Assembly (NCBI GenBank): GCA_015179125.1
Contig: WHVA01000189.1
Coordinates: 1-64,000, forward strand
Length of the DNA: 64,000 nucleotides
DNA from: Gautieria morchelliformis
Taxonomy: Eukaryota > Basidiomycota > Agaricomycetes > Gomphales > Gomphaceae
Reading direction: 5' to 3'
Position 1 is the stretch's first letter; every line of letters starts with the position of its first letter. Below the pieces are notes generated by a model. That model was given only the letters and a program-made list of their open reading frames with translations, did not search any database and was not told the origin of the DNA. The position numbers were made by a program, and so were the translations under genes. This document shows, in pieces, positions 1-64,000 of the stretch.

Positions 1-45
1 TCCATGTTCTGCATCAGACACTCACACGGATACAGTCTCACCGGC

Positions 46-525
46 TGTCAGGGGACACCCTGTTTTCCATTTCCAGTTCCGACACCACACCCAGTTCCGA
101 CTCCATTTCCGACTCCGCTTCCGGTTCCGATTCCATCTCCGCCTCCGCTTTCGGAAATGATTCCGCTTCTGGGAGAACTTCCACCAGTTCCGTTCGCCTT
201 GCCAGTTCCACTCCAATTTCCGACTTCCACCCCTGGAACAGTGTCGGAAATCAAGCGACTCGCATAATAGGTAGCATCAAGGGTCGATCAAGGGTCAGGG
301 GGATGCAGGGTTGATGGCGGGTGCCAAGTGTTGTCCCTGGCTGCGCAGCGTAGTATAATACGGGCTCGCTGACATTGGGGGTCCTTAGACTTTTCTCTTT
401 GGATTTCCCCTTGTCAGGTGAGAATCCCCTCTCTTGTATACTCCGTGCATTATACATACTTTGGATTTCCCCTTGTCAGTTGTGTGGTAGTGTGATCTCC
501 ACAACTAGCCAGGGTTGCCCTTACA
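46..525 (+). repeat. Gypsy A left LTR
   Basis: A direct repeat of about 480 bases matching 5797-6262. It starts with TG and ends with CA. Its first 215 bases are built largely from repeats of TTCCG and related words, which differ slightly in number between the two LTRs. Confidence 0.92.
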
Positions 526-712
526 GCAGAAAAGTCTCTCCCATAGAGGACCGGCGGTCGTACTGCGCGTTGCATCCGCCATAGGTGCGTTCGGAATCGG
601 AGACAGCGACTCGGAGATCGCAACCTCTTCCGCACACACAGCGTACGACAGCCCTTCTTCTTACGTCGAGCTCCCAACCCCGGAAATCCCGTCCCACATT
701 TCTCCTTCCGAC

Positions 713-1888
713 ATGGATCCGGACGATCGTCTTCGGAATATGGAGGAGGAATTGACGCGGAACCGGATGAAGACCGACGCGATTGAAACAGCCTTACAAG
801 CGATTTTGGCTAAGTTAGATATTCCACAAGGTGGTGGAAATGAAATGCTGGATGATCCGGATTTCGGAAAAGCGGAACTAGCGGAAAAGAGGATGTCCGC
901 GAAGTTAGCAAAAGTCAAACCCGCAACTCCGGCGGACTTTGACGGAGATCGGGAGAAGGGACGCGCATTCTTCAACACATGCAGCATCTACTTCGCAATT
1001 GTCGGAGACCTCTTTCCGAACGACCAGGCTCGGATTCACTGGGCATTGTCCTTTTTCAAGTCGGACCGCGCAGCCCGTTTTGCAAACAAGGTGATCCGAC
1101 ATGAGGCAAAGGGCAAGGGGAACTACTTCCGGGACTGGGACGCCTTCGAGAAATCATTTTCCGATCAGTTCTGCCCAAAAAATGAGCAGCTCACAGCCCT
1201 TACGAAGCTCGAGGGGACCAGCTGGTACCAGGCCAAGGATCCGGTCGATGACTATATCGATCGCTTCCAGGAGCTCATCGACCTTGCGGAGTATGATGAC
1301 GACAAGACGATCGTCATCAAATTCCGACGGGGACTTGATCCGACACTCCAGAACCAAGTTGCGCTGCTTGGGGATGGAGCTCCGGACTTTGATGACCCGG
1401 AAGGGTGGTACCAAGCTGCACAGAGGGTGTCCCGGAACAGGGAAGCAAATGAGGCCTTCGTGGAGACGAGCTGGAATATGACGCGCAGTTCCACTCGTCC
1501 TACTCCACCTGTGCCAAAACCCGGAAGCACATTCGTTCCCATGCGGAAGGTATTTCCGACGCTTGCTCCGCCCGCTCCTATTAGGAACCATAGCCCTCCT
1601 CCCTCGAAGAGTGGCCCTGCCCCGATGGATGTTGACCGCATGCGCGGAAAAGGCCGCGGAACTATCACCTGCTTCCGATGTCAACAACCAGGTCACTATG
1701 CCCGCGAGTGCCCCCAAGCATTTGACATCCGGCTTATGACCACAGAGGAGAAACTCGAGCTCCTTCCAGAGTTCCTCGCACTTGCGGACATAAGCGGAGT
1801 GCCTACTGCGGAAGGAATTTCCGAAAATGCGGAACATGGCGCATCGGAAGCGGAAGATGCGTCGGATTTTGTGACGCGCAGCGGGTGA
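713..1888 (+). CDS. gag: Gypsy A gag-like region (fossil)
   Basis: An open frame encoding a retrotransposon gag protein of about 390 residues, counted from the ATG at 713. The frame extends upstream into the LTR, but the start at 713 (MDPDDRL) is the sensible one because the following sequence is an acidic, helical gag N-terminus. The middle has the usual gag core (a W-x-FEKSFSDQF stretch and the EYDDD/KFRRGL region). Near the C-terminus is one CCHC zinc knuckle, CFRCQQPGHYAREC, which binds element RNA during particle assembly. It is followed immediately by the pol region. Confidence 0.85.
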   Translation: MDPDDRLRNMEEELTRNRMKTDAIETALQAILAKLDIPQGGGNEMLDDPDFGKAELAEKRMSAKLAKVKPATPADFDGDREKGRAFFNTCSIYFAIVGDLFPNDQARIHWALSFFKSDRAARFANKVIRHEAKGKGNYFRDWDAFEKSFSDQFCPKNEQLTALTKLEGTSWYQAKDPVDDYIDRFQELIDLAEYDDDKTIVIKFRRGLDPTLQNQVALLGDGAPDFDDPEGWYQAAQRVSRNREANEAFVETSWNMTRSSTRPTPPVPKPGSTFVPMRKVFPTLAPPAPIRNHSPPPSKSGPAPMDVDRMRGKGRGTITCFRCQQPGHYARECPQAFDIRLMTTEEKLELLPEFLALADISGVPTAEGISENAEHGASEAEDASDFVTRSG

Positions 1889-4800
1889 GATGTGTGCCCC
1901 TGCTGCCTGTACATAACCGGTTTGCCTGTCTTGAAGTAGAGAATGAAAAGCCCCGACTCCCCTCACTTCATACAGACCCACCGGATAAAGTCACACAAAA
2001 GCCAAATCCGACCCCCCGTCTATCCCGCATCCGCCCTTGGGAGAGACGCCTTCCGAAGCGCTATGTTGTTGCTGCCACCCCTGGCCCCAAGTCACTAGTC
2101 ATTAAGGTAGAGATCCAGACGACCGATACGGCCGAAGTCAAATCCGGACCCGCCCTTGTCGATTGCGGGGCCACTGGTCAGTTTATGGACCGGGACTATG
2201 TGGAACGGAACCGACTGACGACGCGGAAGTTGCAACGTGCAATCCCGGTGTTCAATGTGGATGGAAGCCCCAATGAGGCAGGGTCCATCACGGAGATAGT
2301 GGACACAATTCTCCGCTACGATGGACACTCGGAACGCACTTCCTTCGCTGTCACCAGCCTGGGGAAGCAAGACATCATCCTCGGGTTTACCTGGCTTCAA
2401 GAGCACAACCCGGAGATCAATTGGCAGACTCGGAAGGTACTGATGAGTCGATGTCCAGCCAAGTGTCACATGTGCCGGTCAGAAGTGCGGAAGGAGCGCC
2501 AAGAGCAGCGGAAGACCGAACGGCTCATACAGACCTGTCGTTCCGGCCCCCATCCACTGCTTGCAGAAGAAGACTCGGAAGCGGAATTTGACCCGGATCC
2601 CCCTTCCAATTCCAATTCCGATTCCGACGTCATCCGACTCGGCCTGGAAGACACTCTGACGGAAGGGGAGCGCTTGCTGTACGTAAACCTTCCGCCGGAG
2701 GCGGAACACATCCGCGCCACCGGAAATATTTCGCAACGCCTTGCTGAAGCCTCTAAGAGGTATGATAGAGTGGAGGCGGAAATTCCGGAGTACCTGCGGG
2801 AGTTTGAGGACGTCTTCTCCAAGGAGTCGTTTGATGCCCTGCCTCCCCGGAAACTGTGGGACCATGCCATCGAGTTGGAGCCTGGGTCGAAGCCCACCAA
2901 CTGCAAGGTCTACCCGCTGTCACCCAAGGAGCAGGTAGAGCTCGATGCATTCCTTGCGGAAAATCTCCGTACAGGGAGGATCCGCCCCTCCAAGTCACCC
3001 ATGGCATCTCCGGTGTTCTTCATCAAGAAGAAGGACGGCTCGCTCAGACTTGTGCAGGATTACCGGGCCTTGAATGCGATCACGATCAAGAACCGGTACC
3101 CCATTCCGCTCATTTCCGAATTGATCACACAACTCCGCGGGGCGAAGTACTTCACTAAGCTGGATTCCGCTGGGGCTTCAATAATGTCCGGATCCGGGAG
3201 GGAGATGAGTGGAAGGCGCATTCCGCACCAACCGAGGGCTCTTTGAGCCACAGGTCATGTTCTTTGGCCTCACCAACAGTCCTGCCACGTTCCAGACGAT
3301 GATGAATGACATTTTCCGTGACATGATAGCAGAAGGGGTTGTCTGCGTCTACCTCGATGACATCCTCATCTTCACAAAAACAATGTCCGAACATCGGGAA
3401 GTCGTGCGGAGAGTGCTGGAACGACTCCGGGAGTACAACCTGTGTCTCAAGCCGGAAAAGTGCGAATTTGAGCGGACGCGGATAGAGTATCTTGGGGTGA
3501 TTGTGTCGGAAGGAAAGGTGGAAATGGACCCCGTCAAGGTTTCCGGTGTGTCGGATTGGCCGGTGCCGCGGAACAAGAAGGAAGTCCAGTCCTTCATTGG
3601 GTTTGTCAATTTCTACCGGCGGTTCATCAAGGACTTCTCCTGCCACGCCCGTGCCCTCTTTGACCTCACCAAGAAGGAGGTTGGATGGCGGTGGGGAGAG
3701 CCGGAACGGCTTCCTTTGACAAACTCAAAGAGCTGATCACTTCCGCCCCGGTCCTGATCTTTCCCGACGACTCTCGCCCTTACCGAGTCGAGGCGGATTC
3801 TTCCGACGCAGCTACCGGAGCGGTCTTGTCGCAACAGTCATCGGAAGAAGGTGGGGGGTGGCATCCGATTGCCTTCTTCTCTAAGAGTCTCAGTCCGGTC
3901 GAGCGGAACTACGAGATCCATGACAAGGAGATGCTGGCAATCATCCGAGCGCTGGAGGAGTGGCGACACTTCCTCGAGGGTGCTCTATGCCCATTTGAGA
4001 TCTGGACAGACCACAAGAACCTTGAGTATTTCCGCACGTCTAAGAAGTTGAACCGACGACAAGCACGGTGGTCCCTACACCTGTCCCGGTTTGACTTCAT
4101 GCTCCACCACCGCCCCGGCCGCACCATGGGCAAGCCCGATGCCCTATCCCGCCGTGCGGATCATGGAAGCGGAAGCGGAGACAATGCGGATATGACACTG
4201 CTCCGCCCAAGTCTCTTTGCAATCCGCGCCCTAGAAGGGTGACTGCAGTTGGAGCGGAAGCGGAAATGCTCCGGGACATCCGGAGACAGTATCGGAATGG
4301 AGAGAAGGAGGAGTCGGTGGTGAAGGCAGTGGAGGAACTTCGGAAAGGGCACTCACGGTCTGTACGGGCAGCGGAATGGTCGGAACGGGATGGGCTGCTC
4401 CACTTCAGAGGCAAGGTCTACGTTCCAGATGGGGCGGACCTCCGCCGCCGCATCGTGTCCCAGCACCATGACACACGGGTCGCTGGGCATGCTGGCAGGT
4501 GGAAGACGCTGGAGTTAGTGGCTCGGAATTACTGGTGGCCTCAGATGTCCCGCTACATTGGACAGTACGTGAAGACATGTGACCTTTGTCTCCGAACCAA
4601 AGCGCAACGACATCCACCCGTCGGAGAACTTGTTCCGCTCCCGATTCCCGAATCCCGCTGGGACACCATCAGCGTCGACTTCATTGTTGAACTCCCAGAG
4701 TCTCATGGCTACGACGCGATCATGAACGTCGTGGATTCGGTAAGCAAGGTGTCCCACTTCATTCCGACGCACACGACGATCACAGCCCTCGGAGCGGCCC

Positions 4801-5790
4801 GCCTGTTCCTTGCCCATGTCTGGAAGTTGCATGGGCTCCCGAAGCAAGTTGTTTCCGACCGAGGTCCGCAGTTTGTCGCGGAACTGACTCGGGAGCTCTA
4901 CCGCCTGCTCGGCATAAAGCTAGCTACCACCACGGCGTACCATCCGCAGGGTGACGGACAGACGGAACGGGTCAATCAGGAGTTGGAGCAATATCTCCGC
5001 CTCTTTGTCAATGAGAGGCAGGACGACTGGGATGAATTACTTCCGCTGGCGGAATTCCAATACAACAACCATGTCCATTCCGCCACACAACAGACTCCCT
5101 TCATGCTCGACTCCGGACGACACCCGCGGATGGGCTTCGAACCACGCCAGGCTGAGTCCCGACTCGAGACGGTCAATGAGTTCCGAGACCGCATGGACTC
5201 CACCCTTTCGGAAGCCAAGTCGGCCCTTGCAAAGGCCAAGGATGACATGGCGAGGTACTACAACCAACGCCGGGTTCCTGCCCCAGAGTACCAAGTTGGA
5301 GACAAGGTGTATCTAGATGCAAGTGACATCCGCACCACACGCCCTTCACAGAAGCTTGCCCACCGCTACCTTGGGCCCTTCACAGTGACGCGGAGGGTTG
5401 GACGGAATGCATACCGCCTGCGACTTCCGATGTCCATGTCCCGCCTCCACCCCGTCTTCAACGTGGTGAAGTTACTCCCTATGCTTGAGGACCCAATTCC
5501 AGGTCGGAAGGCTCATCCGCCACCTCTGCCAGAGATTGTAGATGGGGAGGAGCACTATGTGGTGGAACGGATCCTGGACAGCCGGTTTGTGCGAGGACGA
5601 CTCCAATTCCTCGTGAAATGGGAAGGGTATGGGTACGAAGAGAATTCGTGGGTCCCGGAGCAAGATGTTTCCGCCCCGGACAAGCTCGGGGAGTTCTATA
5701 GGACACATCCCGGTGCCCCTCGCCGGATCCGCTCGTTGGCATTTCAATCCCTCGTGTCCCGTGCTTCGAGGACGCAGCACGCTAGAGAGG
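1885..5790 (+). pseudogene. pol: Gypsy A pol region (fossil)
   Basis: The pol region of the chromovirus. Domains in order, with rough positions: aspartic protease near 2100-2420 (LVDCGATGQF), reverse transcriptase near 2950-3620 (VYLDDILIF is its metal-binding motif), RNase H near 3700-4180, integrase near 4430-5270 (an HHCC zinc finger ending CDLCLRTKAQRH, then the DDE core), and a chromodomain near 5545-5720 (FLVKWEGYGYEENSW). Chromodomains of this group bind histone marks and steer integration to heterochromatin. The region is broken at a small number of places and is treated as a fossil. Confidence 0.9.
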
Positions 5791-5796
5791 GGGTGA

Positions 5797-6262
5797 TGTC
5801 AGGGGACACCCTGTTTTCCATTTCCAGTTCCGACTCCATTTCCGACTCCGCTCCGTTCCGAGTTCCGATTCCATCTCCGCCTCCGCTTTCGGAAATGATT
5901 CCGCTTCTGGGAGAACTTCCACCAGTTCCGTTCGCCTTGCCAGTTCCACTCCAATTTCCGACTTCCACCCCGGAACAGTGTCGGAAATCAAGCGACTCGC
6001 ATAATAGGTGCATCAAGGGTCGATCAAGGGTCAGGGAGGTGCAGGGTTGATGACGGGTGCCAAGTGTTGTCCCTGGCTGCGCAGCGTAGTATAATACGGG
6101 CTCGCTGACATTGGGGGTCCTTAGACTTTTCTCTTTGGATTTCCCCTTGTCAGGTGAGAATCCCCTCTCTTGTATGCTCTGTTCATTTATACAGACTTTG
6201 GATTTCCCCTTGTCAGTTGTGTGGTAGTGTGATCTCCACAACTAGCCAGGGTTGCCCTTACA
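5797..6262 (+). repeat. Gypsy A right LTR
   Basis: The partner of the left LTR, about 466 bases, with the same TGTCAGGGG start and TTACA end. Most of the length difference from the left LTR lies in the TTCCG-rich opening part. A GAGAGGGGG purine tract sits directly upstream. Confidence 0.92.
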
Positions 6263-8645
6263 GTGACCCTTTGAGGTACCTGAGCGCGTGCTTGATCGCC
6301 GTCCAGTGCTCGGTTCCGTAAGTAGTAGTGAATTGGCTCAGATGTTGTACGGTAAAGGCCAAATCAGGTCGCGTGCTGAGTGCTGCATACATGAGTGATC
6401 CGATCGCCTTGGCATAGGGTACTTCGGCAGTTGGACCTGTTGAGTCCATGGGTGTCGTAAGTTTGATCATTTTATGCAGAGGTGTAGATACGGAATGTGC
6501 TGTTGTCATGTTGAATCGATCGAGTATGATGTCGATGTAATGCCCTTGTGACATGATCAGTGTTCCCTCATCCCTATTCCTCTCAACTCTAATTCCCAAG
6601 ATTTTCTTCATTTCTCCTAAATCTGTTAAAGGGAATTTCCCATGAAGCTCCCCCTTGAGCTTAATCATCCCTCCTTTGGAGTCAGCAAATAGTCCAAAGT
6701 CGTCCACATATACTGATATGACTTCGATTGAGTCCTTATCTTGTCTGATGTAGATGCATTCATCGGCTGTACTTTGATGGAAGCCGAGATCGAGTAGTAA
6801 TTTGCGTAAGCGCTGATGCCAAGCTCGTCCCGATTGTTTGAGTCCGTAGAGCGCTCTGTATATTCTTAGAACGTGTCCAGATCCATCATCAAATCCGTCG
6901 GGCTGGCGCATGTAGATCTCCTCATCTATGGTTGGATTGAGGTAGGCGCCTTTGACATCCATCATTTCGATTTCCCAATCGAGTGTGTTTGCGATCGCTA
7001 ATAGAACACGTAGTGAATCGAATTTGACCACGGGTGAGGTTATCTCGTAGTAATCCATCCCTGGCCTCTGTGTGAATCCTTGAGCCACAACCCTTGCTTT
7101 AGCCTTATCGAATTGTCCGTCCGGTTGTGTTTTGACAGCGTATACCCATCGGCAACCGATAGCTATTCGTCCGGGTGGTAGTTCTGTTAGCTCCCATGTT
7201 CCTAACGTCTTGTGTTGGTCCATCTCAATTTCCATCGCTTTCTCCCAGATCGGCGCATCATCACGTGATACCGCCGCTCTGTAATTCTCAGGTTCAGTGA
7301 CGATTTCTTTCGTTATGTAAACCTGCTCGGTGCGTCCTGAATTATTCAGCTTCCGGTAATCCGGTCTTTGGGTGATACGCGCGCTTCGTCGGATCTCTGG
7401 AGCTGGCGCTTGTTCAGGTGGATCAGGAACGGGCGTCGTGTGGGGTGATGACGTCTGTGGGGTAGATGTGATCGGGTCCGGCACATGCTCGCGCGGTGAG
7501 TGCTCCCCCTCGAGCGGTGCCGTGTCGTCATCGTCGTTATCTGGGATAGGGTAGAGTTTGTTGTCGTTTTCGTCGAATGTAATATTTCTTGAAATTTGAA
7601 CATGTTTTGAGGCTTTATTGTAATACCTCCAGGCTTTTGCATGTTCTGCTACTCCGACGAATATATGCTCTTCTGCCTTTGGATCAAGTTTGGCTCGACG
7701 TTGATCCGGCACCATAACCCAACAATTTGTCCCGAATTCCTCTAGACGTGCTAGGTTCGGCTTCTTGCCGAATAGTGCTTGGAACGGCGTTGCGTCATCT
7801 CCAAGCGCTCGCGTGGGTGATCGTTTTTTGATATAGCACGCGGTAAGCCACGGCCTCGGGCCAGAGTATTTTTGGCAGGTTCTTGGCAAATATCATTGCC
7901 CGTGCGTGCTCGAGTAAGGTCCGGTTGAGTCGTTCGGCATTCCATTCTGGGCTGGGGAGTATGGAGCTGTGGTCTCCATGATAATGCCATATTTTGCCAC
8001 AAAATTCCTTGAAATTTTTATTGACATATTCCCCTCCATTATCCAAGCGAAACCTCTTCAGTTTCTGACCTGTTTGGGTCTCGAGGAATGCCTTGTACGT
8101 CTCGAAGTGTCTGAGCGCTTCATCTTTGGTGCTCCCAAAATAGATTACGGTGTACCTCGATTTGATGTCCGTGAAAGAATAAAACGTATTTCTCACGCAA
8201 TGGTCCCTTGGTCTGGGCAGGTCCCCCATACATCGGATACTGTCAGGTCACCGACCTGTTCTACAGTGTCCTCGGCTCTTTTGGGGAACGGTTCCACATG
8301 CTGCTTGCCTTGTATGCATGCCTTGCACTGGCTCGGCTCGTTTGACTCGTCGATCTCAAGTCCAGTAACTAGGTTGTTAGATTTCAACAATTTTATGGAG
8401 TTTATGTTGACGTGCCCTAGTATCCTGTGCCATTTGTCCCATGACCGTCCTTTTGCCGCTGCGGCAAAGTCCCGTGCCTCGACTGATCGAGTGACCCGTG
8501 CCTTCATACAGAATAGCCGCCCGCGCTTCTGTCCCTGTGCGAAGGTAACTCCGGCGCATTGATTTGAATTCGACGCCGGTGCCTGAAAATGTGGCCGTGT
8601 TGCCCTTATCAGTTAAACGCCCTACGCTGATAAGGTTGTATCCTT
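6263..8645 (-). mobile_element. Ty1/Copia pol fragment (Copia A)
   Basis: Minus-strand Copia pol. Reading from 8645 downwards there is a gag-pre-integrase part (YNLISVGRLTDKG), integrase with the HRILGH and CKAC zinc residues, then reverse transcriptase (YVDDFGLFAD) and the start of RNase H near 6300. No LTR of its own is present. One side ends at the Gypsy A right LTR, the other passes directly into a different Gypsy element near 8645. It is broken in a few places in addition to lacking both ends. Confidence 0.88.
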
Positions 8646-10264
8646 CCCGAGCTTGCCTCTATATGTCGGGCTGGCTCTTGTTGTTCGAAGAGTTGTTGTT
8701 GGAACCCTTGCCGTTGTTGTTAGTCTTGTTGCGGTTCTTATTGTTGTTGGAACCGCTGGAAGACTGGTTGTTGTTAATGGCATTGGCTGCTGGACTGATT
8801 AGTGGCGCGTGCAGGCTGGGAGCTACAACCATTGATCATGGCGTCATATTCCTTACGCTCCCAGTAACAGCTGTCACATTCCAGCGCGAAGTTCCTAAGC
8901 TCGGCGAGGCTGCGGAATCGAGGGAAGTGAAGTAAGTCGTCCTTGATTCGTTTGGCCAAGCCCTTGTAGGCGAAGTGTGGGAGGGCTGCGTCGTTCCACT
9001 GAGTCCGAGTTGACGCTCGGGCGAAGTCGATAAAGAATCGCCCGGCCTTGTGGTGCTCTTTCATAACGATCTTCTCGAGGTCAGTCTCGGCTTGGGCAGC
9101 GTTGTCATATGGGCCGAAGTTGAGCTCGATCTCGGCCTTGAAGCTGTCCCAGTCCTCGAGCCAATCTGGCTCGGGTTGGACTTCGCCGAGGATCGCTGGC
9201 TTGAAATACTGTAGGGCTGAGCCGGACAGGTAAGAAATAGCATACTGCACCTTCGAGGCCCCAGTCTTGAACGCTGTGGGACGATCCCGGAAGTTGAGTA
9301 CGCATTGAAGGAAAAAGGTGCAAAGCTTGGCCTGGTCAGTACCGTCATAACTATCTGGTTCCTTGACCTTGGCTCGTGCTTCGGACTTGCAAGGTTTCGT
9401 GAGTTTGATGAACACTCAACGCATAAGCTCGTTGTCCTCGAGGTCACCGAGGTCCTCGGGTGGCAGGTTGGGGAGGTCCCGATCGTTGTCAGAACCTCCA
9501 GAGCCATCACCTGGATCACCTGAAGGGTCACCGGGGTCAGCCCTACCTTTGCCTTTGTTACTAGGCTCGGTGGGGTCTGTGAGGGGTATCCCCGGGGATG
9601 GTGGTGAATCGTCGGGGGCTTCCGAGAAACATCGTTGTTCTGATATACCCCGAAGGGTGCGAGAACGAGTTATCATGGACATAGTGAAGAAAAGGGATAC
9701 GTAGGGTGTAAGCAGTCTGAAAATACTGTTACGATACGATCCGTCGTAAGGTTGACTGAGGTTGGGAGCGAAACCCGAGGTACGGTCCGAGGTTACGGGG
9801 CGAGGTTTGGATGGGGAAGTCGGAGAGGGACTAGGCTTCAGCTTATGTGCTGCACCGACCCTACGCACGAGTCCCAACTTCGGAGGCAAACGAATAAGAG
9901 GCGAGGTTTGGCTTAAGAGGCGAGGCTTAGAAACTAACTAAGGATCGAAGTTATACGATAGTTGATTTTCAGACTGAGGAGTAGGAATGCATACAGGGGG
10001 GTTTATATACGGGGCGAGGGTACGAGTCAGGGGCGAACATATTAATGGAGATCAGGGCGAGGTCAGGGCGAGGTAATATATGAATGATGCATGATGGAGC
10101 GGAATCAGTAACTAAGGGGATACGGGCATGGGATCAAGGTCGGATATGAGCTCTGGCTCGGGCGCAGGATAAGAATCATATGTACTCGGGCACGAGTATC
10201 ACAAGGCTCGGGCTCGGAAGAAAGTTATACCGGTAAGTAACCAGCCAAAGGCCGGGTTCTTACA
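8646..10264 (-). mobile_element. Gypsy B-type remnant: gag plus 5' LTR
   Basis: A minus-strand remnant closely related to the element at 44643-51027. It has the 5' LTR (9727-10264), the gag N-terminal region (around 9416-9889, beginning MPPKLGLVRR) and the gag core (around 8774-9415). The rest of the element is absent. At about 8645 it meets Copia pol without any LTR between, so the junction is a recombination or deletion point rather than a simple insertion. The gag is broken at a few places. Confidence 0.85.
9727..10264 (-). repeat. LTR of the Gypsy B family
   Basis: About 538 bases that match 44643-45185 and 50485-51027 along their whole length. On the minus strand it starts TGTAAGAACCCGGCC and ends CGTAACA. 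Confidence 0.9.
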
Positions 10265-10956
10265 GCACCTAGCTTACCAGCTCAAAGGTGTGTGAGATAA
10301 ACACCTTTTGAAACTGGCAAAAGAAGAGGACTGGGACAACCTCAAGGATGATGTGAAGGGCGCTCAGGCAAGGAAGAAAAGGGCGATGCCAGTGGCGTGG
10401 AAGTAGACATCGTTCTGGATGAAAGTGTACGTGTGCGTGTGACTTCGCATGGCAGCCGCATCTGATATTATAAGAATTATAGTACATCGCATCGCTTCGC
10501 CATACACTTTCCAGGAAAAGGGACAAAACTGTGACAAATGCAGCTGGCAGGGGCAAAAAGAAGAAAGCTCATATTCAGGACTTGAACGCCAATTCTGGCA
10601 CTGAAGGATCTGAGATCGAAGAGCATGGCCTACCGACAAAATGGGAAAAGGATTTCATGGAGGCGTTGAAGGCAGAGTATTCAAACTGTGGCAAACCGGC
10701 ATGTGCTTCAAAAGTCTGCAAACTGAATAAGAACGGAGAGCACACGCATTTATCATGGTGCCAACTCCAGTCCTGGGTAACAGCCTTGGTGAGTACAACC
10801 TTTGCATTTATATGTGTTACTCGCTGCTAATAATCCGAATTTAGGTTTCTAACATTCACGGGGTCACTCTGAAAGTTCCTCCAAACAACGCTCACTTCGA
10901 AGATTTCCATTATCGCAAAGACTCCATTCAAAAAGAGAAGACCGATGAAGGGTCAA

Positions 10957-12344
10957 TGTTAGGGATCGTCCACAAAGTAGCTACCTATTTATGAACATTT
11001 ACTAGGTAGTTAATTAGTTTCAAATGTCCTCAAGAAAGGTTGTATTAATATTTCTATGCTACACTCACATTGGGTCCACAAGATACAACAATCTCTTGAT
11101 AGTTAGCTAAGAATCCCCCACGGTCACATGACTATCACATGACCTCAAAAAACAGCTCAAAGTCACCTGATCATCCACAGTCACCTGACAATCACCTGAT
11201 TATCTACAGTCACCTGACAATCACCTGACCTCAAAGTCACTTGATTATCTACGGTCACCTGACAATCACATGACTTTCCTTCATCACATGATAATCACAT
11301 GAGCGTGGGAGTTTCTTACATACTCTTAGCTTTACTGTCACAGAGCTGTGACTTTAACCCAATATAGCAATAGAACCTTCCACAGCCTTCCAATAGTTTC
11401 CAAACCTTTCCTGAAGCTTCTCTAAGCTTCCACAAGGTTCTTCACAGTAGTAGAAGCCTCTACAAGGTTCCTAGCAGTAGTTACATAAGCTAGATAGATG
11501 CAGTATAAATAGCCTGCAGTTTTAGCAGTGAAGCAATCAATCATCTTTCACCCAAACCACTCATACCTTGAGTAACTGAAGTGTGACTTCAACACAGCCT
11601 TGTACCGAAGTACTGGCTCACTGACTTGGCTACAGTCTAAGATTGCAGCAACTCTGATTGGCTCTGAGAAGTACAAGAGTGCTCTATTTTAATAGCAGCA
11701 GGCTCTGAATAATCGCGCTGCGAACAGCAACATTATTAAGAGTAACTGAATAGTAATCCTGTACCATTAGACGCCACTCTGAGCAGTGATCTAATAGACT
11801 TGGTTATTAGTTATTCAATTCACGCAATATATTATTAACTTAACTCTGAGTTAAGTGGGTTAATAGCCTTTTGAGTAATTGATCTTTCTTGATCAATCAA
11901 CGCACTGCAGATATTAACCTAACTCAGGGTAAGTGAGTTAATATCTTACGTTTGTTGAGTTGGAAAACTAGAAAAGCCACAAGAATAGTGACATACGTGA
12001 ACTGAGGAAGAGTTCAAGCGCAGAACTATCTTTTCATGTCTTGGGGATTATTGTTGTCTTTAATTCACTCGACCCGCAGTCCTAAGGCTCTATGTAGCCT
12101 TCCCCCTTAAAGTATCTGGACCCTTGGATGCCTAATAAATTCTTTGACCTCACAAAGTATTGCACAATCTAAGAACTACACGTGTTCAGTTAAATCTCTA
12201 TTGCTACACTTCCTGTACCAATACTGATTCTGATTGTTCACCGGAGTATAATTTCTTAATTGGGTTCTCCGTTAAAATAGTTTCGAAGCTTGCGGGTGCT
12301 TGTAAAGTCAAATCTCTGATTGAACTTTAGAATTGTGTTTAACA
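10957..12344. repeat. LTR-like insertion, probably a solo LTR
   Basis: About 1.39 kb with ends TGTTAGGG and GTTTAACA (short inverted TGTTA/TAACA), lying inside the coding sequence of the unknown gene. A TATA-like GTATAAATAG near 11510 is placed as expected for an LTR promoter. It contains no coding sequence. A perfect target duplication is not visible, so the exact right end is uncertain. Confidence 0.5.
11110..11310. repeat. Cluster of TCACCTGA/AATCACCTGA motifs
   Basis: Irregular repeats of TCACCTGAC, AATCACCTGAT and TCACATGA words, more than ten in 200 bases, inside the LTR-like insertion upstream of its TATA-like box. Placement suggests an enhancer-type array of the LTR, which is inference. 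Confidence 0.6.
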
Positions 12345-13077
12345 CCACAGTCTTACGTTTAGTTCAACGGGTTCCAAAACAGTCAACGGCGAACCTGCCC
12401 GGCACTGCATTGGGTCTTCAAGGATCATTTCCTATGATGATGTTCCCACCAATTGACTATCGAATGTTTGCTCAGAACATGGTCCTGAACCGCCCTGTTA
12501 CTCCAGTCAATCCTGACAAGAGACCGGAACAGTTGACCCCTGCGACTCCCGGTGACATCGCTTACCCAAGCATCGAAGAGTTTCTTGACGATGTCCGTAA
12601 TTGGCCTGAGGCTAGGGGGCGGAACATTGACGAATTCAAAGGTAAATTTGAAGCAAACAATGTTTACTTCCTAAAGAACTGAAGGAGGTGACGGCTGATG
12701 TGCTCATGGCCAACATCGGGATGTTATGGGGTGACGCGAATTTCATCAAAGGAGCGGCTAGAAAGGCTATAGGAAGCTTGCTAAGAAGGTGTGAGAGGGA
12801 GGCAAGCAGAATTATGCCAGTAGGACACAATAATTAGATTTACTATATACATCAAAAAGAACAATTTAGAGAATTATGGATATTTGAGATCGGCGGCCTT
12901 AGTACCGTCTGAGGCAGCGCACGGCACATTATTGGTATTTAACCTTGAGGCCGCTACCACCAACACACCGCAAGAATGGATGGTTCACTTGTCACGTGAC
13001 TTGTCTGCATGTTGACAACAGCTCTGCCTCTCAGACTCGCACAACATAGTTCTTTACTTGTTGTCTGCCTCTAATTC

Positions 13078-15436
13078 TTGATATTTGTTATTCCAGATGC
13101 CATCAACACCGCCCCAATCTCTCAAGCTTCCGTTGATGACGAGCACACCATTATAGCGCCAGTTCCAGTAAATCTCATGAATCACACATTTCGGACCCAG
13201 GATGATTTGAAAAAGCTGATGAAGGGCGAGTTCTCCGGTGCGATATTCGAGAGTAATTCTCTGCTTGAAGAGCGCTGTCGGGCGGATCAAAAAATTGTCG
13301 ACGTTGTCCTATCCAAACTGAAACCTGGCGTGTTCTGGGACAGCCCAACCGAGACTTTCAAGGAATGGCCCCAGCCGCACTGGTCCAGAAAGCGGGCATT
13401 ATGCCGCCGTTGGAGTGGTTACTAACCAGATTTCTGTCCATCTCCTCCCAAAAGCTGCCGAATGGCAATATCCACCGAGGTCTTCAGTTTTACGTGAACG
13501 GTCGGGAAATGGCTGAAGGACTTGACACAGACTCCCCCCTAAAACCAGACCTTGTTGGTTGTCAGTCTGTTGGTGAGAGCCGAGGCTCGAAGCCGAAGTC
13601 TCATGGAACGAGGCTGAAATTTGCGTAGAGGTGAAGAAGAACTGGCCTGGTTTGATCTTGCAGTCAAGCACGTACGTGCGCTGTATGTTCACACACCGAT
13701 TGGATAGACTCTTCGTCACTGTTATCCATTTCAACAACGCAACGATGGGGGGTGCGCTTCGGATTTTATTCTCGCATGGGTCTGGTTGTTACGCCGGAAC
13801 TTGACCTCTCGAAGGAGGGAGGCTTTAAAGGATTTGTCCGCGGAGTGGTTGGGATTAATTCTTGGACCGACACAAACCACGCTGGAATCGATACTACTCG
13901 TACCTCACCTACTCGTACCATCACAGACATTGCGATTCCCAAGAGGGGTATATTCAGATTTCGAAAACACTTTGTGACCGACGTTGCGTTCGCGGACGAG
14001 CAACGCGTGTGTATCTTTTGGTCAAGAAGGGTGCGTTTTGACGGTTTAGAGATCTGGGCCAGTAGTTAACAATTGGGTTTGAAGAGTGCAACCGCCACCG
14101 ATTGGTTCTCCCGCTCAACCTTCGTCCACTCACCGGTATAACTTACGAAGTCACCAACCCCCACGTTCTCAGCCTGGAAAAGAGACTGACGGTCGAGAAC
14201 CCTTGAGGTTGAAGGGAGGCATATCATTTCTCTTGCCGGACACTGTCATTCTGAAGATTCATGGCCATTGAAAACCCATAACGAAGAAGGCATAATGTTT
14301 GGAGCGTTATCGGGCGGATTTGGACTGCCAGACATCCTTGTCTTCATACGCTGTCGAGGATGGAATGGATAAGCTCATACCTGATGACGCAACGTATTGG
14401 CCCGTGTGGTGCACCAGAGCCATACGCCGGGGTTAGGCCTGACGAACGAGTACATATGCGATCTGTTTTTGAGACCCGAGGGACGTCACTGCGAGCTGCA
14501 CAAAGTCCTCGATTGCTCGTGCGTTGCATAGTGCACGCCATGTTGGGTATGTGAACGAAGAGGGCATCGGACATGATTTACCTATAATTGGTGATCGACA
14601 GGGCATTTTTGGGCTGTTTAAGAATGGCTGGTTGCACCGCGACGTAAGCGTCGGGAACGTCATGCTGATGGATGAAGCTGAGCGGCCGCCTGTGGCAGAG
14701 TACGTACCGTCTTCCACATCAGTCCTTTCGTTTTTTTATGTTTGCTTCAGTTTTGCCGTGACTCGAGAAGTTACTAGATGTGTGGGATTCATATGCCGAT
14801 GGGGACCAGGCGATTCGTTGGATGGATCAGAAGCGGGGAATTAGCAAAGCATCGCTCAGTGGGTCTTTAGTTGCTGTGTGCGGCTTGTGATTTACATGGT
14901 TCTAGGGTACGCTGCCTTTCATGTCTCAGGCGCTGAGTGTTGCTTGGGACTCTGGAACGCAAGTTGTGCACCAAGTAATTGATGACCTGGAGTCGTTTAT
15001 ATGGGTTTTATTTTGGTCGATTCTAGAGATTCTGGAGACCAAGGGGGCCACTCGGGCGACTAGAACAGAATTACCGTCAAACGATGCTCTCCGACGAGTT
15101 ACCTGTGTTACAAGCTAGGGGAAGTTTCCTTGATAGGTTAAAGCAACAGGATGCCGTGAAAAATTCTCCAAGGGCTTCAAGCCATTCTCCAAACTCTTGA
15201 TTCAATGGTTAACGCTTTCTCGGGAGACTGCTCTGGAATGGCTGACACCAGACTTCGTTAAGGTGAACACCGATGAGTACACTTTACAGGCCACCAAGCC
15301 ATACGAGCAGTATGTAACGATTGGGCTTGAATCTCTTTCAGACCTGCCAGAGAGTTGGGATTATGTTAATGAGGGGGAAATGACAGGTGAAGAGAGAGTC
15401 GAGGAGGGGGAAATGACAGGTGAAGAGAGAGGATGA
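13078..15436 (+). pseudogene. FunK1-type fungal protein kinase pseudogene
   Basis: A decayed member of the FunK1 family, the large kinase family expanded in Agaricomycetes. Pieces in order: an N-terminal stretch (13078-13425); the family's conserved pre-kinase region near 13600-13750 (EVKKNWPG, then STYVRCMFTHRLDRLFV); the catalytic loop near 14633 (GWLHRDVSVGNVML, with the HRD and Asn needed for catalysis); the LPFMSQ segment near 14911; the DDLESFIWVLFW segment near 14979; and a C-terminal tail up to 15436 that ends in a short repeated GEMTGEER unit. The pieces lie in different frames with several stops and frameshifts, so it cannot make a kinase. Its 3' part (14966-15372) is duplicated at 43110-43525, where it is still open. 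Confidence 0.8.
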
Positions 15437-15647
15437 GCTGGGAAAGACTGCATGTAACACATATAATATTATGAGATCCTGTAGCCACTGTAGGAATTAT
15501 CACAATACTACAATACTCGACGCACGTAATTGGCCAATGAGTACTTTTTGCACTACTAAGTGTTGTTTACCAATATCATCCATCACATTGCAGATAATTT
15601 TCAACATTCTGACAACAAAAAAATTACATTACAGTAGTACAACTGCA

Positions 15648-16853
15648 CTACAGATAGCCACAGTCCTTCATCCACCCTCGCGCATGTCTGCGTGTAATCC
15701 GATCCAGTGCCTCGTAGAGAAACATGAATAGCTCAGCCCTCTCCTTACTTGCAACACATGCACAGAACTCGGCACCATGACGTCTGAGGTGAGCTTTGAT
15801 GAAGGAGAATGATTCTTCGATCGGGTTGAGATCGGGCGAGTACGGCGGAAGATACATCAGTTTGATTCCTCTGCAAATGCAAGATTAGACACTAGTGAAA
15901 ACAGTTTATAATGGTAAAAACCTTTGGGCACATAAGAGTGAAACCTCAGGTATGTGGTGAATGGCGCAGTTATCCATAACAAGAACGTTCTGTGGTGCCA
16001 GGTAAGGGTTCATTACCTCTAAAAGGCCCTTCAGAAACCCAAGGAACTCTGGACCGTCGTATGCCCCTAATTTGATATGGCTATAGATGATTCCATCTTG
16101 TGAGAGCGCCGGAAGGATTGAAAATCTGAGTGGATATTAGCGATACAATAATGGAGGCCCGTGCACAAATCATTACCTTTGGCCCCTTTGGAAACGTGCT
16201 CGCACTCGAGGCCTACATCCCTTGTAAGCCCATCCCATTAGTCTATACGTTGTGCGAAGGTCAATTGCGCTTTCATCTGTGAAAACCAAACGGTCCGGTG
16301 GTTCACTACCAATACGAAACTGGAAAGCAGTCCGTGAGGCTTCACAGCGCTCTGCGGCTGCCCGTGAAAACTGGGTTGGAGACAAATATAAAGGTTGTCA
16401 TTCTTCGAGGATTTAATGACTCACTTTCTTTCTTTGCAAGCCAAGATGTCGAAGCGTCCTCCAGACAGTTGATATACTTACTAAAATACCATGCTGCACC
16501 TCTAGCTCTTCAACAAGCTCATTGAGGTAAAGATCGGGCGAGCGTTCAAGAGGCGCAAGAAGAAACTGTTATAAAATAAAATAAGCTACAGCTAAACACA
16601 GACATGAATTACTTACTTCACTCTGAGCTGAGGTCTTTTTTGACCCATGAGATAGCCGCTTTGGCTCTGCCACGACGTCTCCAACATCCCGCCAGAGTTT
16701 GATTGTGCGTTGAACTACACGTAGTGACATATCGAGGTCAATTGCAATATCGGTTGATTTCTTGTTGAGCTTGAATTTTTGGTGTATAACGCGATCCCGC
16801 AGATCCTTGCTGTACATGTGACGAACAGGTTTAGGGTTGCCAGGGCGAGGCAT
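15648..16853 (-). CDS. Tc1/mariner-type transposase, spliced, apparently intact
   Basis: Five minus-strand exons: 16853-16617, 16565-16425, 16370-16177, 16125-15922 and 15870-15648. The four introns are 51-54 bases, all GT-AG, and all phases agree. They give a 332-residue protein without an internal stop. It begins [13 protein letters not shown] helix-turn-helix lies at about residues 10-60 ([14 protein letters not shown]...[10 protein letters not shown]) and a second, Tc3-like one at about 90-125 ([26 protein letters not shown]). The catalytic triad is D in FTDES, D in VMDNC and E in LNPIEE, with 34 residues between the last two (DD34E). The length is normal for Tc1/mariner. A second, damaged copy is at 51214-52439 with the same flanks, so that copy arose by segmental duplication and not by transposition. 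I could not identify the terminal inverted repeats. The ATG at 16851-16853 is preferred to one further upstream at 16919. Confidence 0.85.
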
Positions 16854-17218
16854 ATGAGCGATGGTGTGGGTAGTACATACAAGGAGAACGGAAGTTCCCG
16901 AAACACACACCCTGACCAAGAATTCTATGACATGAATCGTGCGACAGCATTTGCACCCTTACTCCCAATGCTGAACCCCAACTCAAGTGTAATTTCCAGG
17001 TGTCGAATGGCCACTATCCCGTTTTTATTGGTGAGTTTGCTACTTATGCTTAATTTACATCCTCGCTGAAAGGGCTGTCACGCGTCCCAACTACAAGTCC
17101 ACCATTGTGACTTGAAGCCCCCCTTCTACTCGTACAAGCACGAGCAGTTCCTTCCTGTCGTCCACCCCGCACCCCAACCGACCGCGGCTCCATCACTCCT
17201 ACCGTCAACACCCTCGCG

Positions 17219-17922
17219 ATGACCACCGCCACGTCCTGCGCCTCCACGCGCTACCGCAACACCAACCACGGCGATGCCCTCGCACGCCTCGAGGGCCGCC
17301 AGCCCAGTCGTGTCACGTCCGCGCTCCCATCCCTCTACCAGCTGCCGTTTGGGCCGGTATCCCCCATGTCCCCTGCGTGGAGTCCCCTGGGTGTCAAGGT
17401 GTGTCGACGCCCCCGCACCCTGCTAACCGTATGCCCAGTCTCCTCACGATGAGCTCCGTGTCGTCCGTGCTGCAATCGCACCCGCACCTGCACCCATACC
17501 TGCACCCGTACCTGCACCGGCACCTGCACCGGCACCTGCACCCGCACCTGCACCCGCACCTGCACCTGCACCCGCACCCACACCCGCCGCCACCCGCTCC
17601 CCCACCACCCCGTCCTCCTATACCAGCTCGCCCACCCCAGCACCTCCGCGCCCTCACCCCACCACATACGTGTGCGCCCCCGCGGTTTCCGAGCTCAAGA
17701 ACGTGTCAGGATCAGCGAAGTTGCCTTATGGTGCATTGGCACTCGGTGCGGAAGGGATCAAAGATTTCGGGGCTTATGCTACACAGGAGGAAATCCGACA
17801 TTGAGAATGAACGCCTACCGTCAGATCTCACTGATCCAATGTCAGAAGAAGCTAAGCCCTTCCTCTCCAATCCTATGACACCCTCTTCTGGAGATTCTCC
17901 TGTAGTGGGTTCTCACCATTAG
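17219..17922 (+). other. Possible gene with an Ala/Pro repeat; function unknown
   Basis: A plus-strand locus with an open frame from an ATG at 17219 and a second overlapping frame to 17922. The middle is a low-complexity Ala-Pro or His-Leu-Pro tract, depending on frame. After it comes a better-looking segment, SELKNVSGSAKLPYGALA, then a short tail. The duplicate copy at 62020-62536 keeps a longer C-terminus after the same segment (ending near QIFGAYATQEEIRHRE), so the tail here seems shortened. GT-AG introns are likely upstream (one is plausible at about 17030-17070). I recognise no domain. It may be a remnant. Confidence 0.3.
17474..17590. repeat. 12-bp-type CACCTGCACCCG tandem repeat
   Basis: About nine imperfect units built from CACCTG and CACC(C/G)G. 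In the duplicate at about 62214-62262 the array is contracted to roughly a third of this length. Confidence 0.8.
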
Positions 17923-17929
17923 TACAAAG

Positions 17930-18893
17930 TAGCAAACAAAATTAAAACCTGCATTGAACTACATACAGTAAGCTAAGCTTGACATTGTTCCCCCCTCAGC
18001 ACCCAAAATGCAAAATAGAAAATGCTTGTTTTATTCGGATTTTTTAGTTCTATGCCCTAGCTATGGTCCACATAGCTTCAGATATGAAATTTCAAGCGAA
18101 TCGGAGCGATATCAAGCAAGATATCGTTGTTCGAAGTTTGCGCGCTAAAACGGAAGCAAATCCGACGCGCGCCTTAGGTACTGCAAACGGGTGTAACCCC
18201 CCACGCTGTATGTAACACCCCCACGCTGTATGTGCAAAGAGTCACATTAAACATACCTGTGTTTGGTTAGGGAGAGCGGATCACGAAAACGTGCAAGAGA
18301 CGTGTTTGTCTTAAAGCAGCGGTCCAATAAAGATCCTGAAGCTTGATCTGCCAATTCCTGTGCAGGATGCTATGCCGCAAGCTACTAATAGTACGCATAA
18401 GTAATCCAGCTGAGAACGAGGTTAATTGAGGCGTATCATGTCATATGTAAACCTGGCGCCCTGCTATTCTTTCCCACTCACATTATGCGACTCAGAGGAT
18501 ATCGATTGCTGCACCGCTTGTGTACGGCACGCGGCCATAAATATACTACTACTTACTATACATATGACTCGTCAGGAACCCTCGAAATTAATAGTATATA
18601 TTATTGTACAGACAATTCGTATGACGATAGCTCGCGACGTACGAACAAGTTGAAAGGAGGAGCCGATCAAGGAGCCGAGAAACAAACTGGCAAGGGAAAG
18701 GAATCCCAGCCGGCCGACTTGATGTGATTTGCGTGCCAGTTTCTCTCGCTATAGGTACCAACATGTGTTTTCCACGTTTTCATAATCGGGAGCGTCTGTT
18801 GCACTTGCGCGAGGTTTATAGAGTCGACAACCTCAAGAGTCCTGCTAGTCAATACGTTCAAAATCTTTTATAACAAGCAAATACTCTCTCAAA
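17930..18893. other. Intergenic stretch without a supported gene
   Basis: The first 260 bases belong to the segmental duplication and are not obviously coding. A doublet of CCCCCACGCTGTATG sits at about 18200-18231. The remainder holds only short frames without domain signals. A TATA-like TTTTATAAC at about 18866 lies just before the gene at 18894. Confidence 0.6.
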
Positions 18894-20147
18894 ATGCTCT
18901 ATCTGCTGAACCAGGTTCACCGCTTCGTCAGCAAAGTCTACTACTCCCTATTCAGGCCAGACGTCCCTCGACCTACCTTCCTGTTCGGGGCTACTAGTGT
19001 CCCGATATTTTTGACTGCCCGGGAAGGCGTCACCAACCCCATTGTCCACAACACGGTCCACGTCGTTGTGGTTGAAGTGGAGTTCAGAAAGATGCCCTCA
19101 GCACCATTCCATGAATTCCTTGTCTTCAAAGTTGAGGGTTCCCGTTCGTTTCAAAATGCAATCATCATCGTAGACAGATTTGTCGCGGGAACGGTTACTG
19201 ACGAGGAGTTATGGGCCCATGCCATCCATGCCGACACCGACGAACCGGAGCTGAAATATGTAGCTTCCCCCCCTGCTGCCTACCGTCAGGATACTATCAT
19301 TGATCGCCCTGCCTCTCTACTCGGTCAATCTCCAATACTAGTCCATGACAGCCCCTCGGAGGGCATTCTTACATTCATCAATGCACCCAATCACTTTTAT
19401 ATGAAGAGGTTTAGGAAAGGCAGTTTTGTATGCAGGAAATTCAGGCCTTGGAACCCGACATTCACCGTGGCCGAACTCCTGACTTTGAGCCACGCCGTAC
19501 ATCACCAAAATAGATCCTACCATCTCCTGCAACACCAGTGTTACTGGTTTGCGGATGTCCTCTATAATGCCGCGAAGGAGAGGTGCGGTAAAGTATATGA
19601 GACCATTCTCAAACCTCGCATGTCACCAGGAGATTTCGGGATCGTGCAGGTCATACGCCACAGGCCTGAAACCCATTCCGATGTACTTCAGAGGCATAAG
19701 GAGGCGTGGGTGACCGCCGAACAGAGAATCAAGGATATAGACATCGTGAGTTTTGACTTTGTCTTTGCACGTGTTCGCTTGTCTGAAGCATAGGTTACGA
19801 AACAGTATAGGCGAGCGTGTAAAGAAGCCAGAGAAGCCATGCGGAAGGTTGCGCCACTGAGGGCCGAGGCTGAGGCACGGGGGGCTGAGGCTGAGGCACA
19901 GAGGGCTGAGGCTGAGGCACAGAGGGCTAAGGCTAGGGCATGGAGGGCTAAGGATGAGGCACGGTGGGCTAAGGCTAGAGAGAGGGCTGAGGCTGATGCA
20001 CGGAGGGCTGAGGAGGATGCACGGAGGGCGGGGGAGGATACACGGAGGGCTTGGGAGGATGCACTGAGGGCTTGGGATGAGGGAATCAAAGCATTGGAAC
20101 GGCGGGACGAGATAGACAAGGCCTATACAGCTTCATGGGGTAGTTAA
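18894..20147 (+). CDS. Unknown protein: possible papain-like fold plus coiled-coil tail
   Basis: Two exons (18894-19745 and 19794-20147) around a 48-base GT-AG intron, phase 0, give 401 residues with no stop. Residues 1-284 form a globular part. Its HAVHHQN stretch is followed by YHLLQHQCYWFADVLYNA, which resembles the His and the Cys-x-x-Phe of LRAT-like and NlpC/P60 (permuted papain-fold) enzymes. If so, the Cys in HQCYWF would be the nucleophile. Residues from about 300 to 390 are Ala/Glu/Arg-rich with a repeating RAEAEAQ-type unit and should form a long coiled coil. I do not recognise the family by name and the enzyme idea is inference. The start is the first ATG of the frame and follows a TATA-like element. 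The gene stands alone, and both exons look intact. Confidence 0.72.
19857..20080 (+). repeat. In-frame tandem repeat coding for the coiled coil
   Basis: Imperfect units of the type gctgaggctgaggcacaga encode the AEAEAQR pattern. Unit edges drift (GAGGATGCACGGAGGGC in later units), so the array is old enough to have diverged but keeps its reading frame. Confidence 0.75.
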
Positions 20148-20659
20148 TCAGATATGTGTAGGTTTCATGACCAGCTCTGCCTGCTGTTTCCTCATGCTGA
20201 ACTTCGATCTCACACAGATGCCCCTCTTCCCTTCGCTTTCATAATGCTTTAGCGCGCTTTCATCTTCGTTGTCGTCCAAACTTGTTTTGTCGTTAGCTCC
20301 GCTGTCTTGTCCGATATACCATGTCCCAGCCACACCCCACCGAGAGCATTGAATCATTGGAACGTTGGAATTATGCGACTACCCCATTTTTGCATGCTTG
20401 AAAGCCGTAAGAGCAAAATGGACGCCCATTGCCTGCTGCAGAGGACACTCGTCCTGAGAGCCTATGGCGGTATCTCGGCCAATTCAGCCATTCCATTGAG
20501 TACCTCACACCCCTAGAAAGCGTCTCGTATTGGACTTTATGGGAAGTACTGTGTTTATCCTTCCTTACGCGTTTTGGAGCACGTGAAACCTATTCACCCC
20601 ATGACCTTACATGGCAGCCTCCCGCTGTTATATTTTCCCCGAGACCGTTTTGAGGTGGT
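20148..20659. other. No supported gene
   Basis: Only short frames without recognisable motifs are present between the coiled-coil gene and the first phospholipase D fragment. I see no repeat or structure that stands out. Confidence 0.5.
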
Positions 20660-21110
20660 GGTATGGAGCTCTTCACAGCTGCACACAGAGATATATTCAC
20701 CGAGGTGTTCAGACCGGTGCTGTCGGATTTGGTACAGACTTGGAAGATGTATAAGGTGTGTAGAGACGTGTTGGTGAGTGGTGATTGGGTACAGGCATAC
20801 ATCTCAGAATTAAAAGCCGGCCACGTAGTCTGTGAGATGAGCCTCGATCGTCCCAAGAAGCAGCTGAGCTAGGCGCGCACCGTCGCTTCCTTCATGTACT
20901 TTGGCTGAATTACTCATCTTTTCACTAGGTCCGCTGGCAGCTCGTCGAGATGCCATTGCGGCTCCGCGTCGATCGGAGAGGGAGCTTGTTGATGTACGTG
21001 GCATTACCCCACCTATCGTTCTGCATCTGGAATTCTGTGTCGACATTTGTTGTCCTTGGCAGAAAGCCGACTGGAAGGGTTTGAACCCCATGCTTCCCAT
21101 CAATATTTAA
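20660..21110 (+). pseudogene. Phospholipase D (PLD1-type) C-terminal fragment 1
   Basis: This holds the last exons of a fungal phospholipase D, the enzyme that cleaves phosphatidylcholine to phosphatidic acid. The coding pieces read RDIFTEVFRPVLSDLVQTWK, then after a 45-base intron (GTGTGT to TACAG) SELKAGHVVCEMSLDR, and at the end KADWKGLNPMLPINI followed by TAA at 21110. This is the family's typical C-terminus. Intron sequences are kept, so it arose by DNA duplication and not by reverse transcription. A small frameshift near 20985 and the lack of both catalytic HKD motifs make it a pseudogene fragment. About 250 bases of shared downstream sequence follow, up to about 21300. Confidence 0.75.
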
Positions 21111-21589
21111 GCTCTACGACGGTAATGGATGGACTCGCATGTTTTGATTAATTCGTATTCCGCGCCACTGCAGTATTCTGGCCATTTTTAATTCGGCTGT
21201 GACGTGCTTGCTTGGATATATCAGTAACGCATTTTGTGGATGGTGTATATATGGAATATATCTACTTACTGATTGTTGAATATGGTTCTGCCGAGGGATC
21301 CAAGTTGGTGGAGGCCGGTCGAATACCGAATTCGACATAGCTCTTCCCATGCACGCGCGTGATGGTGGTTTGATGCGTGGACTCCATGCGGGATTGAAGT
21401 ATGCGCCCTGAATGTCAACATAGAGTCACAGAAGATTGCGACCCTGGTGGGCAAGATGAAACCTGGAATCTATACGATAGTTAGGCAATCAAAGAGAACG
21501 ACACGTGGACAGACTGCAGCACGAGTAAGAGCAAGAAACACACCACGTCAGTGCACTATGCCCTTGACGATCATTCAGTCCGAAAATCG
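21111..21589. other. Phospholipase D downstream sequence, then non-coding
   Basis: 21111-21300 matches the sequence after the other two phospholipase D fragments (28150-28330, 23340-23480) and, inverted, 62930-63113. Nothing recognisable follows up to 21589. Confidence 0.6.
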
Positions 21590-22620
21590 TCAGTCTCGTT
21601 GTTCATGGATAACCTGAAGCTTTCTTCCTATATAGTCGCGAGTCAAGCGTGAGACGATCGAGCGTAGAGGTCCGGGTGCATGAATAGAAGGGCTAAACTG
21701 AGAAGGTCGTTGGGGACAATGCATGAGTGAGAGGGCGCGTATTGCCGATTGGAGAGCCATGAACAACGCCATGAACGAAATCTGGGAAAACATATGACTG
21801 ATGCAGACAAGGAGAATACGCCACAACCATTCGGCTAAGTATGGGGCGGGAGTTCGGTACAGCCCAAGCCTATATCAATTGCGCGTGCCCTGGACAGCGC
21901 CGTTGGCATCGCCACAGAGCGAGCACGAGTGATCGGTGTGAGGATGGCGGGGATCGATGCAGGACCCCTTGACACGCTAACAGAAGCAGAGCTCTTCGCC
22001 TGACATAGTGACCACGCGACTGTTTCTCCACTCGCACATGATCCTTCTCTCGTATTTGCTGGTGGAAGAACAGTCGGAAGCGCGGTGCCCGAGGCAGTCG
22101 TAGCGAATATATAATGATTTGGAAGAGTCCTGTGGGAGACGAAGATGAGAGCTGGATGGAGACGGTTGTGGTAAGGATGATAGTGGCTGTTGCTAGAAGA
22201 GCGAGAGCGATTAGGTTGGCCAGGTTGCCGACTGTCGCCACGAAAGGATCTGCGGCTATGACTTGAAAGCAACGAAGAAATCCATACGGATTTTTGGAAG
22301 GCACATGCACAATTATTGCTCTTTGGGTCCACGATGAAAGACTCAGACACGGATCTAGAGCGAAGTTGTTGATAGTTTTCGCGCCTAGCTGGGAACCATT
22401 GCGAGAAGCTCTCGTAGGCTATCATCTTATGGTCAACGACGGTGAGCGAATTCCAGCAAACCTGAGTCCAATCAGCGCAAGAAAGAGAAATCTCGGGCCC
22501 GATTTAGAACGTTCAAGTCTGTATCGCACGACACTGCGAGGCACTTTAGCACACTTGAGATTAACGAGGTAGCGGATGTAGTCAAGGGACGCATTAGTAG
22601 AGCATGGACAGGTAGGGTGC
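21590..22620 (-). other. Possible membrane protein gene, uncertain
   Basis: Several overlapping minus-strand frames could be exons of one gene. One contains a strongly hydrophobic stretch (NLANLIALALLATATIIL) that looks like a membrane helix, and another near 21790 has a second hydrophobic run (SHMFSQISFMALFMALQ). Upstream, near 22440-22530, a frame reads RFLFLALIGLRFAGIRSP. I cannot place introns with confidence and recognise no family. It may be a decayed multi-pass membrane protein. Confidence 0.25.
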
Positions 22621-22749
22621 TCTTGGCTAATTGAAGCTAGTATGGCGTTCGGGATCTTGTCAGGTCGAATTTGAATTCGTTTTGGCTGGCTTCCTTGAGT
22701 GTGTGGGACAGAGGGCACGGCTTCTGGGAGGAATAAAAGTGGAGGGAGT

Positions 22750-23330
22750 ATTCGTACATTCGTCGCACTCACAAGTTTCCAGAACACCTCGGCCTGATCC
22801 CCCACATCCCGTCGCCTCCTCTCACGAGTCTGTCGACTCAATCGTGTGCACCGCGACCAACTCCAACAGCGACGAAACCCCCAGCGCTCCAACGCGCTGG
22901 TCGCTGACCCGCTGTCGGACAAGGGTCCGAGCCTGTGGGAGGGCACAGCGAAAAAGAACAGATATATATTCTCCGAAGTGTTCAGACCGGTGCCGTCGGA
23001 CTTCGTACGGGATTGGGAGGTGTCTAAGGTGTGTAGAGACGTTTTGGTGAATGGTGATTGGGTACAGCCATGCATTCCATAAGTAAAAGCGGGCCACGTA
23101 GTCCCTGAGATGAGCCTGAATGGTGGAAAGAAGCAGGTGGGACACGCACAGTCGCTTCCCTTCATGTACTTTGGCTGAATTACTTATCTTTTCGCTAGGT
23201 CCGCGAGCAGCCCATTGAGATGCCGCTGCGGTTCCTCATTGATTAGAAGGAGCTTGTCGATGTACGTGACATCATCCCACCTATCTTCTTTATACCTGGA
23301 AGACTGTGTTGGCATGGTGTGTCCTTGACA
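22750..23330 (+). pseudogene. Phospholipase D C-terminal fragment 2
   Basis: A second copy of the 3' part of the same phospholipase D gene, in line with 27800-28160 and 20660-21110. Recognisable pieces are ALVADPLSDKGPSLWEG, KNRYIFSEVFRPVPSDF and the RDWEVSKV end of that exon, followed by the same short intron and by degraded versions of the last exons. It lacks the catalytic region and carries several frame disruptions. It is followed after about 430 bases by the kinase-like gene at 23760. The pair (phospholipase D end plus kinase start) is repeated at 27250-28820. Confidence 0.7.
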
Positions 23331-23759
23331 GAACTGGAAGTGTTTGAATCGGCCACTGCAGTATTCCGGTCATTTTTAATTCTGCTGTGACATGCTTTCT
23401 TGGATATATCTCTAACGCATTTTTGTGGATGGTGTAAACACGGAATATATAATATCGTTACTGATTGAGTCTGTCGAGGGATCTGTCCGCGTTTCAGTTA
23501 GTGGAGAACTTACAAATGTCTCTCACTTGTAGGAGTCAGCCATTGTCACAATAATTCCGGGCCCTGAGGTCTTCAGGGCTTAGAGCTCAGGTCTTAAAGC
23601 TCGTTTTCTGGTGTAAAATTGTTATTGCGACCATTTTTGATGGGAAGGAGGGCTATTTTTGAGCTCCGCCGGAGCTAAGATTAGAAAGTCTGAGCCTACT
23701 TCGTACGGTAGTGCTTAGGCTGCCGTCTGAGCCGCTATAGCTCCGCTGCAATACGCGCA
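23331..23759. other. Spacer upstream of the kinase-like gene
   Basis: Non-coding. It matches 28161-28574 over most of its length and so belongs to the duplicated unit. It includes the phospholipase D downstream sequence and the promoter side of the kinase-like gene. Confidence 0.65.
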
Positions 23760-25072
23760 ATGGAGCCAGACTACGGTGCCTCCCGGCTACCACCCGTGAA
23801 CATCGAAAGCGGGTTTTTCTACTTCAAAACCCCTCGAACTAGGGAGGATGTGGAGATTTTGCGGCACAGGTTCCACACGTACAGGGAAGCATCCTTCGAA
23901 GCTCCTCTTCATCCTGGTCACGCTCTTGCCGTAACAAACTACATGAGGTCTTATCATGGTCATCCGTCTTCTGGAACCCGCGAGCTCCCTCCACTCATCC
24001 GGCAGTCCACTGGGTATACTGTCATCATGCCCACACTAGTTTTGCAAGCTCCCATTCAAGTCGGAAACGGCAAGTGGTCTCAAGTCTGGAGGGGTATTAT
24101 GACATCACAGGAGTTTCCCGACGTGCCTCCCGTACCAGTGGTTATCAAATTATTTCAAGAAAGCTATTTAAAAATTGGGCCTAGTATTGAAGATATATGG
24201 GGTGATTTAGATTATGCTGAGTGGCTTCCTGGGGCGCGATTGGCCGCTAATGAAGCTTGGGCATATGATCGAATGAGAGCTCTCCAAGGCAAGTTCGTTA
24301 CCCTCCAAGCTACGTGCTGCAACAGTATTGACTCGATCGCTGGTTTCACAGGCCGCACCGTCCCTTGGTCATATGGCTTTTGCAAGGTACTTGCCGTCTC
24401 ATCACCTTGAGCAGGCTCATAAATCGTCCCAGTGTGTACTTCCGAATGGGGAGACGACGTTTGGACATGTCATGGAAGTGATCGACGGCCCCACGGCATC
24501 CACGACGACCGCGAATGAACTTGGACTAGACGATGTTGGTGTATTTAACCTTGTACAAAGCTTTTGTTTATTACACCTCATTTGTACTGATAGATTTGCA
24601 TTTCAGGCAGACGCCCTTGCTACGGCAGTACACGAAATGCACGAGTGTGGTGTTGCGCATAGAGATATAAAAGGGGATAATGTTATCATTCACCATAACC
24701 CTTTAAACCAAGCCGGCAATGTGGTCCTGCTTGATTTTTCTCTTTGTACGACACTCGGACCACCTTCAATGCATAAGCTGGCTGCCATGGGGGACATGGA
24801 GAGGTGGGTCCCTTTCTGAGATCACACGTGCACAGAACATTGACCGTTGGATGCCTTTTATCAGTATAACTTTGGTATTTGGCGCACTTGAAATCGTAGA
24901 ACTTTCCCGGGCCTGGGTTCGCTCGCGTGTGAAAATGAATGTGCCGTATGGTGAAGTGTTGGCGCAGCTCGATGAGGAAGGATGGAACGCACCACGCCCA
25001 GTCACCGATGAGATTCCAATGGAGCCACCGCTGGATTGTTTGGGACCATGGGATTTAGTAAAGGTCTCCTGA
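23760..25072 (+). CDS. Protein kinase-like gene, several exons
   Basis: A spliced plus-strand gene that starts MEPDYGASRLPPVNIE. The N-lobe is visible at about 24060-24150: a glycine-rich loop VGNGKWSQVWRG and the ATP-binding lysine in VPVVIKLF. After one or two short introns (one at about 24375-24420) come PWSYGFCK and HVMEVIDGP. Then an intron of about 70 bases that ends in TTTCAG near 24606 leads to the C-lobe, with AVHEMHECGVAHRDIKGDN (catalytic loop) and VVLLDFSLC in the place of DFG. The last coding piece (24840-25070) ends GPWDLVKVS. The Asp that binds metal is kept but the following Gly is Ser, so activity is uncertain. I could not make all exon phases agree near 24293 and 24805. It resembles the divergent kinases that are numerous in Agaricomycetes, but not FunK1. 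A truncated copy of its 5' end is at 28575-28820. Confidence 0.65.
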
Positions 25073-25679
25073 GCTGCTCAAGCTCATCCGATGTCAAAGC
25101 ACGTTTATTTCGCAATGTAAAGGGATTCGTCACGGTTTTGCAGTGTCTGCGGTGTCTACAGTTTCGTCGAGCACTTAATTGAAAGCCCTTCCTCCAACTT
25201 ACACCTTTTGCGCTTTGAGGTCGAGTGTGCACGAACACTAAGGACTAACAGGGTGCATATGCATTGGAATTTACAGAAGGTTACAACATTTGTTGTCTAA
25301 TTCTCCCCAAGCTGAATGCTGCTGAGTTCAAGTTGGAATTGTGCCCTGCTTGTTCCAAGCACAAAGTCCATGGTCCCTGAGAGCAAGATAACACAAGAAA
25401 GCTAGGGTGTAACGTGCAGGCCATATAGGTTTTTGAGAGGTATTCGTGGCTTTGATAACTTGACAATTGTGAGCCCTTCTATACATATGCCCACTCCCAG
25501 GATATTCCCCGGCTAAGTCAAGTGAGGAGCGGGATGTATGGGGCCAGCCAGGCGCCTTATCCCATATCATGGCATGGTGAGTGATTGAGTCTGACAGTAA
25601 AGCGTAAGGACAATGAGTGCTGAAGACATATCTATTAAACTTCAAGTGAGAATGCTGGGATCCCAATTTATTTTGAGAC
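25073..25679. other. Convergent spacer between two genes
   Basis: Between the stop of the kinase-like gene (plus strand) and the stop of the minus-strand unknown gene. A minus-strand frame at 25328-25666 shows no domain and may be 3' untranslated sequence. Nothing else stands out. Confidence 0.5.
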
Positions 25680-26954
25680 TTACTTGCGAACTTGTGGTAT
25701 CATTTTTTCCATTTCGTGTTTCCCTGACTCAGAATAAAGCTTGATGGGACCTTGTCTCCTGCACATCTCAACCTGTGCATCCCATTCACTTGGTTTCAGG
25801 CTTGTCACCCTCTGTAGACATTCTTGGCAAGAATAAGATTGCAAAAATATATTGCTAACCTTTGATTCATATATTGCAAGAACATGTTGGGTGTCCTGCA
25901 AGTTTTGCTCAACAAGGATCAGGACATGATCAATGTATGATCTCTCTGAAGCATTCCAACCATCAGTGTCATACTATAGCATTGATTTTACACTTGCCTT
26001 TGATCATCCCAGGTGGTTGGTATTGAGCTCTGATTGAAACAATCCTACGTGCTGCCTTGGGAACACCTTTTTCAACATACCAGACTGTAAGAACCTCGTT
26101 CATCACCCGCACCACTGGGACGAGTATGTTGATTAGGCACACATCCCTGAAAACATGGGCAGTCACTTGATAAATGAATGAGCATGCACTAGCCAAGAAT
26201 TGAATGCGTACACAGCATCTCCTTCGAGTTGAACCAATTTCTTGAGTGATTCGTCATAGAATAATCTCTTCACCTTGCCTATCGCAATGTGGAAATCCTC
26301 AACTGCCCTTCGAGTATCGCTTGCTGACATATCCAAATACCGGAAGTAAAGTGGGTCCTCCCGGAATATATGGTTTGCCTTTGCGCTCTTTGAGGTCACA
26401 GCATTTGAGGCGTCGATAGTTATAGGTATTGGCAAATGCATAGCCAGGAATTCTTCAGCAGACTTCATGGAGTCCATGACATCTTCCCCTTGGCTGCTAT
26501 TGTTGCCCGCCCCAGCGGGAGCAAACATGTCAAGAAATGTTTTCTTCCACTTTTTACCGGCAGACCCTGCAAAGTTCTGAAGAAACCTGGTTGCGTGATC
26601 GGTGCTGGGAAAGAAGCCTCGCAGCTTTCCAAGGATGTCGTCACCGCTGGGAGGTTGAGATGGGGCAGGAGGGGAGGTGTTTGTAGGACCTTCCGATTGG
26701 CCTAGACTGAGGTTACCGAAGGGTTGCACGAGCGAATGCTCAGGCGGGGGGACGTGATGCGAGCCAAGAGGTTGACCACGACCTCCTTGTAGGTTGCCGG
26801 AGGGTGTCCCACGTGGAGGTCGGCCGGGAGGGGCCAGGCGCGGGATGTACGGCACAGGTATAGGGTAAGTGTAAGGTGGGCCGGGTTGGGGGTTGTGGTG
26901 AGCGTCTGAGCGAGCTTGCCCTTGGCCAGGCTGGGTGTCTCTTCTGTTGCTCAT
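25680..26954 (-). CDS. Unknown host gene, four exons, one GC-AG intron
   Basis: The minus-strand gene starts MSNRRDTQPG at 26954. The first 110 residues are proline- and glycine-rich and likely disordered. A helical domain follows (LGKLRGFFPSTDHATRFL, then MKSAEEFLAMHLPIPITI). Later exons read RDVCLINILVPVVRVMNE, then RSYIDHVLILVEQNLQD, then RVTSLKPSEWDAQVEMC, ending IPQVRK and TAA at 25680-25682. The intron at 25946-25997 begins GCAAGT and ends TTCAG, and its phase fits exactly, so it is a GC-AG intron. The next intron (about 25812-25859) is GT-AG. The junction of exons 1 and 2 (26140-26215) is not resolved. No known domain is recognised. The gene looks intact. Confidence 0.6.
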
Positions 26955-27249
26955 AGTGAGGGGCAGCTAGGCAGGTATCAGGCAGAGTACGTAGAGGGTT
27001 CACAGCAGGAGAGTGGGGGTCAAGAGTGCGATGATACTTCTTGCTTATCTGTTATCAATGGCCGTCAGCATAGAAGTCACTCCTATAATAGGCTAGGTCC
27101 TGGTATGTATGTTCTATTATTATGCCATCGGTCCATGGATGTCGCGCGGTTATGCCCAGCGCGAGTCCAACCTGACCGCGGTATCTACAGTTAGAGAGAC
27201 AGAGATGGTGCGGCGTGTTATAATAATATAGGCCGCACACGGAGCATGC
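26955..27249. other. Intergenic, no gene seen
   Basis: The upstream region of the minus-strand unknown gene, with only short frames. No motif is supported. Confidence 0.5.
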
Positions 27250-28160
27250 TTTCACAGTCCTGCTTATCGCAAAGGCGCCCGTGGGACGTATTCTGCGCGC
27301 TGGACGGGCAGCCGTTCAAGGTGCGTGGTCATTCCCCGCCCGGCTGATGTGCGTGGGTTTGACTCGGATAGGTATGTGTCCGAGCTGCTGTATATTCACT
27401 CCGAGGTGTGTGGATTCGCCTCCGTGTGGTGTGTGTTGGTTGAACAGGGTACTTTAGGTGATGATCGTGGATGATCGTCGTGTCATTGTGCATCGCTAAT
27501 TGCCCCTCCCCCCCTTCGCCCTTTCCCTATTCATCCTTCGCCCCTTCGCCCCTTCGCCCCTTCCCCTCCCCTCCTCCCATCTCCATTCCCGCTTCCTCTT
27601 CCCTCACCTCACGACGAACCGCTAACATCTCCCTGTAGATGGGCTCCGCAAACCTAAACGACCGTTCCCAGAAGGGTGATGGCGTCTCCGAGATCGCGTT
27701 AGTGTCGGTACGGTACGGCGCGGCTGATGTGATTTGCTTGTGGCAGCATTTCGCGACGCGATTCGCGGCGACTCTGCGGCGGAAGCTTTACCGAGGTACG
27801 TTTCGTGCATTCGTTGCGCAATGGCGCGCTCACAACTTTCCAGAACACTTCGGTCTGATTCCCCCCCAGCCCGTCGCCTCCTCTCGCGAGCCTGTCGACT
27901 CCTTCATGCGCCCCGCGCTCCACCCCAACGCCGACGAAACCACCCAGCGCTCCGACGTGCTGGTCGCCGACCCGCTGTCGGACGAGGTTCTGAGCCTGTG
28001 GGAGGGCACAGCGAAAAAAAACAGAGATATATTCATCGACATGTTCAGACCGGATATTGGCTGCATGTCCTGGTCACAGGGTGGTTGGGTCACCGCGTCT
28101 GAAGTTGTTAATGTACGTGACATCCCCTCGGCTTGAATCCCACCGTTCACATGGATATTT
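27250..28160 (+). pseudogene. Phospholipase D C-terminal fragment 3, with HKD-2 region
   Basis: The longest of the three phospholipase D fragments. It holds part of the second catalytic HKD motif: RYVSELLYIHSE near 27380, where the usual HSK lysine has become Glu, then MIVDDRRVI at about 27461. After an intron of about 155 bases comes MGSANLNDRSQKGDGVSEIA at 27639, a hallmark of eukaryotic PLD. The following exons encode ATLRRKLYRE, HFGLIPPQPVASSRE and VADPLSDEVLSLWEG, then KNRDIFIDMFRPD near 28040. The introns are kept (one at about 27798-27840). Loss of the catalytic lysine, the missing N-terminal two thirds and a disrupted end show that it is not functional. A CCCTTCGC tandem tract (27515-27565) lies in the intron. 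Confidence 0.75.
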
Positions 28161-28574
28161 AAGATCTACGACGGTAATGGATGGACTGGCATGTTGTGAT
28201 TAATTCGTATTCCGCAGCACTGCAGTATTCCGGCCATTTTTAATTCGGGTGTGACATGCTTGCTTGGATATGTCAGGAACACATTTTGTGGATGGCGTAT
28301 ATATGGAAACTTACTGACTGTTGAATTTGGTTCTGTCGAGAGATCTGTCCGCGTCTCTTCAAGTTGGCGAGGAACTGACAAGTGTCTCTCACCTGTAGGA
28401 GTCGGCTATTGTCATACTAATCCAGGACCTCGAAGTCTTCAGATGTCAGGCTTAGAGCTCGTCTTGCCTCACTTTCTGGTGTAAAATTTGTGACTGCGAC
28501 CATTCTGATAGAGTGCAGCTATTTTTGAGCTCCGCCGCCAGCCTGAGTGCAAGGCGGCCGTCCGTCTGAGTCGC
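28161..28574. other. Spacer, duplicate of 23331-23759
   Basis: Non-coding. It matches the spacer between phospholipase D fragment 2 and the kinase-like gene, which shows that the whole unit was duplicated. Confidence 0.65.
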
Positions 28575-28821
28575 CTTTGAGCTCTATTGCAATACGCGGA
28601 AACAGAACAAGATACATGCCCCCCCCGAGCACCACCTGTGAACATCGAGAGCGGGTTTTTCTACTTCAAATGCCCACAAACTCCACAGGCGTCTGGAGGC
28701 TTTTTGGACCAGGCAGCGCGCTTACAAGAAAGCATCTCCCCTTCATGCTGGTCATGTTCTTACCGTAACTAACTGCATGGGGTCATATCATAGCAGTCCG
28801 TCTTCTGGAACCCGTGAGCAG
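28575..28821 (+). pseudogene. Truncated 5' copy of the kinase-like gene
   Basis: This matches the start of the gene at 23760: PPVNIESGFFYFK is identical, and the CCGTCTTCTGGAACCCG segment reappears at about 28800. The frame is disturbed after about 30 codons. The copy stops at 28821, where the minus-strand LINE begins. Confidence 0.75.
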
Positions 28822-28976
28822 GCTTCGCCTGCAGAGCACAAGTGGAGATAGAGGCAGAAAGGGCAGAAAGATCAATCCTGTTGACCGGGGCTTTGTAGAA
28901 AATTTGTCTTACATAGGGCCTTGCCCCAAAAGACATAAAATTGGATATAAAATATAAAAATAAAAATAAAAAAAAG

Positions 28977-30575
28977 TCAGGCCATCCAGGCTTGCGGAGC
29001 ACGATGGTCCTCCAGGCCCGCCATCTCTTGGGGAAGTATCTGACCTCGACGACAGCCCTCAGACAGGTGTGAAGCAACGGCATGAGCTGGGCCGAGCACT
29101 GTTTGAGTATCACGTTGGGGATCCCATCTTCTCCTGGGCCCTTGAAGGGGTGGGCCTTGTCGATGCGTCACTGGATCTGGTGTGGGGCAGGGAGGGAGAA
29201 TTTGTGCGGGGGTGGGAGAGGGTCGTTGTCTTCTGGGAGGCTGGGCAGGTCGAGGGGGTGGGGGGGAAGAAGATTTCTGTGAAGAAGGATGCCTTGTCAG
29301 TGTCCGACTGCGACTCAGAGATCACCTGGCCATCTGGCCCCCTTTTGATCAGGGTTGGGACGCGAGTTCGGGCACCGTCAGTTATTGGGTTCTTGGCGTA
29401 CATCCCAGCTATCCACACGTCCTTTTCACTAGCTCCCTCTATCCATGTCTTCCAGTGTTCAGGCTTGGCCTTCCTCAGGGCTGAAGTGTATTCGTTGCAG
29501 GCCTTGTTCAATGCCAGCTTTTTCTCGTTCCAGCTTGGGGTAAGCCTGGTGCGGTATTCTTCTCTGCTTCTACGTGCGTATTCCCGACGCAACTGGGAGA
29601 GCTCCCGGCTCCACCATCTCTTTGTGTATGGTGACGCACATGTCCACGGCACGGTTGAGTCGATCATGGCCTGGATTGTGCTGGTGAGTAGGTCGACGAA
29701 GGCAACAAGCTCATGGGATGAGGATGGGTGTGCGTCATGGTGTGGCCCAAGGGTGGTGAGGTTCTTCGCCAGCTCACTACGGAATGCCTCCCAGTCGACG
29801 TTGCAAAAGTTCCTGCCCGTTGCTGCAGGCCTTCTGTCAATCTCCAGGCTGACGGTAGTGTGGACAGGGAGGTGATCCGCTGAGGGGGGGCGGTCGTTGG
29901 GAGAGGCGGTGCATGTGAGGATGCGGTGTGAGAGATCGGGGTCGCAGAAGACTAGGTCGAGCGTAGTCCATGTGCGGTTACTGTCAGACTGGAAGGTTGG
30001 TGTGCCCGTGGGGAGTTGTAGCTCCAGGTGCTGTTGCGCGAGCATGAGCATGAGGAGATTGGTGTTGCTGCGGCGGCATCTTCGAGCGTCATCGGGACTC
30101 GTCCACATAGGGTTATGCTTGTTGAAGTCACCGGCCCAGATGATGGACGTGTCAGGGGGGGTCGGGTTTTGAAGCAGCCAGGACTGCAGGTGGGTGAAGG
30201 CGAGGTCGGTATTTGGGGGATTGTAAATGTTGTAGACATCGATCTTCATATCGTTGATGTGGAGCAAGAGCACTGTCATGGTGTTGGATGGGATCTGAAT
30301 CTGCTTGAAAAGGTTTGTGGTCAGCTGGGTGGAGATCATAATGAGAGAACGAGGAGGGTTATAGTCAATCGGCTCTGGGGTGGGGTACATGAGGTACCAG
30401 CGCATCGAGGCTGGCATGAGCCGTGTATTAGGGTATGCATAGGGTTCCTGGACAAGGACAATGTCCCAGCTGTGGGGGTCAGTGGTATTAATGAGAGATA
30501 GGGTAATTTCTTTCGAGTGTTTGCAGTTTTGTTGCTTGATGCGTAGCTGTGCATTCTGCGGTAGTCATTCAGGCA
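28977..30575 (-). pseudogene. LINE 1 ORF2: endonuclease and start of reverse transcriptase
   Basis: The APE-type endonuclease is complete. Its motifs are IKQQNC at the start, VLVQEPY (metal-binding Glu), IIWAGDFNKHNP, TLDLVF and SADHLPVHT. This enzyme nicks target DNA to prime reverse transcription. The linker continues in frame, and the reverse transcriptase starts with GEDGIPN and IVLRKPG, then stops making sense near 28980. The catalytic YADD part is absent. There is no ATG immediately after ORF1, so ORF2 would need re-initiation or frameshifting, as in other LINEs. Confidence 0.8.
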
Positions 30576-32065
30576 TTGGGCCTCGGAGGGGAGGTTGCGG
30601 GAACGTAATTGATCTGGAGTGGCGATTGCGGCGTGTGGGGCTGGGGAGACTGTGGGTGTGCTCCTGTACGTTTTCCAGGGGTATAGCCCACGTCTGCAAA
30701 GGTGAATGGGGTATAGGCCTCAAAACACCCTGTTGCGGATTCCTCTTTATGCGTCTGAGTCTTGAAGGCAGCCTGTGTGGCTGGGCATGCTCGGGTCCAG
30801 CTGGCGTGGATACCCCTGCAGTTGGCGCATTTCAGTTTGTCTATGTCGCATTTTTGGCTGGTAGGGCAGGGACGGTCATGGGCACATATGTGTTCCACAG
30901 TGGCGTGATGTTCTGCGCAGCGGCCGCATCGTGCCTCCCCAGAACACCCCGTCGCTCTGTGGCCCCAGTCTTGGCACTTAAAGCACTGCGGGGGTCTCGG
31001 GATGTAGAGGCTGATGCTGCATTTGATTCCCTCGATCACAAGACTGTTCTCTATCGCTTTGTTGGCTGCAGTTTTGGTCTTGTAGCTAATCATCAGCGGT
31101 CCTCACTTGGTTCACTCCCGGAGTTCTACGGCATTGAGCCAGGCTAGGTTAGCTATCTGCCCGTCCCCACATGCACTGCGAGGGTTGTCCAGCTCAAGAT
31201 TTCCTATAGCAGTGTCAAGGTCATCCAAGTTGGACAAGAAGTTGGCCGGCACATTGTGTGCGACTACTGCATACGCGCGTTGTGGTGTCGTGGCCCCAGG
31301 GTCGACAAGCCTCACCCACTTGTCCACGTGAGTCCTGGCTTTGTCTGCGTCCTCAGCAGTTTTGAACGTGAGTGTGATGTTCTCAGCCGCAGACTTGCTT
31401 ATTCCCCTAATAGTCTGGGCCACCGGGGGTGCCATGTCCGGGTTCTGTTTGAAGATGTTAGCAATAATGTCGTTGCAGTACCTTGTTATTATTGCAGGCT
31501 CCCATTTGAGAAAGGGGGCTTCCCGCGAAATGTTCTTTGTCGAGATGAATATTTGTTTTTCTTGAAGCTCTGCCAACATCCTCTGCTTCGGTGAGGTGGG
31601 CTGGTTGGTTGCACCTCCCAGACCCCTTTTTGCTGCGGCTGCATACGAAGTGGCGGGGGAGCTTGCAAGGCCGGCGGAGATGGCCTCTTTTATGTCGGCG
31701 GTTGCCTTCTGCAGGTTGTCGTTTGTCGCTAGCCTGTTGACGCCGTAAAGCAGAGAGGCCTCGGGTAGAAGTTTGGTGATGGCAACTAGCTGTGCGGCGC
31801 CCTCCTTGCCGACGTTCCAGGTGTTGCCGCGCTTGAAATCCCCGAAGGTTTCGAGGGCCGTGGCTAGGGCTGATACGTCAGTCTTGTTGTCCTCACTGAT
31901 ACCCCTGTCTCTCAGCACAGATACAGGGTCTCCTGTGTCGATTAGGGGTGTCGGCGAGGGTGTGGGTGAGCGGGAGGGCCTGCTTTGAGGGATGACTTGG
32001 TTGGGTGCTAAAGTCATCGGTCCCTGCGGTTGCACTCCAGCAGGGACTCTTGGGTTTGTGGGCAT
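30569..32065 (-). pseudogene. LINE 1 ORF1, zinc-knuckle protein
   Basis: An ORF1 RNA-binding protein of about 500 codons. It starts MPTNPRVPAGVQPQGP with a proline-rich opening, followed by a helical region and an RRM-like part. It ends with three cysteine knuckles, CFKCQDWGHRATGC, CGRCAEHH and CANCRGIH. Two in-frame TGA codons lie eight codons apart at about 31094-31114, in an otherwise open frame; both could come from TGG. It overlaps no other gene and is followed at once by ORF2. Confidence 0.8.
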
Positions 32066-32669
32066 TTCTCGCGAGTGCGAGTGTGGGGGTTTGTTAGTGT
32101 ATGGGTGACAAAGAGGAACTTAGCTTTCTTGGGCTTTTTCATGCATCTGAAAGACAGAGCAGGCCTTTCTGGACCATGGGAAAATAGGTTGTGGTGGTGA
32201 TATGGGTCCAAGAGCCGTCCGCGACGGGTAGGGGGACCATATAGCCTGCCTGCGATTAAGCTTCTTTGCAGTGTGAAAATACTCCAGGTTCTTGTGGTCT
32301 GTCCAGATCTCAATGCAATGCTTAGTGCCTTCAAGGAAATGTTGCCATTCCTCTAGGGCGCGAATAATCGCCAGCATCTCCTTGTCATGAATCTCATAAT
32401 TTCGCTCCACAGGAGTGAGACTCTTTGAGTAAAACGCAATAGGATGCCATTTCTTCTCATCTGGAGATCGCTGGGACAGGACTGCACCAGTGGCGACATC
32501 TGAACTGTCAGCCTCCACCCGGTATGGTTGATTGTCATCTGCAAAGTGCAGGATTGGCGTTGATGTGAATCTCTGCTTTAGCCCATCAAATGCCTGCTGT
32601 TCGTGATCACCCCACGACCATTGTACGTCCTTCTTGGTGAGCTCGAACAGGGGTCACGCATGATGTGAG

Positions 32670-33309
32670 TGTTAGGAAACCAGACTGTACAGTACCCATT
32701 GACCCACTCACCCTCCTCTGACCCACCAATCACTTACCACCCTTTTCCCCCCCTCGAGCCTCTACCATCCCACGAGTCAAGTGAGTTCACCGAGGCGCGT
32801 ACGTGTGCACTGAGTCGAGTCGAGTTGAGTTGAGCCGAGTTGAGGAGCCATGCGAGTCCATGCGATCTCACGGGCTCACATCGCCGCACACACATTGTGG
32901 ATCAGCCGGACGATCGAGTTCTATGTTTCTCCCCCTTCCCCTTTCTCCTGTCTCGACCCTGTTCCATTCCATGATTGCACCATGTTGCTCCACGATATGT
33001 ACACGTAGGTAGTCCTATCTTTGATCTACCCCACGAACGCTCCACATCCATCTCCAGCCCTCGGTCCACCACCTTCTGACCTTCCTCTCGCCCATGCCCC
33101 CCCAATCTCTCCATTAGTTACCTTAGATACATTTGTATAAAAGACCGAGCGACGTTCTCAATTAAAACCACCGATTCTACTGGTCATTTTCCCCGGTGCT
33201 CGAGTTCTTAGTGCATCGAGACCTTGCAGACTTATTCCAGGCCAACCCAGGCCCTAATTCCCTAGCTACTCCTAGTAGCACACCTCTTAGTTACCAAGTA
33301 TTCTTCAGA
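32670..33309. repeat. Solo LTR inside Gypsy C
   Basis: A 640-base insertion with exact 5-base target duplications GTGAG at 32665-32669 and 33310-33314. It starts TGTTAGGAAACC and ends TTCTTCAGA. A TATA-like GTATAAAAG lies near 33135. There is no coding sequence. Confidence 0.8.
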
Positions 33310-34353
33310 GTGAGAAGCCCTCAATGAACCGGCGATAAAAGTGGGCAAATCCCAGGAAGGCCTGCACCTCCTTGCGATTTGCTGGGGTTGGCCAGTCCAT
33401 GACACCTGCGACCTTGACGGGGTCCATCTCCACTTTGCCATGGGACACAATGAGCCCAAGGTACTCAATCTTCGTTCGCTCAAATTCACATTTCTCAGGG
33501 CGAAGATAGAGCTTGTGCTGCCGTAGGCGCTCAAGGACTATTTGCAGAAGTCGGCCATGCTCCTCAAGGGTGTCAGTGAAGATCAGGATGTCATCCAGGT
33601 ACACACACACATGCCCTTCCATGATGAGGTCTTGGAAGATGTCATTCATCATGGTTTGAAATGTTGCAGGACTGTTTGTGAGCCCAAAGAACATGATGAG
33701 GGGTTCAAAGAGGCCGCGATTAGTGTGGAATGCAGCCTTCCACTCATCGCCATCCTTTATCCGCACATTGTTGAAACCCCATTGCACGTCTAGCTTGGTG
33801 AAGTATTTTGCTCCACGAAGCTGTGCGATGAGCTCAGAAATGATGGGAAGGGGGTAGCGGTTCTTCACTGTCATGGCATTGAGCACGCGATAATCCTGGA
33901 CCAATCGCAGCGACCCATCCTTCTTCTTGATGAAGAACACTGGGCTGGCCATAGGCAATTTCGAGGGGTGAATGCGACCAGTGCGCAGGTTTTCCTGCAG
34001 GAATTCATCCAGCTGCAACTGTTCACTGGGGGCAAGTGGGTAAACCTTGCATGCAGATGCCTTGGCTCCTGGCTCGAGCTCAATCGCATGGTCCCATGTC
34101 CTGCGTTTGGGAAGTGAATCAAAGGACTCTTTAGGGAAAACATCCTCGAAGTCACAGAGGTACGGAGGGATGAGTTCCTTTTCTGCTGGGGGAACACTGC
34201 GAAGGGCCTTTTCCGCTAGCTGCTGCGAAGTGGTTGTGGTGGCTGCGATAATGGGTACAGGTACATTGGGTGTGGACACAGTCGCAAACAGGCAGTCGCC
34301 TGGCTCCAGAAGGGGCTCAATGTCACCTGGCTCATTTTCTTCGGTGTCATTCT

Positions 34354-35423
34354 TGTTGTGATAAACGCAATTATTTCACTTCAAATCGTTTATATATAAA
34401 AAGAAACTAATAAGGAAAGAAAGAAAAACAAAAGAAAAATCAAAAAGAAACAGAAATTATATTTATGATAGATGTCGGCGCAGACGACGATCACACGAAT
34501 TTATGACATGCTATATTACTCATAGATTGGGTAATATACAGGAGTTCGAGCATCGACCACGTGCGGTCGATCAGGGACGGCGCGCCTATCGAATGATGGC
34601 ATCGGCGATGACGTCGACAGGCGCCAGGCCATAGGCACCGAGGGGTGCGGGCACCAAACGCCGCAGACAACAATAGACTGCGCAGGAGTACAGGGTGCTG
34701 TGGAGCGACCTGAGAAAGTCACCTGCAGTATACAATACTCAATCAGCTGCCTCACAGGAAGGGCACAGAGACAGCGGCCCCATCTCCAAGCCCAGCATAT
34801 ATGCTGGGCAGGGTAGACTCAGATCCATTTTCTATTTGAATACCATGACACGTCTGACTGATTACTATCTTAACATCATGTGGACAGGGGCTTTGTATAC
34901 TAGGTACAGATCTCTATTCCAAGGCCCAGACAATCCTAACACCATCCCCATCACCCCATGACTTTATGACTATAAATTAGTCACCCCTTAGTTACAAAGT
35001 AGTTTTTCGACCCATCCATCCAATATCTTGAACACTAGTAGTTACTATCAATATAGTATAAATAGCTAGTACAAATGTATGAAAGAAATCATCCAGAATC
35101 AATTATTCTGCGTCCTGAAATTACTGTAGTCTTGTTTGATAGCTACAGAGCTCAGATCTTGATAGTTTATTCCAAATCTTCGTCGAGGGTCTACTATCAC
35201 TGTTTACTCTATACTACCTTAAAAGCGAATGCTTTTGATTTGACTATCCCTTGTATCGACACCGTTCTTCTGTCGACACGGTCACGTGACCCTCATTCAT
35301 CAGTGCTGGACGCGCCTCGAAAGGCTTAGTCAGCACATAGGAGAGGGACGAACGCAGTGGTTTCAATCACTGGGCAATAGATTCTACTTGTTAAAAGGCA
35401 CTAATTGACACCTTAATCTAAAA
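34354..35423. repeat. 1.07-kb repeat X, copy a
   Basis: 1070 bases starting TGTTGTGATAAACGC and ending TTAATCTAAAA, inserted in Gypsy C. The flanks attct and actct agree at four of five bases, a likely decayed target duplication. It has an A-rich tract near its left end (34395-34455), a 20-base perfect palindrome at 34790-34809, a TATA-like GTATAAATAG near 35057, and a 79-codon minus-strand frame (34516-34755) conserved in the other copies. It has no terminal inverted repeats and no CA end, so its class is unknown. Confidence 0.8.
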
Positions 35424-37354
35424 ACTCTCTTCCTCTTCCACCATCTGGGGCAGAGGGCCCATGCGGCATGCACGTATCCTCGCCTCCTCTTTCCGCTCTT
35501 CACACAGTGTTGCTCTGCAGGTGTGACACTGTGCAGGGCATCGACTAAGCATCACCTCCTGCGTTCGCCAGTTAGCCTCTGGGTTGTGCTCCCGGAGCCA
35601 TGGATAGCCAAGGATCATCTTGTGCTTCCCAAGGTTCGTAATGGCAAAGACAGCACGTTCAGAGTGGTTGTGGAATCACAGGATGACATCAACAACATTG
35701 CAAATTGCTCCACCCTCATTGGGGGTGCCATCAACATTGTACACAGGGGCAGGGTGTGTCAGTGATCGCATGGTTAACTTCTCAGTGGCGACAAATTCGC
35801 TGTCGATGAACAACCCAGTTGCACCACTGTCAAGGAGCGCAGTCACTCCTTTGACCTCAGCTGTGTCTGTTGTCTGGATCTCTACCTTGAGGTTCAGTGA
35901 ATTTGGAGAAGGAACAGATGCGACTACGAAGTGCTTGGGAAGGGATCGCTCCCAACGCTTCAATTGTGGTGAAGGACCTTTTAGAATGTCATCAGTTGAT
36001 GTGATGTGTCTTTATCGCTTGCTGCGCGCGACCCAGTTTCCGACATGTGAATTGTATCTTCAGTATCTGGGGCTATTGACAGGGCAGCAAAGCAATTGGA
36101 CAGGGGCAGCGAGGGCACATCTCTCACTCGCTGCACGACACAAAATCCTCCACGTCATCCTTCTCGACCTCTTCCTCAGCGACATCTCGCACATCTGCAG
36201 TGACCATCCAGTGCTCCAGCAACTCCTCACGCTCATCAGCTGTCATGTAGCAGACATGGTAGGCTTGGGGGCATTCTCGCGCGAAATGTCCGACCTTCCC
36301 GCAGTGCCAACAGGTGAGTGGCTGTGGGAATCGCCTTTTTGCAGTGTCCACATCCATCGGAGTTGTCCCAGAGGCAGTTGGAAGGGGTGTGGGCACTGGG
36401 ATTATCGCTGGCCTAAAAGGGAGTTGACTGGTGAACCTGGTATGTGATTCACCTGCCTTGCGAAAAACTGGCGGCGGGGGAGGGCCACTGTTTGTCACCC
36501 TAGGTCCCTGGAACGCTTCGTTGGCTGCACGTGTGAGTGCAACTGTTCTCGCCGCTCCATACCATGCAGAAGGGTCATCGTCCTTTGGCCTGCCATCCAA
36601 CATCAATGCAATGCGACTCTGGATTGCAGGTTAGAGACCTCGACGGAACTTCATCACAATCAATCTCCCATCTGTGTATTCAGCCTTCTCAACCAGCTCT
36701 TCGAACCCATCGATGTACTCGTCAACTGAACACTTGCCCTGGTGGTATTGGCGCGATTCCAGTTGATTCATTGCATCGGTGGCCTTATGTAGGGGATAGA
36801 ACTGCTGGCAAAATGCTTCAATGAAATCCTTCCAGGTCGTGTAGAGCGGCATGCCATGCTTTGCTTCATGAGTGAATGCACGAGTGGCAAAAGTCGCAGC
36901 CCTCCCTGTTTTCATGAAGGACATTTCCCAAAGGATCGGCAACTGCTTGTCCAGGAAGTCACTCGCACACACACCCAGGTAGAGGCTGCACGACTGGATG
37001 AAGTTGCGACCATTAGCACGATCGCCATTGTACTCGGAAGGCTTTGCTGGCTCAGCTGTTCGCTTTGAGGAGGTGCGAACACGACTAGGGAGTCCAGCCA
37101 TCAGCCCAGTGGTCGTAGCCTGCAGGGTATTCAACCTCGTCTCCAGATCTTGTTTTTCCTGCCTCTCTCTCATCAACTCTTGCTCTATCGCCACCAAGCG
37201 GTCCAAACCTTCAGCAGCAGATGGCAAGTTGTCCATGGTAAGTGTTAGAGGGTGTCAGGGTATGAGAAGGGATTGCTAAAATCGCTGCTTTCGAAGGGTG
37301 TTCGATTTGAAGTCGGGCGATTTCGCAACCGGTGCTCTAGAGAGAGTTTTCTAC

Positions 37355-37840
37355 TATAAGGGCAACCTAGGCAGATGCTCTACACTCAAGCAGTGGACTG
37401 GCGAAGGGGGATCCAAAGTAAGATAGAGAACTGTATACAGGAGACAGACATACCTGGCGAAGGGGGATCCAAAGAGAAAACTCTAAGGAACCCCTTCGCC
37501 ACCTAACTACGACTATAAGCAAACTTGGGCATGCTAGCCCAATCACCGAATGCCCGAGTTACATAAGCAATCACGCTAGCGATAACAGGGCTGGACAGAT
37601 AAGGAAGGAATGATGTCAGAAGGGTCCAGAACAGGAAGGGAAATAATGGAACACAAGACAGAAGGGTGCCAAAGGCTAGGAGAAGCTCAGGGGCCACCAA
37701 TAACACGCTGCAATAATGCAGTGTGCGATAACGCACACTGCAATAATGCCTGCGATAAAGCATGGGATAATGCACAGTGTGATAATGCATGCGATAAAGC
37801 ATGCGATAATGCACAGTGTGTGATTGGTGTTCCCCTGACA
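37355..37840 (-). repeat. Gypsy C 5' LTR
   Basis: On the minus strand it begins TGTCAGGGGAACACC, like the Gypsy A LTR, and ends at the equivalent of the TTGCCCTTA end of that family. It contains GATAATGC/GATAAAGC short repeats at about 37702-37820 and two GGCGAAGGGGGATCCAAAG copies near 37404 and 37454. Confidence 0.7.
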
Positions 37841-37896
37841 CTCATACCACTGCAGGGCAGGACGAATTAGCTTTGCTGAAGTTTTCACTATACAGT

Positions 37897-38721
37897 TGTC
37901 ATGACTCATTTATTTCTTGTACCCAGCTATCCCTGTTTTCCCTTTCACCACTCTTCCATGTTCGCTCAGCTTTGCTCCATTCACTCTTTGCTCCATTTGC
38001 TATTCGCCGCATTCGCCAAACAACCATTCACTACTCATATCATTCGCCAGCAGGCACGCCATCAAACACGATTGACATCCTTTACCCAGATTGATGGTTC
38101 ATCAGTGGTCCCATCATCTTCTCGACTCAACCCCCTTTGGGTGTTCCTATGGCCGGAATGCATTCACGGGACGTCCTACCTATAGATCGTGTGTGATCAA
38201 CCCAGCAGGCCAAGAGTCTGTGTAGGGTAACATGTATGCAGGTCTCAAGGCATGTTTGGTACCTTCGCCCTCTTTCCTCCCCATCGTTTCATGTTTGCAT
38301 TGCTCTTTCATTCTATTGTATATGTGTTTCATCTATTTGTATCCCGACTGCGCACCCCTATCCAACCCTGACTCAAGACGACCTCTTTCCTATTCGCTAG
38401 CACCATATGAGCATTCAGTATAAGTAGTCTACATTCGCATGTATATTCCCCAGCTTAATTATCATACGTCTATCTTGTGCAAAACTTGACCTCACTGTGA
38501 CCATTGTCTTGAGCCCTCTCCTGGATATTCCTATCTTCGACCAGTGGAGGACTTAAGCACCACTGATGAGTTTTTGTACTTCACCTTCATTACCTTAGCC
38601 TTCATACTATTATCTGCGCTGTCGGCAAAGGGCTCTGAAGGAGCACCTTCGCTGGCGAAAGGATTGTTGCTGCTTAAACAACCTTTCCGTGACACCTTGC
38701 ACGTTACATCGTCAAGTGTCA
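37897..38721. repeat. LTR-type direct repeat, first copy
   Basis: The partner of 39127-39951. The two share stretches such as GGCACGCCATCAAA, TTTGGGTGTTC, GATCAACCCAG and CTTGCACGTTAC, and equal length. Confidence 0.7.
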
Positions 38722-39126
38722 CGGGCTATTTCGCTTCGACTGTAGATCAGGGCGAACACTTTTTGAGTAACCCTCTTACTTCTTACCCCTTACCTCTTCG
38801 GTTCGCTGGGTGATTCGCTAGATCACACACACTATTTGGGCATTTGCCAGGTTCACTAACATGCGATATTAAACACCCAAAAACCAATCTTGACAGCAGT
38901 ACATGTTCCATCCAACCCTCCGCATCACTGTGAAGGGCCCCAGGTAGTGGTGGGAAAGCTTCTGGGAAGGCCGCGTGGTAGTATTCATTGCCTCATGATG
39001 TGACCTTCCTGACCTGGGCATGCCACCCCACTCAGGAACCCCACCGCTTCACAATCGATCGAAAATTTCACACCGGCCTTCAGCCCGTTCACTGCCACGC
39101 CATCAACACCGCTTCCATCGTGTCTA

Positions 39127-39951
39127 TGTCATGACCTGTCTATTTCTCTTACCCCACTGCCTCTATGTTCCCCCTTGTCACTCCCTAGCACCTTTGCCTG
39201 AGTTCGCCTCACCCTTCAACCACTCTTCCTCTACATCCGCTTTATTCGCTGATTCACCCCATTCTCCGAACCGCTATTCGCTTCTCGCACATTTCGCCAG
39301 CCGGCACGCCATCAAATACGATCGATACCATTTACCCGGCGTGATGGTTCATCACTAACCCCATCATCTTCTGAATCCAACCCCTTTGGGTGTTCATATG
39401 GCCAAAGTGTGTTCGCGGGACGTCCCTTCCGTAGGTCGTGTGGGATCAACCCAGTGGACGAAGAGCCCGTGCAGGGTAGCATGTATGCGGGTCCCAAGAC
39501 ATGGTTTCGTACATAAGTGCCTTCGCCACCTTTACTCTCTGTCGTTTCATGTTCGCACTCTTCCCTCACTCTATTGTATGTTTATTCCATCTGCTTAGTA
39601 TGATGACTGCACACCCCTATCCAACCCTGACTCACAATGGCCTCTTTCCTATTCGCTGATACCGTATGAGCATTCGATTTAAGTAGTTTACATTCGCATG
39701 TATATTCCCCAGTTCAATATCATACATCGTCCATCTTGTGCAAACTTGACCTCGCTGTGATCATCGTCTTGAGCCTTCTCTTGGAGATTTCTATCTTCGA
39801 CCAGCAGAGGACTTAGGCATCACTGGTGAGTTCTCATACTTTACCTTCGTTACCTTAGCCTTCGAACTATTTTCTGAGCTGTCGGCGAAGGGACTGTCAC
39901 TACTTAGATGGCCCTTCCATGACATCTTGCACGTTACGTCGTCAAGAGCCA
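39127..39951. repeat. LTR-type direct repeat, second copy
   Basis: The second copy of the 825-base repeat, followed directly by LINE 2. Confidence 0.7.
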
Positions 39952-39959
39952 TGGGCTAG

Positions 39960-41326
39960 AGCTTTTCTCATGCTAACCACCACCACCAAAATACCCAAAA
40001 ACCACCCACACAAACACACAGCGACCACACACCTCACTAGCGTACTGCTGACAGTAGACAGCAGTACAGCCATAGCTTCTACAAAAAGAAGCAAAAGAAA
40101 AGACGATGCCACCGAGTGTCGACGCCCAGGCGCCCGCCACGTCACAAAGCTGGATGAGGTCGAGCAACCAGCATTTGACCACCAATAGAACCAGGCTGGA
40201 GCTCCTGACAGAACCGACAGCAGCAGTGCATACCAGAGAGCAGGCGAGAAGCTACCTAGACAGGCACGGTTACCTAGCGAAAGATGACCAGCTGTCGGCG
40301 GAGCAGCTAAGCTACTCGCTGCTCTCGCTCGCGCACAACGCCACTGGGAAGACACTGCAGGAAGGGGCCAGAGAGATTGCGATACTGATGTTGGAGGAGG
40401 CAGCGAAAAACGTAGCGGTGGGGGTCCTGCGCCAGGTCGAACAGAAACTCAGTCCGGTCATAGAAAAGATAACAGCGAGTACAGACACGGCGAGAGATGC
40501 GGTTACGGTCGCAAAGGAAACAGCAGAAGAGGCCCATAACCTCATAGAGCGTGTCGGAAAAATAGACTGGCAGGGACGACAGAGAATGGACAGCGGAGCA
40601 GGCGGGTTGAGTTACGCGGCAGCACTAAAGGGTAATGTACCCCTCTCACATCCAAACAACCTAGCAAAGGCAAGAGCAAGAGAAAAGCAAATAATGATAG
40701 ACAGGGACCCACGAGGGGAACAAGACACCCTCAAAGAACTGACAGAGCAGGAATTAGCCGCGAAGGCGAACGAGGCTATCGATCAGCTGGGAGACAATCA
40801 TGACCTCAACGATATAGTCTTCATTGGTGCCAAGAGGTTAGCAAACGGCGGGATAATCCTCGAACTGGACACAGCAGAAGCGGCGAAGTGGGTCCAAACA
40901 AACAGACGAATGTTCCTAAACAAGTTCAGCGGAACGGCCGTGATAAAAGACCGGGCACTATCGGTGATAGTTGAATATTTCCCGTTAAGTCACTCACCAG
41001 AAGCGCTTTCAGAGTTGAGAAGAATAGAACGAGACTCGAGGTTACCCGCTGAGTCCCTCCTAGAAACCCGATGGATCAAACCAGTTCACAGGAGAACTGC
41101 AGGACAGAGATTGGCACACCTTATAGCTAAGTTCGCCAGTACAGAATCAGCGAATCAAAGTATTAGAGATGGAATAATTATAGCAGGAAAATGAACCTGG
41201 GCAAGAAGAATGAGAAGGGAACCGCGGCGCTGTCTCAAATGCCAGAAATACAACGCGAGACACGTTGCCGCAGAGTGGGACAGCACCGACAAATGCGGCA
41301 CCTGTGGAGGAGAACACAGGACGGCA
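39960..41326 (+). mobile_element. LINE 2 fragment: 5' end and ORF1
   Basis: The plus-strand start of a second fungal LINE. A short A/C-rich leader (39970-40105) is followed by ORF1. The element stops in the middle of the ORF1 zinc knuckle at 41326, where repeat X begins, so ORF2 is absent. Confidence 0.8.
40106..41326 (+). pseudogene. LINE 2 ORF1, truncated
   Basis: An ORF1 protein starting MPPSVDAQAPATSQSWMR. A helical coiled-coil region at about residues 90-160 is followed by an RRM-like part (GANRLANGG-type segment, IILELDTAEAAKWV) and a cysteine knuckle, CLKCQKYNARHVAAEW then CGTCGGEHRTA. One TGA interrupts the frame at 41192-41194, a little before the knuckle. The last cysteine and everything after it are cut off by repeat X. 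The family packages LINE RNA. Confidence 0.8.
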
Positions 41327-43109
41327 TGTTGTGATAAACGCAATTATTTCACTCCGAATCATTTATATATAAAAAGAAACTAATAAAAGAAGAAAAGAAA
41401 AACAAAAGAAAATTCTAAAGAAACAGAAATTATACTTATGACAGATGTTGGCGCAGACGACAATCACACAAAAATTATGTCATGCTATGTTACTCACAAA
41501 TCGGGTGATATACAGAAGTTCGAGTGTCGACCACGTGCGGTCGATCAGGGACGGCGCGCCTATCGGGTGATGGCATCAGCCATGACGTCGACAGGCGCCA
41601 GGCCATAGGTACCGAGGGGTACGGGCACCAAATGCCGCAGAGAATAGTAGACTGCGCAGGGGTACAGGTGTTGTGGAGTGACCTGAGAAAGTCACCTGCA
41701 ACACATATACTCAATCAGCTGCCACACAAGAGGGGCACAGAGACAGCGGCCCCATCTCCAAGCCCAGCATATATGCTGGGCAGGGTAAAATCAAATCCAT
41801 TTCCTATTTGAATCCCATGACACGTCTGACTGATTACTATCCTAACAACATGTGGACAGGGGCTTTGTATACTAGGTACAGATCTCTATTTCAAAGCCCA
41901 GACAATCCTGACACTATCCCCATCACTCCATGACTTTATGACTATAAATTAGTCACCCCTTAGCTACAAAGTAGTTTTTCGACCCATCCATCCAATATCT
42001 TGAACACTAGTAGTTACTGTGGAAGGATTAAAAGTAGCTGATGATGAGGCAGATGTGGATTCAGACTTCGGTTTGAAGTAGAATCGAGTGGGGTCGTAAA
42101 TGCAGATAGATAGAGTAAAACACAAGGTGTGTATACTCTTCAGTGAAAACTACGCAGGTATATGCGTCGCAAGAAAACAGGTTACTTCGGGAATGTGAGT
42201 TCTAATTGACTGGTGTTCTACTATACATATGACAGCTTTTATCCCCAGTGTGTACCATGCTAAGTCAAAAGGGGTGTCACCGGCGCCGGTGGATGGATGT
42301 ACGAGACATGTGCTACGGGGGTTGGAGTGCCGGCTGCTGTTATGCACGTGTATTCTACTTGTCGAATAGGAATGGAGTCGTATGAGATGGGATGTAAGGG
42401 TGGTGTGTGGGGAAAGGGGGATGGAAACGAGTGATCAAGAACTATCAGAATCGGAACATGTCTATACGAAGTGGAGTGTGTGATGGAACAATTGTGCTAC
42501 TGATCCGTGGGGGCGTCTCGGTCTCGGGGTTCAGGGGCGGATCCGCTGATGACTGCGTCGTCTGTACGCTCGTGGACCGGTGGGGCGTTGTGGTGTAGTG
42601 AGTGGAGGTGTGTGCGTTCGAGGGGGTGGACTGATGATTAGTGGCACGGTCTATGGTATGGGGTTCTGGACAGGGGGAATTGAGATATGTGGAGTGGGAA
42701 TGTGTATAATGTTGGAATTGTAACAGTTACTATCAACATAGTATAAATAGCTAGTACAAATGTATGAACGAAATTATCCAGAATCGATTATTCTGCCTCC
42801 TGAAATTGCTGTAGTCTTGTTTGATAGCTACAGAATTCAGATCTTAATAATTTACTCCAAATCTTCATTGAGAGTCTATTATTACTGTTTACTCTATACT
42901 ACCTTAAAAGCGAATGCTTTTGATTTGACTATCCCTTGGATTGACACCATTTTTCCACTGACACGGTCACGTGACCCTCGTTCATCAGTGCTGAACGCGC
43001 CTCAAAGGGCTTAGTCAGCACATAGAAGAGAGGCGAACACAGTGGTTTCAACCACTAAGCAATAGATTTCATTCGATTAAAAGGCACTAATTGATATTTT
43101 AATCTAAAA
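41327..43109. repeat. 1.07-kb repeat X, copy b, with a nested solo LTR
   Basis: The same family as 34354-35423 and 43526-44596, with the same ends (TGTTGTGATAAACGC, TTAATCTAAAA). It carries a 708-base LTR at 42018-42725. Its flanks (LINE 2 on the left, FunK1 fragment on the right) do not form a target duplication, so a rearrangement has removed one original flank. Confidence 0.8.
42018..42725. repeat. Solo LTR nested in repeat X copy b
   Basis: 708 bases, TGTGGAAGG to AATTGTAACA, flanked by exact 5-base duplications GTTAC (42013-42017 and 42726-42730). The other two X copies show the empty site (tagttactatcaa). There is no coding sequence. Confidence 0.85.
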
Positions 43110-43525
43110 GTGCACCAAGTAATTGATGACCTGGAGTCGTTTATATGGGTTTTATTTTGGTCGATTCTGGAGATTCTGGAGACCAAGGGGGAACTCGCGC
43201 TACTAGAACAGAATTACCATCAAATGATGCTCTCCGACGAGTTACCTGTGTTACAAGCTAGGGGAAGTTTCCTTGGTAGGTTAAAGCAACAGGATGCTGC
43301 AAAAAACTTCTCCACGGGCTTGAAGCCATTCTACAAACACTTGATTCAATGGTTAACACTTTCTCAGGAGACTGCTCTGGAATGGCTGAAACCAGACTTT
43401 GTTAAGGTCATATTTTCGGATGCCGATGGGTACACTTTACAGGCCACCGAGCCATACAGGCAGTATGTAACGATTGGGCTTGAATCTCTTTCAGACCTGC
43501 CAGAGAGTTGGGATTATGTTAATGA
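43110..43525 (+). pseudogene. FunK1 kinase C-terminal fragment, second copy
   Basis: This matches 14966-15372. It reads HQVIDDLESFIWVLFW and continues open to LPESWDYVND. In contrast to the first copy, the whole stretch stays in one frame (for example LEQNYHQMMLSDELPVL), so this copy is less decayed. It lacks the catalytic region, and repeat X copies lie on both sides. Confidence 0.8.
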
Positions 43526-44596
43526 TGTTGTGATGAACGCAATTATTTTTACTTCAAATCATTTATATATAAAAAGAAACTAATAAAGAAAGAAAGAAAA
43601 ACAAAAGAAAAATTAAAAATAAACAGAAATTATATTCATGACAGACATCGGCGCAAACGACGATCACACGAATTTATGACATACTACATTACTCATAGAT
43701 CGGACAATATACAGGAGTTCGAGCGTCGACCATGTGCGGTCGATCAGGGACGGCGCGCCTATCAAGTGATGGCATCGGCCATGACGTCGACAGGCACCAG
43801 GCCATAGGCACCGAGGGGTGCGGGCACCAAACGCCGCAGAGAACAAAAGACTGCGCAGGGATATAGCATACTGTGGAGCGACCTGAGAAAATCACCTGCA
43901 GTATACAATACTCAATCAGCTGCCTCACAGGAAGGGCACAGAGACAGCGGCCCCATCTCCAAGCCCAGCATATATGCTGGGCAGGGTAGACTCAGATCCA
44001 TTTTCTATTTGAATACCATGACACGTCTGACTGATTACTATCTTAACATCATGTGGACAGGGGCTTTGTATACTAGGTACAGATCTCTATTCCAAGGCCC
44101 AGACAATCCTAACACCATCCCCATCACCCCATGACTTTATGACTATAAATTAGTCACCCCTTAGTTACAAAGTAGTTTTTCGACCCATCCATCCAATATC
44201 TTGAACACTAGTAGTTACTACCAATATAGTATAAATAGCTAGTACAAATGTATGAACGAAATCATCCAGAATCAATTATTCTGCCTCCTGAAATTATTGT
44301 AGTCTTGTTTGATAGCTACAGAGCTCAGATCTTGATAGTTTATTCTAAATCTTCGTCGAGGGTCTACTATCACTGTTTACTCTACACTACCTTAAAAGCG
44401 AACACTTTTGATTTGACTATCCCTTGGATCGACACTGTTCTTCTGTCGACACAGTCACGTGACTCCCATTCATCAGTGCTGGACGCGCCTCGAAAGGCTT
44501 AGTCAGCACATAGAAGAGGGGCGAACACAGTGATTTCAATCACTAGGCAATAGATTCTACTTGTTAAAAGGCACTGATTGACACCTTAATCCAAAA
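43526..44596. repeat. 1.07-kb repeat X, copy c, with clean target duplication
   Basis: 1071 bases, TGTTGTGATGAACGC to TTAATCCAAAA. It is flanked by AATGA on both sides (43521-43525 and 44597-44601), and the undisturbed site with a single AATGA is at 15368-15372. The palindrome is at 43963-43982 and the conserved minus-strand frame at 43689-43928. Confidence 0.88.
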
Positions 44597-44642
44597 AATG
44601 AGGGGGAAATGACAGGTGAAGAGAGAGGATGAGCTGGGAAAG

Positions 44643-45185
44643 TGTCACGATACGATCCGTCGTAAGGTTGACCGAGGTCGGGAGCGAAACCCGAGGTAAG
44701 GTCCGAGATTACGGGGCGAGGTTTGGATGGGGAAGTCGGAGAGGGACTTGGCTTCAGCTCATGTGCTGCGCCGACCCTACGCACGACTCCCAACTTCGGA
44801 GGCAAATGAATAAGAGGCGAGGCTTAGAAACTAGCTAAGGATCGAAGGTATACGATAGTTGATTTTCAGACTGAGGAGTAGGAATGCATACAAGGGGGGT
44901 TATATATGAGCGATGGTACGAGTCAGGGGCAAACATATTAGTGGAGGTCAGGGCGAGGTCAGGAGGCCGAGGTCAGGGCGAGGTAATATATGAATGATGC
45001 GTGATGGAGCGGAATCAGTAACTAAGGGGATACGGGCATGGGATCAAGGTTGGATATGAGCTCAAGCTCGGGCTCGGGCTCGGGTGCGGATAAGGATCAT
45101 ATGTACTCGGGCACGAATATCACAAGGCTCGGGCTCGGAAGAAGGTTTTACCAGTAAGTAACCGGCCAAAGGCCGGGTTCTTACA
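44643..45185 (-). repeat. Gypsy B 3' LTR
   Basis: 543 bases, matching 50485-51027. On the minus strand a purine tract (AAGGAGGGGATAC) lies directly upstream of it, at 45186-45200. Confidence 0.92.
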
Positions 45186-45621
45186 GTATCCCCTCCTTAT
45201 GGCCGAGACCCTCGAGGCTGTAATATGAACAAGGTTCGCCTATCCTCGAATCTAGATCCCGGCCCGATGTTAAGTAGCCAGAAAGGCAAAGCTTAAATTG
45301 TAGCCGAGGTTAGATAAAAGGGTGGGTAGGAGGCAGCGAACCCAAGTGCCAACGAATATGGTGCACCCGCAACCCCTCTTCAACTCAGCCGTCGACGAGA
45401 ACAGCGCAAACAATGCGTTCGACCAGACATTGCTGTCTGAGGAGAATGGAGCCTCGGGTGAGGTTATGCCCGAGGATTGACCCGAAGTTGGCACATTGCC
45501 AATTGATGAGACGGGGGCCATCGACATGTGGCAGCCGTGGCAGGAAGGGCCGAATGGCAAAAAGGTGAGTCGTTGAGTAGTATCATCTTTTGCTGTTCAC
45601 TGACTTGAGTAGTACAAGCGA

Positions 45622-46443
45622 ATGCTCTTTGCTTACCACCCGACATACTTGACCCTATATGGGTACAAGCTCGCTGACGGGGGTCCTCGAGCGTGGCAGC
45701 TCGGGGTGAAGCCCGAGGCGAGGTGCGCGCGCTGCGAAGAGCACGATTACACGTGCCTTCGCCAGGTGAGCCTCAACTTCGGCGTCGCCGACCAGGGGGC
45801 CTGGGTATGGTGCAGGACGCGGTCTTTAGGCTGTAGTATAGCCTTAGGTCGTCGCAGCAAGGCGACCCCTGGGAAAAGTCAGGCGAGCGCAGCGGGAAAG
45901 AAGCGGGCGAGGAGCGAGGATAGTGAGGACGGGCCGAGGCCGGGGAAGGAGGCCAAGGCTTGGGGCGAGGATGAGGAGGACGACGACTCAAGCGACTGGG
46001 TCGAGCGGAATTTGGAGATGAGGGTGGAGAGGATGGAAGCGAGGTTGAGCGAGGAGAAGGGGAAGAAGAAGACCGGGGGAGTGAGGCAGGGTGAGGGGAA
46101 GGAAACCGAGGTAGAGGTAGCCAAGGTGGAAGAAACCGAGGTGGAAGGTCAGAGGGTGAAGAAGGATAAGAAGACGAAGAGGTCAGAGCGAAGTGCGGAG
46201 ATGAGGGAGTTGATAGCGGTGGTGAGGGATGTGGTCCACCTCGGGTCATTCACCAAGCTGAGGTGCGACTTGGCTATGGGGTCCGAGGGGAGGTTTGCTA
46301 GTATGTCAGCTTGGATCTGCTCAGTATCAAGCAGTGAAGCGGCTCAGAGTACGACGGGAGCGAGGTTAGTAGCTCTAAGGGAGGATGCCAGCTGGTGTTG
46401 GGTAAACACTGGCCGTAGGTTCTGTGGGTTTATGGTGGCATAG
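45622..46443 (+). CDS. Antisense open frame inside Gypsy B
   Basis: An open frame of 273 codons on the strand opposite to the element's own genes, between RNase H and the 3' LTR. It encodes GVKPEARCARCEEHDYTCLR, a CX2CX6C cysteine cluster like half of a Zn2Cys6 DNA-binding motif, followed by a lysine/glutamate-rich, probably disordered and coiled-coil region (SEDSEDGPRPGKEAK onward). The opposite strand is also open for 158 codons but is low in complexity. Antisense accessory frames are known in some Gypsy lineages. The function here is unknown. Its last 100 bases overlap the end of RNase H. Confidence 0.45.
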   Translation: MLFAYHPTYLTLYGYKLADGGPRAWQLGVKPEARCARCEEHDYTCLRQVSLNFGVADQGAWVWCRTRSLGCSIALGRRSKATPGKSQASAAGKKRARSEDSEDGPRPGKEAKAWGEDEEDDDSSDWVERNLEMRVERMEARLSEEKGKKKTGGVRQGEGKETEVEVAKVEETEVEGQRVKKDKKTKRSERSAEMRELIAVVRDVVHLGSFTKLRCDLAMGSEGRFASMSAWICSVSSSEAAQSTTGARLVALREDASWCWVNTGRRFCGFMVA

Positions 46444-49400
46444 TCGCTATTCCCCTCTTTAAGGTAGACATCCCATCGTCTAGTGAGAGAGTCAGGCTTC
46501 GTTCTGAGGCGACCAGGTCGGAAGCGTATGGCGAGGTTGAACTGGGAAAGGTATTCTGACCACCGAGCTTGTCGACGGGTCAAGAGCTTCGTAGTTGAGA
46601 AGTATTCGAGGTTCTTGTGATCAGTGATAACGTCGACTGGGTCGCCAGAGCCCTCGAGGTAGTGTCGCCAGCGTTGAAACACTTCAAAAATTGCTAGGAG
46701 CTCCTTGTCGTGAATATCGTAGTTGATCTCGGTAGAGGTGAATGTGCAGGAGTGGAAAGGGACGGGATGAAGTTTGCCTTCCGACGTTCGCCACGATAAG
46801 ATTGCCGCTAAGGCATAATCTGAAGCATCAGTCTCTACAATTAGTGGAAGGTCAGGAATCCAGTGGGTAAGGATAGGAGTGGTAGTGAACGCCTTCTTCA
46901 ACAAGTTGAAGGCCTGCCGACAATCCTTGGAAAAGTTCCAAGGGGTACCCTTTCGGGTGAGTCAGGTGAGAGGAATGGTGATGTTGGAGTAGTTGTGAAT
47001 GAAACGTCGGTAGATGTTGGTGAAACCGAGGAAGGACTGGATGTTGCGAACTTTGCGAGGTTCAGGCCAGTCTTGAATGACCTTTACCTTGTCGTCCGCC
47101 ATAGTGAGGCCCTCGGGAGAGAGTATGTAGCCGAGGAATTCAACCGAGTCGCAATGAAACTCGCATTTATCTTCTTTGGCGAAGAGGTTGTTGAGTCGCA
47201 GTCGTCGCAAGACTTCCTTGACATGTTCAACATGTTTGGAGGGGTCACTGGAGTAGATTAGAATGTCATCCAAGTATACCACCACACAAACGTCCAAAAG
47301 GTCGGCGAAAATCTCGTTCATGAATCTCTGGAAAGCAGCAGGGCCGTTAGTGAGACCAAATGGCATAACCAACCATTCAAAAGACCCATAGTGAGTCCTG
47401 AAGGCGGTTTTCCATTCATCACCCTCGGCCACCCATACGAGGTGGTAAGCGTGACGAAGGTCAATCTTCGTATAGATGCGAGCATTCTTTGGAGCATCAA
47501 GTAAGTCAGCAATCAATGGCAATGGATACCGATCTTTTTTCGAGATCTTGTTTAAACCTCGGAAGTCAACACACAACCGAAGTGAGCCATCTTTTTGCGA
47601 ACAAACAATACCGGTGCACCATGAGGCGAGCGTGAAGGTCGGATGAAACCGATGTTCAAGTGCTCGTCAATGAACTCACGAAGTGCTTTGAGTTCGGAAG
47701 CCGAGAGAGAGTAGATGGGACCGATAGGCGGCGAGGTCCCTTCTTCGATGTTGATTTTGATATCGTGGGGTCGGTGGGGAGCTAGAGTGTCAGCGCGTGC
47801 TTTACTGAACACATCTGCAAATTCGTGATATACTTCGGGAACATGTTTCTTAACGTTCTCAGAAAGCTCGGAGGAACTTTATCCCGATGTTGCCCCTCTG
47901 GTGAGGAGCTCAGGCGAAGCCAGATTGAGCTGAAACACTTCGGACCCTTCTAATCTAGATGCGCGCATGAAAGTGGGTGCATTGATTAAGGAAACGAGCG
48001 GTGCTTGCAACTTCGGAGGCGAGTTCGGAGGCAAGGTCAGAGGCGGGGGCAAAGATGCCGTAGGCGAGGTCGAAGTCGTAGCTGAAGCCGAGCGGGCTGA
48101 CGTCGCCATGGTCGCTGGAGTCATTGTTAGGTTGATGGTCTTGAAAGTAATACTGCCCAATACCCAGTCAATCGACGGATTGTAGCGGGTGAGCCAGTTG
48201 TGGCCAAGTACCATCGAGCAACTCGAGTCAAGCGAGGTTATGTAGAAGGTAACCCATTGTTGTTCACCAGTCGGAAAGCAAATGCAGAGGTCTAGAGCTT
48301 GGGTAATGGTAGCGTTAGTACTACCGTCAAATAGTTTCTGATAAGAGTTGTTGTGAATGTATTTGGGTTTTTATTCAAGCCTCGAGTGAAGCTGAATGGA
48401 GTAGAGGTCTGAATTCTGAGAGGATTACTTGTACTACGGGGACTATTTCGATCGGGAATCCTGAGATGGTGGAGAGGTAAAGCTATTGTTATTCTTGTTT
48501 ACAGTTACATTTGTTCGTACTATTTAACTATTGGAAGGGGCTCGGTGTTGATACGATTCGTACGGTTTGTGACGTAGGGATAGGGGGGTGTGGAGCATAG
48601 TCTGGAGTGAACTCTCGAATGAATACTACAAGGGAATGCTAAGGATTTGTTGTGGATAAGACGATGGTGTGGAAGGACATGTGCGCGATGTATAGGAGAA
48701 ATGATGGAGCCACGGCTAGAGCGGTTCAGGGACGATCGGATGTGTATCGTGTCTCGGTCGCAATTGAATTGGTACCTGAGCGGGGATTTGTATTCCGGGT
48801 CAGTTTCTCGATCGAGATTGATGGGATTGATATTTGTATTGTGATGCTGATCGACTTGGCGTGTCTTGTGCGCGTGTGTGACCATGTATTGGTCTGGCGT
48901 CACGTATATGCGAGTCAGGAGATTCGGGGATATTTCTGTGTATATCGTTACTTGAATATCATAACAGATTCAAGGGTATAGGAGAGACAGGATAAACAGG
49001 CATAGAGTACTTCTGGACAAGTCTGGATTCAATAAAACAATCTGAGGACCCGCAGTCAACTAATGCAACAAAAGCGACGTTGCCGAGCGAAGGCGAGGTT
49101 AGATCTACATTAAGGGAATCTTTGGACAATGAATGAGAAGCGGCGCTGAGTCTGAGCACACGGGTGAGGTTACCACAATCCTCGGATCATGTGGTTCCGA
49201 GGTTGCTACCTATTTTTTCACCTCCGTAATGGAGGCCGAAGTCCCCTCGTTAGGGGTCTTCGCTGCCCGACCTTTAGAACCGCTACCGCTGGTAGACTTG
49301 TTCTTCGGGCAGTCCTTGATGATGTGGCCTTTGGTGCCGCAAAGCAGACAAAGGCCTTGGTCGACCCGACATTGGCGCTCCTCGGGAAGTGGTTTGCCAT

Positions 49401-50440
49401 CCTTCCCGAGCTTGCTCGAAATGTCGGGCTGGCTCTTGTTGTTTGAAGAGTTGTTGTTGGAACCCTTGCCGCTGTTGTTAGTCTTGTTGCGGTTCTTATT
49501 GTTATTGGAACCGCTGGAGGACTTGTTGTTGTTAGTGGCATTGCTGCTGGACTGATTAGCGGCACGTGCAGGCTGGGAGCTACGACCATTGACCATGGCG
49601 TCGTATTCCTTACGCTCCCAGTAACGGCTGTCGCATTCCAGCGCAAAGTTCCTAAGCTCGGCGAGGCTGTGGAATCGAGGGAAGTGAAGTAAGTCGTCCT
49701 TGATTCTTGTGGCCAAGCCCTTGTAGGCGAAGTGTCGGAGGGCCGCATCGTTCCACTGAGTCCGAGTCGAAGCTCGGGCGAAGTCGATAAAGAATCGTGC
49801 GGCCTTGTGGTGCTCTTTCATGACGATCACCTCAAGGTCGATCTCGGCTTGGGCGGCATTGTCGTATGGGCTGAAGTTGAGCTCGAGTTCGGCCTTGAAG
49901 CTGTCCCACCCCTTGAGCCAGTCTGGCTCGGGCTGGACTTTGCTGAGGATCGCCAGCTCGAAGTACTGTAGAGCTGAGCCGGACAGGTAAGAAATAGCAT
50001 ACTGCACCTTCGAGGCCCCAGTCTTGAAAGCTGTGGGACAATCTCAAAAGTTGAGCACACATTGAAGGAAGAAGGTGCAAAGCTTGGCCTGGTCAGTAAC
50101 GTCATAACTATCCGGTTCCTTGACCTTGGCTCGTGCTTCAGACTTGCGAGGTTTCGCAAGCTTTATGAACACTCGACGCATAAGCTCATTGTCCTTGAGG
50201 TCACCGAGGTCCTCGGGCGGCAGGTTGGGGAGGTCCCGATCGTTTTCAGAACCCCCAGAGCCATCACCTGGATCACCTGAAGGGTCACTGGGGTCAGCCC
50301 TACCTTTGCCTTTGTTACTAGGCTTGGCGGGGTCTGCGAGGGGTATCCCTGGGGACGGTGGTGAATTGTCGGGGGCTTCAGAGAAGCGTCGTTGTTCTGA
50401 TGTACCCCCGAAGGGTGCGGGAACGAGTTATCATGGACAT
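46340..50440 (-). pseudogene. Gypsy B gag and pol regions (fossil)
   Basis: Minus-strand coding remains. The gag core (FRDRPT-like start; SGSALQYFELAIL; ALECDSRYWERKEYD) has a zinc knuckle CLLCGTKGHIIKDC. A protease region follows (VALVDCGSSDCFI near 49050, VLGHNWLTRYNP near 48200), then reverse transcriptase ([11 protein letters not shown] near 47280) and RNase H (TDASDYALAAILS near 46830). It is broken at several points, and an LTR is inserted in the protease region. Confidence 0.85.
48349..48966. repeat. Solo LTR-like insertion inside Gypsy B
   Basis: About 618 bases with ends TGTTGTGA and TCATAACA, a good inverted pair. They interrupt the protease region of Gypsy B. The flanking five bases (agagt, gattc) do not match clearly. 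There are no coding features. Confidence 0.65.
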
Positions 50441-50484
50441 AGTGAAAAAAAGGGATACGTAGGGTGTAAGCAGTCTGAAAATAC

Positions 50485-51027
50485 TGTTACGATACAATCC
50501 GTCGTAAGGTTGACCGAGGTCGGGAGCGAAACCCGAGGTAAGGTCCGAGATTACGGGGCGAGGTTTGGATGGGGAAGTCGGAGAGGGACTTGGCTTCAGC
50601 TTATGTGCTGCGCCGACCCTACGCATGAGTCCCAACTTTGGAGGCAAACGAATAAGAGGCGAGGCTTAGAAACTAGCTAAGGATCGAAGGGATATGATAG
50701 TTGATTTTCAGACTGAGGAGTAGGAATGCATCCAAGGGGGGTTATATACGAGTGAGGGTACGAGTCAGGGGCAAACATATTAGTGGAGGTCAGGGCGAGG
50801 TCAGGAGGCCAAGGTCAGGGCGAGGTAATATTCGAATGATGCGTGATGGAGCGGAATCAGTAACTAAGGGGATACGGGCATGGGATCAAGGTTGGATATG
50901 AGCTCAAGCTCGGGCTCGGGCTCGGGCACAGATAAGGATCATATGTACTCGGGCACGACTATCACAAGGCTCGGGCTCGGAAGAAGGTTTTACCAGTAAG
51001 TAACCAGCCAAAGGCCGGGTTCTTACA
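50485..51027 (-). repeat. Gypsy B 5' LTR
   Basis: 543 bases, TGTAAGAACC to GTAACA on the minus strand, next to the GAAAG target duplication at 51028-51032. Confidence 0.92.
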
Positions 51028-51213
51028 GAAAGACCGCATGTAATGCATGACATATAATATTATGAGATCCTGTAGCCACTGTAGGAAGAGCGGGCACTTA
51101 CAATGAGTACTTTTTGCACTACTAAGTGTTGTTTACCAATATCATCCATCACATTGCAGATAATTTTCAACATTCTGACAACAAAAAAATTACATTACAG
51201 TAGTACAACTGCA

Positions 51214-52439
51214 CTACAGATAGCCACAGTCCTTCATCCACCCTTGGCCATGTCTGCGTGTAATCCGATCCAGTGCCTTGTAGAGAAACATGAATAGCTC
51301 AGCCCTCTCCTTACTTGCAACACATGCACGGAACTCTGCACCATGATGTCTGAGGTGAGCTTTGATGAAGGAGAATGATTCTTCGATCGGGTTGAGATCG
51401 GGCAAGTATGGCGGAAGATACATCAGTTTGATTCCTCTGCAAATGCAAGATTAGACACTAGTGAAAACAGTTTATAATGGTAAAAACCTTTGGGCACATA
51501 AGAGTGAGACCTCAGGTATGTGGTGAATAGTGCAGTTATCCATAACAAGAACACTCTGTGGTGCCGGGTAAGGGTTCATTACCTCTAAAAGGCCCTTCAG
51601 AAACACAAGGAACTCTGCACCGTTGTATGCCCCGAATTTGATATGGCTATAGATGATTCCATCTTGTGAGAGCGCCATAAGGATTCAAAATCTGAGTGGA
51701 TATTAGCGATACAATAATGGAGGCCCATGCACAAATCGTTACCTTTCGCCCCTTTGGAAACGTGCTCGCACTCGAGGCCTACATCCCTTGTAAGCCCATC
51801 CCATTAGTCTATACGTTGTGCGAAGGTCAATTGCGCTTTCATCTGTGAAAACCAAATGGTCCAGTGGTTGACTACCAATACGAAACTGGAAAGCAATCTG
51901 CGAGGCTTAACAGCGCTCTGCGAGGCTTAACAGCGCTCTGCGGCTGCCCGTGAAAGCTGGATTGGAGACAAATATAAAGGTTGTCATTCTTCGAGGATTT
52001 AATGACTCACTTTCTTTCTTTGCAAGCCGACATGTCGAAGCGTCCTCCAGACAGTTGATATACTTACTAAAATACCATGCTGCACCTCTAGCTCTTCGAC
52101 AAGCTCATTGAGGCAAAGATCAGGCGAGCATTCAAGAAACGCAAGAAGAAACTGTTATAAAATAAAATAAGCTACAGCTAAACACAGACATGAATTACTT
52201 ACTTCACTCTGAGCTGAGGTCATTTTTGACCCATGAGATAGCTGCTTTGGCTCTGCCACAACGTCTCCAACATCCCGCCAGAGTTTGATTGTGTGTTGAA
52301 CTACACGTAGTGACATATCGAGGTCAATTGCAATATCGGTTGATTTCTTGTTGAGCTTGAATTTTTGGTGTATAACACAATCCCGCAGATCCTTGCTGTA
52401 CATGTGACGAACAGGTTTAGGGTTGCCAGGGCGAGGCAT
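51214..52439 (-). pseudogene. Second copy of the Tc1/mariner transposase gene, damaged
   Basis: The same five-exon gene as 15648-16853, sharing both flanks. The third exon contains a tandem duplication of about 20 bases (gcgaggcttaacagcgctct twice near 51900-51935) with a TAA introduced in each unit. Several residues differ, such as [12 protein letters not shown] for [12 protein letters not shown]. The splice signals are mostly kept. It cannot make a full transposase. Confidence 0.8.
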
Positions 52440-52519
52440 ATGAGCGATGGTGTGGGTAGTACATACAAGGAGAATGGAAGTTCCCGAAACACACACCCTG
52501 ACCAAGAATTCTATGACAT

Positions 52520-52860
52520 GAATTGTGCGACAGCATTTTCACCCTTTCTCCCAATGCTGAACCCCAACTCAAGTGTAATTTTCAGGTGTCGAATGGCCAC
52601 TATCCCGTTTTTATTGGTGAGTTTGCTACTTATGCTTACTTTACATCCTCACTGAAAGGGCTGTCATGCATCCCAACTACAAGTCCACCATTGTGACTTG
52701 AAGCGCCCCTTCTACTCGTACAAGCACGAGCAGTTCCTTCCTGTCGTCCACCCCACCCCAACCGACCGCGGCTCCATCACTCCTACCGTCAACACCCTCG
52801 TGATGACCACCGCCACGTCCCGTGCCTCCACGTGCTACCACAACACCAACCACGGCGACG
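52520..52860 (+). other. 5' part of the Ala/Pro locus copy, cut by Copia D
   Basis: This matches 16934-17268 of the first copy. The locus is interrupted by the Copia element at 52861, and its remainder lies at 62015-62536. Confidence 0.7.
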
Positions 52861-53341
52861 TGTAGTAGACAGGAATTATAGGCAGTAGGTATGGACTTGT
52901 TGCTCAAAAGAATAGACTAGAAATCAATTCACTCTCTCAGTGAATTTAGTTGTCACTATAAATATATTATACACTACCTAGAAATCAATTCACTACAGAA
53001 GATTTCTGGGTCAATGAATCGAAAGAACACTAGACTAATTTACTTGCCTCTCTCAGTGAATTTAGTTGTCACTGAGAGAGGGGGAAATGTGTTTCACTAC
53101 GCATGTACTACTACCCGGCCCTTTAGCGCCCAAGGGCTAGTCGAAGTCATTTCAGACTCCGCTGGGTGCAGCCGCTTGTGAAAGTAGAAATAACAAGATA
53201 AAATGGAGAGGTAGGGAGTGAGTGTAAAATTTCGAAAATAACCAGAGAAATAGGAACAATATGAGAAGAAATTGAGAAACCATACAACAAATTGAATATA
53301 TTATGCTTGATTTTGGTGCAGGAGCATAAATGCACCCAACA
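52861..53341 (-). repeat. Copia D 3' LTR
   Basis: 481 bases, TGTAGTAGACAGG to CACCCAACA on the plus strand. The pyrimidine run CACCCCCTCAAG just inside it (53342-53353) is the polypurine tract of the minus-strand element. Confidence 0.93.
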
Positions 53342-53354
53342 CACCCCCTCAAGC

Positions 53355-56300
53355 TTAATATATTCCGATTTTCTCGTTGAGGATTTTCACTCTAGGACTT
53401 GGAAGTCCTTTAGTGAGGATATCTGCCAACATTTGTTCGGTTGGCAAATAAACGAGCTTGGCTTGTTGATTTTTGATTATATCTCGAAGGAAATATAATC
53501 TGATGTCGAAATGTTTGGTTCTCGTGTGTTGTTGAGTGCCATACGTGATTGCAATGGCTGATTGATTGTCTGAATAAACTTGGATGGGTCTGTTCAGCGG
53601 TTGGAATATTTCAGAGATAAAATGGCGCATCCAGAGAGCCTCTTTGCCTGCATGGGTCAGAGCAACGAATTCGGCTTCAGTTGATGAGAGGGCTACTATC
53701 GATTGTTTCTGGAAACTCCATGAAACAGTGCCCCCATCAATCTGAAATAAGTATGCCGAATATGAACGCCTATGACTCTGTGAACCCCAATCCGCATCTG
53801 AATACCCCATCAAGCCGTCTCGATTTTTTCCAAGTGTGAGCTTGTAATGCTTCGTGCCTTTCAAATATTTGAAGACACGTTTTACTGCATTCCAATGTGT
53901 GCCACCTGGATTTTCGAGGAATTGTGAGAGCAATGACACCGCAAATGCAATGTCAGGTCGAGTGGCTACAGCTGCCCACATCAGTGATCCTATGGCTTGC
54001 CTGTATGGAAACTTCAACATGGCTTTCTTGCCTCTCTCTGTAGAAGGACATTGGTCTTTAGATAATTTAATGGCTGGATCAAGAGGCGTAGCATAAGTAT
54101 TTGCATCTTCGAGATTGATTTTTTTGATGATCTTCTCGATGTATGCAGGTTGTGAAATTGCAATGGTTTTCTTCTGCCAGTCTCTTTCGATTTTGAGGTT
54201 CAATACCCAATGAATCTCGCCTAGATCTTTCATACTGAAGACCTGAGCAAGATCCCGTTTGACTTCATCCAGGACTGACTGATTCTCAGCTGTGATGGTA
54301 AGGTTGTCCACAGCTGTTGCAATAATCACATGCCCCTTTCCGCCACGTCTATAAAATACAGCCCCATCTGTGGCTGACGTAGTGAATCCTAACTTGTGGA
54401 ATTCACCACTTAGACGTTTGTACCATTCTCTTCCAGATTGTTTGAGGCAGTAGAGTGCTTTCTTCAAAAGTAGCACTTCGCCTTTGTCTCCTGACTCATA
54501 TCCATACGGCTGCTTCATGTAAATAGGTTCAGGCAACGTAGCATTGAGGTATGCATAGTCCACGTCCATTTGATGAATAGGCCAGTCATTCCTAGCAGCA
54601 ATGGCGCATATGATCCTTAGGGAGGATAACCGAGCAACAGGTGAGTATGTCTCATCATAGTCAATTCCAAACTTCTGCGTGAAGCCTTGGGCGACCATTC
54701 TCGATTTAGGTACTATTGGTTTCCCTTCTGGATTACGCTTCCAAAGGTAGACCCATTTGTTACCGACAATGTTGGCTCCAGGAGGTGGTTTGGTTCGTTC
54801 CCACACTCCCTTGTCGATTAGGGCCTCATACTCTTTGTCCATTGATTTCTTCCACATAGGATTATTCAGAGCTTCGTCTGCATTGCTAGGTTCAATTTGA
54901 CTCAAATCCGGCGCCTTGTTATGGTTTTGACCGTCAGTTAGAAACGCACTGATGGCACACTCATAGTTACTGATGCCATCAATCTCGGAGGATAATTCTT
55001 GGTCGAATAAATTTTCTTTATGGTCCTCAATGTCCTCGTAAGCTAGCGTAGTCATTTGTGTGCCAGCTTGTCTCTGAGTTTGAGATCTTGTTACGGGACC
55101 TGATGGGGCCGGCTGCACTTGTTGTTGACGGATCCTTTCGCTTCTCCTTATCGGTTCAGCTTCTCGAGGTCTGTCATCAACTCCCTGAATAGGTTGCAGC
55201 TCTTCAAGATATTCCTCTGGTGCACTTTCATCAATTTCTTCGATCTTTGCCTCTTTGCTGACTAAGCGACCGGGCACAGGCACTGATGCCGGAATGGCCT
55301 TCTTCTCCTCTTTAGACGTAGGTAGCTTAGATTCCTCAATAGAAATGATTGGGACCTTTCCCTTCTTCATCTCTGAATCAAACACAACATTCCGCTCGAC
55401 AGAAACTTTGTGCGAGTCAGGCCAATAAACATAATGACCATGACTCTGCGCAGAAATTCCTATCCACCGAGCTCTCTTGGCACGAGCTGCCAATTTATCT
55501 CCCTGAGTGACCTTGACATTGACTTCGGTTCCCCACGTATGAATGTCTTTGAGATTCGGTTTCTCATGGTGAATCATTTCGTAAGGCGTTTTATCCGGTA
55601 GAGCTCTTGTATGCGTCCTGTTCCTAAGATAATTGGCATGCTGTATCGCATAGCCCCATAATATCTTAGGAAGGCCTGATTCTAACAGCATGGCACGAGT
55701 TCTCTCAGTGAGAGTTCGGTTCAGACGTTCGGCAACACCATTAGACTCTGGTGTGTCGTGTACCGTCAACCGATGCTTCGTACCTTGTTTGGCCAGGTGC
55801 TGTTCAAATTCAGAGCTCGTATACTCGCCCCCTCGGTCAGAAACAAGTGCCTTGATGTGCACATTCCTCTGTCGAAGCATTAGAGCCTCGTAGAGTTTGT
55901 ACTTCGAGAATGCTTCCGATTTGTTCGCCATGAGATAGATCACCGATTCCCTTGAGTAATCATCGATAAAAGAGACATAATATGACTTTTTATCGATCGT
56001 GAGGTGTCTTGCAGGTCCCCAGACATCAGAATAAATTCTGTCACCGAATTTTGATGTTCGGTCTCTGGGTTCTCAAGGAAGAGGTTTGCGTGCAATCTTG
56101 GCTTGAATACACGCATCACAGACAATTCTATCGCCTGTGGAGCTCAGTTCAATGCCCAATATCATGCCATGATTTAATAGATGTTGTAGGGACTCCTGTG
56201 AGATGTGCCCCATTTTTTGATGAATTTCCATGGCAGACAAACACATATGGGCTTGAGCACTTGGTGACTGGAGGTCTAGTCGATATAAACCATTGACCTT

Positions 56301-57430
56301 CGGTGCTTGCATCAATACCTTTCCAGCAGTGTTAGATATTGTGCATTTCTGGCCACCGAGTCGAATATTGTAGCCAGCATCATCGCACCGACCGATCGAG
56401 AGGAGGGTAGCAGCAATTTTTGGAGCATAATATGTATCTTGCAATGTGACTTCTACTGTTTTATCTCCAACCTTATTGGATAATACGAGCAGTCCTGAAC
56501 TGAAGGCATCAAAAGTGCCTTTGTTGGCTGCTCGGATAGTCTTCGGCTGTGAGAATTGACAGTAGTTCCTCAATAAATTTTTGTGAGGAGTCATATGCGA
56601 TGTTGTTCTGGTGTCGAGTATGACTATAACTCCTGAGGATGTGCTCAGATTGAAATTAGAGCACTCGTCGAAATTGGTGAAGGCAAGATGCCCATCATCA
56701 CTTTCCTCAGAAGAGGACTCTTCTTCGGCAACATTCGCTTTTGCTTTACCCTTCTTCTTCTTTTTGCTTTTGGCTTTAGTCTTCTGACGTGGTCCTTGAC
56801 CTTCTTTTCCACCTCCTTTAGCCCAGCAATTTTCGATGGAGTGTCCAGGCTTTTTGCAGTTGGTGCATACATGCGCCTTCTGCGCCTTCTGGTCCTTCTT
56901 AGTAGATGAACCAATAAACACCTGCTCTTCTTGCGGGAGTGTTTTCTTCCTGTCATACTGAGCCTTTAGTACCCTAATAATATTATCAGGGACCAATGGC
57001 ATCCCGCATTCTTCAAGCGAAGTGGTAAGGGCGTTCATGACAGCCTCATAGGATGGTGGAAGTGACGCAAGGATGATGTCCATGAATTCTTCTTCAGAAA
57101 CTCTGGCTCCCATCTCATTAAGACGAGCATATAGGTCTTGGGCCTTGTCCAAATGATCTCTCAAGTCTCCATCCTCAGGACATCTCATACTACGGAGTTG
57201 TCTCTGCAGGCTGGTGAGGACCATCTTGGGCCTTTTGGTCATTTCATTGACCAATGCATCCCAAGTCTCTTTTGCTGTCTTTTGCTTCTGTAGCATCAGG
57301 GCTAATAACACTGACACTGAGACGATGATTTGGGTCTTGGCTTGTCCTTCTCTAGCAAGGTATCTCTCCAGCTTCTCCTCAGCCTTATCCATCTGAGTTT
57401 CCTCAGCTTCTGTAAGAATATGGCCTGGGG
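53355..57430 (-). pseudogene. Copia D gag-pol coding region (fossil)
   Basis: From 57430 downwards: the gag part with KTAKETWDALVNEM and one zinc knuckle CTNCKKPGHSIENC; a protease-like region VILDTRTTSHMTPHK; the gag-pre-integrase part HQKMGHISQESLQHLL; integrase with SDRGGEYTSSEFEQHL; reverse transcriptase with SRMVAQGFTQKFGIDYDETY; RNase H with LSSTEAEFVALTHAGKEAL. The first 83 codons of gag (MGPGDTSEKLLGVEKL) lie beyond the CACTA element at 61280-61528. Only a small number of breaks is visible. Confidence 0.88.
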
Positions 57431-57480
57431 CACTGTGGATAGCGAATCCATTGAAACCTAGTGGGTTTACCCACGGGGTT
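57431..57480. repeat. CACTA left terminal inverted repeat
   Basis: CACTGTGG, then ATAGCGAATCCATTGAA, CCTA and ACCCAC in the same order as the inverted right end at 61306-61355. Confidence 0.8.
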
Positions 57481-58689
57481 TCTGTTTTCAGTGGGTACAT
57501 CATTGAAAAAGCCCCCATTGAAACAAACCAATGAAATTTGAGCTTACCGGGTTTCCTAGAAAAAACCAATGAAATTATTCAAGTGGTTAGACCAGTAGAA
57601 TTTTCAGTGGCTTTGTCACTTAGTTTCCGTGCCATAGGAACTACATATTCAATGTAATTATCATGAGAATTTCAGTGCTCGAAGGCCTGGATTGCCGTTG
57701 TTCGGACACTTAAAATTTTTCAAGATAGCTCATGGAGCACTCAGTGAAATCCAGTGAATTAATATATATATTTCAGGGCAAATATACTGAAGTTTCCATA
57801 TATGTATCAATGAATTTCCATGCTTGAGGTGCCGGAATGCTACTGCGGCCCCAAGTGACAACTGCTTTTGAGATACAGCACTAAGTATACACTGTAGAAA
57901 TAATAAGAGCTATATTTCAGTTCCGCTTGCACTACAGCTAAATTACAGTACCGACTTGTACTGAAATTTAGGTACAGGAAAAATTGCAACGTCCAAATGA
58001 CGAATGAGATTTTTTTTTATCTAATCATGATCAATCTCCAGAAGTCAACTAAGTACTAGTGCAAGTGTCTGCCATGGGGTATCGTGAGTTGCGCTAATAC
58101 CTAGTAGGCAAGATAATTGATTTCCAGCGGAAGGCGAAGGGCACAGGACGAGTCGGAGTACAACCTGGCTGACTAATGCAAGAACGAATGTATGCACGCT
58201 CTTCATCCCTCGCTCTCGCCATCACCACCACGGTCAGCCCCTCAACTCGCTGCTTCCCGAATATCTGTATGCTCCCGCGGCCGCGCTCCACTTCTCTGTT
58301 TCCCTTGTCTCCGAGTCATGCCACCAGCCCGTGGATATCTCAGATGGATGGCCCGAGGGTCCGCTTGTTTGTTTCCAGGGATCACACTACTTGCTGCTTA
58401 CTGTATAGACCGTCTCGGGCTTTCGTAAATCAAGTGATGTGATGGATGCAACAGGCTCACACTGCTTGACAAAGACAAGGTGCACTGCCAAACAGCGCGG
58501 CATGCTCCACTCGCAGCCCTACTAGTACGGCGCCACCTTACATGGACTCGGCCCACAGCGTCATTTCATCTACACCGTAACATCAAGATGATTTCATGCC
58601 TCGCCTCAGCTGGAGCAGCCTGAGTCTGCGCTTCTGTTCGATTTGTCATCCATCCTTCCGCAGAACCTTTCCCATTCCGATTCCCTCTG

Positions 58690-59030
58690 AGCTGAGTCGA
58701 TGCGCAGGCCCAGCCCAGGGTTAGGCCCTCCTCCAATATTTCCGACAAGCATGTCAATGAGGTACGTTAGTATTTTGAGAACTAACAGAACCGGTCAGCA
58801 CCTTTCTGTGAAAGCCTATCGCGGCGGCGGGTGCGGGTGTGGGCACGAGCTCGAACTCAGCACGCTCAGGCGCGACCGCGCTCACGACAATGACGTCGAG
58901 CAGTGCGCTGATGGCTGCAGATGTGAGGCTCGACCTCGAGGAGCGCACACTGCACCTGGCGGTCGAGGAGACGTTTGAGGAGATCGGGCGGCGGTGGATG
59001 CTGTGGGCAGCGAACGGGCGCGCCATACGT
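58690..59030 (+). other. Captured gene fragment inside the CACTA element
   Basis: A probable exon starts after a 36-base intron-like GTACGT...GGTCAG stretch at 58762-58797. One frame encodes a sensible helical segment, DVRLDLEERTLHLAVEETF followed by EEIGRRWMLWAANGRAI, then a GTGTAT donor-like site. I do not recognise the source gene. A further P/S-rich frame runs from 58994 to 59728. Confidence 0.4.
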
Positions 59031-60379
59031 GTATCATTCGTGTTTCATACCCCACCCCGCTGCTCAATCCCCCTTTTGATGTCCCGTCTCGTGACCGTTT
59101 CTATCAACAAGAGCCCGACCATGATCGTGACCATTCCGCCGTCTCGCCAGCCTCCTCCAAACAGGATGCTTGCGACTACGTTCCGCCCCGTCTTGCCTAT
59201 GTCTACGCGGGCACGGCCATACTCCGAACCATAACCTCTCCTCGACGGATTCCACACGGTCCCGTGCCCTCTACTGGGAGCCATGCCGACAGGCGTCCTG
59301 CGCACCTCACGTATGGGCCCGCCCACGGCCTCGACCTCGCCCTCCAAGCCAACATGGACGCGGACATGGACCTGGACACGGCGTCCGTCAAGACTGCACC
59401 AGGGCCGAGCCTGCCCATCATATCCACGCGGTCGCGTGCCCCACTCTCACCCACGCCTCCGGCTCCACGAGGCGCCAGCCCACATGCTTCTGAATCACGT
59501 GCCCACGTGTCCCCCTCAGGCATGGGCTCCAGCCTGAATGAGAACGCACATGTCCGGGAGATGCGGGCTCAGACCCTGAACCGGCCGCAGGATAGGGCGC
59601 AACGCCACACACACACACTGAATGGAAGACAGCATGGTCTGGGGTATAAAAGCACTCCATGGGGGAATAAGGACGGTACCGATTCCCTCGGCGACGACAC
59701 GATGACCGTGACGAATGGGGGTGAGTGAAAGGAAAAGTGAAAGGAAGGTCGTGTGAGAGGAAAGTAGAAGGAGGGCGTGTGAAAGGAACAATCAAAGGAA
59801 CAGCCAAACGAACAGTCAAATGAAAGGTTGGGTCCAGTGGGCATAATAAGCACAGTTGAGAAAACAGGGAGCAGAGGAGCATGTGCCGCCGTCTGACCTC
59901 ATCTCACTCACAAACGAATTCGGTATTGACGGTTAACGACGATTTACCGTGACGGCTCAAGGAAGGAATGACACTACCGATAGCCTCGCTCGAGCGGAGA
60001 GGGCGTGTGTGAGCTACCCTGTCGGGCGAGGGGTAGCGAAATGAATTGCTGGGTGTGTATACCGGTAGGGGTGTGGGGACAGCGGCTCAGAGGTTTCGTC
60101 CTCCTTCATCATTCGTGCGCGGCATTGTCTTACCGTTTCATCGTCCCATGTCATTCTCTCACGCTTCCATCTCATGTTTCCATCTCATTCTCATCCTATC
60201 GTCCTCTCATCACATCGTCCCACCACGTCATTCTCCCTTGTCTCGGAGTTCACGCGGGTGCGACCGCGAGCGCTCGATCCGAGTCATCCAACTCATCATT
60301 GGCTCGTGTTGTCCCCTCACTGTGTCGTTTCATTCTCTCATGTGGCCTGCATCACATCCTCTAGCTCCAGAGACACCCA

Positions 60380-60840
60380 CCAGCACCATTTAACCTTCCT
60401 CAACGCCAAGGGCCTAGACCTTCATGGTGACAAAAGACAGGCGGACGTGAAGCAGCTGTCGATGCCGTTGGCTGGAGGAGAATGGTGTGGATTTATTTGA
60501 CGACGCCACTGCCGTGAGTGTTCCTTCGTCATGTTTTTTGTGTGCTTCGTGCTCTCATTCTCGGGGGGTGTTCTTCTTCTCTGGGGGGGAAGTCGACTCG
60601 TGCCACCCACATTGGGCGGCGGCGTTTCTTTTCTTTTTCATGCTGCATTGTTTCTGTCTCGTGTCAAGGTGGACGGTTTCAGAGTGGGGGCGCGAGTGCA
60701 TCCTGATTGTGGACTCAAGACATGTTGTGCCGGAGAATTGGATGCGGCATGGGAGCTGGCGGAATCCCCCAAGGTAGCGATCATTGAGCATGAGTCAGGT
60801 GCGTGCGGCCGACGGGGGGGGGTTGCTAGCCGCGACTGAT
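60380..60840 (+). other. Second captured gene fragment inside the CACTA element
   Basis: A frame ending EENGVDLFDDATA is followed by a GTGAGT donor near 60513. A second coding-looking piece, DGFRVGARVHPDCGLKTCC then AGELDAAWELAESPKVAI, is followed by a GTGCGT donor near 60798. The spacing fits two exons of an unidentified host gene carried by the transposon. Confidence 0.35.
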
Positions 60841-61533
60841 TCTGTTTTTCTTTTTGGTACCAGCTGTTATGCAGCTCATCTACTTTTTCTTGTGTCTTGG
60901 ATTTCTCTCATGTCTTGCATCGCCAAGCACAGATGCACACCGTTCCCAGGTTTCATGGATTGAAATGCGGTATTTCAGTGATTTTCACCTTATGTTTCAT
61001 CTGTATTTTCCCTTGTATATATTGATTTATGACTTGAAATAATGGGGCATTCAGTTGCTGCATCTCTGAAATGTGGTGATAGAACCACGGGGTCGTAAGT
61101 GACTATTTCATGGGAACCCACTGGTCGTCGATTCGAAATGCCTGGTTCAATCCATTGGTCTTCCGTTGTAGGCTCCCTGAATACACATGAGTCAACCCCT
61201 GAAACCAACTCATTGAAACGAAACTTTTTCCACTGAAACCGATTGATTGAATTTTCAACGGGTTCTATTGGTATTTACACTAGCTATAATGGTTTATATA
61301 CTGAATCCTCAGTGGGTCCACCCTATAGGATTCATTGGGTTGACTACCCACAGTGGGGGGCATAACTGGAGGATCAGGAGGTCGAGTGACTCTCCCTTCT
61401 ACATGCTTGAGTAGATTTTTGGACCCGAAATAGCTGATGAGAGTGGCTCGCCACAATGGCCAATTACTTCCATCAGTAGCAAGCTTCTCAACACCCAATA
61501 GCTTCTCAGAAGTGTCTCCGGGGCCCATAACCC

Positions 61534-62014
61534 TGTAGTAGACAGGAATTATAGGCAGTAGGTATGGACTTGTTGCTCAAAAGAATAGACTAGAAATCAA
61601 TTCACTCTCTCAGTGAATTTAGTTGTCACTATAAATATATTATACACTACCTAGAAATCAATTCACTACAGAAGATTTCTGGGTCAATGAATCGAAAGAA
61701 CATTAGACTAATTTACTTGCCTCTCTCAGTGAATTTAGTTGTCACTGAGAGAGGGGGAAATGTGTTTCACTACGCATGTACTACTACCCGGCCCTTTAGC
61801 GCCCAAGGGCTAGTCGAAGTCATTTCAGACTCCGCTGGGTGCAACCGCTTGTGAAAGTAGAAATAACAAGATAAAATGGAGAGGTAGGGAGTGAGTGTAA
61901 AATTTCGAAAATAACCAGAGAAATAGGAACAATATGAGATGAAATTGAGAAACCATACAACAAATTGAATATATTATGCTTGATTTTGGTGCAGGAGCAT
62001 AAATGCACCCAACA
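61534..62014 (-). repeat. Copia D 5' LTR
   Basis: 481 bases, the partner of 52861-53341, differing at three positions by eye. Confidence 0.93.
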
Positions 62015-62019
62015 CGACG

Positions 62020-62536
62020 CCCTCGCACGCCTCAAGGGCTGCCAGCCCAGTTGCGTCACGTCCGCGCTCCCGTCCCTCTACCGGCTGCCGTTTGGGCCGG
62101 TATCCCCCATGTCCCCTGCATGGACTCCCCTGGGTGTCAAGGTGTGTCGACGCCCCCGCACCCTGCTAACTGTACACCCAGTCTCCTCACGATGAGCTCC
62201 GTGTCGTCCATGCTGCACCCGCACCTGCACCTGCACCTGCACCCACACCGGCACCCGCCGTCGCCCGCTCCCCCACCACCCTGTCCTCCTACACCAGCTC
62301 TCCCACCCCAGCACCTCCGCACCCCTCACCCCACTGCATACGTGTGTGCCCCCGTGGTTTCCGAGCTCAAGAACGTGTCAGGATCGGCGAAGTTGCCTTA
62401 TGGTGCATTGGCACTCGGTGCGGAAGCGATCAAAGATGCTATTATGAACTTTGATTATGCATATGTTCCACGTTATATGATCCCTCAGATTTTCGGGGCT
62501 TATGCTACACAGGAGGAAATCCGACATCGAGAATGA
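62020..62536 (+). other. 3' part of the Ala/Pro locus copy
   Basis: The continuation of the locus cut by Copia D. A frame from 62003 crosses the LTR edge and ends at 62536. It contains the contracted CACCTG array (62214-62262), the SELKNVSGSAKLPYGALAL segment and a tail with NFDYAYVPRYMIPQIFG that is missing from the first copy. Function unknown. Confidence 0.4.
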
Positions 62537-62907
62537 ACGCCTACTGTCACATCTCACTGATCCAACGTCAGAAGAAGCTAAGCCCTTCCTCTCCAATCCT
62601 ACAACACCCTCTTCTGGAGATTCTCCTGTAGTGGGTTCTCACCATTAGTACAAAGTAGCAAACAAAATTAAAACCTGCATTGAACTACATACAGTATGCT
62701 AAGCTTGCCCTCAGCACCCAAAATGAAAAATAAAAAATGCTTGTTTTATTTGGATTTTTTAGTTCTATGCCCTAGCTATGGTCCACATACCTTCAGAATT
62801 TCAAGCGAATCGGAGCGATATCAAGCAAGATATCGTTGTTCGAAGTTTGCGCGCTAAAACGGAAGCAAATCCGACGCGCGCCTTAGGTACTGCAAACGGG
62901 TGTAATT

Positions 62908-63113
62908 GTAAGTTCTCCATCAACTTGAAGAGACGCGTAGCATAGTTCAGATCGCTCGACAGACACATATCCAACAGTCAGCAAGTATATATAGTCCGTA
63001 TTTACACCATCCGCAAAATGCGTTACAGATATATCCAAGCAAGGACATCACAGCCAAATTAAAAATGACCAGAATACTGCAGTGGCGCCGAATACGACCT
63101 ACATAATCAAAAC
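62908..63113 (-). repeat. Phospholipase D downstream segment, fourth copy, inverted
   Basis: The reverse complement matches the sequence that follows the three phospholipase D fragments (for example 23350-23500). It includes ACTGCAGTATTC, TTTTTAATT and GGATATATC. No phospholipase D coding sequence is attached here. Confidence 0.75.
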
Positions 63114-63156
63114 ATGCGAGGCATACGTTCCTCCTTTCATGAATGATAGGTGGGTA

Positions 63157-63173
63157 CCCGCGCTTCGCGCGGG
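63157..63173. other. Perfect GC hairpin
   Basis: CCCGCGC, loop TTC, GCGCGGG: a perfect 7-base-pair stem in AT-richer surroundings, next to the 18-bp repeats. Confidence 0.6.
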
Positions 63174-63176
63174 GGT

Positions 63177-63247
63177 GTAGGTCAAATGCCTTGGTAAGGT
63201 CAAATACATCAGTAAGGTCAAGTGAATCAGTAAGGTCAAGTGCATTG
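63177..63247. repeat. 18-bp tandem repeat
   Basis: Three clear units of GTAAGGTCAAATACATCA type from 63194 to 63247, preceded by one degenerate unit. Confidence 0.7.
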
Positions 63248-63280
63248 GGGTAAATAGGATCATGCAAAATATATCCCTGT

Positions 63281-63511
63281 TCATATAGTATAATGAATCA
63301 TGTATACACCCATGGAACAGCCAAACATGCAGACTTCTCTCTCAACCTCTGGGATGGCCCTCCCAGCGACTCTAGACATGAAAGTGGTGATGGTCTTGAC
63401 TGAATCATCAGAGATTATAAGATTGCACCTATTGTCATAATCCACAGGTTTCAAAGCTTGTGCATTGTAAATAGATCCAATAGTGATCTTGGGGATCCTG
63501 AATTTTGACAA
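63281..63511 (-). other. Short unknown frame
   Basis: A 76-codon minus-strand frame with a protein-like composition (FRIPKITIGSIYNAQALKPV, NLIISDDSVKTITTF). The AQALKPVDY and SDDSVKTI segments look like a real domain fragment, but I cannot assign a family. It may be an exon or a remnant of a mobile-element protein. Confidence 0.3.
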
Positions 63512-63616
63512 TGTGGTTATATCGATATGCCAGTTAATCCTCCGGTGACACTTTCACAGAACCAGAAACAATACCAAAATCAGAAATGGGGGAAGAACCA
63601 AAGTGCAGTTGGATAG

Positions 63617-63973
63617 CATGTCCTCACACGTAACATGTCCTCACAGGTAGCATGTCCCCACATGTAATGTGTCCTCACAGGTAGCATGTCCCCAAACATA
63701 ATGTGTCCTCACATGTAACATGTCCTCACAGGTAGTGTGTCCCCACATGTAACATGTCCTCACAGGTACTGTGTCCCCACACGTAACGTGTCCCCACACA
63801 TAATGTGTCCCCATACATAACATGTCCTCACAGGTAGCATGTCCTCACACATAACGTGTCCTCACAGGTAGCATGTCCCCACACATAACGTGTCCTCACA
63901 TGTAATGTGTCCTCACAGGTAGCGTGTCCCCAAATGTAACGTGTCCTCACAAGTAATGTGTCTCCACACATAT
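63617..63973. repeat. 17-bp minisatellite, 21 units
   Basis: Twenty-one head-to-tail units of exactly 17 bases with consensus CATGTCCTCACAGGTAG or TGTGTCCCCACACATAA. Every unit is full length (357 bases in total), with substitutions at a few fixed positions only. Minus-strand open frames across it are by-products of the repeat. Confidence 0.92.
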
Positions 63974-64000
63974 CAGGGACATGTATCAGTATCTATTTTG

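Follow-up and report, generated by a model that had tools for sequence, protein, structure and literature searches.

The window analyzed here, a 64,000-nucleotide stretch of a contig from Gautieria morchelliformis, holds two copies of what we call element E, one compact and one expanded, together with the mobile elements that have inserted into them (Table 1). BLASTN alignment of positions 14001-19200 against 42001-64000 confirmed the collinearity and identical strand of the compact stretch and the expanded pieces that a first-pass annotation had described. The identities were 91.4% for 14966-15372 versus 43110-43525, 100% for 15404-15446 versus 44600-44642, 93.4% for 15442-17274 versus 51028-52858, 78.6% for 17272-17765 versus 62015-62437 (a minisatellite region), and 93.5% for 17765-18196 versus 62491-62905. 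With the minisatellite and the 46-bp piece excluded, the copies differ by 4.1% over 2808 aligned bases. The pieces within the limits proposed in that annotation (14966-18194 and 43110-62907) are thus real, but the homology stops at 18196 and 62905, and 14966 is no natural boundary: the compact copy extends leftward, in two parts split by an LTR-like insert. A GC-rich minisatellite lies at the inner side of its right terminal inverted repeat. On its left, the expanded copy begins exactly where another X repeat ends (43109).

Table 1. Features of the two copies of element E and of the elements inserted in them (window positions)
Feature	Position	Strand	Description
Gypsy-B-like LTR cutting left side of compact copy	9727-10264		
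Compact copy of E, left part	10265-10956	+	E 1893-2585; left side cut by Gypsy-B-like LTR
LTR-like insert in compact copy	10957-12381	.	1425 bp; TGTTAG...AAAACA; GTCAA duplicated
Compact copy of E, main part	12382-18196	+	E 2581-8279 of complete copy in contig C610
FunK1-type kinase gene	13058-15433	+	Stretches 13058-14038 and 14921-15433; Pkinase_fungal matched on copy L015
Tc1-type transposase gene of E	15648-16853	-	Five exons, 332 aa, DD34E, DDE_3; open in compact copy
Right terminal inverted repeat, compact copy	17568-18196	+	Limits approximate; 629 bp in C610; ends GGGTGTAA
Expanded copy of E, piece 1	43110-43525	+	E 5139-5545
Repeat X	43526-44596	+	1071 bp; AATGA duplicated
Expanded copy of E, piece 2	44597-44642	+	
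Gypsy B LTR retrotransposon	44643-51027	-	GAAAG duplicated; LTRs TGTCAC...TTACA, 3.9% apart
Expanded copy of E, piece 3	51028-52860	+	Contains broken transposase gene
Copia D LTR retrotransposon	52861-62019	-	CGACG duplicated; LTRs TGTAGT...CAACA, 0.6% apart; RVT_2, Retrotran_gag_2
CACTA-like unit within Copia D	57431-61355	.	CACTGTGG ends; 3-bp GGG duplication
Expanded copy of E, piece 4	62020-62905	+	Includes right terminal inverted repeat

The target duplications reported earlier for Repeat X, Gypsy B, and Copia D were all found at the junctions of the expanded copy. Repeat X recurs in the genome (40 places scored of 1192 candidates, the window copy among them), and Gypsy B shows RVT_1 and RNase H domains above the cut-off and a gag match slightly under it. 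Judging from LTR divergence (K of 0.040 for Gypsy B versus 0.006 for Copia D), the Gypsy B insertion is probably the older, a supported order. The proposed nesting of the CACTA-like unit inside Copia D likewise appears sound from its ends, which match at 12 of 15 terminal bases, and its duplication; two open frames tested in this unit gave no Pfam matches.

Structure, target site, and genes of element E

A complete copy of E in contig C610 measures 8.3 kb and is bounded by terminal inverted repeats of 629 bp that are 98.3% identical to each other, with the ends TTACACCC…GGGTGTAA. Contigs C610 and C985 contain E in opposite orientation, with flanks that are identical to each other. The terminal sequences of E occur 226 times (110 + 116) in the 122-Mb genome, compared with 0 + 0 for a reversed-pattern control. 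Among 407 candidate places, 40 were scored and all 40 match the 3229-base query, 17 of them (window included) covering it except for at most 10 bases; these copy counts contain haplotype duplicates (L007/L009 and L010/L015). The matched segment belongs to a DNA transposon dispersed through the genome and is not duplicated host DNA. A LINE-like reading with 5' truncation, and with it position 12382 as an end of the element, was dropped because complete copies with inverted repeats exist.

E inserts at TTAA with duplication of TA, as seen at three target sequences. Filled sites read TTA-CACCC...GGGTG-TAA, and empty TTAA sites, 100% identical over 84 bp, turned up for three (C156, C158, and C141) out of 11 joined flanks. 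For the other eight, no empty site appeared among the 40 candidates scored per search, which these three repeated targets took up; of six related target copies examined, two have TTAA and four differ. A duplication lying outside the TTA...TAA ends was considered from the C610 copy, where a 5-bp TACTC match is found beyond the ends, but it was rejected and the match taken as chance, since 15 end pairs have at most two matching bases outside TTACACCC...GGGTGTAA (none in 12, a 2-bp match in 3).

By its sequence, E is an unusually large transposon of the Tc1/mariner superfamily, with a predicted spliced transposase gene and, on the opposite strand, a FunK1-type kinase gene and other open frames. 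The transposase matches DDE_3 (E value of 1.8e-27) and carries the residues D158, D242, and E277, of which the last two are separated by 34 residues, the Tc1-type spacing. HTH_32, HTH_33, HTH_Tnp_Tc3_2, and other models also match it, all below their Pfam cut-offs, and the only solved-structure match at an E value up to 0.1 was a weak one to the Sleeping Beauty transposase (0.036). The DDE_3 model matches in 3 of 14 control genomes as well. Among 29 copies of E, 21 have an open transposase frame (20 of 28 without the reference, the window copy); in the expanded copy an aligned reading has 8 stops and a length that is not a multiple of 3. Given a pN/pS of 0.77 against the window copy and introns that are less diverged than exons (1.5% versus 2.2%), selection on the transposase is not clearly shown.

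The kinase gene is broken in the compact copy, with 14 and 3 stops in its two stretches when each is read from its start; the kinase model matches in 4 of 14 control genomes, in 2 of them above the cut-off. With pN/pS values of 0.98 and 1.01 for the two stretches (13 copies each), we rejected selection on the kinase. The long stretch is open in 4 of 13 copies and the other in 11 of 13. Compared with the transposase (20 of 28), the long stretch gives a Fisher p of 0.02, a hint that it may be open less often; this is only a hint because the copies share ancestry, because the reference was L015 for the kinase but the window copy for the transposase, and because the second kinase stretch does not differ in this way. 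Three further frames of E are open in 7 of 14 (pN/pS 0.35), 15 of 16 (1.78), and 6 of 6 copies (0.53). All pN/pS values exclude rows that are identical to the reference or incomplete and codons that are gapped or have more than one change.

History of the two window copies

The first-pass annotation had read the compact copy as the state before the insertions, and had dated these relative to a duplication of the segment. The alignments do run through the Repeat X, Gypsy B, and Copia D sites of the compact copy, which reads CGATG at the Copia D site versus the duplicated CGACG of the expanded copy. With an uninterrupted site defined as an alignment continuing at least 25 bases past each side, however, all three sites are uninterrupted in 28 of 28 loci, the compact copy included, and none of the three is in the expanded copy. 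A pattern test allowing up to 4 edits also matched 28 of 28 loci, but it was replaced by alignment because the Gypsy B and Copia D patterns matched the expanded copy too and could not separate filled from empty sites. Since the uninterrupted sites are this general, they date nothing against a duplication, and the compact copy does not represent a "before" state. It has insertions of its own and a shorter terminal branch (0.010 versus 0.026), from which it looks younger than the expanded copy, if rates are assumed to be equal. The site of the LTR-like insert at 10957-12381 is uninterrupted in 13 of the 28 loci; for the remaining 15, the alignment begins to the right of this site.

In a tree of 25 rows, the compact copy falls in a clade of 14 rows (support 100/99) and the expanded copy outside it, and a tree holding the two as sisters was rejected (AU p = 1.8e-5). 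Four of the 28 loci had been skipped for an incomplete match, L001 was omitted as the window itself, and 3 of 22 inner branches are well supported. Of 300 copy pairs, 98.7% are closer than the compact/expanded pair. The adjoining sequences gave no match between 18197-20200 and 62906-64000 or between compact-copy positions 10265-14965 and 35501-43109. A dispersed repeat right of 62906 matches 21134-21300, 23352-23515, and 28186-28381, on the opposite strand and 3 to 10 kb from the compact copy.

We consider it very probable that the two stretches arose by independent insertion of E, a member of the Tc1/mariner superfamily, that both copies are truncated on their left, and that the other insertions came later. 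A local duplication of a 3.2-kb host segment already bearing a Tc1 insertion, after which one copy collected insertions, is suggested by the presence of two collinear, co-oriented copies in one window and by the uninterrupted sites of the compact one. Yet E is dispersed genome-wide, sequence shared beyond the mobile unit was not found, and the two copies are not each other's closest relatives, so that this explanation is highly improbable. Still less credible is a mis-assembly in which both loci are one wrongly joined region: although the assembly consists of 1113 contigs with haplotype duplicates, the copies are diverged, have different neighboring sequences and places in the tree, and every insert is flanked by a correct 5-bp duplication.

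A further alternative concerns E itself, which could be a nonautonomous composite moved by another TA-targeting transposase, the Tc1-type gene being an old nested insertion without ends of its own. The size of E, large for the superfamily, the plentiful DDE_3 matches in the genome (at least 151, from 150 of 454 candidates scored), and a transposase pN/pS not far below 1 would agree with this. Against it stand the frame being open in most copies and the lack, inside E, of inverted repeats that could delimit a Tc1 unit: between 15300 and 17500, a single inverted repeat of at least 14 nt exists, a 16-nt pair that lies within the transposase gene with its arms 111 nt apart, and therefore E has no separate Tc1 ends there. 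Moreover, the three related transposase loci that were fetched all have the layout of E, a homologous transposase enclosed by long ends of a similar type. We regard the composite as unlikely; what had been taken for a separate Tc1 insertion is most plausibly the transposase gene of E itself.

As a transposon moving by cut-and-paste, the standard Tc1/mariner route, E would be excised at its ends by the encoded transposase and pasted into TTAA sites, the kinase gene traveling as a passenger. Once landed, the expanded copy would have received Repeat X, Gypsy B, and Copia D, and the CACTA-like unit would have entered the last of these; the compact copy would have received a solo-LTR-like insert and had its left side cut by a Gypsy-B-like element. 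An uninterrupted paralogue of a mobile element is no snapshot of another copy's past, tempting as this misreading is.

Related elements and known systems

Typical Tc1/mariner elements are roughly 1 to 2.5 kb long with short repeats. E has in common with them a DD34E transposase with DDE_3, inverted repeats, and the TA duplicated at insertion, but differs in its length, the size of its repeats, its extra genes, the five exons of its transposase gene, and sites seen to be TTAA rather than any TA. The piggyBac elements target TTAA and duplicate all four bases; E shares the target, whereas it adds TA alone and has a transposase matching DDE_3. Titles and abstract openings in the literature covered, which leaves aside most subscription journals, gave no description of E.

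The related transposases (C551, C295, and C770) are about 44 to 61% identical by stretch to that of E and lie in elements with 458- to 477-bp or similarly long inverted repeats starting TTACAGCTGTT, two of the three containing an alpha-COP-like WD40 fragment. An accessory protein common to E and this family, suggested by one weak BLASTP match (E value of 7e-4), is not claimed, because a second comparison had 3 of 200 shuffles scoring as high. It is possible, though we hold it only tentatively, that E and its relatives form a lineage of large fungal Tc1/mariner transposons in which host-type genes (FunK1-type kinase, alpha-COP-like WD40 fragment) are as a rule carried between unusually long inverted repeats. 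If so, transposons of this kind would be among the vehicles that disperse FunK1 kinase copies through fungal genomes. Gene-capturing DNA transposons that bear host coding sequence are also known in the Pack-TYPE and Pack-TIR elements (PMC8903248, PMC8277862), of which the Pack-TYPE elements are described as nonautonomous; the WD40 fragment in the relatives of E recalls these, while E differs in encoding a transposase of its own.

E brings into view a large, kinase-carrying Tc1/mariner element whose transposase is open in most copies examined. With it, one can ask if elements of this superfamily disperse FunK1 kinases in fungi, and if a kinase gene is of use to the element that carries it; the latter question stands equally for the TBE elements of ciliates. 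These are likewise kinase-carrying Tc1/mariner elements, and the fungal lineage, if real, may be a parallel to them. In PMC4724952, TBE1 of Oxytricha is described as duplicating ANT and having a 78-bp repeat with telomeric sequence; E, by comparison, duplicates TA at TTAA and has TTACACCC ends, with neither the ANT duplication nor the telomere-like ends of TBE as given there.

E as a dispersed transposon and the relation of its two window copies

The element that took up the nested insertions is a Tc1/mariner transposon of unusual size that carries a kinase gene; it is here called E, and the compact stretch (14966-18194) and the expanded stretch (four pieces within 43110-62905) are both copies of it. 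With the compact stretch as query, we scored 40 of 407 candidate places in the genome to which the window belongs (1113 contigs totalling 122 Mb); among these 40, 17 (window included) span all but ≤10 of its 3229 bases, the 16 outside the window at 94-98% identity. Homology of other loci reaches left to 12382 and further. Complete copies are bounded by long inverted repeats, the one on contig C610 measuring 8279 bp with repeats of 629 bp (98.3% identical). A genome-wide count of the terminal 25 bases gave 226 occurrences at ≤2 mismatches, versus 0 for the reversed control, and the right ends are sharp, with a GTGTAA terminus in 21 of the 24 loci printed and sequence beyond it that is unlike between loci, haplotype duplicates excepted. 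Because the assembly contains such duplicates, copy counts are inflated: L007 on contig C838 and L009 on contig C1045, with 99.4% identity, represent a single insertion. Between C985 (loci L010 and L065) and C610 (L029 and L015), the 400 bp to either side of the element match at 100% identity, yet E lies in opposite orientations; either the two haplotypes differ by an inversion through the long inverted repeats, or the assembly is in error here.

The two window copies differ by 4.2% over their longest shared piece and are more diverged than 98.7% of the 300 pairs among 25 rows. In a tree of these rows, with good support for only 3 of its 22 inner branches, the compact copy falls inside a 14-row clade (100/99) and the expanded copy outside it; placing them as sisters was rejected (p = 1.8e-5). 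Their adjoining sequences showed no match. With a unit dispersed in the genome, unmatched surroundings, and a rejected sister relation, the proposal in the first-pass annotation that a single segment had been duplicated is not supported.

Nested insertions and their order

The nested insertions themselves were confirmed. The pieces of the expanded copy align collinearly and in the same orientation with the compact stretch, and 5-bp target duplications flank X, Gypsy B, and Copia D, whose sites are uninterrupted in the compact copy (with a one-base difference at the Copia site, CGATG versus CGACG). Protein domains confirm the identity of Gypsy B and Copia D. Copia D in turn contains a CACTA-like unit whose ends read CACTGTGG and which has a GGG duplication; neither of two open frames examined in it matched Pfam.

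The compact copy had also been taken as the "before" state. All three sites are uninterrupted in 28 of 28 loci examined (one being the window itself, L001, and two pairs being haplotype duplicates), so this state is normal for the family, and the expanded copy runs through none. The compact copy also has an LTR-like insert of its own with a GTCAA duplication, at a site uninterrupted in 13 of the 28 loci (the alignments of the other 15 do not reach it), and its left side is cut by a Gypsy-B-like element. Its reading as a predecessor thus finds no support.

LTR divergence (K = 0.040 for Gypsy B and 0.006 for Copia D) makes Gypsy B the older. Per lineage, these values correspond to ~0.020 and ~0.003, and under a midpoint root the terminal branches are 0.026 for the expanded and 0.010 for the compact copy. 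Assuming equal rates, the expanded copy would have landed first and received Gypsy B, the compact copy would have landed after that entry, Copia D would then have entered the expanded copy, and the CACTA-like unit would have come last; this dating is not applicable to X.

The X repeat that abuts the left edge of the expanded copy, where the left part of E has been lost, shows no matching 5-bp duplication. The opposite-strand copies of the right-flank repeat have diverged too far at the junction to be usable as an empty site.

Features flanking the expanded copy and elements of the related family
Feature	Location	Coordinates	Details
Another X repeat	Window, left of expanded copy	41327-43109	Interrupted at 42019-42724; stops exactly at the start of expanded E (43110)
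Right-flank repeat, part	Window, right of expanded copy	62906-63120	Also on opposite strand at 21134-21300, 23352-23515, 28186-28381
Tandem array of short repeats	Window, right of expanded copy	63613-63975	Self-comparison
Related element	L066 (C551)		Inverted repeats 458 bp
Related element	L067 (C295)	2912-9936	Inverted repeats at least 423 bp; ~15 bp of left flank recurs directly past right end, then TTACA again
Related element	C770		Inverted repeats 477 bp, 95.8% identity
WD40 stretch	L066	5884-6345	
WD40 stretch	L067	3686-4147	

Transposase, target site, and kinase gene

What had been annotated as a Tc1 insertion is a five-exon minus-strand gene of 332 amino acids (exon limits placed by eye), with D158, D242, and E277 (34 residues between D242 and E277) and a match to DDE_3 at 1.8e-27. 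Its frame is open in 21 of the 29 copies examined, counting the compact window copy as reference, and is broken in the expanded copy. The sole inverted repeat found in 15300-17500, a 16-nt pair, lies within the gene, so there is no sign of a separate Tc1 unit. The gene is best read as the transposase of E itself, mainly because homologous transposases sit within similar ends: related transposases at three fetched loci (C551, C295, and C770) all lie within elements whose long inverted repeats begin TTACAGCTGTT, and the exact TTACAGCTG pattern marks 22 ends genome-wide versus 0 for the control. A separate Tc1 insertion is therefore not supported. Alternatively, E could be non-autonomous and moved by another transposase, the Tc1-type gene being an old nested insertion without ends of its own; we consider this very improbable, and slightly more so given that the third related locus, C770, shows the same plan.

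In the related family, two copies contain a WD40 stretch, the fragment proteins being 96.8% identical. Against solved structures, its top two whole-sequence scores are to other many-repeat WD40 proteins, with a series of alpha-COP chains next in rank; we read the fragment as resembling alpha-COP. At the right end of the L067 element, the recurring flank hints at another element or end beyond it.

Insertion of E converts TTAA into TTA...TAA, i.e., duplicates TA, since flanks joined with TTAA occur uninterrupted elsewhere for C156, C158, and C141 (100% over 84 bp). TA duplication is a hallmark of Tc1/mariner elements. Flanks of 15 insertions were joined in this way and 11 searched; the other 8 yielded no empty site among the 40 candidates scored per search, which were filled by the three repeated targets. 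The C158 insertion sits in a repeat with TTAA at that point in 2 printed copies (L018 and L022) and no TTAA there in four further, more diverged copies. Outside TTACACCC...GGGTGTAA, no bases match in 12 of 15 end pairs and 2 bp match in 3; C610 has a 5-bp match outside the element ends.

The kinase gene of E is of FunK1 type: one stretch of copy L015 scores 31.7 bits to PF17667 (cut-off, 24.1) and the other 16.6 bits, below the cut-off. A PF17667 family search gave stronger matches elsewhere in the genome (up to 208 bits). The gene may be a passenger, since the divergence of its stretches among copies is close to neutral. A kinase gene is also described in the TBE elements of Oxytricha, within the Tc1/mariner superfamily (PMC4724952), and these elements are the nearest parallel known to us for a kinase gene in the superfamily of E.
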